Source of the DNA: Cephalotus follicularis
Taxonomy: Eukaryota; Streptophyta; Magnoliopsida; Oxalidales; Cephalotaceae
DNA length: 64,000 nt
Direction of reading: 5' to 3'
Assembly (NCBI GenBank): GCA_001972305.1
Contig: BDDD01000025.1
Span: 477,593 to 541,592 of the forward strand
Of the stretch, positions 1 to 64,000 are shown piece after piece. Position 1 is the first letter of the stretch. Each line of letters starts with the position of its first letter. Position numbers and translations under genes: made by a program. The notes under the pieces were generated by a model, which had not been told where the DNA came from, ran no database searches, and worked only from the letters and a program-made list of their open reading frames with translations.

Positions 1-1018
1 AAGTGGTTAAGGTATATGATGTCGAAGTTTCAAGTGAAGACGTCTATGTTATTTAGTATCACATTGATGTTCAATGTAAGACATCGACGATTTGAGTTTG
101 GATTACGGCAGTAGTACTGAGGGATTCACGTCGACGTGTTATGTGGAACAAGTTGACGTTCTGGAAATGAGAAAAGGAATGTTCGTCCCAAATCAAGAAC
201 ACGTCGACGTTTTTGGTAGAACATGTCGACACACTGGGAAACAACCCACTGGCTCTTTGCTTTATCCATCTTAATCTTTTCCATTTTACGTTCATCAATA
301 GTCTGAAGACCCATGTAAGTTTAAATCATCCTTTAAACAATTCCAAAAAGCAGTTTTTGGCCATAGGAAACCTTAGATCTATATTTAGGTTTTAAAAAAA
401 CCCCAAATTAACCTTAAAACTCAATTCAATCAATTACAGTCAATACCAATCAATTTAATTAATCAATACAGTTCAATATATGCATAATCATAAGCTATTT
501 TGGTAGAGAATATCTACCAAATGCTTTGAAGCTTGTTTGTTGAATTTCTGCAGGAATTAGATGTTAGGCTCAAGTTTAAAACTTCCAATCTTCTTACAAG
601 CTTCAATGGAGGTGTTTGAGATGCAAAGAGGGAGCTCAAATATTCCTTCTTTGTTGCTGGTTGTGTCGGTACTAGAGAGAGGAAGAGAGATGTGAGTTTG
701 TGTAGAGAATAGGGAGAGAGAAGGGTGCTACACGGGTGAGAGAATAGAGAGTTAAGAGATTGATGCGTTTTGTGTGGTCAAGGGTTGTTTATAAAGAAAT
801 TCTTGTGGTCCACAATGACTCATGTCATATGATTCACAATAACAATGGCCCTACTCACCGAAACTCTGATAAAACGTACCCGAATAATAATAAAAATGTG
901 TATGCACAATTAATAATCTAGGGATGAGTATAAAATACTTCAATCCAGTCAATAACAATACAATACAGTATGGTACAATCCATATGATAAAATACAATAG
1001 ATAGTTCGAGTCGTTACA
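1..1018 (-). mobile_element. Partial Gypsy-type LTR, cut by the window edge
   Basis: Read on the minus strand from 1018, the segment starts TGTAACGACTCGAAC, a typical plant Gypsy LTR terminus. Its layout matches the LTR at 3970-6233: a terminal AT-rich part, a TTTATAAA box near 790, a GA-rich stretch at 660-760, a purine-rich TGGTAGAGAAT block near 500, and an array of TCGAC-core motifs at 20-240. The other LTR end lies outside the window. No coding potential is seen; the short ORFs at 70-395 are shadows of the motif array. Family assignment rests on architecture only. Confidence 0.6.
20..240. repeat. TCGAC-core motif array in LTR
   Basis: Degenerate short motifs recur about every 25-50 bases, for example CACGTCGACGTG, AAGTTGACGTT, ACACGTCGACG and ATGTCGACAC. 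This is the first of a series of similar arrays in the window. It is read downstream of the TATA-like box in the minus-strand LTR. Confidence 0.6.
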
Positions 1019-1119
1019 CATGATCATGGCGGTACCCTTCGACGGTGACGATGACCCCCTATACTAACAACAATAGCATGGCAGCAATGTTGCCGACATC
1101 AGCAAACTAGTGATGATGT

Positions 1120-2050
1120 CATGTCTGCTGTGTTCGTTTGAATATTTTCAATTTTTGTGTCTTCAATCAATCCTCCATAATCCCGTACTTAAATCAATCA
1201 ACCTATTCTCTAATATCACTTGTTTTGAATATCGGTCTTCCTCGATCTTACAATAATTTATCTGAGAAAAACACACACGAATTATGATAAATCACAAACA
1301 AGAACACATAGAATTACGTGGTTCGGTCCAAATTAACCTACGTCCATGGAGAATCCACAGGGAGATCTTCTATTCTTTATTGGTTAAGAATTAGATTCTC
1401 ACCATAATACTCTCAGCTCTCAGAGATTCTTGTTTCTAGGTACTGATTATTTCACATACACCTTAAGACCTATATCTCTTCACTAACTGCGCCTCAGATT
1501 TTTAGTCACACATATAGAGACATATATATAAGGAAACCTGAACCATAATCCTAAACTAGTTAGCATTACATGCATTGGACCCAACCTGACCCAATTATAT
1601 AAAAGCCCAGTAAATAAAATACAAGACAAAACTCAATAGTCCCCACGCGGAAGCACTTTTCGAATCCACTAGAAAACTTGAAAGGACAAATGGATACAAT
1701 TTTTGGGTATTTTTCCCAAAAACAAAATCACATAAGAATCACTCTTGCACACAAAAGAAAAACCTCACGTCTCTCTTTTTCTAATTTTTTGGTCTTGCGG
1801 TTGCTTTCTCTCTAATTGATGGTATCTCAGCCTATTTGAATTTTCATCACTCGTTACTTCCTTTGCTCATAAAAGGCAAGCCTTATATATAGGCTTAAAT
1901 CAACTTGTAAAACAAGAAAAAAAAAACCACTATAGCAACTGACTCTAGTATTTCTAGTGAATCAAGGATTCATTTTCAACCAAGCCACCTTATTGGCTAT
2001 GAAAAGAAACAACTGCAATTGTTGAATCTTGACTTCAATGTTTGAAAACA
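1120..2050 (-). mobile_element. 3' LTR of the outer Copia element (old, broken)
   Basis: On the minus strand the LTR begins TGTTTTCAAACATTG at 2050, directly after a purine tract (AAGTGGGAGAT, 2051-2061) that follows Copia RNase H sequence. The LTR includes the block ACGTGGTTCGGTCC with CCTACGTCCATGG near 1317-1350, a hallmark shared with other Copia LTRs in this window. The low-coordinate end is uncertain, near 1100-1140. The segment 1019-1120 is GC-richer and unassigned. Confidence 0.55.
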
Positions 2051-2875
2051 ATCTCCCACTTGATGTTAAAATTAAATCGCTGCACCAAACAACTTTGGCA
2101 TCCATCTTCTTTGACAAACTAGTGTGTGACACATTTGTGCCTCTTCGATACTCGTCATCAATGACTTGGAGTAATATCAATGGTAGTAGTACATAAAATA
2201 TGCTTTTCTCTACCTACTACCTTGGTAAACATGTCAACTAGATTCTTTGAACCATCATTTTTTTTAGTTTCAATTCATTATCCTTCAATGCGTACCTGAT
2301 ACAGTGATAACAACTTTTAATATGTCTTGGTCAAGAGTGATAAGCTGCGTTCTTTGCCAAATGCAGGGCACTTTGACTGTCACTCCATAAAGTACTGACA
2401 GGCTGCTTTTGACATAACTCCTCCATATAACCCCGTAACCACATGATTTCCTTGGAGGCTTCTGTGATCGCCACATACTCTGCTTCTGTTGTCAATAAAG
2501 CCACTATCTTTTGTAGTTGAGACATCCAACTCAACACTGTACCTACAACTGTAAAGACAAATCCAGTGGCACTCATATCACTATCACGATCACCTAAGTG
2601 ATTAACATCCACATATCCCTGTAATTGTAGAGATGTTCTGCCACAACATAGAGAATAATTGGATGTGCCACTTTACTGCATTCTAATGCTCGTTGCTTGG
2701 ATTCTACATATAACAACTCACAACTCCCACAGCATGTGCAATGTCTAGTCTCTTGCTCACCATAGCACACATAAAACTTTCCACCTCCCACTGCTGACGC
2801 ATACAGAACCACCATCAGCTCATCCATCAGGACCTGAGTGCTCAGACACATATCCTTGGAAAGTTTGAAATGACC
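2051..2875 (-). mobile_element. Copia pol, RNase H and 3' end (fossil)
   Basis: The minus strand reads as Copia pol C-terminus. The region around 2790 matches the conserved block before RNase H (VLYASAVGG, HFKLSKD). RNase H follows at about 2331-2612 (GFVFTVVGTVLSW, TTEAEYVAITEASKEIMWL), then the tail LVDMFTKV and the polypurine tract. The piece is old, with several breaks. It ends at 2875 where other LTRs were inserted; the same Copia appears to resume at 6234. Copia RNase H normally degrades the RNA of the replication hybrid. Confidence 0.75.
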
Positions 2876-3024
2876 TTGTTGGGTCTTTAGATTATTTATT
2901 TTGATGTTTAATTATATTGGAACATGTTAGAATTATTCCTAGAATCAAGAAGATTGTTAACATATTGGTTAAAGGAATTAAACTTGAAGTTTTGCATACT
3001 CAAAACTTAAAACCTATAAAATTG

Positions 3025-3365
3025 GCACTGTCGACCAAGTTTCTTCATGGCTGGGTAATATGCAAAAAAAACTTAAAATTAGTCGACCAATAAATCCTAT
3101 TAGTCAACTAAGTTCTCCATTCTAGGAAGTCATTTGCAAGCCAGCTTTGTTAGTCTACCAAGTCAATTTATTGGTCGACCAACTCTTTATTAGTCGACCA
3201 AGTGTGCCCTTTTAGTCGGCTGACAGTGGCTCTTTATTTTTGAGGGTTTACATGCTCTATTTTATTAGTTGACCAACTAATCTTATTAGTCGACTAATTT
3301 TTCTCGACGGTCAAATTTTTTAAATACTTAGTCGACCAGTTAAACAATTAATCAACTAATTTATG
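3025..3365. repeat. AGTCGACCAA motif array upstream of TATA
   Basis: About ten degenerate copies of a TTAGTCGACCAA-like unit, some in inverted orientation, are spread at roughly 20-40-base spacing, ending about 80 bases before the TATA box of this LTR. See the cross-family finding. Confidence 0.75.
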
Positions 3366-3442
3366 GCAGCTTTTAATAATCACTTGTTTTAAGGCTCCAA
3401 TGGCTACCTACCTACTTCCAATGGCTAGTAACACTTTTGTGC

Positions 3443-3450
3443 TATAAATT
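3443..3450 (+). promoter_or_regulatory. TATA box of solo Copia LTR
   Basis: TATAAATT lies about 570 bases into the LTR, at the expected U3/R position for Copia, with the motif array just upstream. Confidence 0.5.
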
Positions 3451-4604
3451 GAAGAGTTTTGAAGCCTAAGAATAGCAAGAAAAAACCTACAAAAGTGAGA
3501 ATCAAATCAAAGTGTTCAAGTTCATTATTCAAGATCATTTCATTTGTAAAAGCTCTCATTGTATCTTTCACTTACTTATTTTGTTTTGAGAGTTATGTGT
3601 AAATCATTCAAGCAATATCCAACCTTCTAGAGGTTACAAAAACATATTACATTATATTCAAAACAATTTTACAGTGTTAGTCATACCCTAGAAAGAGAAA
3701 AGAGGGTTTGAGTAAAGAACTCTCTTGGAGTGATTGAGTTCAATCGTTCTGAAGTTGTAAGATGTAGATTTGCTCCCGTAAACCAAATCAAGTCTTGTAT
3801 TTGGGTGAATAATAGTGGAACTCAAGAGTACTTGAGAAAGTGGACGTAGGCAACGAGTTCACCGAACCACTATAAATTCGTTTACACTCTTCTATCCCTA
3901 AACTTTTATTTACTTGCAATTACATTGTCATACCCCCTCCTCTTGGGTTGCTTATTTGACATTCAGACCTGTGACATCTCGTACCCTTAAGGGGTTTGTG
4001 ACGTCACCCAATTCAATTCAATCACTTATGTTGGGTACTAGTTAGTCTATTCTGCAAAGCGGAAGTCCATGCATACATAAAACTTTAATAATATGTGCGT
4101 GTGTCCATACAAAATCTCTTAATCACAAAACCATTAATACAACAAAACAAGTCATATCCATAAACATCCTTGAAACATAAACAATACATAGCAAGTCTTT
4201 TATATCCATATATGAAACCTTAAAATCTGTTTTTTATACCGAATAAAAATCTATACAAGTCCTTAACATGATACATAAAACTGTTGATAAAACCAGCACC
4301 CACACAATCCATGATCCATCCCCTATATGTTGTCTCTGGTCCTTATGCCCATGACCATTGTTACTAGGTCTAGATCCATCTGGCCCTGAACACAAATAGA
4401 TACCCCATCCCGAAGGCCTTCATAGAACACAACCCCTATGATGATGATATGAACAGGTATAGCATATATCAATGCATGTCATGGAAAAATGCGTGAAAAA
4501 TTATGGTTAACGCTGTCCTATACCTGCATATATATACAAGTAGTTAACTAAGCATACAATATCCATAAGTCCAGCAAAAACTCAAAGTTCAGAACATTTA
4601 GTGC

Positions 4605-5000
4605 TTGTCGTTGAGATCAGTAGGAGCTCACTAGAACTAGTTACCTATCATTGAGATTGATAGGAGCTCAACTAGTTACAGATTCATACAAATCATACCA
4701 GAGCGTATTATCGTCTGTCTGTTCGTATGCTCCCACCCGAAGGTGGCACGTGCTCGAGTCTAGACATCTAATGCCTACCGTTTATTTCTGTAGGAGCTCA
4801 ATAAAACTAGTGGCCTACCGTTGAGATCAATAGAAGCTCAACCAGTCACACACCTTACCCTATACATACATGTGTCCAAATCCCCCCCAAAGGCGCACAA
4901 GCTCTAGGATTAGACATCTAGTCGCTATCGTTGAGATCGATGGGAGCTCTACTAGAGTTAGTTGCCTATCGTTGAGATCGATAGGAGCTTAACTAACCAT
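4605..5000. repeat. Minisatellite, ~38-40 bp hairpin units
   Basis: Repeated, partly interrupted units contain CCTATCGTTGAGATCGATAG followed by GAGCTCAACTAG. The inner part (CTATCG TTGAGAT CGATAG) is an inverted repeat, and outer CTAGTTG/CAACTAG ends also pair. About five copies are recognisable, some diverged. The block lies 0.6-1.0 kb from the 3' end of its LTR. Confidence 0.75.
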
Positions 5001-5264
5001 ATACCATGTGTAACTCCAGTAGAGGGCTCATGTCAACTAAAAGTCGACACCACATACGCCATTAGAAATTACAGTTCACTGTACAGTGAACACATATATA
5101 GACTCTACCTTGCCCTTACCCTTACCCTGCCATGTATCTTTAAAACCCTGGGAAGAAACCCAGTCTTACCATACTCTAACCTAGAGAAGGACCTATGAGA
5201 AAAACTTTGAAAAACATGCTTTAAAACATTTATGTAAAAACTGTCTATCAAATTGGTGGTGCCT

Positions 5265-5480
5265 TGAGCTTAAGCGGCGACGCTCTGCGCTTAAGTGTCA
5301 TCAGTTAAATCTCAAGCATCTACACTTTGAGACAGAGCGTTGAGAAAATTTGGAGCAATAATCTAAGCGGTGACGCTTATGAGCTAAGCGTCGTCGGTTA
5401 GGCTGAGCGCTGTCAAAAAGAAAAAGCCTTGTCAGTTAGAAAACATTCCGTTTTGAAACCCGATCTAAGCAACGACGCTT
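5265..5480. repeat. AAGCGGCGACGCTT motif array
   Basis: Degenerate near-palindromic units (TAAGCGGCGACGCT, TAAGCGGTGACGCTTA, TAAGCGTCGTCGG, AAGCAACGACGCTTA) at about 20-60-base spacing. Read on the LTR's own strand this lies some 550-770 bases downstream of the TATA box. Confidence 0.7.
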
Positions 5481-6031
5481 ATTCTCTCGAACCTAGGGTT
5501 ATTCATTTTAAAACTTGCAAATTTCAAATCTTATCTTCAAATAAATTAATTTCAAGTTCCATACTCATTCCTTAGGCCATTACTATGTCATTAAGACCAT
5601 TTTTAGTCCATGAAATCCTCCCATTTTCATTTTAGGTTATAAACTCCCAATTACTCTCTTAAATCCTAACATACAATTTAAATTCAATTCATTCAAATTC
5701 AATCCATACAATCAATTAATATATGTTCATATATGTGTACATCATAGCATATTTAGGCAGAGAAGGTTTCTATCTAAGATTGGAGCTTGTTCTTGGTCTC
5801 TTGGATCAGAAATCGGAGAAAGAACTCAAGTTCTTGACTGGTGTAGCTCCAATCTTGTGCCAAAAAAGTCTTTGATTAGTTTACGACCCTTTCCCTTCAG
5901 TTTCCCTCTAAGATTGGCTCATTTGGTGAAGTTTTGGGGCATTTTTTATTAGAAAGAGAAAAAACAGGATTGGGAGGGGAGAGAGAGGGGGTGAAAAAGA
6001 AAGAATAAGAGGTTAAATTGAGTTAGGGTCC

Positions 6032-6039
6032 CTATTTAT
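6032..6039 (-). promoter_or_regulatory. TATA box of Gypsy-type solo LTR
   Basis: The minus strand reads CCTATAAATAGGG, about 195 bases from the LTR start at 6233. Confidence 0.45.
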
Positions 6040-6233
6040 AGGTTATACTCAAATATTTACCCCCATGCATAACAATTACTGTAAACAGACATTCCATCAC
6101 ATCAAATAAGTATTGGAAATACTCTCGTACCATACATATTCATATGCACAAATATTATCATAATATCCGTAATTTATATGCCATGTAATGCAAAACATGC
6201 TAAAACAATAAAGGATTGGTTCGAGGTATTACA

Positions 6234-6465
6234 GGACTAGCCAAAGGAGTCTCAACTGGTTTTGCTTGGTCCATGTTGAATCTCTTCAACACCTTCTTTA
6301 CATAGTCTTCATGTGTCAGCCATAATTTCTTATTCTTTATGTCTCTAATGATTTTCAAGACTATAATTTTCTTGGCCTCTCTTCGAAGTCTTTCATAGAA
6401 AACAGTGATGCTAATAGTTTCTTCACTTCTGCAATCCTCTACATATTAGAGCTAGCAACCGGTTT
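6234..6465 (-). mobile_element. Copia reverse transcriptase, C-terminal part (fossil)
   Basis: The minus strand encodes the Copia block after the catalytic loop: KNKKLWLTHEDYVKKVLKRF, then NMDQAKPVETPLASP, which continues in sense into the RNase H side at 2875. Upstream is a SMKDFEE-like motif. This fits one Copia element whose pol is split by foreign insertions on both sides of this 230-bp island. Old and broken. Confidence 0.75.
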
Positions 6466-7144
6466 TATAACACCCTGAGCCCAAAAGGCAAGCCCGTGAA
6501 ATTACCTTCCATATTATTCATTCACTTAATCCTATGTTGTTGGGTGCTAGATAAGTAAATCCGTATGAGGAAATATTTAAAACTTTAACCATACTCAACT
6601 AATCCATTCAATTACTTAAACAAACTAACATGCATATCCATTCAAACGGAATAAACTTATACAATTCCTTACACCTTAATCGTTTCATACAACTCAAATG
6701 CATCCTTAAATGAATCCCTACAATTCTCTATTCAATACTTGTTCTTACATAAAACAAATACAATAATAAAACATCCCTCCTTACTTCCTTGCCCAAAATT
6801 CAGCTTCCCAATCACTTGCCGCTACTCCTGGCTCCTATACCCGATATCCATACACAACAACCCCATCCTGAAGAATGGGTTGGCCATACGGTCAAGTGGG
6901 AATAACCCCATGCATAATAGAATTAACAGATGTTGCAGTTATATGCACATCATGTTATAATGCTTGAATGCCACTAGTGGTTAACAATTCATAAACTACT
7001 ACTGTCCCATACCGGTGTATACAAATAGTTAACCTAAACATACAATCCCTATCCATGCATTGCGAGCGTACTCACACAAACATAAACCTATAGAGTTTAT
7101 GACCTCTCTTTGAACTCTTAATCTAAACCCCCGGGAGGTAGTGC

Positions 7145-7540
7145 CTTCAAGAGCTAGGTTTAGACATCTAGTCACCTATAGGTAGTGCAAATGCGAGCTC
7201 AACTAGATTTCCTAGTTACCGGTGAGTAGTACCAACAGAAGCTCAATTAGTATTAGTTGCCTTTGTGTAGTGCCCATAGGAGCTCAACTAATGTACATAT
7301 CCATTAAGGTCACTCTAAAAGGCTACAATCATACAATTCATACAAACCTATACCATGCCTTTCCTTGACATCTAGTTGCCTATAGGTAGTCTCCATATGA
7401 GCTCAACTAGATTTCCTAGTTGTTGGTAGGTAGTGCCCACAATAGCTCAACTAGGTCTTGTTGTCGATAGGTAGTGCTCACAGGAGCTCAACTAGTATTA
7501 GTTGCCTTTGGGTAGTGCTCCCAAGAACTCAGTTAATATA
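7145..7540. repeat. Minisatellite, ~38 bp hairpin units
   Basis: At least six units of the form CTAGTTGCCTATAGGTAGTG followed by CCCACAGGAGCTCAACTAG. Unit ends CTAGTTG and CAACTAG form an inverted repeat. The GAGCTCAACTAG part is shared with the minisatellite of the distinct LTR at 4605-5000, while the middle differs. It sits 0.7-1.1 kb from the 3' end of LTR A. Confidence 0.8.
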
Positions 7541-8094
7541 CATGTCATGTCATGCCATGCCATACCCTCCTTCCCTTCCCTTGCTTTACTATCCTTCTAT
7601 TCTTTGCCTCGACACTCTATGTTTCCTTACTATGCCTTAACGCTCTTCCCTCTATGACCTAATGCCCTTCATTCCTTACCTTATTATCCTTTTTATCACT
7701 TTACTAATCCTTGTACATAACCATTTCTTTTCTTTAAACCATTCAAAGTAAAACCTTTGAAGAAATCATTCACTCAATATAAAACATGTTTACATAAGTT
7801 AAACTCATGCCATGAAAGGTTCACAAAGGAGACCATTTGAGAAAAACTAATAAAAAGTCTCAAACAAGTTATTTTGAAGTGAACTCCGTAAAATGTCAAA
7901 TTTTAATCCTTTTCAACCAATTGGTTAAATACTTTGATAAACATATTAAAATATGTTAAAACATATTTTGAAGAATGATATTTGAGCCTTAGAGGACTCC
8001 CGTTGCAAACCGTTTGAAAAACAAGTAAAATTCACAAAACATGACTTTGGACTGGAAATTTAACACTGTAAGTCGACTACATAGGGAACTCAAC

Positions 8095-11053
8095 TGTGAC
8101 ATCCGTGTCCCTATAGTTTATGTCTCTTAGCCTACATGGCCTTCTGTCTGTCTGTCTAGGAGTTAGTCTATTTTTCTGGCTTTTGTGACATATGCATCAC
8201 ATCATTAATAAAGTTTTTACCAGTGTGATTTCATTCTGATGGGTTTTCTGCATAACAAACAAATTTTCCTTGCTATAAATTAAATGATGTTTACTGAAAT
8301 TGTTGTTAAATTTGGAAAAATAAGCCAGGTGGTATGTCCTGAACATCCAATTTTTGTCCGTATCGGTTGAATTCCGGACAAAAACTCTGTCTGTTTTGGT
8401 TGAGTATGAAAAGTTGAATTCTCTCTCTCTTTCATTATTTTTTTCTTTTCTCTCTCTTTTTCTCTCTCTCCCAGTCTCCTTTCTCTCTCCTCTCTCTGCC
8501 ACTAGCGTCACTGTCGAAATGACACCGACGAGGCACCGGCAAGACCGCGGTGACCTCCCAAGGGCACCGGACACCACCCCGGCACCGATAACGGCCCCTA
8601 TGCTTGCGGCCAGCTCCTTTCTCCTTACCTGTCTCTATTTTGCGTCAGAGCTCCATCTCCGGTGATTGTCATGGCAAGGCAAGCCCAGTCCTGGCATCCT
8701 CAAGTCATGAAGAGTCGAACGCGACCAGCCCTGACCCATGGTGACGTCGACAACGGAAGTCAACAACTAAGACGACCGCAGTCAAACAAGCTTGTTCCTT
8801 CCGACACGGTGGCACCGTGACCAACGCACCACAAATTCGTGATCTTCGCCCTCTGTCACACCAGATCCGACCTCTCCGCTATTTTCCAACCGCCGCGCGT
8901 GTCTGACACACTCCAGTCAACGACAACGCATGAGCCCGCGCACCAGCAAGGGGTTGTAGATGCGCATCCAGCACTCTGGCTCTGTTTTCCACGTAGAGGT
9001 GTTCCATTCCAGTTCCGCTCAGTGATTCCAGCTCTGTACTCCGTTCTGTCCGTTTTCAGTAAACTCTGAACTTTGTTCTGTTAGTTCTGCTTTCTGTGGA
9101 ATTTCGTATTTTCATATATGTTATTGCAATAATAGGAACTTGATTGGTGTAATCAATTCAAAATTGGATAATCTGGACAACCACTTGGACTTGCTATAGT
9201 GATTTCAAAATTGTGTTTAATTGAAGTTTAAATGGAATTTTATTGGTTTTTTCCATAACGCATTCATGACAATAGGTATACGTTGGAGTCATGTTTGGGT
9301 TTAGGTTTTATGTCGTGTTTGAGTTTCTGATAGTCTGTCTGTCTGTCTGTTGTCTGTCTATTTGTCTGTCTGTTGTTTGTATAGCAGAGGATCCTGCTTT
9401 TAAGGTCTGCCATGGAGGCGACCAGTCATAGGACTTGTTCGTCTGTTCTGTGAGTGGAATGCTTTTCTTTAACCCTTCATTTCTAAAATTCTTTTAAATG
9501 ACTTAAAGGTTTGAATGTATTCACTTAGTTGTTTCCGTATTTCGATGAACTTGGATCTAGTTCATTTCTGAAATATGTTTAAGTTTTAATATCTGATACA
9601 TTCTTTTAATATTTTTCAAATGCTCACATGATGATAGTCATAGTATGGCGCTATTTTCAGTTATATTTGTATTTGATAAGAAAAGGATTTCTGTATCCGT
9701 TTGAATCTGTTTTAAGTCTGTTTTGAGGCATTGGTGATTCTGTATTTTTGAAATCTGTTAAATATTTTTTATGCCTTAGAGATCTCGGTATTGTACTAGT
9801 TACCTATTGTTGCCCATGAGAGGCACTGTCTACACTGTAGACTTTCTGCTGATGCTTTGATACGACGGTGTCATTGCCACTATTTTCTGCATGACATTAG
9901 GCTCGACGGGGCACAGGCGTCAACCTTACCTTGTAGACCCTTTGCATCGTTATATATTTATTCTATTTTAAACTTTATTAAATATTACATATCTCTGAGT
10001 TTTCTGATGATTTAAGTTTGTTCTAAGAAAATGATCTGATTTTCTGATGATTCTGTTACCATTTGTTTTATAATCTGTTTATGATAAAAACTTGATTTTT
10101 CGCTAATTCTATTAATTTTTGTATTATAATCTATTTTATAAAATGGATTTTGGATTTTTCATTTTGTTTCTGAAATTCTGTTTAAATTGTTTTATACTTA
10201 TGGTTATAACATTTATGCAAAAATACATTTTATTGCGAGCAAAACTCCGTCCGAGTCTTTTGCTCCATCTCACTAGTCCTATGGACTAAACCCTTCCATT
10301 TTTAGTTATGATAGGTTAGTTTGCTAAGTTCTGTCACCCGAAGTCAGTCAGTCTGCGGAGGTGAGACCACGAGGGCACACCTACCGATTCTGCTGTATGT
10401 ATTCCATTGATTGCATAATTCATCCCTTATTCATATATTTATTTTCATTTGTTTTCTTTAAGTTCAGCTAAGGATATCTGTATGGTTAAAACTAAACTCA
10501 ATTTTTCTTTTATTGCTTTAATGTTTAATGAGTTGAACTCTTTTTCTGTATGTTTTATATTTAAACCTTTATTCTATTTTGTCTATTCTGTTATTGAAAT
10601 TTGTCGATGAATGGCAGTATTGTTTTGATATAGTATGCTTGCTGAAGGACGGAGCCGTATTTATCTTTCATACTTTGATAATATAGTTGAGGCGTAGCCC
10701 AACCCATGCATGTTTACTATTTGTATTTTGAAATTCCTCGTACGGGAGTGTGGTTTACTAAGGGTTGAGCCCAATTTATGAACTGTATTTTTCTTTACAG
10801 GGGGTATAGTCCGATAAATGGATACTACATGCTCGATTTTCATAAAAATTTAAGAGTTAGAATTATTTTCAAGTTTTTGAAGAAACTTTTTCTGTTTATT
10901 TAATGGTTTTTAACTAAACTATGTATATCCATTATGTTTACAAATGTATTTCTGAAACTCTATTCTGCTGAACCTACGAGGTGAGTCTCTAATGGGAGGT
11001 TAGACCTCGTAGTGGGCCCGACGGATCTCAGCGGGCTGGGTCCGACCGTGTCA
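8095..11053 (+). mobile_element. Solo LTR B (2959 bp)
   Basis: It starts TGTGACATCCGTGTCCC and ends GGTCCGACCGTGTCA, with a perfect 5-bp target duplication TCAAC (8090-8094, 11054-11058). Features in order: TGTC microsatellite (8143-8158), CT-rich tract (8420-8510), GC-rich island (8510-9070), second TGTC tract (9331-9377), and a 3' part with ACAGGGGGTATAGTCCGATAAA (10797-10818), a block also seen in LTRs C and D. No pol remains, so it is a solo LTR of a Gypsy (chromovirus-like) family. Small ORFs in the GC-rich island are not supported as genes. Confidence 0.85.
9331..9377. repeat. TGTC microsatellite
   Basis: Imperfect TGTC/TTGTC tandem tract inside solo LTR B; a shorter one lies at 8143-8158. 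Confidence 0.7.
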
Positions 11054-12163
11054 TCAACAGTCTACCACCCTAGGTATAGAGGCGGGTAGTCGATTGCCTT
11101 ACAAAAGTATAATCAACTGCCCTAGGTCTGGAGCACAATAATTTAGCCTTTTGTTTTAAACTCAAACCGGGCTAATTTTCGATTTTGACATCCTTTTTCA
11201 AACCCGTTTGAAATGAAACTTTGGGAACAAGATATAGACATGTCTAGGGATGACATACCAACGGATCAAGTCATTTGAACCATTAAGAGGTCTCCAAATC
11301 AAAAAGGGACTAAACTAGATCAGAAATCCCTTTTTCATTCAAATTCGTTTTAATTCGTTCTAGTTAACCATAATCACATCCATACCTGCGTGCTCAACAA
11401 GGCACGATACTTTATGTGCATAATAAAGTATTAAAACAAATTCTAAATGCAGTTTAGGTAGAGAAATCCTACCAAAATTCAATTTCGACCTTTAAACCTT
11501 GGAAACTATTAGATATAAAAAGAGAATCTCAAGTTTCGAGTTTTAATCAACTACCCCTTGTGTCACACCCGTCCTGACAGGTACCAGATGATCCTGTCGA
11601 GACGGATGTGACAATCATGGGGCAAGCCTCCTTTCGGAAACCCGCACGTGATATCTTAAAACTGGTTTGAAAACTGCCTAAACCATATAATCAAATTAAA
11701 AGTCATAAAGTTGAACTTTCTAAAAAAACATGAAAACAATTCTAACTCTTAAATTTTTACGAAAATCGAACATGCAATATCTGTTCATCGGACTATACCC
11801 CCTGTAAAGAAAACACAATTCATAAAATGGCCCCAGCCCTCAGCAACAACAATTTAAAATGGTAAACATGCATGAGTTGGGCTCCACCTCAATCATATTA
11901 TCAAGGCATGAATCATAAATAGTGTTCAGCCCCTCCAAACAAAACTACAAAAACATTTATACAAGAACATAAATAATGAATAATTTAAATGTTGATATCA
12001 TGGATGATATGCACGTGTTGAAACTCTGGTAGGTATGCACTCATGGTACGACATCAATTGAAGCAGACTTAGCAACTATTTTGTCACTATCTGAAAAAGA
12101 TAAAGGGGGGAGGGTTAGTCCAAATGTGTAATGCCTCGAATATATGTATATAACAGTAAAATA

Positions 12164-12806
12164 ATAACAGTAAAATAACTTTCCCTCCCACACCCAAAAA
12201 CTTTCCCTCTCTCTCTCCCTACCTGTTACCCAGCCGACAAAATAACTTTCCCTTTCTCTCTCTCTCTTTCTCTCCCTCCCTGTTCCCATCCCTTTCTCTC
12301 TCTCTCTCTCTCTCCCTCCCTGTTCTCCTTCTCTCTTCCCCAACCCTCCAACTCCGACGATGGTAACAATCATGAGCGCTACATAAAACACCGCTTCTAG
12401 TTAAATATACGCCATTGTCCTCTCCTCTCTCTCGAGACCACTACACAAAACCCAGAATCGAAGACACTAAGCCACCATCGCGCTACCCACAACCACAACC
12501 ACAAAGGACAAAGCCACTATCGCGCTACCCATATCGAAGCCAGTACCAAGATCACATCCACCACCCTCGATTTTCTTGTTATTGCAGGTCATCTTCCTCT
12601 ATACCCATTTCAATTTTTGACGCTTGGCTTCACAAAGTTTCAGGCTTTGATTGATATAGTTCGTTTTTGTTGCCCGGGTTTCATTTTAATTTTTTTTTAT
12701 ATTTTCTTAATTTTTTTTTAATATGACCAGTTTGTAATCAATAAAAAAGTTTTTAATATGACCGATCATATATGGATGCAACGTCGATGTAATGATATTC
12801 CCTTTC
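12164..12806. repeat. MULE left terminal inverted repeat
   Basis: Starts ATAACAGTAAAATAACTTTCCC and ends at GTAATGATATTCCCTTTC. It includes CT-rich tracts (12200-12345) and a CpG-richer segment (12410-12600). It pairs with 16480-17116 along its full length. Confidence 0.85.
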
Positions 12807-13466
12807 AAGCTTTGATTGATATAGTTTGTTTTTGTCATTCTTTTTCGAGATTTCTTAGTGAGTATTTCCTTCAGTGTTTTAATGTAGATTAAGTATACCA
12901 CAAAAACAGAGATGTGTTTGTAACAACTAATCCTGATCTTGAGAGTATATTTATAGTAAATTGAAAATGATTTTAACAACAGAAGGCAATAAACATTCTC
13001 TTACACCAGAGGATGTGAAGCTTTTAGCACAAGAACTACCGTATAGTATATTTATCATAACTTGATTCTTCTTGGTGGTTTTATGGTCAAGTCATAATTG
13101 TAGTTCACTTTTTTCTTTTATTGGACCCTTGGATTTTGTTGATTAACTTCGATTAAATTCTAGGTTTAAGATGGCATTGAATTATGGAATGCAATAGTTT
13201 ATGAGAAGAGTAACACGGCCTTTAACTCTTTAGATATGTTTTGCATGCCAATGGAGGGAGTTGAAGTAGATTTTATCTTTCTTTTTTTGACATGTAGGTC
13301 ATTTATAGGGTTTGAAATATTTTGCATTTCCAATCTGTTGATTATTTACTTGATATATAATTTTGGTTATTGACAGTGTTTTTGTGATGTCATTTTCACA
13401 TAGGATAACATAAGTTGGATTATAATTTTATGAAATTATGTTAAATTGACAAAATTGTTTTATTGA

Positions 13467-15315
13467 ATGATGGATATGGGGGATGATGAGTATTCTTGTG
13501 ACCCCTGTGATATTTTGTCACAAATTGGTGAGGGTGGGGGCTATAATGTTATTGAACCTTTAGTTGATGAGCAGAGTAATGACAAGGGAAGTGAAGGAAC
13601 ATCACTTGTTGAGAAGCCTTATCTCAATCAGGAGTTTGATAATCTTGATGATGTCTATAATATTTATAACTATTATGCATTGCACAAAGGATTTGGAATA
13701 AGGAGATCCTCAAGTAGTAAGTCTTCGGCTACAAGGGAATTGATATGGAAGAAATTTGTATGTGACAAGGCGGGTTGGACAGCAAAGAACAAAGAAAAAG
13801 AGGATGGGAGTGAAGTTGTAAGCCGGTGCTGTGAAACAAGAGCTGGGTGTATGGCAAGCTTAAATGTACGTTGGAAAAAACATGGGAAGTGGGTCGTGAC
13901 GAGATTTGTAGAAGAACACATCCACACACTTGACACGCCAAAGAGAACCAAAAAGCACCGTTCTCATAATGTATCGCATAAAATTTCTGTTGCCAACGAC
14001 TTGATGGAACAATTACATAGTTGTGGTATGGGGCCATCTGCAATTGCAAAAGCCATTAATACCACAGGTAATATAACTGAGATCACTACGGATCACGTGG
14101 TAAGTCATTTAAGAAAGCAAAGGATGAACAATGTTGGGAGGGAAGGGTACTTAGTAGCTATGCATTTCATGGAACAAATAAGAGTAGATCCTAATTTATA
14201 TTTTGCTACTGAGTATGACAGTGATGGGACCTTGCGGTCTATGTTTTGGGCAGATGCAAGGTCAAGAGAAGAATACTTTGTTTTCGGTGATGTTATTGTA
14301 TTTGATGTCACTTATAAAATAAATAAATTTATGATGCCTTTCGCTCCATTTACCGGGGTTAATCATCACAGACAGTCTATCCTTTTTGGGTGTGCTTTGC
14401 TAGAAGATGAGACGGAAGAGACATTTGTGTGGTTATTCCAACACTGGTTATCTTGTATGTTAGATAAAACTCCAGGAGCAATTATTATCGATATGGATGG
14501 AGCGATGCGTAATGCAATTCGGAGAGTATTCCCAAATACCCGACATCGGGTTTGCTCGTGGCATATTCATAAGCATCTTGTGGAAAATGTTTATGCAATG
14601 CGAGATGATAACAGTGAGTTCTCAAGTGATTATAGAAAATGGTTTCATAGCAGAAATGTGAGTAAAAGTGAGATAAGATGGCAATCTTTGGTTGAAAAAT
14701 ACGGTTTACAAGCTGACAGTCTGCTTGCAAGAATTTGGGACTTACGACTTCACTGGGTCCCCGCTTTTCTCAAAGATACTTTCGTTGCCGGTATGACATC
14801 CAGCGGACGGAGTGAAAGCATCAATTCTTTTTTTGATGGGTTTGTGAATTCCAACACTCACTTCCCTGAATTTGTTGAACAATATAATAGAGCCTTGGTG
14901 TCGCGTCGTCAAGTAGAAGAACAGAAGCATTATCAAACAATGAATTCAAAACCTAAGTTAATAACCAGCTTTCCATTTGAGAAAACAGTTGCAGATGGTT
15001 ATACAGCAATAATGTTCAAGTTGTTTCAAGCGGAGCTCCATGAGAGTGAGTTGTTGGTTTGAGATTGTGAGTGACCACGATGCTGCCACAACATATATTG
15101 TGGGGCTATGGGATGAGGATAAGAGGAAATGGTGGACCGTTCTGTACGATGAATCTCGGGGTGTGACTCTCAAATGTGAATGTACGAAGTTTGAGACCGA
15201 GGGATACTTTTACAAACATATCCTAAGGGTTATGCAGGAGAGGCATCTTACTGTCATCCCCGAACAGTATATGCTGAAGTGGTGGACCATTGAAAGACTA
15301 CAAGAGGGGGGGTGA
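13467..15315 (+). CDS. MULE transposase, FAR1/FRS-like, one frame shift
   Basis: FAR1-type DNA-binding region at about residues 50-165 (WKKFVCDKAGW, then C/H residues ending EEHIHTL), then the MULE transposase core at about 265-380. The core shows VIVFDVTYKINKF (first Asp), GAIIIDMDGAM (second Asp) and VCSWHIHKHLVENV; the catalytic Glu probably lies in the WQSLVEKYGL region. ORF 1 runs 13467-15062 (531 aa). The C-terminal SWIM zinc finger (LKCECTKFETEGYFYKHIL) continues in another frame from about 15040 to 15315, so one shift lies near 15040-15062. In SWIM fingers the pattern is CxC...CxH; here the third Cys position reads Tyr. MULE transposases cut and paste DNA by a DDE mechanism; the Arabidopsis transcription factors FHY3/FAR1 are domesticated relatives. 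This copy is probably inactive or needs a helper. The start at 13467 gives the longest frame; the second Met is one codon later. Confidence 0.85.
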
Positions 15316-16250
15316 ATTGTAGATTGAATAAAATAGGAACTTTTTTGAAAAATTAGCCAAAATAAAAATTAAACAAACAATTCAAAATAACAATTATACT
15401 AATAATATAAAGAGATAGGGAAGAAGAATGCAAACACAGTTTTATAGTGGTTCGGCTTAAACTCTTGCCTACGTCCACTTTTCTCAAGGACCTCCTTGAG
15501 TTTCCACTAGTATCCGACCTCGAATACAATATTTGTGATTGACCTTAATCACACATACAAGGGTTCACTTCCCTCAAATATTTTAACAAAAACAAGGATG
15601 AATAGATTTTTGTATCACCTCTCAAAGGCTAGATATAGACTAAATTTGCTCACAATAATTGTTTGAAATAAGATAAGAACAACTCAGAATAATGCTATGA
15701 TTGTTGTATGACTTGATGATTTTTCTTTGTTGTTCTTGAGCCCTATTTATACTGTTTTTGGTGAATGAGCCATTGTGTAATGTCTTGTAGCCATTGGAAT
15801 AAATTTGGAAACTTTGGCCTTAATTTGTGCGTTGATAAGATATCGTCTGGCTGTAATTCCCGATCAAAGCGTCGCCGATTTCAATATAAGCGTCGACACT
15901 TAAAGTGCTGCTGCTTTGAGATTAACTGTCGCCTCTTATAAACGCTGATGCTTTATGTCATTCGTTATTTTCAGGCTTTCAACTTTAACTGCTGGTACTT
16001 TGAATACTCTGTACACGAACTGCTGGCGCTTTGTGCAATTTGTGTCTTCGACACTTTCATAGTATTTCTCGACGCCTTCAACCTCACAAGCCCAGAAGCG
16101 CTGACGCTTTCAATTTGACAATCGACGCTTTGTCTGGTTGAACTGATTTGTATCAGGTATGTCTTCTTGCTTATCTTGCACAAATCAAAACCATATGATA
16201 AATTGAGGGTCAATTAGAAGCTTAAATTAATATAATCATATTATTCCCGG
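15310..16250 (-). mobile_element. Solo Copia-like LTR inside the MULE
   Basis: The sequence TATAGTGGTTCGGCTTAAAC followed by CCTACGTCCACTTTTCTCAAG (15444-15486) is the reverse complement of the landmark block found in the Copia LTRs at 2877-3965 and in G. TATTTATA at 15744-15751 is the TATA box on the minus strand, and the motif array at 15855-16140 is upstream of it. It interrupts the MULE right after the transposase. The ends are approximate: MULE-like sequence resumes around 16250. Confidence 0.7.
15855..16140. repeat. AAGCGTCGACACTT motif array
   Basis: Degenerate units such as AAAGCGTCGCCG, AAGCGTCGACACTT, AACGCTGATGCTTT, AGAAGCGCTGACGCTTT and ATCGACGCTTTG at about 25-40-base spacing. 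Located upstream of the minus-strand TATA box. Confidence 0.75.
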
Positions 16251-16479
16251 TAGGGATGACATGTTGGACACATATATAAGAGAAGAAACTACCAGGAAGC
16301 AGGTATTCTTCACGTATAAGAAAGACATACACCGCTGCAGTCTTACCTTTGTCAATCGCGAGTGATGGTAGTACATTAATCAGAGGATATATCCGTTAAA
16401 AAAGGACAAAAAAATTTACAAACAATGTGGTCCATACATACCATAGATGTTCTGTTGTAGATAATTCCAAAATTATGAA

Positions 16480-17116
16480 GAAAGGGAATATCATTACATC
16501 AACGTTGCATCCATATATGATCGGTCATATTAAAAACTTTTTTATTGATTACAAACAGGTCATATTAAAAAACATTAAGAAAATATACAAAAAAATTAAA
16601 ATGAAACCCGGGCAACAAAAGCGAACTATATCAATCAAAGCTTGAAACTTTGTAAAGCCAAACCTCAGAAATCGAAATGGGTATAAAGGAAGATCACCTG
16701 CAATAACGAGAAAATCGAGGGTGGTGGATGTGATCTTGGTACTGGCTTCGATATGGGTAGCGCGATAGTGGCTTTGTCCTTTGTGGTTGTGGTTGTGGGT
16801 AACGCGATGGTGGCTTAGTGTCTTCGATTCTGCGTTTTGTGTAGTGGTCTCGAGAGAGAGGAGAGGACAATGGCGTATATTTAACTAGAAACGGTGTTTT
16901 ATGTAGCGCTCACGATTGCTACCATCGCCGGGGTTGGAGGGTCAGGGAAGAGAGAAGGAGAACAGGGAGGGAGAGAGAGAAAGAAAGGGATGGGTAACAG
17001 GGAAGGAGAGAAAGAGATCGAGAGAAAGGGAAAGTTATTTTGTCGGCTGGGTAACAGGTAGGGAGAGAGAGAGGGAAAGTTTTTGGGCGTGAGAGGGAAA
17101 GTTATTTTACTGTTAT
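16480..17116. repeat. MULE right terminal inverted repeat
   Basis: Begins GAAAGGGAATATCATTACATC and ends AGTTATTTTACTGTTAT; reverse complement of 12164-12806. The stretch 16250-16480 just inside is MULE 3' flank with no recognised gene. Confidence 0.85.
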
Positions 17117-18264
17117 ATATATATTGGACGCGCAGCGCCCAGTTTTATTACTGGGCGAAAGAAAGAAAGAAATGCGCCTGGAACGCCAGGCACTTCAAGC
17201 AACAGAAAGGGAGAGAGTGTGAGAGAGGAAGCATGCGAGAGAGAGAAACAGAGGGGGAGAGAGACACCGGAGAAGATGACGGCGAAGGCGCCGGACCAGG
17301 AAAGCGAATGGCCCGACCTCACTGATGGTAACTTCCTCTTTCTCTTCTTTCTTTTCTCTCTCCTTTTTCCCTGACACCTGGCACACTGTTGCCTCTGCCG
17401 TGCGTTCCACCGTCGGTTAGCGTCACGGATGGAGCCAGTCTTCACGTAGAAGGCCAGCTCTGTCCATTGTGATGACCGTTGAGGCGCCATTCAGTCAGAA
17501 TCGGCCAGATTTGAGCTGTCGAGTCAACTCAGAGAACCCAACTCGCTGCCTGCTATGACCGCCGGTTACTTGGCAAGTCATGGCTAGTCTCTGGCAGTGA
17601 CTCATAGAACTGATGATTGTGTGGCATTTTTGGGTGGTGACTGAAATTGAGGATGACCGGCTAGTTGACTCAGTGAGTCGGACTCACTACCTGCCGTGAC
17701 AGCACGTTTCACGGTGAGTCACGGCGAGTTTCCGAGAGCAGTGAATACATCATCCAATGTGGAGTCTGGTTACGGGTGTCGCAAGAGCTGGTTGAGTTGA
17801 TCGGATCTGGCCGTAGCTTCGGTGACGACAGTGTTGATTCCTGTGCGTAGAAAGTAACAGGAATGTGATGCAGTGTGAATGAAGTGATCAAGGATAGGAG
17901 GTTCCCAAGTGATGGGGATTCTCTAGCCGGTTCAAGCTAGGAGGAGCTGACGGTTCGTCCGTTCTGCTACAATATCCCTTGATAGCAAGCGCAACTGTTG
18001 TTACTGCTTCAGCTGGTAGGTTATACTATTTACACTGCATTCATGCATTTCGATAAATTGTGTTAATTGTTACTGTGTTACTGTTACTGCGTGTTGATTG
18101 ACTGTTGTTATACTGTTATTGAAACTGCTACTGTTTACTGGTTATCGCACCAACTGGGAACTGGGTGTGGATCTATAAACTGTTTTTACTGAAATTGAAA
18201 TGGATTTCATGGATTTTGGACATAGTTCCATTGATTTGAGAACTGCTTTGTAAACTATTGTTTT

Positions 18265-18440
18265 TGATAAAACCGTCGACCGTTTACTGCTTTCAAAGCT
18301 GACCCGTCGATGCTTTCATTCCTTTAAACTGAGTAGTCAATGTTTTATACTTATGTTTACTAAAACCGTCGACTCTTTTGTGTGATAAACTGAATAGTCG
18401 ACACTTTACGCTTTTAAACTAAACTAGTCGACGCTTAGTG
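18265..18440. repeat. CGTCGAC motif array in LTR D
   Basis: Units ACCGTCGACCGTTT, CCCGTCGATGCTTT, ACCGTCGACTCTTT, TAGTCGACACTTT and TAGTCGACGCTTA at about 35-40-base spacing. Confidence 0.75.
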
Positions 18441-18974
18441 CCCTGTTTTGCGAAATGCCAATGTTACTCACTGTTTTCAATTCAAATTGTTCTTTTCTAA
18501 ACTGATTCCCATATGAAACCTCCCTAAGACCTTGTATCCTATGTGAATCATCTTTTAACACTGTTAAGGCTTTGACTCAAGTTTTCTAAGCAATTCTTGA
18601 AGAAAGTGCAACAAAATATTTTTATACAAACGATTTTCAAGAATGGTTAGGATAGCTCCTTTGGGACCTCTGGACGTGGATGATCTCATTGGACCTCCTC
18701 TCCACTGTTTTACAAACTCGATGGGGACCAATAAACTGCTACTGTTACTGAAACTATTACTATTACTGAAACTGTACTGAAAACTGTTTTATAACTGTTT
18801 TGACGGATGTGGATCCTATGTGATCATTTCTATTAGGTCCCTATCTTTTTACGGTAATACGGCTACGGACTATGGGTACGGTACGATTATGATTGAGGGT
18901 TTGCTATTGTTTGAGACCATGAGATAACCCATCCATAATCTTCGTTTCTGTCGTGAGGATTGTGGGTGTTAGAT

Positions 18975-19140
18975 CACATCATCACTAGAGGTTACTAGCG
19001 CCTACGGGTTATGACCGTTTTTATGACATAACATTATACTACGGTTATGACCGTTTTTACGGCATAACATTAATTACCGGTTAGGACCATTTTTACGGCC
19101 TAACATTTTATTACGGGCTATGACCATTTTTACAGCTTAG
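18975..19140. repeat. Minisatellite, ~39 bp hairpin units in LTR D
   Basis: Four units of ACGGTTATGACCGTTTTTAC plus GGCATAACATTA-like sequence. ACGGT-TATG-ACCGT within each unit is a perfect small inverted repeat. It lies 1.25-1.4 kb from the 3' end of the LTR. Confidence 0.75.
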
Positions 19141-19384
19141 CAATGATGTGATCAGTGTTATCTCTTCCCCACTCGGCTACGACCCTAAAAGGGTGGGTAG
19201 TCGGTGGCAGCACTATCTCGGGCTGGAGAGGTAGAGAAGTACTAGACCTTACGGATTGTTTGTCCCTATGTTTGATTACTGATTGTTTACGGAGTGTCTG
19301 CAGGCCTATGGCCTTGGATGTGATTAGGACTAGCTAGATATACCCCGCTTAGGGACGATTGGTATATCGAAGTTGTTCGCAACT

Positions 19385-19545
19385 GTACACTGATATACTG
19401 CACTGTTACTGTTATTGCCACTGTCATTGTTACTGTACACCGTTCACTGTACTGCTACAGTCACTGTCACTATACTGTTACTGTACTGCCACTGTACCGT
19501 TACACGACATACTGTTACACTGTCACACTACTATACTGATACATA
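19385..19545. repeat. ACTGTTACTG-rich low-complexity tract
   Basis: Irregular tandem use of CACTGTTACTGT-like hexamers and octamers inside LTR D. A related tract lies at 18005-18200. Confidence 0.6.
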
Positions 19546-20429
19546 CATGGCAGATAGTATACCCTACACGACCATGTGTCGTTGACCCATTTCCTTGTGA
19601 TGGAATAGGTCAGGCCCAGGTGATGGATCACAGTGAAATGGATCGATATGGATGGATACTTAAGATAGATCTTGGATAGTAATGGTGTTGGGATTGTGTT
19701 GATATTGTATATGGTTTCATTATGATTATATTATGGATTTACTTATATGAATTGTATTAACTGAGATAGGCTGAGACAGATGGATTCTCTGTAGTATTTT
19801 TTGGCTTGCTATATTGTATATGATCTTACTTATGGTAATGGATATGGGTTGTTTATATGAGTTGTAAAAAGGGCCTTGAGTAATAAATGAACTGTATGGG
19901 TTTATAAGACTTGTTATGCATAAGAGACAAATCTAAAGATCTATAAGAGATATGTTTTATTTCAGCTATCGACCTACCGACATGTGGCAGTGCTTATGAT
20001 ATGGGTGTTGATGTATTAAACAGGGGCATGCCCATCATTTGAGGCATTAGAATGATATGATACTGGTTTAGTTGTGGTTCTGAGGGCTGAGCCCATATAT
20101 ATGCATAAAATGCTGATTCCTCCTCCAGGAGTGTGGATAAATATGAACTGTGATTTCTTTACAGGGGGATATAGTCCGATAAACGAATACATCATGCCCG
20201 ATTTTTGGGAGATTTTAAGAGTTAGTTTTTATTTGAATTGATCGTTCCGCTGATGTAATGTGACTTTGTAAAGGCTTTTCTATAAATAGCACTTATGGAG
20301 TATGACGAATATAATGATGAATGACTGACGGATTGGTATCTCACGCATCGAGTCGTGGGGGTTTACCCTCCCGGTTCGGGGCGTGACAAAATGACTGAGT
20401 GAGATAGAACATATACCCTGAAATATCAT

Positions 20430-21065
20430 AAACAAGATTAACAAACGTACACAAGATCCACAATGGAAAACAAGATCCACAATGTAAACAATATCCACAA
20501 ATGTAATCGAGAACCACGATGTAAAGGAGACACACAAATGTAAATGGAATCCACAAATGTAAACGAGATACACAAATGTAAACAGAATCCACAAGTGTAA
20601 ACGAGATCCACAAATGTAAACTCACGAAAAGGAATCTCGATACTCAACAAATGGCTCCACAATTATAAACATGATCCGCGAATATGCCCATCTATGAATA
20701 AAATGTAAATCCACTGAAAGGAAACTCAAATCTCAACAAATGGGCTTCACAGTTACAAATAAGATCCACAAATAAGAATTCACGAAAAGAAATCGCAATG
20801 CTCAATTAAATTGGCTCCACATATATAAACAAGATCCACAGGAATCTTGATACTCAACAAATGGGCTCCACAAATATAACAGAATCAAAAAAAATGCCCA
20901 CGTATGAATGAAATATCTAGAAATGCTTAATAAAAGGAGAAATAGTATAAACAAATCTCAGTACTCAACAATGAATTCCACAGATATGAACAAGATCCAC
21001 AATTATACCAAAGAAATCTCAATACTCCACAAATGTAACACTGTATCCACAAATGTGCCCACATA
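20430..21065. repeat. GATCCACAAATGTAAAC minisatellite in LTR C
   Basis: Many degenerate copies of a 20-21-base unit (GATCCACAAATGTAAACGA). Copies are tight at 20440-20620 and more dispersed to 21065. The open frames on the minus strand here are a product of the period. It lies about 0.6-1.2 kb from the 3' end of LTR C. Confidence 0.8.
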
Positions 21066-21186
21066 TTTAATAAAAAGGTCTGGAGATGCTGGTACACACA
21101 CAATGTCATCAAATTATAGTAATGAGCCTGAGGCTATAGTATATAATATACATCATACACTGGTGTAGAATGCCTATAGGCTATGC

Positions 21187-22209
21187 ATCATACGTAACAC
21201 CCCACTCTCGTCCGATGGGCCTACATGAAAAAGTATATATATATCACAGGGGTACCCAGCATCAGAGTACAAAAGCAATGCCACAATAATACACATAGTA
21301 GAAGGTGAGATTACCACCCAGAACCAGAAGTAAATATCATATCTACATCAAGGGTATCATAATAATGGGAAATTGAGTATCACAATCAAATATAGATTTC
21401 AAATCCAAATCAGAATATCAAGGTCATCTCATATCAAGAGTATACAAAAGGGCACATATCACGTAAAGGGAATTTCAGAAACAAGTAAAGTAAGAGAAGG
21501 CAATGTCCCACTCACAAACACTTAGCTCACACAACAGCAATTCTAACAATAGATGAGAATTGATCAAAGATACCAACAACAAGGGTTCAAGTATGAAGAT
21601 ACAGAAATATAATGAATATAGCAATGGCAAAGGAAACAAATATATATCCGCAGGAGCCAAACGGATATAACAGCAAAGGGCCAAATGAATATACAACTAA
21701 TAAACGTGTCATATCAATATGAGAGTTCAATTGAGAATACCAAATAAAGGATTCCAAATAAACGACTATGGAATCATCATGTAACAAATAGGAAATGCAA
21801 GTAAATTAATAAGACTAAAAGGAGGAGAAGTTCTACTCACACATATAGACAAATCTAGAAATAAAGCCATATTGCAGAACGAATAAGGTAAGAGAAAGAG
21901 ACAATCCACTCACAGTATCAATGTCAATGACTACCACGAACTAGCCCCTCGAGGATCTGGATCAGTTATAGGATCCTCGTCATCTTTTGGAGGCTCTGCC
22001 ATCTTTGGTCACCTCCTTACATTACAAGAACAACACACTTCTATTACATCCTACATACAGGCAGCAAAGCATTGTCTCAACTGGAGCTCCGGCCAGATTC
22101 AGGACAACACGCCCGAGCTCCGTCCACGCCAAAACTGACCCCCAAAACTGCTGATCTACACATAGGTGCCGGAGAACCACCGTGAAGCTCCACGGATCGG
22201 GAAGCCACA
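21187..22209 (-). mobile_element. LTR-like segment E
   Basis: The start GTAACACCCCACTCTCGTCCGATGGGCC resembles the 3' terminus of solo LTR I (TGTGATGCCCCACGTCCGAAGGGCC at 43162), so this looks like a second LTR end, but no TG or target duplication is visible. It runs into Gypsy F at 22210 and seems to resume at 36216. The GC-rich part near 22080-22209 matches the island style of LTRs B and D. It is either a separate LTR nested in C or the body of a chimeric C. Confidence 0.4.
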
Positions 22210-22214
22210 GTCGA

Positions 22215-24658
22215 TGTCACACCCCGTTTTCACTTCCCATATAAAAACATGGCTATCAGTTAATCCAACATTCATTAAAATCCAATAAATTTAAAAACTT
22301 CGCGGAAGCATTCAATAATACTGGATTATATAAAATATCCGCATGCATCCCATACTACATGCTCCCAATCACAATACAAGTTATACATTACATATTGAAA
22401 ATGTAACTATAACATAACAGAGTATGACTTTATTACAATTCACTCACTTTAACAACCTTAGACAAGAAGCCTCCAAGTATAGCTTCAGTAGCTCGTGCAA
22501 TCCTTCACTTCAATCTGTAATTGTAGGTATTAGCCGTTGTCCTCACTTGGCTAAGTAGGAAATATGCATGACAATGAACATATGAATGTAATCATGCATG
22601 ACAATTATATCATTAAACACTATATATATATATATATATAAGCAATCATGCTAAATGGCTACAATCAATCACTTATCAAGAATACCGCACAAGGGTACAA
22701 TCAATCACTACACTAGGTGGGTGTCATCTCGGGCTACCTCCTAGCTCAATCGATGCACCACCTAACTACCACCATGCACTCCGATGATGATAGACTAGGT
22801 AAACACTCATTGTCGGCACTTGGTGGGCAATGTAACACTCACTGTTTGTAAGGCAGACAAATTTGGTGAATAAGCTAGAGCCAACTACTGGCACATCCGC
22901 TCAACACCGTAGTCAGTGATACACTCCGTTCACTAAACCATTGGAATCACTTCAATCACAATCAATCACTGAAATTACATATATATAATATGTAAAATAA
23001 CACTGGTTTTCTTTTGAGAAAACGGTAAACACTTCAATAAAATCTCTTTTTAGAAAACTATAAAACACTTGATAAGATCCCATTTGGGAAACGATAAAAC
23101 ACTTCACTAACTGTACCTCACGTGGAGGGAACAGCAAAACTCCTCACTAAGTTCCCTTTTGAGGAAACAAAACAATACACTTAGTTTTCTTTTAAAAGCA
23201 GTAATAGAAAACCTTTGATTATGCATATAGCATCAATAATAAATCCCTTGAAATTACTTGATAGATATATAATATCTATAACAATATATCACTTTCAATA
23301 ATGTGCAATCACTCAATCATTACAATCATTGGATGATTCTAGGAATCAAACCAGCAAAATGCTAGCAACGATATGCTCAGAATGTAAAACAGTCACTATT
23401 GGCGTCGAAGTGTATATTAGGCATCAACGTGTACTTATGCGTCAACGTGTATCTTAGGCGTTAACGTCATTTACACATCAATATTCAACAATGGGCGTTA
23501 ACGCATTAATGAAGGACCTTAGGCGTCAACGTCCTCCCTTTAGGCGTTGATGTCCTGGAAACCAGTAGGTTTACGCGTCAAGGTCATCCTTTTAGGCGTC
23601 AACGTAAATCATCCTAATAGTACGAAACATCAACTGTTTCAACTAAGGCGTTAACGTCAATCACTTAGGCATCGACATAAATCATCCCAACACTACGAAT
23701 CATCGACTATTTCAAGCTATGGCGTTAAAATCAATCACTTAGGCGTCGATGTAAATCAAACGCAGCAAGACAATTTGTTCCACAATCACTTCAATCAGGC
23801 ATGGATTCACACTTATGATCAACATGCAAGCATTCACAAGCACTATAACACAATATACAAGCCATATTTTCATAAGCATGTCATAACTCTACCTCTTATT
23901 CCAAGTTAGGAATCAAAAGTCCACTTCTTTAAGCTTTAATCCGATCCTCAGCTTCTCCAAGCTTCAAGATCCGGTTTGATCACTCCAAGTCCAGATTCTA
24001 ATCTCTGGATCTCAAGCTCCTTCTCTTGGTTCAACAATGGTGGGACAATATCTCTCCCTCACTTCCATTCATGGTAGCCTTTCGGAGAAGATGAGAAGGG
24101 CATTTTTAATGAACTCTTCACCTCTCTCTCTCCTTCCTCACGGCATGGCAGGGATGGCAGGTCGATGTGACCTCCATAAATCGCCTCTCTCTCACTTTTC
24201 CTCATTGCAAAGCATGGGGAATGAAAAGTGTCATACTTTTGTCCTTCACGCATCTTCTGTCCTTGTTTAACTTACTCTGCAGATAGCTTAGGCGTCAACG
24301 TCAACGCTAGGTTTCGACGCGTTGACTTCATGCCTGGTGTTAACAAGCTCCCCTTAGTCGCGTTAATGCCTATCCCCTTCAGTTCACCAGCAATGGACGT
24401 TAACGTCCTCGCATGGCGTCAACACCTTAAGGCAAGAAGCCTTAAGCGCGTTTCAGTGTTACTTGGCGTCGACGTCAATGCATGCCATTGACACGCAAGT
24501 GCCCTGATTCCTTATAATTTCCATCACTTAACTCACCCTTTCATAACCACTATAACAATAGCCAGATAAAAGGACACTTAGCAAATAAATCTCATATAAA
24601 TGTATCATTTTATTCATGAATTATACAATATACATCGAATTGAAATCCGATCATTACA
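22215..24658 (-). repeat. 3' LTR of Gypsy F
   Basis: 2444 bp, + strand TGTCACACCCCGTTTTCAC to GATCATTACA. It carries TCAACG arrays (23398-23765 and 24290-24480) and a TA microsatellite at 22622-22640. It is closely similar to 30356-36210 apart from indels and element G. Confidence 0.85.
23398..23765. repeat. GGCGTCAACGT motif array
   Basis: More than twelve degenerate units of GGCGTCAACGT, about 20-35 bases apart. Variants GGCGTCGACGT and GGCGTTAACGT share a central GTYRAC. The paired array in the other LTR is at 34925-35345; a second block is at 24290-24480 and 35860-36050. Confidence 0.85.
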
Positions 24659-24776
24659 TTCCCCCCTCCTTACAGAAAATTCGTCCTCGAATTTAGCTTT
24701 ACATTCCAAACAAGTGAGGAAATGTCTCTATCATATCAGCTTCACATTCCCAAGTAGCTTCTTCAGCCCCGTGAAA

Positions 24777-27700
24777 CTACAACAATACCTTCATAATAGG
24801 AATAGTCTTATTCCTCAAAATTTTCTCCTTCCTGTCCAGAATCTGTATCGGCCGTTCTTCATACGATAGGTCATCACTAATAAAAGCAGGGTCATAGCTC
24901 AATATATGAGAGGGGTCAGGTACGTATTTCCATAGCATGGAAACATGGAATACACTGTGTACATTCGACAAGTTGGGCAGCAGTGCTATCTTGTATGCAA
25001 CTTCCCCAACTCTGTCCAGCATCTCATACGGTCCAATATACCGTGGAGCTAGTTTCCCTCTCATGCCAAACCTGTGTATACCTTTCGAAGGTGAGATTCT
25101 CAAAAACACATGATCTCCCTTCTCAAACTCCAACTTCCTTCTCCTTTTGTCGGCATAGCTCTTTTGCCGACTCTGTGCGGCAATCAATCTCTTCCTGATA
25201 ATTTTGACCTTATCAATGGTCTCTTGTAAAAGATCAGGTCCCAACACTTGTTTTCACCCACTTCATCCCATCATATTGGTGATCTACACTTCCTTCCATA
25301 CAAGGCCTCATAAGGAGCCATTCCAATGCTATAATGATAGCTGTTATTGTAAGAGAATTCAATGAGTGAAATGTGATCCTCCCAACTCCCAGCAAAATCA
25401 ACAAGAGAAGCCCGAAGCATATCCTCAAGAGTCTGAATAGTGCGCTCCGACTGTCCATCAGTTTGGGGGTGAAATGCAGTACTGAAATTCAGAGTTGTTC
25501 CCATCGCTGCTTGAAACTTCTTCCAAAACCTGGAAGTAAACCTTGCATCACGGTCACAAACGATGCTGAACGGCATTCCATGCAACTGCACTATCTCCCG
25601 TATGTCTAATCGAGCCAGCTTTTCGATGGAATATGTCATGTTCATCAAAAGAAAGTGAGTAGACTTAGTGAGTCTATCCACGATAACCCACACTGCTTCA
25701 TGTCTATTCTGTGGCCTCAGTAGACCCGACACAAAGTCCATGGTCACATGCTCCCATTTCAACTCAACCACTGGCAAGGACTGTAACAATCCAGTAGCCT
25801 TTTGATGCTCAGCCTTCACTCTCTGACAAGTCAGACACTTTGCCACATACTCGGCAATGTCTCTCTTCATACCACACCGCCAGTAGTTCCTCTTCATGTC
25901 ATGCCACATCTTAGAACTCCCTGGATGAACACTATAATGCGATTTATGAGCTTGTTGTAGTAGTTCATTCCTTATGTCCTCATCATCCGGGACACATACT
26001 CTCCCTCGGAACCTCAGTATGCCATTTGAATGTACGGAGAATTCAGAATTTGAATCTATGTTCTCCCGAACATTCCACAATTCGGTGTCACTATACTGGG
26101 TAGTCAGAATACGATCCAGAAGTTCCAGTTGCGCTATAAGATTAGCCACAATAACCACTCTGGAAACCATGAATGAATTCTACCTCTGAAAATCCTCCAA
26201 TAACTTCCACTGTGAAACCATCGCACTAGCAACCATAGCCTTGCGACTCAGCGTATCAAAAACTACATTAGCCTTCCCTGGTTGGTATTTAATATTACAG
26301 CTATAGTCATTGAAGAATTCAACCCACCTTCTCTATCTCATGTTTAGTTCCTTCTGAGAAAACAGATACTTCAAACTCTTGTGGTCAGTGAATATCTCAA
26401 ATTGTGCACCATAGAGATAATGTCGTCATTTCTGCAAAGCAAACACTATGGCAGCCAACTCAAGATCATGTACGGGGTAATTCTCCTCGTATGATTTCAG
26501 TTTCCTTGATACGTAGGCAATTACCTGACCACGTTGCATGAGAACACATCCCAAGCCCTTCCCAGAAGCATCACTATAAACAGTAAAACCCTCATTACCC
26601 TCTGGTAATGCCAACACTGAAGCCGAAATTAACCGACTCTTCAACTCCTGAAAGCTTGCCTCACAAGAATCATCCTATACAAAACTTGACTTCTTTTGAG
26701 TCAACCAAGTCAATGGAATCGCAATCCTTGAGAACCCCTCAATAAACCTTTGATAATAGTCAGCCAATCCCAAGAAGCTACGAACTTCAGTAACATTCTT
26801 CGGCTGCGGCCAATCCACAATACTCTCAATCTTTCCAGGATCCAAAGATAATCCTTCACACGATACAATGTGACCAAGAAAAGTCACATGATTCAGCCGA
26901 AATTCACACTTACTGAATTTGGCGAACAACATTTCCTTCCGTAGATGCTGCATGTGATCTTCAATACTCTTCGAATAAATCAAAATGTCATCGAAGAAGA
27001 CAACCAAAAACTGATCAAGGTAACGTTGGAACACTCTGTTCATCAGACACATAAAAGCTGCAGAGGCATTAGTCAAACCAAACGGCAGTATTAGAAATTC
27101 ATAGTACCCATATCTGGTTCAAAAAGCAGTCTTCTCAGTGTCACCTTCATGGATCCTCAACTGATCATAGCCTATCCTCAAGTCAAGTTTAGAGAACACA
27201 GTTGAGCCTTGCAATTGATCGAACAGTTCCTCAATGTGTGGAAGAGGATACTTGTTCTTCACGGTCACTTGATTCAACAGTCTATAGTCAATGCACAACT
27301 GCATCGACCCATCCTTCTTTTTCACAAATAAGACCGGCGCTCCCCATGGTGATACACTCGGTATGATAAACCCCTTGTCAAGATAGTCTTGTAACTGCAC
27401 CTTCAATTCGTTCAATTCGGCAGCAGCCATACGATATGGAGCATTAGAAATAGGAGCTGTTCCCGGTAGCAACTCAATACTAACCTCCATATCTCTCTCT
27501 GGCGGTAATGAAACAAGATCATCTGGAAATACATCAGGAAAATCGTAAGCAATGGGAACCTGTTCCAGACTAGGCGTACCTTTCGTATGATCAATCACAT
27601 AAGCCAAATAACCTTCACATCCCTTCTTGAGATATCTCAATGCTTGAGTATAAGAAATAATAGGAGCAGAAGTCATCTTCTGTCCCATGAATTTGAACAC

Positions 27701-28085
27701 AACTCCATTCGATAAATGAAAGGTCACTTCCTTATTGTAGCAATCAACACAAGATCGATGGGCATAGAGCCACTCCATTCCCAATATAATATCAAAATCT
27801 TGGATCGGCAATACAATCAGATCAGCGAGTAACTGCACCCCAGCTATCGTGATCTAACAATCCTTCACTATAGTATCAGGCATCAAACAACACCAGCTGG
27901 AGTACTCACCTCCAGTACGTAGGGCAAACAATCAATCATACAATGCAAATTGCATAGAAAATATGATGCAATAAATGAGTGTGTAACGCCCGGATCAATT
28001 AAGTCATGAGCTGATATACCAGATATGAAAATGGTACCTCCCACAATAGAAGTAGATTCTGGCACATAATCCTTAGATAAGGTAT
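24777..28085 (-). mobile_element. pol region of Gypsy F (fossil)
   Basis: Domains on the minus strand, by position. Protease lies about 27770-28085 (IFISGISAHDLIDPG). Reverse transcriptase lies about 26900-27420 ([44 protein letters not shown]). RNase H lies about 26250-26620 ([18 protein letters not shown]). Integrase lies about 25271-26000, with an HHCC finger then CDRDARFTSRFWKKF and [12 protein letters not shown]. The C-terminal domain lies 24777-25247 (GKLAPRYIGPYEMLDRVGEVAY). These would together copy and integrate the element. The coding sequence has several breaks and is not functional as it stands. Confidence 0.85.
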
Positions 28086-28249
28086 ATGTTGGCCTTTGCC
28101 ACCCCGATTTATTGCATTTATATATGTTATTTTGATGATTAACAAACATAGATTACTTGTATGCATAATTCTTTAAGTTATAACTTCATATACTCACTTG
28201 ATTTTATGTCCAAAGTTGTGCCAAGAACATTTATGCAGATACAGGCCAA

Positions 28250-28745
28250 TCCAGTCGACTGGCAAGCAATCCAGTCGACTGCCCAAGATTGAGTAGTGGA
28301 CTGCCAGAGGTTGTGTAGTCGACTGGTTCTTCAACCAAACTCAGCATTTGCAGGAACACCAATCCAGTCGACTGCCACAGGGGTCCAGTCGACTGCCACA
28401 GGACACCAGTCGACTGCCATGGGGTACAATTTCAGGCAGTAGCTTCTGTATCTTTTTAACACCCAATCCAGCCGACTGAAGCAGGGCAACAGTCGACTGC
28501 CAGAGGATCCAGTCGACTGCCAGGGAATCCAGCTGACTGTTTTCAATTGTGCAATTTCAGGCAGTAGCATTTGTAATCTCCATTTTCAGCTCAACAGCCG
28601 ACTGGAACAGAGCAACCAGTCGACTGCCAAGCATACCAGTCGACTGCCTAGAGGATCCAGTCGACTGCCCCACTACCAACGGCTATATTCAAATGTACGC
28701 GCCATCAATCCAGCCGACTACCGTACAAATCTAGCCGACTGGATT
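28250..28745. repeat. CCAGTCGACTGCC motif array
   Basis: About twenty units of CCAGTCGACTGCC and variants CAGCCGACTGG or CAGTCGACTGG. Spacing is 15-45 bases and the units are nearly palindromic around GTCGAC. This is the densest array of its kind in the window. It ends about 40 bases before the TATA box at 28786. Confidence 0.85.
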
Positions 28746-28785
28746 TGTAACAGACCTTTAAAAATAGATCCGTTGGAGGCTCAAC

Positions 28786-28793
28786 TATATAAA
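28786..28793 (+). promoter_or_regulatory. TATA box of LTR H
   Basis: TATATAAA in the context TCAACTATATAAAGAAA, directly downstream of the GTCGAC array. Confidence 0.5.
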
Positions 28794-29095
28794 GAAATTT
28801 GGAGGTCTTGCACATATGATCAAGCATTTAAGTTGAACATTCATTCTAGGAATATCAAGCAACATCCAAGCAATTCTAAACATCAAAACAGAGCAACACA
28901 AGTGATCAAATTTTGTAATATCCAACCTATTGTGAGGTTTAGTTTCAAAACAATACTTCATTCATTTTGATTGTAATAGGGGAGTGAACCCTAGTGAAAT
29001 TGGGGAGTGAACCCAAAGAACATTGTAAGTGATTAAGGTCAATCACAAAGGTGTACCGAATAGCACCCGTAATTGTATTCACAATCCCTTTTCCG

Positions 29096-30250
29096 CTATC
29101 CCTCCGTGAAGGACCAACCACTAGCTCCAGCACCCCTTTGCATTTGCTCTTTCACTATCGGACAATCCTTCAGCATATGCTCTTGCGAGCCACACTTCAA
29201 GAACTTCCCCATCTTCTTCCAACAAACACTTTCATTATGGTTCGAGAGACCACAGAAAGAACACACTCCAGAACCCTGTTGGCCACTTTGATTAGGAGTC
29301 CTTGAACAAGAAGTATTCCGTCGAGAAACTCCTTGCCCCTGGTTACCAGACTTTGATGACCCGGCAGGATTTTTACTTCCCTGCCCTTGTGAATAAGCGG
29401 ATCTCAATTGAGAATTACGAGATCTCTCCATCCTTCTCTCATTTGCATCTACCTTCAGAATCCTTGCTTTCTCTATAACATCCACAAAAGAAGTTAATTG
29501 TAGTACCACTAGCTTAGACCTGATGTCTGGCCTCAAACCTTTCAAGAATCTCCTTATCTTCCTTGACTCTCCCTCCACTAGGTAAGGCGTGTGTCTAGCA
29601 AGCTCATTGAATCTAGTCTGATATTGAGCCACCGTCATGTCTCCTTGACGCAGCTCTAGAAATTCGGCCTCCCTCCGATCACGCTCCATCTGTGGAACAT
29701 AAGCGTCACTAAACTCAAACTGAAATCTGTCCCAAGTTATGTCAAGATCAAGGGATTCCCACTTCGCTTTAGTCATCTCCCACCAATGGGTAGCCTCTCC
29801 CCGTAGTTGATACACTGCAAAGTTCAACTTTTGCTCATCTGTGCACTCAAGAGCAACAAAGATTTTAATCATATCCCTCATCCACTGTTCCGCTATGGTG
29901 GTATCAAGTTCACCCTTGAATATCGAAGGATTCTACCTAATGAACCTCTCCAGATCTCTCCCAAATACACCAGCCTGATTAACCTCAGGTGCATTCCGGT
30001 ACCCTTGATTCACTTCATACATTTGTCGCAACTGTTCCATATTCGCTGCATTGGCTTGTATCTGCTGTTGAAAGAGATCAGTCATACGGTCAAAATTACT
30101 CCTTTCATTGTCCACTGGCGAAACATTTACTCCTTCATTCATTTGTGGTATATCCCCTCTTTCATTCATTTGCGGAACATTTCGTGCACTGGCGGCGCAT
30201 TTATCCCTGCTTCCACTCTTTGCCTTCCCTGCTTACCCCTTCAATGATCC
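29096..30250 (-). mobile_element. gag region of Gypsy F (fossil)
   Basis: The minus strand shows the retrotransposon gag domain (ALECTDEQKLNFAVYQLRGE, RREAEFLELRQGDMTVAQYQ) and a CCHC-type knuckle near 29190 (KCGSQEHMLKDCP). The N-terminal part lies at 29933-30250. It would form the virus-like particle in the cytoplasm. It is broken like the rest of F. Confidence 0.8.
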
Positions 30251-30343
30251 ATTTTGTCCCTATAAGGAATGAGTTAATCATCAGGAACCATTCAATAAAT
30301 CACCGAGGATAATATCTCAGCGGTAGCTTATAATTTAATATAA

Positions 30344-30355
30344 GCTCTGATACCA
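30344..30355 (-). promoter_or_regulatory. Primer binding site of Gypsy F
   Basis: The minus strand reads TGGTATCAGAGC, complementary to the 3' end of initiator tRNA-Met, immediately inside the 5' LTR. Confidence 0.8.
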
Positions 30356-31104
30356 TGTCTATCACATCCCGTTTTCACTTCCCATATAAAACCATGGATA
30401 TCAGTTCATCCAGCATTCATTAAAATTCAAAAAATTTTAAAAACTTCGCAGAAGCATTCAATAATACTGGATTATATAAAATATCCGCATGCAGCCCATA
30501 CTACATGCTCCCAATCACAATACAAGTTATACATTACATATTGAAAATGTAACTATAACATAACAGAGTATGACTTTATTACAATTCACTCACTTTAACA
30601 ACCTTAGATAAGAAGCCTCCAAGTATAGCTTCAGCAGCTCGTGCAATCCTTCACTTCAATCTGTAATTGTAGGTATTAACCGTTGTCCTCACTTGGCTAA
30701 GTAGGAAATATGCATGACAATGAACATATGAATGTAATCATGCATGACAATTATATCATTAAACACTATATATATATATATATATATAAGCAATCATGCT
30801 AAATGGCTACAATCAATCACTTATCAAGAATACCGCACAAGGGTACAATCAATCACTACACTAGGTGGGTGTCATCTCGGGCTACCTCCTAGCTCAAAAA
30901 CACTTCAATAAAATCTCTTTTGAGAAAACTATAAAACACTTGATAAGATCCCATTTGGGAAACGATAAAACACTTCACTAACTGTACCTCACTTGGAGGG
31001 AATAGCAAAAATCCTCACTAAGTTCCCTTTTGAGGAAACAAAACAATACACTTAGTTTTGTTTTAAAAGCTGTAATAGAAAACCTTTGATTATGCATATA
31101 GCAT

Positions 31105-32124
31105 TGTTGACTTTTAGTCTCAATCCTAGGTTTTAATGATTACAAATTTGCATTTAACTTTGCTGCTTTCTGTGCAAGAAAAGAAATAAACAAAACAAAG
31201 AAGTGCAGAAACAGAACAAAGCACCGACGGTTACAATCAAAGCGTCAGCGCTTTATGCCAAAAAGTCGACGCCTGAAAAGCGTATATCTGCCATTAAAAC
31301 CAGTGAAGTACAAAATTAGTTGAAGTACTCAAAGTGGCGATGCTTAGGATTAAAGCGTCAGCGCTTTATGGCAAAGAGTCGACACTGAGAACAAAGCGTC
31401 GACCGACAAAACGAGAAAATTCAAATTTAACTCATAACGGTAACCTGAGCGCCGACGCTTTAGGCAATACCGTCGACGCTTTGGACGGCTGGAATAATGG
31501 CAGAACTTGTTTTAAAGGGCCAACTTTGTAGCAACAACTTCCAAGAATTCTCCAACGGCTATATTTCTTCACCAACTGCTAGAATCAAAAGAATGCTACA
31601 AATACAAGCCAAGAAACAAGATCAAAGAACCAAGGGAACAACATTTGAACACCCAAGCTCAAACTTGCACAACTACAAAAGAACATCAAGCTAGAGTTTT
31701 ACACTTTCATATCCAAAGCTTGTAACTAAGCCATAACTTTCATATCCAACCTTTAAGAGCTCTTTGTAAACACAAACCAATTCTTTTATCATTCATTGTA
31801 AAAGAGGGAAGTGAACCCTTGTAAGGTGTTTAATTGATTTGCACCCGGAACCCAAAATCAAGTGTAAGGTGGTTTGCTTTGATTTGCACCCGCAAGCCGA
31901 AATCAAAGGTTGCTAGTGGTATCTAGTGGATTCTCAAGGGGTTCTTGAGAAAGTGGACGTAGGCACGGATTTTGCCGAACCACTATAAATCATTTGCACA
32001 CTCTCTAACTCTCTCTCTTTATTACTTGTTATTTTTTTTGTTTCCGTTGTTTATATTCATAATTTAATTTGTTAATTCCGCAAACAAATTTATCCCTTTA
32101 AAGGTTGCCATATAGTTCCCATCA
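31105..32124 (+). repeat. 5' LTR of element G
   Basis: TGTTGACTTTTAGTCTC to TATAGTTCCCATCA. It contains the GCGTCGACGCTTT array (31220-31490) and the GTGGACGTAGGCACGG...CCGAACCACTATAAA block near 31955-31988. Confidence 0.9.
31220..31490. repeat. AAAGCGTCGACGCTTT motif array (5' LTR of G)
   Basis: Units CAAAGCGTCAGCGCTTT, AAAAGTCGACGCC, AAAGAGTCGACACT, AAAGCGTCGACCG, GAGCGCCGACGCTTT and ACCGTCGACGCTTT, many near-palindromic. The paired copy is at 33860-34120 in the 3' LTR, ending about 110 bases before that LTR's TATAAATA (34230-34237). Confidence 0.85.
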
Positions 32125-32126
32125 AT

Positions 32127-32138
32127 TGGTATCAGAGC
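32127..32138 (+). promoter_or_regulatory. Primer binding site of element G
   Basis: TGGTATCAGAGC, complementary to initiator tRNA-Met, two bases inside the 5' LTR end. Confidence 0.85.
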
Positions 32139-32177
32139 GGGTTTTTATCATTAATCTTAATTGAGATAAATTGATCC

Positions 32178-33191
32178 ATGGCAACCATTTCATGTTTTAA
32201 TGATAATAAGTCTATTAGCATGCCACCATTTTTTGATGGAAATGATTATAATCAATGGAAAATTAAGATGTTCACCTTTATCCAATCCCTTGATTATGAT
32301 CTTTGGGATATGATTGTTTTTGGTCTAGAATTGCCTAAAGAATATATTTCTAAACCAAGAATTAAATACAATGAAAAGGAAAAAGAAATGTTAAAACTAA
32401 ATGCTAAGGTCAAACATATTATTTTTTGTGCTTTAAGTTCTAACGAATTTGATCGTATTTCTTCTTGTGAATCGGCAAAGGAGATATGGGATAAGTTGGA
32501 AAAATTTCATGAAGAAAAGAACGTTGAAGGAGTAACTTCATGTCTCATGGCTATGGAAGAAGATACAAGTGGAGATGAAAGTGAAAATGAGGTAAATTTT
32601 ACATTCGAAGAATTGCAAAACGCCTATGAAAAATTGTATGTTGAATATGAAAGTATTTGCTTAAAGAATAAATCTCTAAAGAAAAATGCTATTTCTATTT
32701 CTAAAGAAATTGAAAATCTAAAGAATGAAAATAGCAAACATATAAGTGAAATTGATTCTCTTCAAAGTAAGAATAGCTTTTATATGAATGAGATTGACAT
32801 TTTAAATGTTTCTTCAAAATTGTCAATTGACTTTGAGGAAGAAAATAAAAAGCTAAAAATTGAGATTGATGCTTTGAAGAAATCCCTTTCTACTTTTTCA
32901 AATAGTAGTACTAAATTGGATAATTTGTTAGGACTTCAAAGGTGTGTGTTTGACAAAGCCGGTCTCGGCTATGAAGAAATAAAAAATGTCAAACACTTTA
33001 AAAATTTCTTTGTTAAGAAAAATGAACCTCAAATTTGTTGCAATTATTGTGGTAGATTAGGACATATATCTACCTCGTGTATTTTTAGAAATAATCTTTG
33101 TAATGGTAAAACTAGAAAGATTTGGGTTCCGAAAGGAACTCTTGTGACTAACTTGCAAGGACCCAAGTTCAAATGGGTACCAAAAACTTAA
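32178..33191 (+). CDS. Copia-type gag protein of element G (337 aa)
   Basis: An open frame from ATG 32178 to the stop at 33191. The N-terminus has the Copia gag fold signature (PPFFDGNDYNQWKIKMFTF, residues 16-35), then UBN2-like motifs (SSNEFDRISSCESAKEIWDKL, residues about 91-111). A long acidic and Lys/Glu-rich stretch at about 135-240 is predicted to form a coiled coil. A CCHC knuckle follows near residue 288 (CCNYCGRLGHISTSC), with a basic C-terminus ending FKWVPKT. The role in the family is nucleocapsid assembly and RNA binding in the cytoplasm. The frame is uninterrupted. There is no pol downstream; 33192-33723 is a non-coding AT-rich stretch. Confidence 0.85.
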   Translation: MATISCFNDNKSISMPPFFDGNDYNQWKIKMFTFIQSLDYDLWDMIVFGLELPKEYISKPRIKYNEKEKEMLKLNAKVKHIIFCALSSNEFDRISSCESAKEIWDKLEKFHEEKNVEGVTSCLMAMEEDTSGDESENEVNFTFEELQNAYEKLYVEYESICLKNKSLKKNAISISKEIENLKNENSKHISEIDSLQSKNSFYMNEIDILNVSSKLSIDFEEENKKLKIEIDALKKSLSTFSNSSTKLDNLLGLQRCVFDKAGLGYEEIKNVKHFKNFFVKKNEPQICCNYCGRLGHISTSCIFRNNLCNGKTRKIWVPKGTLVTNLQGPKFKWVPKT

Positions 33192-33737
33192 ACTTTGTTT
33201 TTGTAGGTGTACTTGGAGTTAATTTCAAGATGTTCAAGTACACAAATTTGGGTGAGAAAGCTTTAGTTGAGGGGGAGGTATTGATATAATGTTGTTTCTT
33301 TTAATCTTTTATTTAGTATTTTATCCTTAAATTGGTATCTTTCAATAGGTATCCCTTTAAAAATTGTTTATTTGGTGTCAATTCTTTGACATAATCTTTT
33401 TGATGCTAACAAAAAGGGGGAGAATGCTTAATGCTTAAGAAAAAATTGATAGCTTATGCTTAGGAGGAGATAGATATGAAATGTGCTTTTAATGAAAAAT
33501 ATGTTAAAGGAGAGTTCATGGTAAAGGGGAAGCTAAATAAGATTATTTGCATAAATCTCCATTTTGAAAAATGAAAATTAGATGACATATTAAAGGGGAG
33601 TTTATCTAAAGTTTTTATGTTGGCATCTAAAGAAAATCTTTGTCTTGGTATCTAAAGAAAATTTCTTTTTGTCTTCAGTTGGTATAAAATTTTTCCTTAA
33701 TGTAGCAAATTTTTGTAATCATCAAAAAGGGGGAGAT

Positions 33738-34757
33738 TGTTGACTTTTAGTCTCAATCCTTAGTTTTAATGATTACAAATTTGCCTTTAACTTTGCTGCT
33801 TTCTGTGCAAGAAAAGAAATAAACAGAACAAAGAAGTGCAGAAACAGAACAAAGTGCCGACGGTTACAATCAAAGCGTCAGCGCTTTATGCCAAAAAGTT
33901 GACGCCTGACAATCGTATATCTGTCGTTAAAACCAGTGAAGTACAAAATCAGTTGAAGTACTCAAAGCGGCGACGCTTAGGATTAAAGCGTCAGCGCTTT
34001 ATGGCGAAGAGTCGACACTGAGAACAAAGCGCCAACCGATAAAACGAGAAAATTCAAATTTAACTCATCACGGTAACCTAAGCGCCGACGCTTTAGGCAA
34101 TACCGTCGACGCTTTGGACGGCTGGAATAATGACAGAACTTGTTTTAAAGAGCCAACTTTGTAGCAACAACTTCCAAGAATTCTCCAACGGCTATATTTC
34201 TTCACCAACGGCTAGAATCAAAAAAATGCTATAAATACAAGCCAAGAAACAAGATCAAAGAACCAAGGGAATAACATTTGAACATCCAAGCTCAAACTTG
34301 CACAACTACAAAAGAACATCAAGCTAGAGTTTTACACTTTCATATCCAAAGCTTGTAACTAAGCCATAACTTTCATATCCAACATTTAAGAGGTCTTTGT
34401 AAACAAAAACACATTCTTTTATCATTCATTGTAAAAGAGGGAAGTGAACCCTTGTAAGGTGTTTAATTGATTTGCACCCGGAACCCAAAATCAAGTGTAA
34501 GGTGGTTTGCTTTGATTTGCACCCGCAAGCCGAAATCAAAGGTTGCTAGTGGTATCTAGTGGAATCTCAAGGGGTTCTTGAGAAAGTGGACGTAGGCACG
34601 GATTTTGCCGAACCACTATAAATCGTTTGCACACTCTCTAACTCTCTTTCTTTATTACTTGTTATTTTTTTTGTTTTTGTTGTTTATATTCATAATTTAA
34701 TTTGTTAATTCCGCAAACAAATTTATCTCTTTAAAGGTTGCCATATAGTTCCCATCA
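33738..34757 (+). repeat. 3' LTR of element G
   Basis: Same length (1020 bp) as the 5' LTR. TATA box TATAAATA at 34230-34237; array at 33860-34120. Confidence 0.9.
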
Positions 34758-36215
34758 AGCATCAATAATAAATCCCTTGAAATCACTTTATAGATATATA
34801 ATATCTATAACAATATATCACTTTCAATAATGTGCAATCACTCAATCATTACAATCATTGGATGATTCTAGGAATCAAACAAGAAAAATGCAAGCAACCA
34901 TATGCTCAGAATGTAAAACAGCCACTATTGGCGTCAACGTGTATATTAGGCGTCAATGTGTACTTATGTGTCAACGTGTATCTTAGGCATTAACGTCATT
35001 TACACGTCAATATTCAACAATGGGCGTTAATGCATTAAAGAAGGACCTTAGGCATCAATGTTCGATATTGGCATCGGCGTATTAAGGTAGGAACCTTAGG
35101 CGTCAACGTCGTCCCTTTAGGCATTGATGTCCTGGAAACCAGTAGGTTTACGCGTCAACGTCATCCTTTTAGGCATCAACGTAAATCTTCCTAACAGTAC
35201 GAAACATCAACTGTTTCCACTAAGGCATTAACGTCAATCACTTAGGCGTTGACGTAAATCATCCTAACAGTACAAATCATTGACTATTTCCAGTTATGGC
35301 GTTAACATCAATCACTTAGGCGTCGACGTAAATCAAATGCAGCAAGACAATTTGTTCCACAATCACTTCAATCAGGCATGGATTCACACTTATGATGAAT
35401 ATGCAAGAATTCACAATCACCATAACACAATATACAAGTCATATGTTCATAAGCATGTAATAAACCCTGCCTTTGATTCCAAGTTAGGAATCGAAAGTCC
35501 ACTTATTTAAGATTTAATCCGATCCTCAGCTTCTCCAAGCTTCAAGATCCGGTTCGATCACTCCAAGTCCAGATTCTAATCTCTGGTTCTCAAGCTCCTT
35601 CTCTCGGTTCAACAATGGCGGGACAATATCTCTCCCTCACTTCCATTCATGGTAGCCTTTTGGAGAAGATGAGAAGGGTGTTTTTAATGGAGTCTTCACC
35701 TCTCTCTCTCCTTCCTCAAGGCATGGCAGATCAATGTGACCTCCATCAATCGCCTCTCTCTCACTTTTTGTCAGTGCAGAGCATGGGGAATGAGAAGTGT
35801 CATAGTTTTGTCCTTCACGCATCTTCTGTCCTTGTTTAACTTACTCTGCCGACAGCTTAGGCGTCAACGTCAACGCTAGGCGTCGACGCGTTGACTTCAT
35901 GCCTTGGCGTTAACAAGCTCCCCTTAGTCGCGTTAACGCCTATCCCCTTCAGATCACCAGCAATGGACACTAATGTCCTCGCATGGTGTCAACGCCTTAA
36001 GGCAAGAAGCCTTAAGCGCGTTTCAGTGTTACTTGGCATTGATGCGCAAGTGCCCTGATTCCTTATAATTTCCATCACTTAACTCATCCTTTCATAACCA
36101 CTATAACAATAGCCAGATAAAAGGACACTTAGCAAATAAATCTCATATCAATGTATAATTTTATTCATGAATTATACAATATACATCGAATTAAAATTGC
36201 GGTCATTACAGCCGA

Positions 36216-36769
36216 CGCCAACAGAAACTCACTGAGTTAACTCAACGAGTTTCAGCCACGTCGCTGTGGTTCCGGCAGCTCCATCAACGGCCTCCACAAG
36301 CTCCAATCTATATGTCTCTGTCCGAGATTCACCGAGACTCGGCGTTATGTGGCCTCACCGAAGCTCCGGCCAGGTCACCTGAGCTCCGGTCACGCGACCG
36401 CTGGGTCCAAAAACCTGCAATCTATTCGTCAGTGTTGGAGACTCGCTGTGACTCGGCACTGAACGCGGAGCCACAAGTGGCAGAAAGTCAAAACATCCAA
36501 GTTGACTCAGCCAGCTAAATCTGGTCGATTTCAGTCGGAAAACGCCTAAACTAACATCAAAATGGGTGTAGTTGATCTTCACGATGAAAACCAGCTCCAC
36601 CCACATGATATCGGCAGTGGAGGAGAAGAAACAGAGACGGCAAGCTCGGGGAGAAAAAGTGAGAAAGAGAGAAGGAGAGGAAGAGAGGAAGAGAAAGGGT
36701 TACCGTCAGTGGTGAGGAACCGCACCGCACGCCATCTCCTCCGGTGAACAACTACTCACATGACAGCGT

Positions 36770-36806
<37 letters not shown>

Positions 36807-36901
36807 ATTTCGGTTTTCTTGGCGCCTCTCTTTTTTCATTTTTATGTTACGCGCCTTCGAGAAACCAGTTTTTTTTTTTAAATGTGACACTAGGTGTCAC
36901 A
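36216..36901 (-). mobile_element. 5' part of LTR C/E after Gypsy F
   Basis: Reading minus from 36901, the segment starts TGTGACACCTAGTGTCACA. It has a pure CT repeat (36773-36803), a GA-rich tract (36640-36700) and a GC-rich island with CCGG/CTCCGG words (36216-36470), the same order as in the start of LTR D (17117-17950). It is therefore the 5' portion of a B/D-type LTR. Confidence 0.6.
36773..36803. repeat. CT microsatellite
   Basis: Perfect CT dinucleotide run inside the LTR C/E leader. Confidence 0.85.
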
Positions 36902-37261
36902 CCTTGATCCCTTGATGTGATTGGTTGAGAGATTGAAGGATTTAGCTCAGTTTTAGAGAGAGAAAGATATGAGAGAGATGGGGGATAAGAGGGAGAAACG
37001 AGAGAGAGAGAGAGAGAGAAAGAGAAAATAAAATAATGCAATGAATAGAAATGAACTTCCTATTTATAGCTTTCTCATAAAATCTAACCCCATGCTCAAA
37101 ATGCTCATAAAATGTTTCATGTAAATACTTAACATTACATATGGGTATTAAATACTTCAATCCATACAATTCATAAAAATGTACAAGCAATATATATTAT
37201 CTGTGCCATAATAAATGTGGATGCTAAATCCAATACAAGGATCCGATGGACCCGGGGCCTA

Positions 37262-37720
37262 GTAAGTATATCATCCACATATAAAGAGAGATAAACAATA
37301 TCACCATCGCCATAATTGTGAAAATAAACACAATGATCACTCTCACAGTGTGTAAACCTACTCTTTTCATTGGAATCCTCAAACTTCAAATACCATTGTC
37401 ACGAAGTTCCTTTGGCCCATACAAACTCTTCTTGAAGCAATAGACCATGTGTTCCTTGCCTTTGACTACAAAGCCTTTGGCTTGCACCATATATAGCTCT
37501 TCATGTAGACCACCATACAAAAATGCATTTTTCACATCTAACTGCTCAAGATGAAGATCCTCTACTTTAACTATATTCAGGAACACTCTGATCGACGGCA
37601 TTTTCCCTGCTGGTGAATATTTCGGTGTAGTTGATCCCTTTCTTTTGAAATAGCCCTTGACCACAAACCTCGCCTTGGGTTTGATACTACCACCAGCTTC
37701 ATTTTTTATCCTGTACACCC
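37262..37720 (-). mobile_element. Copia reverse transcriptase, N-terminal part (fossil)
   Basis: The minus strand encodes VYRIKNE...KARFVVKGYFKRKG, MPSIRVFLNIV, LEQLDVKNAFLYGGLHEELY, FKKSLYGPKE, SDHCVYFHNYGDGDIVYL and the catalytic LYVDD box near 37265-37280. This is Copia RT up to the YVDD loop. The C-terminal continuation at 6234-6465 has the same strand and order, so both are most simply parts of one Copia split by the 31-kb nest. It is old and broken, and cut at 37720 by another LTR. Confidence 0.75.
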
Positions 37721-37721
37721 A

Positions 37722-38850
37722 CTAATTTAACAAAGTGAAAAAATAAGAACTTTTTTAGGCTTCTCAAAAAAATCAACTTAGTTAATAACAATAATCAATC
37801 AATGTGCCATGCAATAATCAAATAGACAATCAAATTACTAAAAGTAAAGAGAGAGTGAGAAGGATGAAAACTTCGTTTTAGAGTTGTTCGGTTAGACTAT
37901 TGCCTACGTCCACTTTTTCCAATGACTTCCTTGATTTTCCATTAGTATTCACCTGAATACAACCTCGATTTTATTTCCAAGTACAAATCGTAACGCCTTA
38001 CAATTTTGGTGATTGACCTCAACCACTAGGCTTCTTCACTCAAAACCTATCAAGATTTCACTCCTCTTAATTACAAAATAAGGAGAATTTAAGTGCTTTT
38101 GGTGACAAGTTATTAACCTCACAATAGGTCAAATATTGCACAAAAGAATAGCTTTCAACATTCAATTACAGATAAACAAGATGTAAGCTTTTGAGTGTAA
38201 CAATGGCTCTTTGAGAATTTTTGAATATTTTGATTAAATGTACCTCAAATTGTTGTAATCTCTTATCTTGTTGATGTTAGTTGTAGAGCCTTTATTTATG
38301 AGTTCTGAATGATTTGTAGCCATTAGAGCATCTAAATCAAGACTCCCATGATTGCAGCAAGCTGTTGACTAGTCGTTGCTTGTTTTATGTGATCTAAGAC
38401 ATTGACTTCTTTCACCAAAACTTTGACTTGTTTTGACGTGGCACTAGGCATTGACTTGTCTTCAAAATAAGCTCAACTTAACCAATTAGAATCCCAGCAC
38501 GTCGACTTGTTCATCATAACACGTCGACTTGTTCTTCTTCATTTCCCAACGCGTCAACTTGAATTGATTAAGAAGTCGACTTGTATATTTTGAGCTTCTA
38601 CCAAGATTTGTGTTGCATTATGTTGACTTCTTCATCTTGGACGATGACTTGATCTTCAATCGTTGACTTGACTTTGAAATCTGAAATTTTGAACGTTGAC
38701 TTGTTCTTACTAAGTACATCTGCACAATTCAAAATTGCCAGCACATCGACTTATTCTTATGAACACATTGACGTGTTTAGTCAAAAGATATACCTTTGCA
38801 TTGCATTTATGCATTTTGTGCAACTGCTTCTTATGCTTCTCAAGGATCAC
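37722..38850 (-). mobile_element. Copia-like LTR (minus strand)
   Basis: The block GAGTTGTTCGGTTAGAC with CCTACGTCCACTTTTTCC (37881-37920) is the reverse complement of the Copia LTR landmark. TTATTTAT at 38292-38299 is a TATA candidate, and a GTCGACTTGTTC array lies upstream of it (38345-38780). Both ends are approximate. Confidence 0.6.
38345..38780. repeat. GTCGACTTGTTC motif array
   Basis: About fifteen units of CGTCGACTTGTTCTT and CATTGACTTG variants at 20-40-base spacing. A low-complexity open frame in the same strand is a by-product. Confidence 0.8.
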
Positions 38851-39119
38851 CTTAAAAAGCAATTTCTTATGCCTTTATGCTACATTCTCCCTCATTTTGG
38901 AGAGAACAAAAAAGATAGAACACATAAACACATTATATTTATCAAATATTCATCAAACAAGACTTTCATCACAACATTTAAACTGTTAATCATTAAAACA
39001 TTCAAACATGTTGTTCAACTTTGCATCCAACCATAAACCACAAACCACCCAAAAAAAAAAACAAACCGTAAAATGTTCATCACAAATATCATAAACATAA
39101 ACATTGTTCAAAATGCATA

Positions 39120-40720
39120 AAGATGATTATGATGATGATGCATGAGGATGCATGGGGCTATTGGTTATTCTATTCACTTTCCCTTTTGTCTAAATCATTT
39201 CCCGGTGTATCTTCACATTGCTCAATTACATTCTTCTCGATCAATTGCTTCTCAAGACGTTTGAGAAGTCTTCTTGCTATTCTCAAATCATTGTCGTTTG
39301 CCTCTTCAGGATCATCCACTGATTCTTTAATCCTATCAAACTTAGTATCAAGAAACTTATACATACCATTAAAATGAACTTTCATAACATTGAATCAAGC
39401 ACCAACAGAAACATCCAAAGCATCGAAACGAGCATTAATATGCTCAAACAACCTATCAAACTGAGAAATTGATGAACCTTCTCCTTGAGTGGATTCCCAT
39501 GGGGAATTTTTTTCTTGACACCTCTGATATTCTTCCTCATCTTCAACACTATGAACTCTAATTGGCTTCTTCTTTGGAGCATAAACCCACTGCCTCCGAC
39601 GTTTCTTCCACCCCCTCTAATTTATTGACACAGCATTATACATGTCATACGTATCCATTTCAGTACTCATTGTCAAAGGGCACACCAAAATTCTTCAAGA
39701 TCAAAGTTAACATAATCCTATAAGGCAAAATACCTTTCGATTTCTCTGTTCTCTTGATCATATGCCTCCAAATTAACTCCTTCAACAACATTCATCATAA
39801 ACAACAATTCCATACTACTTATTGAATTATACCCTCCACCCATAATGTAAACTTGATGAGATATGACATGATGTAAAAACTGTTCATTGATATCCAACTT
39901 ATTAGTTGGCCTAGCCATAGATTCAAACACTTGCTCATCAGGGTAAAACTTAGTAAGGCTAGTCACCAAACTAAAATTTGAACACCTGGGGAATTTTTTG
40001 TATTCCAATTCTCTTCCTCCCCTAGAAGGCACATGCAATATCAGACCAAGCACCCTTTCAGGAAATTCAAATCCAACACCATTGATTCTAGAACAAACCA
40101 TAAGACTCTCATCACACTCACCACCCTTATACTCTAAGTTTGAATAAAACTCTCTAACAGCCTCCTCATAAATAGTTTATTTTATCACAAAAAATGGAGT
40201 CCAGTTCATCCTTCTAAAATACTTACTGGGATTAAATCCCATCATATCACAATAGGCAAAATCAATATTTCTTCCTCTAAAAAATATCTATTTTAAACTT
40301 TCTCTCATACCTCAGAATAGGAAACTTTATTTGAGCAAGATCGATATTTCTTCCTCTAAAAACTGTCTATTTTTAAACTTTCTCTCAAACCTCAAAGTAG
40401 GAACCAGTATTTGAGCAAGATCAATATTTATTCCTCTAAAAAATATCTATTTTTAAACTTTCTCTCATACTCAGAATAGGAACCTCTATTTGAGCAAGAT
40501 TCGAAGCTGGGATTGGAGCAAGAGGTGGTTGATCATGTTGAGAAGATGTAGTAGCCTATTTTCCCTTCTTCCTCAAACCATACGATTTCTATGATGGGTG
40601 CCATTTGAGAAGATAGTACACATAGGCAGTGTTGGCCGAACCACTTTAAAACACCGGTAGATTGCCCTATGGGATAATGCTTACCTAAATCTTCAAAAAA
40701 TTTGGGGTTTTGCATTCATT
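39120..40720 (-). mobile_element. Non-autonomous LTR element internal region, plant-transposon-type ORF (fossil)
   Basis: Minus-strand frames at 39718-40101 carry a pattern typical of the 'putative plant transposon protein' domain found in large non-autonomous elements: FEFPERVLGLILHVPSRGG, NEQFLHHVISHQVYIMGGG and SSMELLFMMNVVEG. A short acidic coiled segment lies at 39170-39385 (RIARRLLKRLEKQLIEK). The function of this domain is unknown. The region is broken, with several interruptions. It probably belongs with the LTR at 37722-38850. The segment 38850-39120 is AT-rich with nothing recognised. Confidence 0.45.
40260..40500. repeat. 80-bp tandem repeat, three copies
   Basis: Three consecutive copies of an 80-base unit starting ATCAATATTTCTTCCTCTAA and ending TTTGAGCAAG, at about 40260, 40340 and 40420. 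Differences between copies are a few per cent. Confidence 0.9.
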
Positions 40721-40739
40721 GTACATCTACGATATCTAC

Positions 40740-42857
40740 AATGCTTCGTCATTGAAATGAATGAGATGGGAAAAAGTGAAAGGGGTAGTAAAGGGAAGAG
40801 GGATCCTCAAAGAAAAAGAGAAAAGAAGATGGGGATGATGAAGACAAGCATCATTTGGAGTTGAATCCTTCAAAAGCTCTGATACCTCCTAAACAGTCCA
40901 GTGGTGAAGGATTTTCATCTAAGGTCACTTTGGAATCAATCATGGCAAAACATAAGAATATGCAAGTCGAAATGAAAGACATACACTTGGAGTCAAATGA
41001 ACTAAGGGATCGATTGAACCGAAGAGAAGCTCAAAGGACCAAGACCGTATTGGCATGGATAGAGGGGAGGTTTGCTTAGCTAAAATGAAAGTTGGCTGCC
41101 AAAGGGTACATTCATCTTTCCAATCAAGGAGTAGAGAAGGAAGGAGAAGAAAGGGGAAAGAAAAACACAAAAGAAGAAGAGCAACAAAGGATGGAAATAG
41201 TTTCATGTATATCACATTTCTATCGAATCTCATGCATCTCATTTCAAAAAAATAAAAATCAAGTTCTAAATGTTCTTTGAATGTTTGTATGAATTTCATT
41301 ATGAATATATTCTACTTAATTTATGTTTGAACTATTTTGTTTTGGTGATCATAGAAAGTTTCCATGATTCTTCTTATCAGTCTCATGCTTTAAATTTCCA
41401 CGATTATTATAGTTTTGACATGGAAATTAAGTTTATTAAATTGATAAATGTGGTTATATGATATTGAGATTTGTGATAAATTTGAAGTAAACATCTTATA
41501 AAGCTTGAACTTGTTTATTGGTGATCTCATTCATTATTAAAGTTTTAGTTTTCCTTTATGGCTATAAGCTTGTTCAAATTTTGAGAACCTTTCATAAATA
41601 GGCTTATAAACTGACTTTCTATCACCTCATTGTTTTTTTAATCTATCATAAAACCATTTACTTATTAAGTAAGAGTTTTAAGTATTATCTTTTAGAAATG
41701 CTCTGATTAAGGAGAGTAAAAATTGGTATTTAAAGGTTTACTTAGTTTTATTTTACTCACTTATGCTTTAAATTGTGTCATTGTCAAAAAAAAAGGGAGA
41801 TTGGTGGGTTAATCCTTTGATTTTAATCAAACATTTGAATTTAGTCTCTATTTGCTATGGCCTTCAACAAAAAAACTTGATGAAATGTTAATTATTTTGC
41901 GTGTATGTTTAAATACATAAAGATTAGTTATTCATAAATTTGACAATATGTGCATATTAATATGCGGCACTTTGATGGCTAATGATTATAGGTTGGAGTG
42001 TTGGGCTTGTAAAATACCATAGCCTTGTAGATGAACTAATGTCTGACATGCAAGCTATAGAAGTCGACGTCCATAGGCTACAAACCAACTAGAGACTTTC
42101 AAGTGGATGGAAGTCGATGTGCACGATATAGAATTCAACGTCTACGGATTAAATTTCAACGACAGACTTTACATCAGACAGAGGTCTGACATCTAAGGCA
42201 TAGATTTCGACGGGTATTGCATTTTGACAGTTATATTGGCTAGTTTATTTGTTACAAAAAAATAAGAATTTTAGTTATTTACTGCATCAAATGGCTAATA
42301 ACTTCTCCAAAGGTATAACTACAACAACTATTCAACATTAAATCGATCAAAAAAATTCAAAGAAATCAAAGATTTGTAAGCCAAGAACTCTCAAGCTTTA
42401 GCTTTTTTATATTTTCTTCCAAATCTTGAGTGATTCGTAAGTTAGCTATATTCATTCTCTATCCAACCTTATAGAAATTATATAAAACTTTTAAACACGT
42501 TCTATTCATTCTTGATTTGAGTATTTTGTTAAACCTTATAGAGAGAAAGGTTGAAAATCGTTGATAAGTGATCTTGAGGAGATTCATGAGAAGTGTGCGG
42601 TGTTCGATTTTCATCCGATAAACCAATTAATCAGTGTTTTATATTCGCGGAATACAATAGTTGATATCAAGTGAAGTTTGAGGAAGTGGATGTGGACAAA
42701 AGTTAGTCGAACCATTATAATTCTATTTGCATATGTCTTTCTCTTCATACTCTTTATTTATTACAATTTTGTATTAAATGGCTTAATCAAAAAATTTTAA
42801 TTTTTCGCTTAAAATCCAATTTAGCCCCTTCTTGGAATGCCTAAGTGGATCTACACA
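40740..42857 (+). mobile_element. 3' part of a plus-strand LTR element with its LTR (fossil)
   Basis: A polypurine tract (AAAAAAAAAGGGAGAT, 41786-41801) precedes an LTR starting TGGTGGGTTAATCC at 41802. The LTR contains GTCGACG motifs (42058-42215) and the landmark GGAAGTGGATGTGGAC...CGAACCATTATAA (42684-42721). Upstream, 40740-41260 has a plus-strand frame with a charged helical segment (MAKHKNMQVEMKDIHLESNE). Its strand is opposite to the neighbouring piece at 39120-40720, so the two meet head to head near 40720. The 5' LTR is not seen and the 3' LTR end near 42857 is approximate. Confidence 0.5.
42058..42215. repeat. GTCGACG motif cluster
   Basis: Sparser units: GAAGTCGACGTCC, GAAGTCGATGTGC, ATTCAACGTC and TTTCGACGG, in the U3-like part of the LTR starting at 41802. 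Confidence 0.6.
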
Positions 42858-43161
42858 ATATATGTAATCTTACGAATAGAACGATTTAAGAGTAAACCTT
42901 ACCGACGTTTCAATTTTAACTGTATGATCACATCATAGTATTTGTCCTGAAGCCAAACTCTTTGGGCATATATTATAACATACTTATGCATATTAAAGCA
43001 TGTAAATGAACTAAATACAATGATTAATAAAATTACTGACATTGGACAATATTGTTATTAATTACAATCCTAATAGACTAATACATTGCACTATTTATCC
43101 CTAACACCTTGGTAACAAAAAGGCTTGATAAGGGCACCTCGCGATGTGAAAAGACCGTTTC
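42858..43161. other. Unassigned AT-rich stretch
   Basis: I see no gene, LTR landmark or repeat here. It is the left flank of solo LTR I; its continuation after that LTR is 56085 onward, so it may be original intergenic DNA upstream of the cytochrome b561 gene. Confidence 0.4.
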
Positions 43162-43944
43162 TGTGATGCCCCACGTCCGAAGGGCCGAACACGTAGTATC
43201 AAGTGCAAATAATATACAGCATTCGGGCCTAGGTATCATATTAAAAAACGGGATAAATCAAAACTTTATTACAAGCATATATCATATACTAAAATGTAAT
43301 ACAAGCATCTTCTTAAATATTACAAGTCCCAAATAGAAGTACATCGCTTGGTCCAAATTCAACATAATACAATACATGCAATATGAATAAAGCATAAAGT
43401 CAGTCATTACTTTCTTCAAGTCTTCTTATGAAAAAGAGGAACTAGCAATCCCCTCAAGAACTGGTTCCTGAAGCGTTACTAGAAAACACATAGATCCTCC
43501 ATCCTAAAGGAGGGGTCAGCCATAGAGCCAAATAGATATATCCCCATACGTAGATTGTGCTATATGCATGAATGCATTATCATATAATGTGTAAGTGCGC
43601 AGTATGTATGGCATATAAAATGCATGAATGCAAATTACGATCTACCAGTCGTATACAACCGTCTCACACCAGTGTATAAGAGTGAGATTCAGTATCATCG
43701 GTCATATCAATCATCTAACAGACAATCAATGGTACAATGCAAGTACCCTCACATCATATCAAATCAGATCAAATCCAATCCAATCAAGTAAATCCTATAT
43801 AGAGCGTGTGACCGCAGATCTGTACCAGTCCAATCAAGTCAAATCAAGTCAGTATCATGTGGCAATATAACCTCCGGACAGTAATCCTGTAGAGAGGACG
43901 GCTATACCGGACCAATGGATTTAAATTGATAGAGAAACCCACTA

Positions 43945-44110
43945 GGCCCTCTTAGTGGTAAGTGTCGACTAAGTACGTACTTAGTGGTAAGTGTCGACTG
44001 AGTAGACACACAGTGGTAAGTGCCACTGTGTGCATAAATTGTGGTAAGTGCCGCCCAAGTGCACCCTCGATGTAAGTGCCATCGTGTATGCGACGGTAAG
44101 TGTCATCTAG
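43945..44110. repeat. GTGGTAAGTGTCGACT minisatellite, hairpin units
   Basis: Five to six units of ~27-30 bases around GTGGTAAGTGYC. Several are inverted repeats, for example ACTAAGTACGTACTTAGT (perfect palindrome) and CACAGTGGTAAGTGCCACTGTG in shortened form. It lies about 0.8-0.95 kb from the 3' end of LTR I. Confidence 0.75.
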
Positions 44111-44824
44111 CATGTTCACAGTAGTAGGGGCTACTGGAGGGAAATAGTTCTACCTGTCGGCTGTTCAAATAGTATTATTGCCCGAAGGCTAGTGACGATC
44201 CAATCAGGAAAAGTATATGGTAAAAACTATCATCTCACATCCTAACTAGGGTCATGAGATATCTCTAATAGGAACAATCATCAATACAGATCAAATACAT
44301 GTCCATAGTAAAAGCTAATAGGCGGAGGAGATCTATCAGGAGGAATAGACAGGCTTAAAGTCTTCTTATGGCCAGCCTAATTAGAAATCGCTAAGCACCT
44401 ATGACGTAGGTAAATCAAACAATCAAAGTCAATAATAGTTGGTAACAATATCATTAACCACTAGATAACGGATGTCTAATCGGTGTAGACACCACGCAAA
44501 CCCGACTAGAGAATCACTAGTGTGCCTATGGTCTCAGTCAGCCACTCTATCCTCAACACGACTATTCCATCGTTCACAACGACGGGTCGGTCGATTATAA
44601 TACTGTGGTTCAATTAGTTCGTCAAGCAATCTAGTGGTCAAAGGAGTGGTTAGTCAATGGTGTCAATCGAAAGTGGTACACAATCAATTGATCTGCAGAA
44701 AGATCAACATGACCTGCCTAACCAGAGAAAAAACGGTTGAAAAGGGCTTGAATGATCTCAAGATCGATCCGGTCAAGCAGTTGTTTTGAAAATGATCGAA
44801 AATAGTTTAAGTAGTAGAAAACAG

Positions 44825-45115
44825 TGCCTTAAGTGATGACGCCTTCGCACTAAGCGACGACACTTTGGTCGTTGAATCCAGTTATGTTAATGGTGTACTA
44901 TGCAGCAACAGTTAGACTAAGCGGCAATGCTTTATCTGTCATCGCCTTGTGGCCACGCTTAGCAAGTGTCGGCAGCGCTTTGCGCCAAAACGAAGCCAGG
45001 TTAAGCGGTTACGCTTAACATCAAAGCGCCAACACTTTAATCGGGTTTGTATGAATTGCAAGTGTTAACTGTGCTAAGCAACGACACTTCTGGGTAAAGC
45101 GTCGACACATAGACA
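44825..45115. repeat. AAGCGRCGACRCTT motif array in LTR I
   Basis: Units TAAGTGATGACGCC, TAAGCGACGACACTT, TAAGCGGCAATGCTTT, TTAAGCGGTTACGCTTA, AAAGCGCCAACACTTT and AAAGCGTCGACAC. Wording is nearly that of the array at 5265-5480 in a different LTR. Confidence 0.75.
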
Positions 45116-45551
45116 GAACAGTAATATGTCCAGGTTCAGTTTTAAGCCATTTTTCAATCCAAATCTTTGTCATGTCATTTTCTGCCAATTTTAAGGGTTT
45201 GTACAATTATATTAAAGATCCATAAGACATGCCGGAATCATTTGTTTCAATGATTTTACCCTAAATCCATTTCTAGGCCATTAATCACAAATAACCTAAA
45301 ATATATTAACAATTCATTTTTATGAACAAACCAGTCAAATAAACAGTAGTAAATATGCATAATCAATAGCATTTTAGGTAAAGAAATTCTACAAAAATGC
45401 TTGAAACTTGTGGTTTGTTGAAACAGCAAAAATCGAATATTAGACTCAAGTCTAAATCCATCGGTTTTGAACAAGCTTCAATGAATGTTGATGGTGATGT
45501 GGTGGCTGTGTTAGAAGCTCAAGGATTCCTCCAATGAGAGTTGGCAAGTTC

Positions 45552-48143
45552 TGTAACACCCCGTGTTATTATGGAGTATAATAATTTAATTATACATATT
45601 GGGCATGCACTAGCTCATTATAGTCTATGCTAATTGGAATAGCATATTATGCGTGTATGGCATTTATTATATTTTATGGACCTTTGATAAATTATTAAGA
45701 TAAGTATTAATTATTTAAGGCATGCATAAATTTATTTTGGGCTATGCGAAATTGAAATTTAGATCGTTTAAGTTTATTGGTTTTAATAGTGGGCTAAGGG
45801 TAAGTTGTTTAGGTGTTAAATTATTGTTAAAAGCCCAAACTCTCCCAAAACTTAAATTCTTTTAGCATGGCTGTATTTGCATGCTTGAAGGCCCAAAGTA
45901 TTGAAATTTTTTTGTAAAAAAATTCAGCCCAAAACATATTAAAGTCCATCCCTTATTTTTTCCAGCAGATTTTTTTCATGTTGAAGGTGCCAAAATGCCT
46001 TTATTTCTTCTTTATGCATGGCCCAATACACACAATTCTCTCCTCCACATTTCAGCCGAATTTTTACATTAAAAAGTGGCCCAAATTCGGCAATTCCTTA
46101 TCCCTATAGCCAGCCACATTTCTCCACTCTTCTCCACATTTCTAGACTCCTCAAGCTTACTAAGGAAGCCAATAAATCAGCACCTCAACACTTCAAGCAG
46201 ACGACGCCTCCCTCCCAATTTCCTGTAATTTACTTCAAATTCTTCAAGGTTTAAGCCAAGAAAATAAGCAATCCTCCTCCATTCTTGAAAATAACGCGGA
46301 TTCGGTTCCTGATCCGGAGCATCGCGGGGTTAATCAGCGATAGCCAGTTCCATAACTCAGTGAGTGGGACATTCCCTTCCTCTTATCTTAAGTCTTTTGT
46401 TGATATGTGCCCGGTTGTGTTGGTTGAGATTTGAATCTCATATGTCTTATGTGAGTTTAATTCTTGATTTGTATATGAGGTATGGATTCTGGGTGACTAA
46501 GTCACCTTCATGAGATATATGTCATTGTAATTATTATATCGTACTTGTACTCCGATACTGGTACTTTGTAATACGTCACATATGACTCTACCGGTCCAAG
46601 GAGTGGTATATGTTCGACGCTCAACTCTACTTAGCAGGCCCATTGGTCTATGATGGGGTGTTATGTGGAAACTGCCCCCGGATTCCATATATGGATCTGC
46701 GGCATACTATTGTCTATGATGGTATGCCGAGTGTGAGTGCAGCAGAGCTACTCCATTACCCTCCTATTGGACTGTATTTGGTTATTGACATATATATATA
46801 TATATATATGTATTGCACGCGGTCCCTCGGATAAGGTTGAGTGTGCGTGCGAATTTTTTCGGCCGATGGCTGGGTCCGTGCACTGATCATGCCGGCCCCT
46901 CGTTCGAGGCAGAGGTGGGCACTCTACACCGGTGTATGATGGATGATGATCACATCATGTAGCCTTACCTAGTATTATTGCTGTAGCGGTTATATTATGA
47001 CGCCATGTGATTTGGCGAGGATACGTGATGACGCCATGTGATTTGGCGGTGATATGAGACGATGACATGTGTACCAGTATTTCTTGGATATCATACTATT
47101 TTTATGGGCACATTACCTTGATTTATCATTGATGGTCATGTCTAAATTCTTGATATTCTTGCGTACTGATTTTATTGTTAGCCTATCTCTTGGTAGAGTA
47201 TTGATTTGATCTTTGATATTGTTCCACTGATTCTTATGTTATTGTTTGAGCGTTCTTTTATGGAGCCATGATAGTCTTTCATTTTTTTACTTATTGTCTC
47301 TACCCAATATGGGTTTATATTCTCGATCATGGCATATTTCTTTCAGCGCATCCAATTTTTGATGGATGCACCAGGGAATGTTTTGTTCTCACTCACTAGT
47401 CATTTGGACTAACCCCCTTATTGTTTTAATTTTTCAGTTGAGGCGGCGGTGGACCATCCAGCTGATGCACCAGTTCAGGAGTAGTGATTTTTTGAGGTAG
47501 ACCACAGGCCCGGCGCCATTTACTGGCACTTATAGCCAGCTTCACAGGCATACATTGGGCATATTTTTGGGATTGTATATATTTTCTTTATTATGTTTAT
47601 TTTTTAGTTAGTGACCTCCTTTTTAGAATTATATGATAGTATAGTGGTTATGATGAAATCAGGCAAATGTTGATAAGCCTGTGATGTAGAATTAGAATGA
47701 ACTGCTGAATCCTCCTTCGGGAGTGTGGATATTATAAACTGTCTTTTTATACAGGTGAAAAATTTGGGAAATATCCATTTTTAGGGGGAACTTTTGCAGT
47801 TTTTCTGCAGAAATTTCACCCATATAAAATAGACAAAAATTTAGATATGCCACCATGGTTATGAGTATAAAGGATTATCGTATTAAAAACGATGTTAGTA
47901 GGGTTAATGAGGTTGGGAATGGAATTAAATAGTGAATCTTGAAGTAATATGTTTAAAGAACAAATGTTGAATATATGGTTAAAGTAGATGAAATATTCTA
48001 ATGGACAAGTCAATTAAAAAAACTTTAAGGTTAAGCGTGCTTGAGTTAGAGAAATTTCCTAATGGATGACCTCCTGGGAAGCTAGTCCTTCATAATGCAT
48101 GACTTGTCGGTTAGGGTTACGGTTAAAGGGACGGGTCGTGTCA
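45552..48143 (+). repeat. 5' LTR of Gypsy J (2592 bp)
   Basis: TGTAACACCCCGTGTTATT to GGGACGGGTCGTGTCA. It includes a 31-bp tandem pair (GACGCCATGTGATTTGGCG, 46999-47055) and a TA microsatellite near 46788-46809. Unlike most LTRs in this window it has no TCGAC array. Confidence 0.92.
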
Positions 48144-48147
48144 GTTT

Positions 48148-48159
48148 TGGTATCAGAGC
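48148..48159 (+). promoter_or_regulatory. Primer binding site of Gypsy J
   Basis: TGGTATCAGAGC, complementary to initiator tRNA-Met, four bases inside the LTR. Confidence 0.85.
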
Positions 48160-48251
48160 GTAGGTTTGAGATTCTTTGGGGTTATGTATAGCATGCATTG
48201 CATATAGATTATATAATGAATAGTGATATACTGTTATTGCATGTGAAGGAA

Positions 48252-49487
48252 ATGGTGCCTCGTGGCCATGGTCGTGGTAGAGTACGTGGCCGAAGTGGAG
48301 GTAGAATAGTCTCCCAGCCACAAGCGGATCAGGGTATACCTCCTAGGGAGCCTGAGAGGCAGGCAGACCCTGTGATTCAGAGACAGCAGGCTCAGTCGGC
48401 AGCAGCTGCCGACATTCCAGCAGCGCAGTCTACGTCACATGTATCACCACCGCATCCAGCAGTTACAGGTGGACAGCCCGAGTTGATGCAGGCAGTTACA
48501 TTATTAGCCCAGGCTTTGGGTATTGCTAGATCCCAGCCGTTACCGATAGAGCGCATGCAGCGCTTGGGAGCTACAATCTTTGAGGGGACAGGAGATCCGG
48601 CTGATGCAGTGTCATGGTTGAGTCGTATAGAGCGTATATTTGAGCAGATTGGGATTACAGATGATTCGAGAGTTCGGTGTGCATCATTTCTGATGGAAAA
48701 GGGTGCCCTTCGCTGGTGGGAAACCCTCAGGGCTAGATATGAGGATCCAGCACAGATTACATGGGAGGTGTTCAGAGGAGAGTATCGTCAACACTTCTTT
48801 CCTCGCACATATATCCAGGAGAAACGGAGAGAGTTTATTCACTTGCGTCAGGGCAATATGACGGTGGCACAGTATGAGTATAGATTCATGGAGTTGTCTC
48901 ATTATGCTCCGGCTCTCGTAGCGGATCAGGCAGAGAGATGTCAGAAATTCTTAGAGGGGTTGAGACCAGAGATCCGACATACCGTAGCAGTCTCCCATTG
49001 GATTGTTTTCGGTGATTTAGTGGAGTCAGCAAAAAGGGTGGAGCAGAGTATATTTGATAAGAGGCTTCGTCAAGAGCAGGGTCAGAAACGACCTACATCA
49101 CGTTTCGATCAGGGAGAGAGTTCCTCTAGGGGTCAGAGACGTCGGGTACCTCTACCTTCTACTAGATCAGCTGATAGAGAGACCCACAGACCGACTAGAT
49201 CAGAGGGACGGAGAACATTCTCCCAGCCTCAGATGCAGACATCAGCTCCTAGTGCTATGAGAGAGAGATCTTATCAGAGTGGCAGACAGACTCGCGCTCA
49301 GAGTGTAGCGGTTTCTTCGCAGCCACCTCTATGTCAGACGTGTGGCCGATTCCATTATGGGGTGTGTCGCAATGGGATACGAGTATGCTATCGGTGTGGT
49401 CAGACAGGACACATTAAGAGAGATTGTCCACAGATTGCACAGCAGCAAACAGCAGGGGCTTCCGGATCAGCTCCTACAGTTAGGTAG
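48252..49487 (+). CDS. gag polyprotein of Gypsy J
   Basis: Open frame to 49487. I prefer the Met at 48252 (MVPRGHGRGRVRGRSGG), the form usual in this clade; the frame extends 18 codons further upstream to 48198. The retrotransposon gag domain spans about residues 100-240 (FEGTGDPADAVSWLSRIE, EKGALRWWETLRARYEDP, REFIHLRQGNMTVAQYEYRF). An Arg/Ser/Gln-rich linker follows, then one CCHC knuckle near the C-terminus (VCYRCGQTGHIKRDCPQ). It forms the cytoplasmic virus-like particle and packages element RNA. The N-terminal 100 residues are Gln/Pro/Ala-rich and probably disordered. Confidence 0.88.
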   Translation: MVPRGHGRGRVRGRSGGRIVSQPQADQGIPPREPERQADPVIQRQQAQSAAAADIPAAQSTSHVSPPHPAVTGGQPELMQAVTLLAQALGIARSQPLPIERMQRLGATIFEGTGDPADAVSWLSRIERIFEQIGITDDSRVRCASFLMEKGALRWWETLRARYEDPAQITWEVFRGEYRQHFFPRTYIQEKRREFIHLRQGNMTVAQYEYRFMELSHYAPALVADQAERCQKFLEGLRPEIRHTVAVSHWIVFGDLVESAKRVEQSIFDKRLRQEQGQKRPTSRFDQGESSSRGQRRRVPLPSTRSADRETHRPTRSEGRRTFSQPQMQTSAPSAMRERSYQSGRQTRAQSVAVSSQPPLCQTCGRFHYGVCRNGIRVCYRCGQTGHIKRDCPQIAQQQTAGASGSAPTVR

Positions 49488-49529
49488 TCTGCGGGCAGGG
49501 GTACAGTTCAGACAGGGTAGCAGTCGGGT

Positions 49530-52500
49530 GTGCCGAGGAGCGGGACTATTGCACCGCAGGCTAGTACTTCTAGAGCTGGCAGGGGTAGACAGCCGGGTAG
49601 ACCTGCGGCGACCGCCAGAGTTTATACATTGTCCAGAGATGAGGCACTGACAGCTCCTGATGTGGCAGTAGGTACGGCTATAATCTTTGGGAAGAATGAC
49701 ATAGTCTTATTTGACACGGGATCTACCCTATCTTTTATTGCTCAAACATTCTGCATTCATTCTGACCGAGATCTAAGTCCATTAGATGTCAGTGTGGTAG
49801 TATCAGTCCCTATGGGACAATCTTATCCGGTAGATCAAGTGTACCGGGACTGTGATGTTGTTGTTGGAGGACAAAGATTTCCAGCAGATCTTATACCCTT
49901 CCACATCGAGGATTTTGATGCTATCCTCGGTATGGATTAGTTATCAACTCATCGAGCATTGGTAGATTGTTCCAGAAGAATAGTTACCTTTTGTATGCCC
50001 GATGGATCCAGTATGCAGTTGGAGTGTGAGAGGCGCGCTGAACCGATTCGGATGATTTCAGCCATGGCAGTACACAAGATTTTGCAGGCATGTGGCCAGG
50101 GATATTTGGCTCATGTAGTAGATATTGGGATGGCTAATCCTAAGCTAGAAGATATACCTGTTGTGTGTGAGTTTCCGGACGTATTTCCGGAAGAATTGTC
50201 GGGACTACCACCAGAAAGGGAGATTGATTTTTTGATAGAGTTAATCCCTGGTACAGTTCCTATATCTCTCACACCTTACAGGATGGCACCGGTTGAGTTG
50301 AAAGAGCTGAAGGTGCAATTGCAGGAGTTGCTGGAGAAAGGATTCATAAGACCCAGTAGTTCTCCCTGGGGTGCTCCAGTGTTGTTTGTTAAGAAGAAGG
50401 ATGGTACGCTCCGGTTGTGTATTGACTACAGGCAGTTGAATAAGGTCACGATACAGAACAAGTATCCCTTACCTCGTATCGATGATCTATTTGATCAGCT
50501 ACAGGGAGCCTGTGTATTTTTGAAGATAGATCTTCGATCAGGGTATCATCAATTACGGATTCGTGAACAGGATATACTGAAGACTGCTTTTAGAAACTGA
50601 TATGGCCACTACGAGTTTTCGGTCATGCCTTTTGGGCTGACCAATACGCCGGAAGCATTTATGGATTTGATGAATCGAGTTTTTCGGCCTTTTCTAGACA
50701 ATTTTGTAGTGGTGTTCATAGACAATATGATGGTATATTCTCGCAGTCATACTGATCATGGTGGACATTTGATGACTGTTTTGCAGACGTTGAGAGATCA
50801 TCAGCTTTATGCCAAGCTCAGTAAATGTGAGTTTTGGCTAGACAGAGTTGTATTTTTGGGACATGTGATCTCGGGTCAGGGCATTGAAGTAGACCCAAAT
50901 AAAGTAGAAGCTGTATTGGCTTGGGAGCGACCCAGAAATGTTACAGAGATACGCAGTTTTCTGGGGCTGGCAAGATATTACATGAGGTTTATTGAAGGCT
51001 TCTTCTTGTTAGCTGCACCTTTGACTAAGCTGACAAGGAAGGAAGTTAAGTTTGAGTGGACCGATGACTGTGAAAGGAGTTTTCAGGAGTTGAAGAATAG
51101 ATTGACCACAGCTCCAGTTTTAGCTCTTCCATCTCCAGGTGGCGGTGGATTTGTAGTTTATAGTGATGCTTCCAGGCAAGGTTTGGGTTACGTACTAATG
51201 CAACATGGGGAGGTAATAGCTTATGCCTCGAGACAATTGAAAAGACATGAGGTTAATTATCCTACCCATGACTTGGAGTTAGCCGCGGTGGTCTTTGCCT
51301 TAAAGATTTGGAGTCATTATTTGTACGGGGAGACTTGCCAAATCTTTACTGATAATCAGAGTTTGAAATATTTATTTTCACAACAGCATCTTAACCTAAG
51401 GCAGAGGAGATGGATAGAGTTGATTAAAGATTATGACTGTACCATTGACTATCACCCTGGCAAGGCCAATGTCGTGGCAGATGCGTTGAGCAGGAAATCT
51501 TCTGCTTCCCTTGCCCATGTACAGTTCACTTATCTGCCGTTGTTGGAGCAGTTGATATCTACAGGTGCGGAGTTATCAGTGGATGATAATGGTGCGATAT
51601 TAGCTACCCTACGAGTGAGATCAATACTTGTGGATCGGATTAAAGAAGCACAGGAGCAGGATTGGAGACTTGTAAAACTTCTTAAACAGGTCAGAGAAGG
51701 TTCTAGGACGGATTTTCATATCAGGGAGGATGGCGCACTTATGTTTGATCAGAGAATCTGTGTGCCGCATGTAGAAGCTATTAAGCAAGAAATTTTAGAG
51801 GAAGCTCATTGTTAGGTATGGTCGATGCATCCTGGTAGTACTAAGATGTATCGAGATTTGAAGCAGAATTATTGGTGGAGGGGCATGAAAAAGGAGATAG
51901 CCGGGTATGTGGCAAGATGTTTGACATGTCAGCAGGTTAAAGCAGAAAGACAGAAACCCTCAGGATTATTACAGTCGCTTTCTATCCCAGAGTGGAAGTG
52001 GGAGCATATTACTATGGATTTTGTTTCAGGGCTTCCTCTTACTTAAAGAAAACGAGATGCCATATGGGTTATAGTTGACCGACTAACGAAGTCGGCGCAC
52101 TTTCTGCCGATACGCATGGATTACAGCTTAGAGAGATTAGCCCAGATGTATGTGGATGACATTGTCAGGCTACATGGGGTTCCCATTAGTATTGTATCAG
52201 ATAGAGATCCCCGGTTTACATCGAGATTTTGGCAGAGCTTGCAGACAGCTTTGGGTACAGAGTTGAGACTTCGTACTGCATATCATCCTCAGACTGACGG
52301 ACAGTCTGAGCGGACTATACAGATTTTGGAGGATATGCTGCGAGCTTGTGTCATGGATTTCAGGGGTAGTTGGGATACTCGCCTGACTTTGATTGAGTTT
52401 GCCTATAATAATAGTTACCAAGCTAGTATCGGCATGGCACCTTATGAGGCTTTGTATGGTAGACGATGTAGAACACCCTTGTGTTGGGATGATGTAGGAG

Positions 52501-53080
52501 AAAGGAGATTGTTGGGTCCAGATATAGTGAAGGGTGCTACAGAAAAGGTGAAGATCATCCAGGAGAGACTGCGGGCAGCGCAAAGCAGGCAAAAGAGCTA
52601 TACGGATAAACGTCGAAAGGATTTGGAATTTGAAGTCGGTGATAGAGTATTCCTTCGAGTATCACCCTATACAGGAGTTATCCGCTTTGGTAGGCGTGGC
52701 AAGCTAAGTCCCCGATATATTGGACCTTTTGAAATTTTACAGAGGATTGGACCTGTTGCATATCGGTTAGCTTTGCCACCAGAGTTGGCCCGTATTCATA
52801 ATGTCTTCCATGTATCAGTGTTGAGGAAATATATCCCAGATCCTTCACATATCTTAAATACCCCGATCGATTTGTCTGATGAGGATTTACCAGACTTAGC
52901 TTATGAAGAAGTGCCTATACAGATTTTGGATCGTTGAGATTAGGTTTTGAGGACCAAGACTATTCCATTGGTTAAGGTCTTATGGAGGAACCAAGTTGTA
53001 GAGGAGGCTACATGGGAGCGCGAAGATGAGATGAGGAAGCGCTACCCAGATCTCTTCGATGTTACAGGTGTGTGAATTTT
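49530..53080 (+). mobile_element. pol region of Gypsy J (broken)
   Basis: Domains in order. Aspartic protease lies about 49640-49940 (IVLFDTGSTLSFIA). Reverse transcriptase lies about 50260-50900 ([35 protein letters not shown]). RNase H lies about 51140-51500 ([47 protein letters not shown]). Integrase has its zinc finger at 51825-51950 ([27 protein letters not shown]) and its core at 52060-52480 ([26 protein letters not shown]). The C-terminal [15 protein letters not shown] domain and a chromo-type tail reach about 53030. About four or five breaks in total. The product would copy and integrate the element in the nucleus. Confidence 0.9.
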
Positions 53081-53112
53081 GAGGACAAAATTCTAAAAAA
53101 AGGGGGGGATAT

Positions 53113-55656
53113 TGTAACACCCCGTGTTATTATGGAGTATAATAATTTAATTATACATATTGGGCATGCACTAGCTCATTATAGTCTATGCTAATTGGAA
53201 TAGCATATTATGCGTGTATGGCATTTATTATATTTTATGGACCTTTGATAAATTATTAAGATAAGTATTAATTATTTAAGGCATGCATAAATTTATTTTG
53301 GGCTATGCGAAATTGAAATTTAGATGGTTTAAGTTTATTGGTTTTAATAGTGGGCTAAGGGTAAGTTGTTTAGGTGTTAAATTATTGTTAAAAGCCCAAA
53401 CTCTCCCAAAACTTAAATTCTTTTAGCATGGCTGTATTTGCATGCTTGAAGGCCCAAAGTATTGAAATTTTTTTGTAAAAAAATTCAGCCCAAAACACAT
53501 TAAAGTCCATCCCTTATTTTTTCCAGCAGATTTTTTTCATGTTGAAGGTGCCAAAATGCCTTTATTTCTTCTTTATGCATGGCCCAATACACACAATTCT
53601 CTCCACCACATTTCAACCGAATTTTTACATTAAAAAGTAGCCCAAATTCGGTAATTCCTTCTCCCTATAGCCAGCCACATTTCTCCACTCTTATCCACAT
53701 TTCTAGACTCCTCAAGCTTACTAAGGAAGCCAATAAATCAGCACCTCAACACTTCAAGCAGCCGACGCCTCCCTCCCCATTTCCTGTAATTTTCTTCAAA
53801 TTCTTCAAGGTTTAAGCCAAGAAAATAAGCAATCCTCCTCCATTCTTGAAACTAACGCGGATTCGGTTCCTGATCCGGAGCATCGCGGGGTTAATCAGCG
53901 ATAGCCAGTTCCATAACTCAGTGAGTGGGACATTCCCTTCCTCTTATCTTAAATCTTTTGTTGATATGTGCCCGGTTGTGTTGGTTGGGATTTGAATCCC
54001 ATATGTCTTATGTGAGTTTAATTCTTGATTTGTATATGAGGCATGGATTCTGGGTGACTAAGTCACCTTCATGAGATATATGTCATTGTAATTATTATAT
54101 CTTACTTGTACTCCGATACTGGTACTTTGTAATACGTCACATATGACTCTACCGGTCCAAGGAATGGTATATGTTCGACGCTCAACTCTACTTAGCAGAC
54201 CCATTGGTCTATGATGGGGTGTTATGTGGAAACTGCCCCCGGATTTCATATCTGGATCTGCGGCATACTATTCTCTATGATGGTATGCCGAGTGTGAGTG
54301 TAGCAGAGCTGCTCCATTACCCTCCTACGCGGTCCTTCGGATAAGGTTGAGTGTGCGTGCGGATTTTTTCGGACGATGGCTGGGTCCGTGCACTGATCAT
54401 GTCGGCCCCTCGTTCGAGGCAGAGGTAGGCACTCTATACCGGTGTATGATGGATGATGATCACATGCTGTAGCCTTACCTAGTATTATGGCTGCAGCGGT
54501 TATATTATGACGCCATGTGATTTGGCGGGGATACGTGATGACGCCATGTGATTTGGCGGTGATATGAGACGATGACAGGTGTACCAGTATTTCTTGGATA
54601 TCATACTGTTTTTATGGGCACATTGCCGTGATTTATCATTGATGATCATGTCTAAATTCTTGATATTCTTGCGTACTGATTTTATTGTTAGCCTATCTCT
54701 TGGTAGAGTATTGATTTGATCTTTGATATTGTTCCACTGATTCTTATGTTATTGTTTGAGCGTTCTTTTATGGAGCCATGATAGTCTTTCATTTTTTTAC
54801 TTATTGTCTCTACCCAATATGGGTTTATATTTTCGATCATGGCATATTTCTTTCAGTGTATCCAATTTTTGATGGATGCACCAGGGAATGTTTTGTTCTC
54901 ACTCACTAGTCATTTGGACTAACCCCCTTATTGTTTTAATTTTTCAGTTGAGGCGGCGGTGGACCATCCAGCTGATCCACCAGTTCAGGAGTAGTGATTT
55001 TTGGAGGTAGACCACAGGCCCGGCGCCATTTACTGGCACTTATAGCCAGCTTCTCATGCATACATTGGGCATATTTTTGGGGTTGTATATATTTTCTTTA
55101 TTATGTTTATTTTTTAGTTAGTGACATCCTTTTTAGAATTATAAGAGAGTATAGTGGTTATGATGAAATGAGGCAAATGTTGATAAGCCTGTGATGGATA
55201 GAATTAGAATGAACTGCTGAATCCTCCTTCAGGAGTGTGGATATTATAAACTGTCTTTTTATACAGGTGAAAAATTTGGGAAATGTCCATTTTTAGGGGG
55301 AACTTTTGCAATTTTTCTACAGAAATTTCACCCTATTAAAATAGACAAAAATTTAGATATACCACCATGGTTATGAGTATAAAGGATTATCGTATTAAAA
55401 ACGATGTTAATAGGGATAAGGAGGTTGGGAATGGAATTAAATAGTGAATCTTGAAGTAATATGTTTAAAGAACAAATGTTGAATATATGGTTAAAGTAGA
55501 TGAAATATTCTAATGGACAAGTCAATAAAAAAAAACTTTAAGGTTAAGCGTGCTTGAGTTAGAGATATTTCCTAATGGGTGACCTCCTGGGAAGCTAGTC
55601 CCTCATAAAGCACGACTTGTCGGTTAGGGTTACGGTTAAAGGGACGGGTCGTGTCA
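53113..55656 (+). repeat. 3' LTR of Gypsy J (2544 bp)
   Basis: Same termini as 45552-48143; preceded by the tract AAAAAAGGGGGGGATAT at 53095-53112. It lacks the 48-bp TA-rich piece of the 5' LTR. Confidence 0.92.
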
Positions 55657-56084
55657 AGTTCAGCTGAGCAAGGAATGGGAGAAGAGGGTGTCTTGTGTTT
55701 GTTTCCTTAATGTCCAATATATAGAATAAGTGTGCTAAGTGTTGTGTGTTAGCATATATGTGTATGTGATATAATAGGTGGTAGTTAGCTGTAATGTATG
55801 GTGTAGAATGAGAGACAAAGAGTTTGGAGATATGGCTACAGGTGGAAGTTAGGATGCTTGTAAGATATGATAGGATTTCATGTATTTAATGATAGACAGG
55901 GCCGATCATGCAAGTATTTATGTGGCCATAGTCCAAATACCTTGAAATTTAAACACAACGAACCCGAATAAAATAACAATAGGTATGCATATTAATAACA
56001 AATAGGACGAGTATAAATACAGATAGTGTACGAAATGTACAGAGCATACAATAAATACATAACAGATAAGTTCAGGTCATAACA

Positions 56085-56990
56085 GTTTTACCCCTCTTTT
56101 TTTCACATGTGAACAAAGATATGAAGGGCACAGTAGTAAGTTCACTTACATCTTTCCTTATAGTACATTCAATGCATTTGAGGTAAGCAGTTCGAACTCA
56201 AGCACAAAGGTGCTGTCAAATATCTATCTCAGAACATAACTAACTTAAACTTTTAGACAAGTCTTTATAAGAACTACCTTAGCTCAACAGGCTTTCCTTT
56301 TGCAGGTGTACTTGACTAAGTCCCAGAATCATATCCAGCGAAAATCCAAGGGACGAAACCAAAGGGGGGCCAGCAAGGGCCTGGCCCTTCCACAAATTTT
56401 TTTTAAAAAATTTGTATGAAATATTTATACTAAATTATTTTTAGTATTCTATATTTGCCCCTCTTCATAAATCTCTTTTTACACTCTGCCCCTTTCAAAT
56501 ATTTGAGGCTGGATCCGTCCGTGTGAGAGCCCAAACCCAAATTTGAGATCAACAAGTTTGGATCAGTCAACTGGTCATGACCAATTTTGGCATCTCTAAG
56601 TAATTATTTACTTATGAAGTAGAGCATGCTTTAGCATCTCGTTTTGAAGCTGGTATATACGTCGACGTGTGGGCCAACTAGAAAACGGACTCTGATGCTT
56701 AAATTTCTTGTGGGAGTAATCTTACTATATGCACAATAGGAACGAAAATCCGTTAGTACATGTTTAGCTTGCTTCAGTTATAATTAGTATGATGATTCTT
56801 TGCTAAAGCACGAAGTTAAACTCAATGTACCAAAACCAACCAGTAAGTAATCCCAAGAGCAATGAATTATTATCTAAATAAACTAATCGAAAAATAGTTC
56901 CATCAGAAAGTATACTCAACCGAACACAATATTTAAGTCCCAGATATGGCTCCTTACATCAAGTTGACTCTAAATCTTACATAGGAAAAA
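56085..56990. other. Upstream flank of the cytochrome b561 gene
   Basis: About 0.9 kb between solo LTR I and the start codon. It is AT-rich and has no open frame of note. It contains a MITE-like repeat (56350-56522) and, at 56661-56668, an isolated CGTCGACG word that is not part of an array. I cannot place the transcription start or a convincing TATA box. Confidence 0.5.
56350..56522. mobile_element. MITE-like element, ~173 bp
   Basis: The left end GGGACGAAACCAAAGGGGGG and the right end GAGGCTGGATCCGTCCGTG form an imperfect terminal inverted repeat (compare CGGACGGATCCAGCC on the minus strand). The inside is GC-rich at the start (GGGCCTGGCCC) and then T/A-rich, with TTGCCCCTCTT and CTCTGCCCCTTTCAAAT. 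A repeat with these words is common in plant intergenic DNA, in my recollection. No transposase; target duplication not resolved. Confidence 0.5.
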
Positions 56991-59042
56991 ATGACTTATT
57001 CTATCAATAGGGAGACATACAAGATGTCAGCCTATCACCTCACTAAAGTTGCACACTTGTTTGGCATTTTAGCCATCATTCTCATGCTGGTTTGGTTGCT
57101 GCATTTTCGTGGGGGTATCGAGTATGATTCGGATAGTTCAAATCGTGTTTTCAACGTAAATGATTCCAGCCGTTACCATTTCCTTTCCATACTTGATTGC
57201 ACAATGTGTTTTACACCAGTTTATTTATTTGTCCAATCAAAAATCAAAATCTCTTTTTACACAATATGGCAGGTCCATCCATTTCTTATGTTCTGCGGAT
57301 TCATTTTTCTGTCTGGTGAAGGTATTTACTGCACTATTATATGTATTGCTAGCTTTTAAGTATATAATCTTGTTGTTAGAGATTGGAATGGTCGTCATGA
57401 ATATATTCTAACAGTTTTTAAGATGGTGCTATCATGAATAGCAATTATGGCATACAAGACAGTGAGGGCGACAAGGAATGTGCAAAAGTATGTTCACATG
57501 ATACTTAACCTGTGTTCGATATGTTTGGGGATTGTTGGAATATGTGCTGTCTTCAAGTTTCATGACATGGTCAATGTAGAGGACGTTTATAGCTTGCACT
57601 CATGGATCGGGATAAGTACATTTTGCATGTTTGGTTTGCAGGTAAGAACCTAAACACGATCACTAATATTTATCCTGTAACTTTCATCTGATGTTCATAA
57701 TTACATCGTCAACGTTACAAGTAATTAATTACTTTTTGAAGTTTTCTCATGAATCCTTGATAAACTCAAAACTCATCACGAACTTTCTCAACTTTTATGA
57801 TATATTTTTTAATGAAAAAAAAATCATAGTTTGACATCATCACATTTATATTAAATTTTAATTTGAGTCATTATATTTTTATTATCTTAATTTAGCTTTG
57901 CACATTTTATTTATTCTTAATTTAACTTCATTCCTTTTATTTTTTATCAATTACATATAAAAAATCACACACTAATATCTAAATTGTCAAATCATGTAAT
58001 ATGTTACTGATTCTCTGAATATTTGACAAAAAGTATCAATATTAACCTGATAAACGAATTATTATTATTATTATTATTATTATTTAATAGTGTCATTACT
58101 CATATTTCTTTAATATGACAGGACTTGACACTTAATAAATAATTTTCATTGAGTAAATAATTTTCACTCATAACTCGACACTTAATAAATTTTTACACAA
58201 TTAGAAGAGTTAAATTAAGAATAAATAAAAAATGTGAAACTAAATTTAGACAATGAATCAGTTTAAGATTTTAGTTATAAATGTGTTATCTTATTATTTT
58301 TGAAATTTTTGAAATATATATATACAGTTTCGGAGAAAACTTGGCTCCAACCTAGATTGAAACCAAATCTTTCAACCTTTTACTAATTTATTAATTTATA
58401 ATTTATATTTCTTAAATCTATTATATCTATATAGATCATCCACATAAAATTTTAAATTAATCGGATACCACAAAATTAAATATTTATTCATAATAATTCA
58501 ATGATTATATATGTTTCACTCTGAATTATTTACAACTATTAAATTATTCTGTATAAAAACATATAAATGAAATATATATAGATTTCTAATTGATAAAAAA
58601 AATTACATATATGATCTTCATAAATAGAATATTATATTCAACGATTATATTAACAAAAATTAATCACAAATAGTTTGAATTAAAAAGGATTGAAGAATTT
58701 GACTCCAACCTAAATTGAAATCAAGTTTTCTCCTGCAGCTTCAAAATAAATTAGTTCATATTGTTGAACTTGGTTTTGCAGTGGTTGTTTGGTTTGGTTA
58801 CATTTATGTTTCCAAAAGCTTCACCAAATGCTCGGGCAATGATGCTTCCGTGGCACGTATGTGGAGGCAGGGCAATTTTCTTTATGGCAATATGTGCTGC
58901 ACTGACCGGGTTGATGGAGAAAGCTACTTTCTCGGGTCTCCAGCATCAGCCTGAAGCTCGTTTGATTAACTTCACAGGACTTTCAATTCTACTCTTCGGC
59001 ATTTTTGTGGATCTTTCTGTCGCTCTCGCCCGTTTTATGTAA
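56991..59042 (+). CDS. Cytochrome b561 family, probable transmembrane ascorbate ferrireductase (4 exons)
   Basis: Exons inferred from frame and GT/AG sites: 56991-57155, 57273-57321, 57442-57641 and 58782-59042 (stop TAA), giving 224 aa. The second Met (57024) gives 213 aa and a start MSAYHLTKVAHLFG closer to relatives, so it may be the true start. Six hydrophobic segments are expected. The four haem-ligand His of the family are seen at residues 57 (VHPFLM), 90 (KYVHMIL), 124 (SLHSWIG) and 163 (LPWHVCGG), spaced 33, 34 and 39. AYKTVRATRN (75-84) lies at the cytosolic ascorbate-site position. In the family, electrons from ascorbate cross the membrane through two haems b to monodehydroascorbate or ferric chelates on the other side, at tonoplast or other membranes; the membrane here is not predictable. 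Length matches the Arabidopsis CYB561/ACFR proteins (about 220-240 aa). Intron 3 is 1140 bp and AT-rich with a MITE-like repeat next to exon 4. The frame is intact and this is the only host gene seen. Confidence 0.88.
58061..58084. repeat. ATT trinucleotide microsatellite
   Basis: About eight ATT units in intron 3 of the cytochrome b561 gene. Confidence 0.8.
58332..58733. mobile_element. MITE-like inverted repeat in intron 3
   Basis: The left end GGAGAAAACTTG (58332-58343) and the right end CAAGTTTTCTCC (58722-58733) are perfect 12-bp inverted repeats. CTCCAACCTAGATTGAAA near the left and CTCCAACCTAAATTGAAA near the right are direct copies, so the ends have a compound structure. The interior is over 75% A+T. 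The flanking words CAGTTTC and CAGCTTC are similar but not adjacent enough to call a target duplication. It ends 48 bases before exon 4. Confidence 0.55.
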
Positions 59043-59278
59043 TCCTCTAATTATATAATGTGATCGAGCAAATATCCTCATATGTTTTATCCATTTTTTT
59101 ATCAACTAATCTGATAATATACATAAATTATACTTAAAAAATAAAAGTGTCTTATAGTTTTTCATAAATAAATATCCATTATGTGTATTGATACATCAAT
59201 TAAGCCGAGAGTTAAAACATTTATTTCAATTTATCGATGTATAAAGGTGATATTGGGAAAATATGTTTATATTAAGAA

Positions 59279-60188
59279 TGATACGTGTCCTCATTGGATG
59301 AAGCCATATGTCCAGAGGGTTTTTTGAGGCTCACGTGGACATGAGTCAGAGGAGGCCTGGTAAGGCGAGTCAGAGGAGGCCTGGTAAGGCGAGTCAGAGA
59401 AGCAAGCGAGAAGACCCTCGCCAGACACCAGAGCCGATGAGTGCTTGTTTGGCCAAGGGCGCCCCACACGACATCCGTGCCGAGGACCCCCTCTGCCCGA
59501 GGATCTCTCCTCGGGTACAGGGAAGAGGCCGTCCCTCCAAGCACTTGGGCCGAGGACCTCCTCCTCGGCATTATGGTAATGAACCCAATGTCCCAAGCAC
59601 AAGTTCCAGACGTTGAAGACCTTGAAGCAAAAGAGAAGCAAGAGGTTGATCACCTCGGCAACAATATCGTGGTTCACCTCCTCGACATCCCTGTTGCAGA
59701 GAACCTCCTTTTCCTTTATGGAATAAGGCCATAAAATCGGCCTACTTTCCAGAGATTCCCCTTCTCCCAAATATGGAAGATGAGATATAACAAACAACCT
59801 ACAAGGAAAGCAGCTACAAACCAGGTGGAGATAAGGGAGATCCCAAGATCCTCGGCATTTCCTTAGGGGACAGTTATCACCTCCGTATTTCACGCTCAAA
59901 CAGTTACAAACCGGCACTATAAATACAAGAATCAAAGACATATCTCAGGTCAGCCATTTTTACTCTCAAAGAACCTAGTTTTCTCTGTGCAAATGCCTAA
60001 CTTGAACGTCGGAGTGTCCCCAGGAGAACAACCTCATAGTCCTTCAACGTGTTTGCTCTTATGTGCAGGGAAAATATACACACTAGTTATCCTCAGCTTT
60101 CTTCTCGGAGCATTGAAACAGCGTTTCCCTAAACAAATCAAGCCCTTACACGTGGGGTACTGTTGAGGGAAGGATTTTCGCATCAACA
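59279..60188 (+). mobile_element. 5' LTR of Tat-like Gypsy element L
   Basis: It starts TGATACGTGTCCTCATTGG and ends GGATTTTCGCATCAACA. TATAAATA (59918-59925) lies about 260 bases before the LTR end. An exact 24-bp direct repeat lies at 59343-59390 (GAGTCAGAGGAGGCCTGGTA...), with a partial third copy. CCGAGGA/TCCTCGG words are dense at 59478-59570. It lies 236 bases beyond the stop codon of the cytochrome b561 gene, on the same strand. Assignment to the Tat group rests on the primer site type and gag style. Confidence 0.75.
59918..59925 (+). promoter_or_regulatory. TATA box of LTR L
   Basis: TATAAATA in the context GGCACTATAAATACAAG, a canonical plant LTR promoter position. Confidence 0.65.
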
Positions 60189-60190
60189 GT

Positions 60191-60207
60191 TGGCGCCGTC
60201 TGTGGGA
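60191..60207 (+). promoter_or_regulatory. Primer binding site of element L
   Basis: TGGCGCCGTCTGTGGGA, the type used by many Tat/Athila-related plant Gypsy elements. I did not assign the tRNA. Confidence 0.7.
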
Positions 60208-60233
60208 AACGCAGCAAAAGGCTATCAATAGCC

Positions 60234-60645
60234 ATGCCTCTGAGAAAGAACAACAACCTGTTGGGAGCCTCAAGCAGCCAACAACAGGAGATCCCTCCTC
60301 CTCTCCCGGAAGCCGCCCAAGTGGTGGCCCAAGAACAAGTTCCTGTCACTGAGGAGCGGCTCAATCGGCTCATTCAGGGGGTGGAGCGTCTCACAGATCT
60401 GTTGACGACCAACCTCGCCAACCAGGCCCGACATGTCCAAGCAAATAGCAGAGGACAAAGTGGCCTTGTTAGGCCAGCGGTGGAGATGGGGCGCCCCCGA
60501 GGTGCCAGGAGAAACCCGCCGAGGGGAGACGAACTTCCCCCAAGGCGGTCAGGGGATAATATTCCCCTGGGATGAGACATGAGATCAATGCATCTCAGAG
60601 GGCAGAGTCCTCAACTGCCTGGGATCATCCCAACGATCCCAGGAG
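60234..60645 (+). mobile_element. gag start of element L, cut by Gypsy K
   Basis: An open frame from ATG 60234 (MPLRKNNNLLGASSSQQQEI) has a helical segment (EERLNRLIQGVERLTDLLTT, residues about 40-59) and an Arg/Pro/Gly-rich part. This is typical of the N-terminus of Tat-group gag. Gypsy K is inserted at 60652, so the rest of L, if present, lies beyond the window. Confidence 0.55.
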
Positions 60646-61224
60646 AGCGCGTGTCACGCCCCGAAACGTGGGATGGGCCCCACAATTCGACACGTGGCAA
60701 TCCGTACAATCATCATGTAAATAAGCATAAAATTTAAAACTTAAATAAATAAAATCAAAATCAATAAAATCAATATCCTTTATTTAATGTGTGGATTACA
60801 GACCCAGTTCAAATCATATAAATTACATCATCATGAACCAGAATAAAATAAAATAAATACATAATTTATTTCTGCAATTGCGTCCATGGAAGCGTACTGT
60901 CGCGGAGGAGAACTTACTGTACTCTTTATCCTTGCCACTGCTGCGATGTGCCTCCAATACCTGTTCCTGTACCTGGCCCATTCAAAGGAATGGGTCAGCA
61001 ACCCTGAGGGTTGTGTAGGTCACCCCATACACGGGCACATACCAGAGGAACAAACAAATACAAGCAAAGGAGAAAATAATAAATATACATGAATACAAAG
61101 CACATAGCATAATCATCATCGTCATCATCATGCTTTTATCCTCGGACTACTCTACTCGAATCGTACATAATAATCATAACAGAGGAGTCTAGTCCGGTCA
61201 TCCTATGGTCATGGTCAATATACA

Positions 61225-61460
61225 TGGTTCACCTTTGGGATCACCAGCCCGTGGAATTCTCCTCCGGTTCACCTGCTGAGTGGTTCACCCTTTGCTCACC
61301 TGCTCGCGGTTCACCCCTTGGATCACCAGCCTTGGCGGATTTCACCCTTAGGTTCACCATTGGCGGATTCGCCCGAGGATCACCTGCCTTGCGGTATTCA
61401 CCCCTTAGGTTCACCTGCTCGGCGGAATTCTCCCCAGTCGGGCTCACCAGCCTGGCATTA
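61225..61460. repeat. GGTTCACC / GGATCACC minisatellite
   Basis: Irregular units built of GGTTCACCTGCTCGGCGGA, TTCACCCCTTGGATCACC and AGCCTTGGCGGA, period about 20 and 40 bases, ten or more copies. It lies 0.57-0.81 kb from the 3' end of LTR K, matching the position of minisatellites in other Gypsy LTRs. Confidence 0.8.
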
Positions 61461-61689
61461 TCCTTAAACTTCTTTTCCAATTTCTATTCATTGCCTTTAA
61501 CATTTAAAAAGAATCATTCCTTATGCATAGTGAAACGCCATTAAGAGACATGTAAAACGCATGCATGGTAATTCCTCAAAACGCACCGTACGGCTTTCAC
61601 TTAAATCTCTCCTTCTTCATTCGTTGCATGCATACTGTAACATTTAAACCTTGGCGCCAATTCATCTTCGTCTTTCCTCCTCCTAGGGC

Positions 61690-62640
61690 CATGGCGCTTA
61701 ACACAGCACACTTAAAACGCGTGACAGTGGACGAGGATGACCACGACACTTTGTCCTCGGAAGTTTGGCGTTATTACAGTGGACCAGCTTCGTGAGTGCA
61801 GGTCGACCATGGCGCCCTGCAATGGTGCGTTCTCGGACAGAGCAGAGGAGAGTGCAAGGCGCCTTCGTGGGTAGCTCTTGTGCTTCTCCATGCTTGGGAC
61901 GCATGGCCTTGCTTCCTCGGACACCTGGGATTAATGCTTCCTTGGCAGCGTCCTCAGAACGGTGCTGGCGCATCTCTCACGTTGTGGCAGAGAGCGATGT
62001 GCATGGCAGAGGACAAGGACGTCCTCTGCGCATGGTGTCCTCAGTGTCTTGAGTCCTCTGCTCCTATGCTCGATCGGTGGCACTTCGGCAGGTCACCTCG
62101 GCGCTTTAGTTCCTCAAGCATGAACCCATGGACTTGCAGAGGATAGGACACATGCAGAGGACAATGGCGTCCTCTGCACTTGCGTTCTCGGGCATTCACA
62201 GGATGGAACGTGCGCATAGGAGTAAAGTATCCTCTGCACTTGGCACCTCAGCATCTTTATGGTGGGAGCTCGACACCATTGCATGCACAGGACGCATGCA
62301 GTGCACAATGGCGAGCTCGACTAGGCATCCTCAGCAGTGTGTTTTCTACACTTGCGTTGGTGCTTCCTCTGCTTTCCACAGGCATGCACATGACGCCCGA
62401 CGCTGCATGTTGCTCAGCGCATCACGTCAGCACGCCCGATAGTGCCCAACATTATAGCATCTCGGGTGTATAACGATGGCACCTCGGACGCGTGTTGTTG
62501 GATCCTCGGGTGTTGCCACTGGCTCCTTGCACAATGGCAGCAGCTCATTGTCTTTCACATTGGTAATGAGGTTCGGGTGTGGTAGAGGAGCATGACCAGT
62601 AAAGCTCAACATCCACCACTCCTCTGCATGAGGTGTTCCT
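61690..62640. repeat. TCCTCGG / GTCCTCTGC motif array
   Basis: Many copies of TCCTCGGA, GCAGAGGACA and GTCCTCTGCAC words in both orientations at 20-60-base spacing, for example GACGTCCTCTGCGC and GGCGTCCTCTGCAC. It occupies the place taken by TCGAC arrays in other Gypsy LTRs. Short frames here are by-products. Confidence 0.7.
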
Positions 62641-62998
62641 CACAAGTACACTGTTTATGTAACAGTGGCGCACGAAAAGGTAGAGGAAGGTAACCACGTG
62701 AAAGGCTCATTGTTTGCATGCATAGGGGAGCATAATGCAATTTGGCAGAGGAGAAAACCTTGTATACTACCTCTTCATTTTCTCTTTACAATCATAATAT
62801 AGGCATATACAAAGATTCAACAATAACCCTTGACACAGGACAAGCAACAATAAAAATATACTCATCAAGCAGACAATAGAATACAGAGAAGACAAACATC
62901 AACACATAACAATCCACACACACAATATGCTGGTAGGTACTCAGGTATAGAGCAACCTACTTGGAGATGGTTGGGAACGGAGATCGTCTTCTTGCTCC

Positions 62999-64000
62999 TC
63001 AGTTCCTGGACTTCCTTTCTTGCCAAGGACTCCCACACTTCCAATCGTCTCTTCCCTTTTCTCTTGCTTCCAAAATGTTTCTTGCATGTTTTTCCCCAAG
63101 GCTTGGTCTTTGGTGTTCTGCTTTAACCTGTTGGCATGTCAAACAGGAAGCAACATATTCAGCTATCTCTCTTTTCATGTTGTTCCACCAATAGTCCAGC
63201 TTTAGATCCCGGTACATCTTGGTACTTCCTGGATGTACGGAGAAGCTAGAACGATGCGCTTGTGACAACAGTTCATCCTTTACTTCTTTATTATTAGGAA
63301 CACATATTCTGCCCTGGTATCGGATTAATCCATCACCTTGTACAGAAAAGTCCGGTTTCAAACCTCCATCTTCGCTCAAAGCTAGCTTGAGAAGATCACC
63401 ATCGTGGCTTTGAGCTTCACGGATTCGGTCCATTAGCCATGGACGTGTCTGAATATGAGCAATGGTTAGGCAAGCTAAGCGGCGACTAAGAGCATCTGCA
63501 ACCACATTAGCTTTGCCGGGATGGTATTGTATTTCACAATTGTAGTCATTAAGCAACTCCATCCATCTGCGTTATCTCATATTCAGGTCCTTCTGTGAAA
63601 ATAGGTACTTTAAACTCTTGTGATCAGTATACACCTCGAACCTTGTACCATATAAATAATGCCTCCATTTACGCAGAGCGAATACTATCGCTGCCAGCTC
63701 AAGATCGTGAGTGGGATAGTTTTCTTCATGGGGCTTCAGTTTCCGTGAGGCGTATGCGATCACTCTTCCATTCTGCATAAGGACACAACCCAGGCCACTG
63801 CCTGATGCGTCACTGTATACAACGAAGCCTTCGTTGCCTTCTTGTAAGGCTAGGATTGGCGCAGTAGTCAGACGATGCTTTAACTCTTGGAAACTCCGTT
63901 CACAAGCATCATCCCACACAAAAGCTACATTCTTCTGCGTCAATCTAGTCAGAGGTGTTGCTATTTTTGAAAAGCCCTCAACAAACCGACGGTAATATCC
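62999..64000 (-). mobile_element. pol part of Gypsy K (RT end, RNase H, integrase finger)
   Basis: On the minus strand: the RNase H block ([58 protein letters not shown]) at 63572-63900, then [20 protein letters not shown] and the integrase zinc finger ([31 protein letters not shown]) to about 63100. The 3' side then departs from normal integrase sequence. Related to F and J but a distinct copy. It has few breaks within the visible part. Confidence 0.85.

Follow-up and report, generated by a model that had tools for sequence, protein, structure and literature searches.

Helically phased GTCGAC arrays in the LTRs of Copia and Gypsy retrotransposons of Cephalotus follicularis

LTRs of both Copia and Gypsy retrotransposons in Cephalotus follicularis carry arrays of a palindromic hexamer, GTCGAC, whose copies recur with the period of the DNA helix although the sequence around them differs. 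We describe these arrays in a window of 64,000 nucleotides, the whole stretch of DNA analysed here, and in samples and counts from the rest of the 1.58-Gb genome. With middling confidence, and judging from sequence, we suggest that they are U3 enhancers, arrays of sites in phase with the helix at which a host DNA-binding factor, possibly of AP2/DREB type, would act, and that they arose in parallel in Copia and Gypsy elements, perhaps with some exchange.

Results

Ranked by z under an order-1 Markov model, no hexamer of the window stands above GTCGAC (46 sites against 5.0 expected, 9.2x), which also leads the over-represented hexamers of 20 control regions from the genome (112 against 12.9 expected). 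The degenerate motif arrays reported in an earlier note on this DNA are real and far above chance. That note had given their core as TCGAC/GTCAACG; the TCGAC part stands, but the full core is the wider palindrome GTCGAC, often flanked by symmetric outer bases, and because GTCAAC and GTTGAC are its CpG-transition forms, the two proposed cores can be one motif and its decay. Inside the note's 14 intervals (4.1 of 64 kb) lie 91 of the window's 139 TCGAC/GTCGA words, an enrichment that is circular because the intervals had been picked for this word. Genome-wide cluster counts provide a non-circular test: although inflated by high-copy families, GTCGAC triple clusters per strand number 73,561, against 311 for the reversed pattern and 217 for CTCGAG, a word of the same composition, and CGTCGACG pairs number 22,834 against 65. 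An Rfam search gave no match at gathering thresholds.

Most of the 14 listed intervals hold the core, but two hardly do: by word count 5265-5480 has neither TCGAC/GTCGA nor GTCAAC/GTTGAC, and the only two TCGAC/GTCGA words of 44825-45115 both come from one GTCGAC. Intervals 15855-16140 and 42058-42215 have one relaxed core each, and the two arrays of the Gypsy 3' LTR consist mostly of decayed GGCGTCAACGT units, with one GTCGAC and seven GTCAAC/GTTGAC. A further array, at 35863-35988, was missing from the list.

Table 1. Arrays and the elements that carry them in the window.
Position	Strand	Feature	Details
20-240	.	Array, CGTCGACGT flavour, in repeat	Core spacings 22, 51, 22
3025-3365	+	Array, TTAGTCGACYAA flavour, upstream of Copia block 3784-3896	Spacings 52, 21, 71, 19, 22, 53, 21, 42
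3784-3896	+	Conserved Copia LTR block	GTGGACGTAGGC ... CCGAACCACTATAAA
5265-5480	.	Weak: degenerate AAGCG....CGCTT units	Without GTCGAC
15418-16140	-	Copia LTR piece within MULE transposon	Block 15418-15537
15855-16140	-	Degenerate array of Copia LTR piece in MULE	One exact core
18265-18440	.	Array, four GTCGAC	Spacings 93, 29, 30; groups with L031, L040, L041
22215-24658	-	3' LTR of minus-strand Gypsy element	Arrays 23398-23765 and 24290-24480
24780-29932	-	Gypsy internal region: integrase, protease/RT, gag	GTCGAC only within inserted Copia LTR
28087-29080	+	Copia-clade LTR fragment	Inserted between Gypsy gag and protease
28250-28745	+	Array of inserted Copia-clade fragment, CCAGTCGACTGCC flavour	11 GTCGAC; many spacings 20-22
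30360-36210	-	5' LTR of same minus-strand Gypsy element, split by nested Copia element	Arrays 34925-35345, 35863-35988
31105-32124	+	5' LTR of nested Copia element	Array 31220-31490 (AAGCGTCGACGCTT flavour)
31897-32010	+	Block in nested Copia 5' LTR	With TATAAA
32175-33188	+	Copia-type gag ORF (PF14223)	In nested Copia element
33738-34757	+	3' LTR of nested Copia element	Array 33860-34120; 96.3% identical to 5' LTR
37855-38780	-	Copia LTR	Block 37855-37968; array 38345-38780 (T[TC]GACTTG flavour); spacings include 22, 30, 22
42058-42737	+	Weak array, upstream of weak Copia block match (31 bits)	One exact core
44825-45115	.	Weak: degenerate AAGCG....CGCTT units	One GTCGAC

The arrays do occur in LTRs of both superfamilies, as had been claimed, but their description as about ten unrelated LTRs was too strong. 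An LTR block is shared downstream of the arrays at 3025, 15855, 31220, 33860 and 38345, and weakly (31 bits) of that at 42058; the 28250 array joins them because its sequence is 77% identical to a block-bearing locus. By these similarities seven of the 14 intervals are one clade sharing a TATA block, called Copia because the nested element and L023 have a copia-type gag next to such LTRs. Another three (23398, 24290 and 34925) belong to the two LTRs of a single Gypsy element. The arrays at 20-240 and 18265-18440 were placed in neither group. The letters AGCAT, read from the sequence, adjoin both ends of the nested Copia element (31100-31104 and 34758-34762). Among the elements delimited in the window, GTCGAC lies in the array-bearing LTRs and is absent from their internal regions, contrary to the note's first refuting condition, a TCGAC-core density in LTRs equal to that of composition-matched non-LTR repeats; a big array-free Gypsy element in the window is without GTCGAC.

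In the Copia clade most sites are found 400-800 bp upstream of the block, which contains TATAAA and is probably a promoter. Around 20 block matches, 54 sites fall in the 1 kb upstream and one in the 1 kb downstream, a count in which L004, L049 and L050 have little downstream sequence and L004 was chosen by its array pattern. Both LTRs of the nested Copia element carry an array. This places a repeated motif within the LTR and upstream of the probable promoter, which is the arrangement of U3 enhancer arrays of the Tnt1/ONSEN kind. All six block-tagged LTRs at a primer site have GTCGAC within 1 kb, against two of 14 without the block, two of the 14 being only 262 and 431 bases long and L003 chosen by array pattern; the other 12 are no proof of absence, because the 1 kb taken upstream of the primer-binding site does not reach the 5' half of long Gypsy LTRs. 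Across the genome, 53 sampled clusters form 28 families at 80% identity and only 11 at 70%, one of which holds 34 and is taken to be partly nested insertions. Three overlapping rows, L006, L007 and L009, were dropped in favour of L005 and L008 in the grouping and in the position, conservation, spacing and phase-variant counts.

Core spacing follows a period of 10.35-10.5 bp across families. Pair distances of 24-160 bp in 28 arrays, one per 80% group, have a best period of 10.40 (R 0.42, n=308), which none of 2,000 jitters matched; the 11 arrays of the 70% rule give 10.50 (n=112) and seven window arrays 10.35 (R 0.65, n=44), each unmatched in 1,000 jitters, though such pair distances, like the alignments used below, lack independence from each other. 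Repeated words other than the core have R 0.075 at 10.4 (n=770). Neighbour spacings of at least 24 bp, taken alone, peak at 10.65 in the 28 arrays (0 of 2,000 jitters as high) and at 10.80 in the 11 (14 of 1,000). Among the matches listed for CGTCGACG pairs with 10-40 bp allowed, 38 of 50 are spaced 19-22 bp. A common core spacing is seen in arrays of flavours A and B, in those of the 3025 and 38345 types and at 20-240; this recurrence of core and two-turn spacing although flanks differ supports the idea of enhancer-like LTR arrays. The units of flavour A measure ~21 bp in three groups, and its second spacing peak, at 27-28 bp, is no whole number of helical turns.

A period near 10.4 bp would also suit helix-phased CpG palindromes that position nucleosomes or bend DNA with no specific binder. 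We consider this very improbable, since one exact hexamer is selected and CTCGAG is not, and the commonest step is two turns, not one. Function at the RNA level, through self-complementary hairpins, was rejected, as spacing over 24-160 bp follows the B-DNA pitch, which an RNA hairpin does not need.

We compared the masked spacers of three Copia, eight Gypsy and four component-8 (unclassified) arrays against 500 shuffles. Gypsy and component 8 have 27 8-mers in common in one orientation (shuffle mean 4.6, maximum 17), and Copia and Gypsy have 23 and 28 (mean 10.7, maximum 25), one orientation lying above all shuffles; Copia and component 8, with 7 and 6 (mean 4.1, maximum 16), have no excess. 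The excesses are inflated because some common words are unmasked core variants (ACCGACTG). Array pieces have perhaps been exchanged between some families. The earlier statement that the arrays are not one repeat copied around is supported, as flanks do differ between arrays, though some spacer words are common to families beyond the shuffles. Wholesale copying was rejected as the source, the sharing being too little to account for all arrays. One or a few arrays might instead have passed from one LTR family to another through recombination or template switching, have grown afterwards by neutral slippage, and be functionless now. Besides the spacer words of Gypsy with component 8 and with Copia, the recurrence of strings such as ACAGGGG and the ~21-bp units of flavour A speak for such a history, which we nevertheless hold unlikely: slippage of a 21-bp unit would give spacings of 21, 42 and 63 rather than the observed 30, 52, 72 and 93, arrays of several flavours share their spacing, Copia and component 8 lack an excess of common words, and cores outlast flanks.

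This last point comes from aligned copies. In alignments of at most 80% identity the core is identical in 55% of 297 cases, whereas for other NNCGNN words the figure is 17% of 8,847 and for flank words 16% of 532. Because BLAST alignments can favour matching cores, isolated cores were used as a control, and 68% of 44 are identical. With one alignment per locus pair the figures are 50% of 141 cores against 16% of 5,305 other words, and 56% of 18 isolated cores against 24% of 33 flanks. The CpG is the best-kept part of the core: in 28 core-holding alignments its positions are kept in 93%, against 78% in matched context (Fisher p 5e-5 on halved counts). The trend is opposite in the 80-90% identity band, where cores are kept in 26% of 23 cases and other words in 38% of 1,773. 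Within-locus repeat pairs at 90-100%, LTR pairs included, keep 85% of 33 cores against 66% of 497 other words, which counts against a selection reading because no selection is expected once an element has inserted.

Variants in phase with the core point to the kind of protein that might read it. GCCGAC occurs in phase 43 times, ATCGAC 34 times and GTCAAC/GTTGAC 20 times, and the four most enriched of the 16 NNCGAC words in phase (GTCGAC, GCCGAC, ATCGAC and ACCGAC) are the four RYCGAC words, as in the CRT/DRE element CBFHV. At position 2 the changes differ from those of ordinary mutation (p 0.004): T to C is tolerated, T to A or G is not. For position 1, the in-phase counts differ (ATCGAC 34, CTCGAC 1, TTCGAC 4) but no departure from ordinary mutation was seen in aligned copies (p 0.27), and ACCGAC is unenriched overall (40 against 35.0 in the random regions as a whole). 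Genome-wide, the second unit two turns on is AGCCGACT 52,558 times (reversed 129), the CpG-transition form AGTTGACT 10,136 times (reversed 201), the still rarer AATCGACT 5,975 times (reversed 6) and AGACGACT 952 times (reversed 859), so that a Y at position 2 followed by CGAC is what the arrays prefer. With reservations, we conclude that these in-phase sequences fit RYCGAC, the CBF/DREB site, better than a W-box. The barley HvCBF1 study is reportedly the source of the RYCGAC motif. In its canonical form the CBF/DREB site is RCCGAC and is bound by a monomer, and for that reason a DREB protein leaves the dominance of GTCGAC and the symmetric flanks unexplained; the arrays depart from the strict RCCGAC form, as GTCGAC outnumbers GCCGAC. 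Under the names CBFHV or DRE/CRT I, RYCGAC appears among the promoter sites of host genes in passages of PMC4482647, PMC7570135 and PMC4408094, unlike the palindromic, GTCGAC-dominated arrays seen here.

The earlier note had pointed to WRKY and TGA-type bZIP factors, which bind TTGAC and TGACG; GTCGAC would then be a CpG version, possibly read as TTGAC when methylated. That assignment is weakened, as in-phase variants mostly keep the CpG, and survives best for the 38345-38780 array, which is W-box-like (TTGACTT) and mixes TTGACTTG and TCGACTTG. CpG transition of GTCGAC does make TTGAC on one strand, and GTCAAC/GTTGAC is found 20 times in phase against 7 off phase. We still judge arrays of W-box or TGA sites improbable, given that GCCGAC outnumbers the TTGAC-making change in phase as well as genome-wide and that the CpG is the part best kept; outside the 38345 array TTGAC is not preferred, GTCGAC and GCCGAC both exceeding GTTGAC in phase, and GCCGAC genome-wide. 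Auxin-response TGTC sites were set aside, since just 9% of strand-wise counts have a T before the core.

Discussion

We favour the reading of the arrays as U3 enhancer modules, rows of putative sites at which a host protein would recognise double-stranded DNA. With whole-turn spacing such proteins, once bound, would line up along one side of the helix, where they may cooperate to turn on LTR transcription, and elements that kept or regained phased sites would leave more copies. Less surely, the protein would be of the AP2/ERF DREB/CBF type, because the common variants give RYCGAC and each strand of the GTCGAC palindrome reads as one such site. Copia and Gypsy elements would have arrived at the same syntax in parallel, perhaps aided where some families swapped pieces of their arrays. 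A broader proposition, which we put forward only tentatively, is that most array-bearing Copia and Gypsy LTRs share one syntax, GTCGAC two or three turns apart with family-specific symmetric flanks, so that one host protein family, assembling on one face of the DNA, would control much of the mobile DNA and drive convergence across superfamilies.

LTR enhancers are usually described family by family; here one short word occurs in two retrotransposon superfamilies and keeps its phase while its surroundings change. If our reading is correct, regulatory convergence of competing elements becomes measurable, there is a binding protein to look for, and every such insertion brings a ready phased enhancer near host genes. 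Among the matches listed in a search of the open-access literature by title and abstract start, none reported LTR arrays of GTCGAC or AGTCGACT; the plant match for these words with retrotransposons was a cloning primer, and another was bacterial.

Tandem short motifs in U3 act as stress enhancers in tobacco Tnt1 and Tto1. The arrays here resemble them in that arrangement, the stress-enhancer role being that of Tnt1 and Tto1, which carry other words in one element each. In the excerpts of PMC5059998 available, heat-responsive elements are described in the LTRs of Brassicaceae COPIA families (ONSEN, COPIA37, TERESTRA and ROMANIAT5), that of ONSEN having arisen through duplication of a proto-motif. 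As there, putative host-factor sites lie in the LTRs of several families, which in Brassicaceae are mostly species-specific; unlike those heat shock factor sites, which show a correlation over COPIA families (PMC5059998, in part), the sites here span Copia and Gypsy, occur in huge numbers and are helically phased.

Dense motifs might also be targets of a chromatin factor and not of an activator: a host factor for silencing or demethylation, or an anti-silencing protein that works as VANC does. In Arabidopsis, VANC proteins recognise short motifs dense in the non-coding DNA of VANDAL transposons, where the motifs accumulate as tandem repeats and turn over fast (PMC5735166, in the portion consulted); the arrays here are likewise dense, tandem and family-flavoured, with variants. 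VANDALs, however, are DNA transposons with their own binding protein, and their VANC21 and VANC6 motifs differ, with no cross-superfamily core described in that portion (PMC5735166). We give a chromatin factor a small chance: VANC motifs are tied to particular VANDAL families and an element-encoded protein whereas one core serves Copia and Gypsy here, the one nested Copia element examined has gag as its sole stop-to-stop frame of at least 150 aa, and a promoter-type binder would suit the helical phasing and the U3 position equally well.

Abundance and carriers of the arrays

The motif arrays described in the earlier note are real, and they are bigger and more ordered than it described: GTCGAC, their palindromic core, is the top-ranked hexamer both in the window (46 observed against 5.0 predicted from dinucleotide frequencies) and in 20 control regions taken from set positions on other contigs (112 against 12.9 predicted in 175.6 kb excluding N). 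In these control regions (L013-L032) GACGTC was also enriched (51 against 12.9), and GCATGC mildly so (67 against 28.7). Ten more 4-kb regions held 18 GTCGAC sites in total, yet five of the ten had none; the sites are therefore clustered. Across the genome, each strand has 73,561 triples of GTCGAC with gaps of 4-30 bases; the reversed pattern gives 311, and CTCGAG, a control of equal composition with the same TCGA centre, gives 217. High-copy families swell these numbers.

The window is plant DNA with abundant nested transposable elements, tabulated here.

Transposable elements of the window
Feature	Coordinates	Strand	Remarks
Gypsy element with arrays in LTRs	LTRs 22215-24658 and 30360-36210	minus	
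Copia element nested inside right LTR of the minus-strand Gypsy	LTRs 31105-32124 and 33738-34757		LTR identity 96.3%
Copia LTR fragment	28087-29080		between gag and protease of Gypsy
Second Gypsy element	45552-55656; LTRs 45552-48143 and 53113-55656		LTRs 2.6 kb each, 95.3% identical
MULE-type transposon	12164-17116; inverted ends 12164-12806 and 16480-17116		ends ~640 bp, 94% identical

AGCAT adjoins both ends of the nested Copia element, which has one gag ORF. Within the MULE-type transposon are a 531-aa open frame carrying FAR1 and MULE transposase domains and a piece of Copia LTR whose array is degenerate. Neither the LTRs nor the internal region of the second Gypsy element contain GTCGAC, so this element serves as a natural comparison without arrays close to the array-bearing ones. 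Separate from the GTCGAC arrays, an 80-bp unit is repeated in tandem at 40256-40500 (3.1 copies, 87% matches).

The earlier note overstated the number of unrelated array-bearing families in the window, as several of these LTRs are united by one conserved Copia segment bearing TATAAA (GTGGACGTAGGC...CCGAACCACTATAAA, the block). A profile of the block gave 20 matches in the window and sampled loci, seven of them inside the window (two weak), and 17 of the 20 had at least one GTCGAC in the 1 kb upstream; genome-wide, exact matches to its pattern number 6,108 on one strand and 6,228 on the other. Among 20 primer-binding sites possessing upstream sequence, GTCGAC occurred within 1 kb upstream in 6/6 with the block and 2/14 without.

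Conservation of cores

In between-locus alignments of up to 80% identity the core hexamer was identical in 55% of 297 cases, compared with 17% of 8,847 other CpG-centred hexamers, a baseline that also takes in alignments lacking arrays, and 16% of 532 hexamers 9 bases off the core. Isolated cores, whose nearest neighbour was more than 60 bases away, were identical in 68% of 44. Taking one alignment per locus pair gave 50% of 141 cores against 16% of 5,305, and 56% of 18 isolated cores. With trinucleotide context matched, in the 28 of 131 alignments containing a core, the central CpG was kept in 93% against 78%; at position 2, T to C was near expectation (11.8% against 9.8%) and T to A or G far rarer (2.2% against 11.3%). 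Two results are counter-evidence. At 80-90% identity cores were kept in 26% of 23 cases against 38% of 1,773; one control region (L022), aligned to the window element, supplied 16 of the 23. Repeat pairs inside a locus at 90-100% identity kept 85% of 33 cores against 66% of 497, although selection is not expected to act on copies once they have inserted; a single duplication in L030 contributed 12 of the 33.

Helical phasing and the candidate reader

Over all pair distances of 24-160 bp, which are not independent inside one array, 28 arrays (one per family at 80% identity) showed a period of 10.40 bp (R, the strength of periodicity, 0.42; n=308), above all 2,000 jittered sets. Eleven arrays, one per 70% group, gave 10.5 (R 0.485, n=112) and seven window arrays 10.35 (R 0.65, n=44), each with 0/1,000 jittered sets as high; for repeated words outside cores R was 0.075 at 10.4 (n=770). 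Neighbour spacings of at least 24 bp alone peaked at 10.65 in the 28 arrays (0/2,000) and at 10.80 in the 11 (14/1,000). The 27-28 bp step of one flanking type, flavour A, departs from the helical period; without flavour A the neighbour-spacing peak of the 28 arrays was 10.55 (1/2,000). Among the pairs listed, drawn from the first contigs only, 38 of 50 CGTCGACG pairs lay at 19-22 bp and nine at 29-33 (10-40 allowed), as did 74 of 89 AAGCGTCGACGCTT pairs at 19-22 (16-44 allowed). The periodicity of about 10.4 bp marks the arrays as probably being recognised from one face of the double helix.

The WRKY/bZIP label of the earlier note is not the best. At a distance of two or four helical turns from exact cores, the commonest one-base variants were GCCGAC (43 in phase against 1 off) and ATCGAC (34 against 3); GTCAAC/GTTGAC was less common (20 against 7). 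Ranked by in-phase enrichment, the RYCGAC words take the first four places among the 16 NNCGAC words, the last of them with 9 cases; barley CBF1 has reportedly been shown to bind RYCGAC. In random regions overall GTCGAC (7.8), GCCGAC (3.3) and ATCGAC (2.4) were enriched and ACCGAC was not (1.1). The second unit of flavour A occurs genome-wide as AGCCGACT (52,558), AGTTGACT (10,136), AATCGACT (5,975) and AGACGACT (952, close to its reversed control, 859). Because CpG change is slightly commoner than T to C in matched context outside cores (12.8% against 9.8%), the five-fold excess of AGCCGACT over AGTTGACT argues against unconstrained decay, although a few amplified families might also account for it. 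CBFHV or DRE/CRT I is the name given to RYCGAC in PMC4482647, PMC7570135 and PMC4408094, a match that supports, and falls short of proving, an AP2/DREB-type protein as the putative reader of the arrays. An AP2/DREB reader leaves unexplained the palindrome and the symmetric flanks: outer bases match (AGTCGACT, CGTCGACG, GGTCGACC or TGTCGACA) in 122 of 175 sites with sufficient flank.

In the Copia LTR fragment of the window (28250-28745) and in L016, the sense strand carries AGCCGACT as the one-base variant. Gypsy arrays (e.g., L030) carry AGTCGGCT on the implied antisense strand, which amounts to the same form in the sense direction; half-sites may thus have a strand bias.

Probable parallel evolution and possible exchange

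The 53 array clusters reduce to 28 families when grouped at 80% identity and to 11 when grouped at 70%. The AGTCGACT and CGTCGACG flavours each occur in the Copia clade, Gypsy and component 8, an unclassified set of array-bearing sequences with Gypsy-type gag near two of its loci (L020 and L024), but in opposite orientations relative to their common sequence. Copia and Gypsy LTRs belong to different elements by gag and pol, and their flavours differ while the phasing is common to both, which favours an origin of the arrays by parallel evolution. Some exchange of array pieces between families is also allowed, since masked spacers have words in common beyond the shuffled expectation. Gypsy and component 8 have 27 such words where shuffles averaged 4.6 and never exceeded 17, and Copia and Gypsy have 23 and 28 against a shuffle mean of 10.7 and a maximum of 25; Copia and component 8 showed no excess (7 and 6; mean 4.1). 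Part of these common words are core variants left unmasked. From position, constraint and phase we infer that the arrays may act as enhancers. That COPIA LTRs have gained host-factor sites more than once is already known (PMC5059998).

ORFs at L005:2157-2891 and window 39721-40176 weakly match PF20167 (Transposase_32), both under its cut-off. The L005 ORF lies immediately past a CAGTCGACTG array, so another kind of element may also carry arrays.
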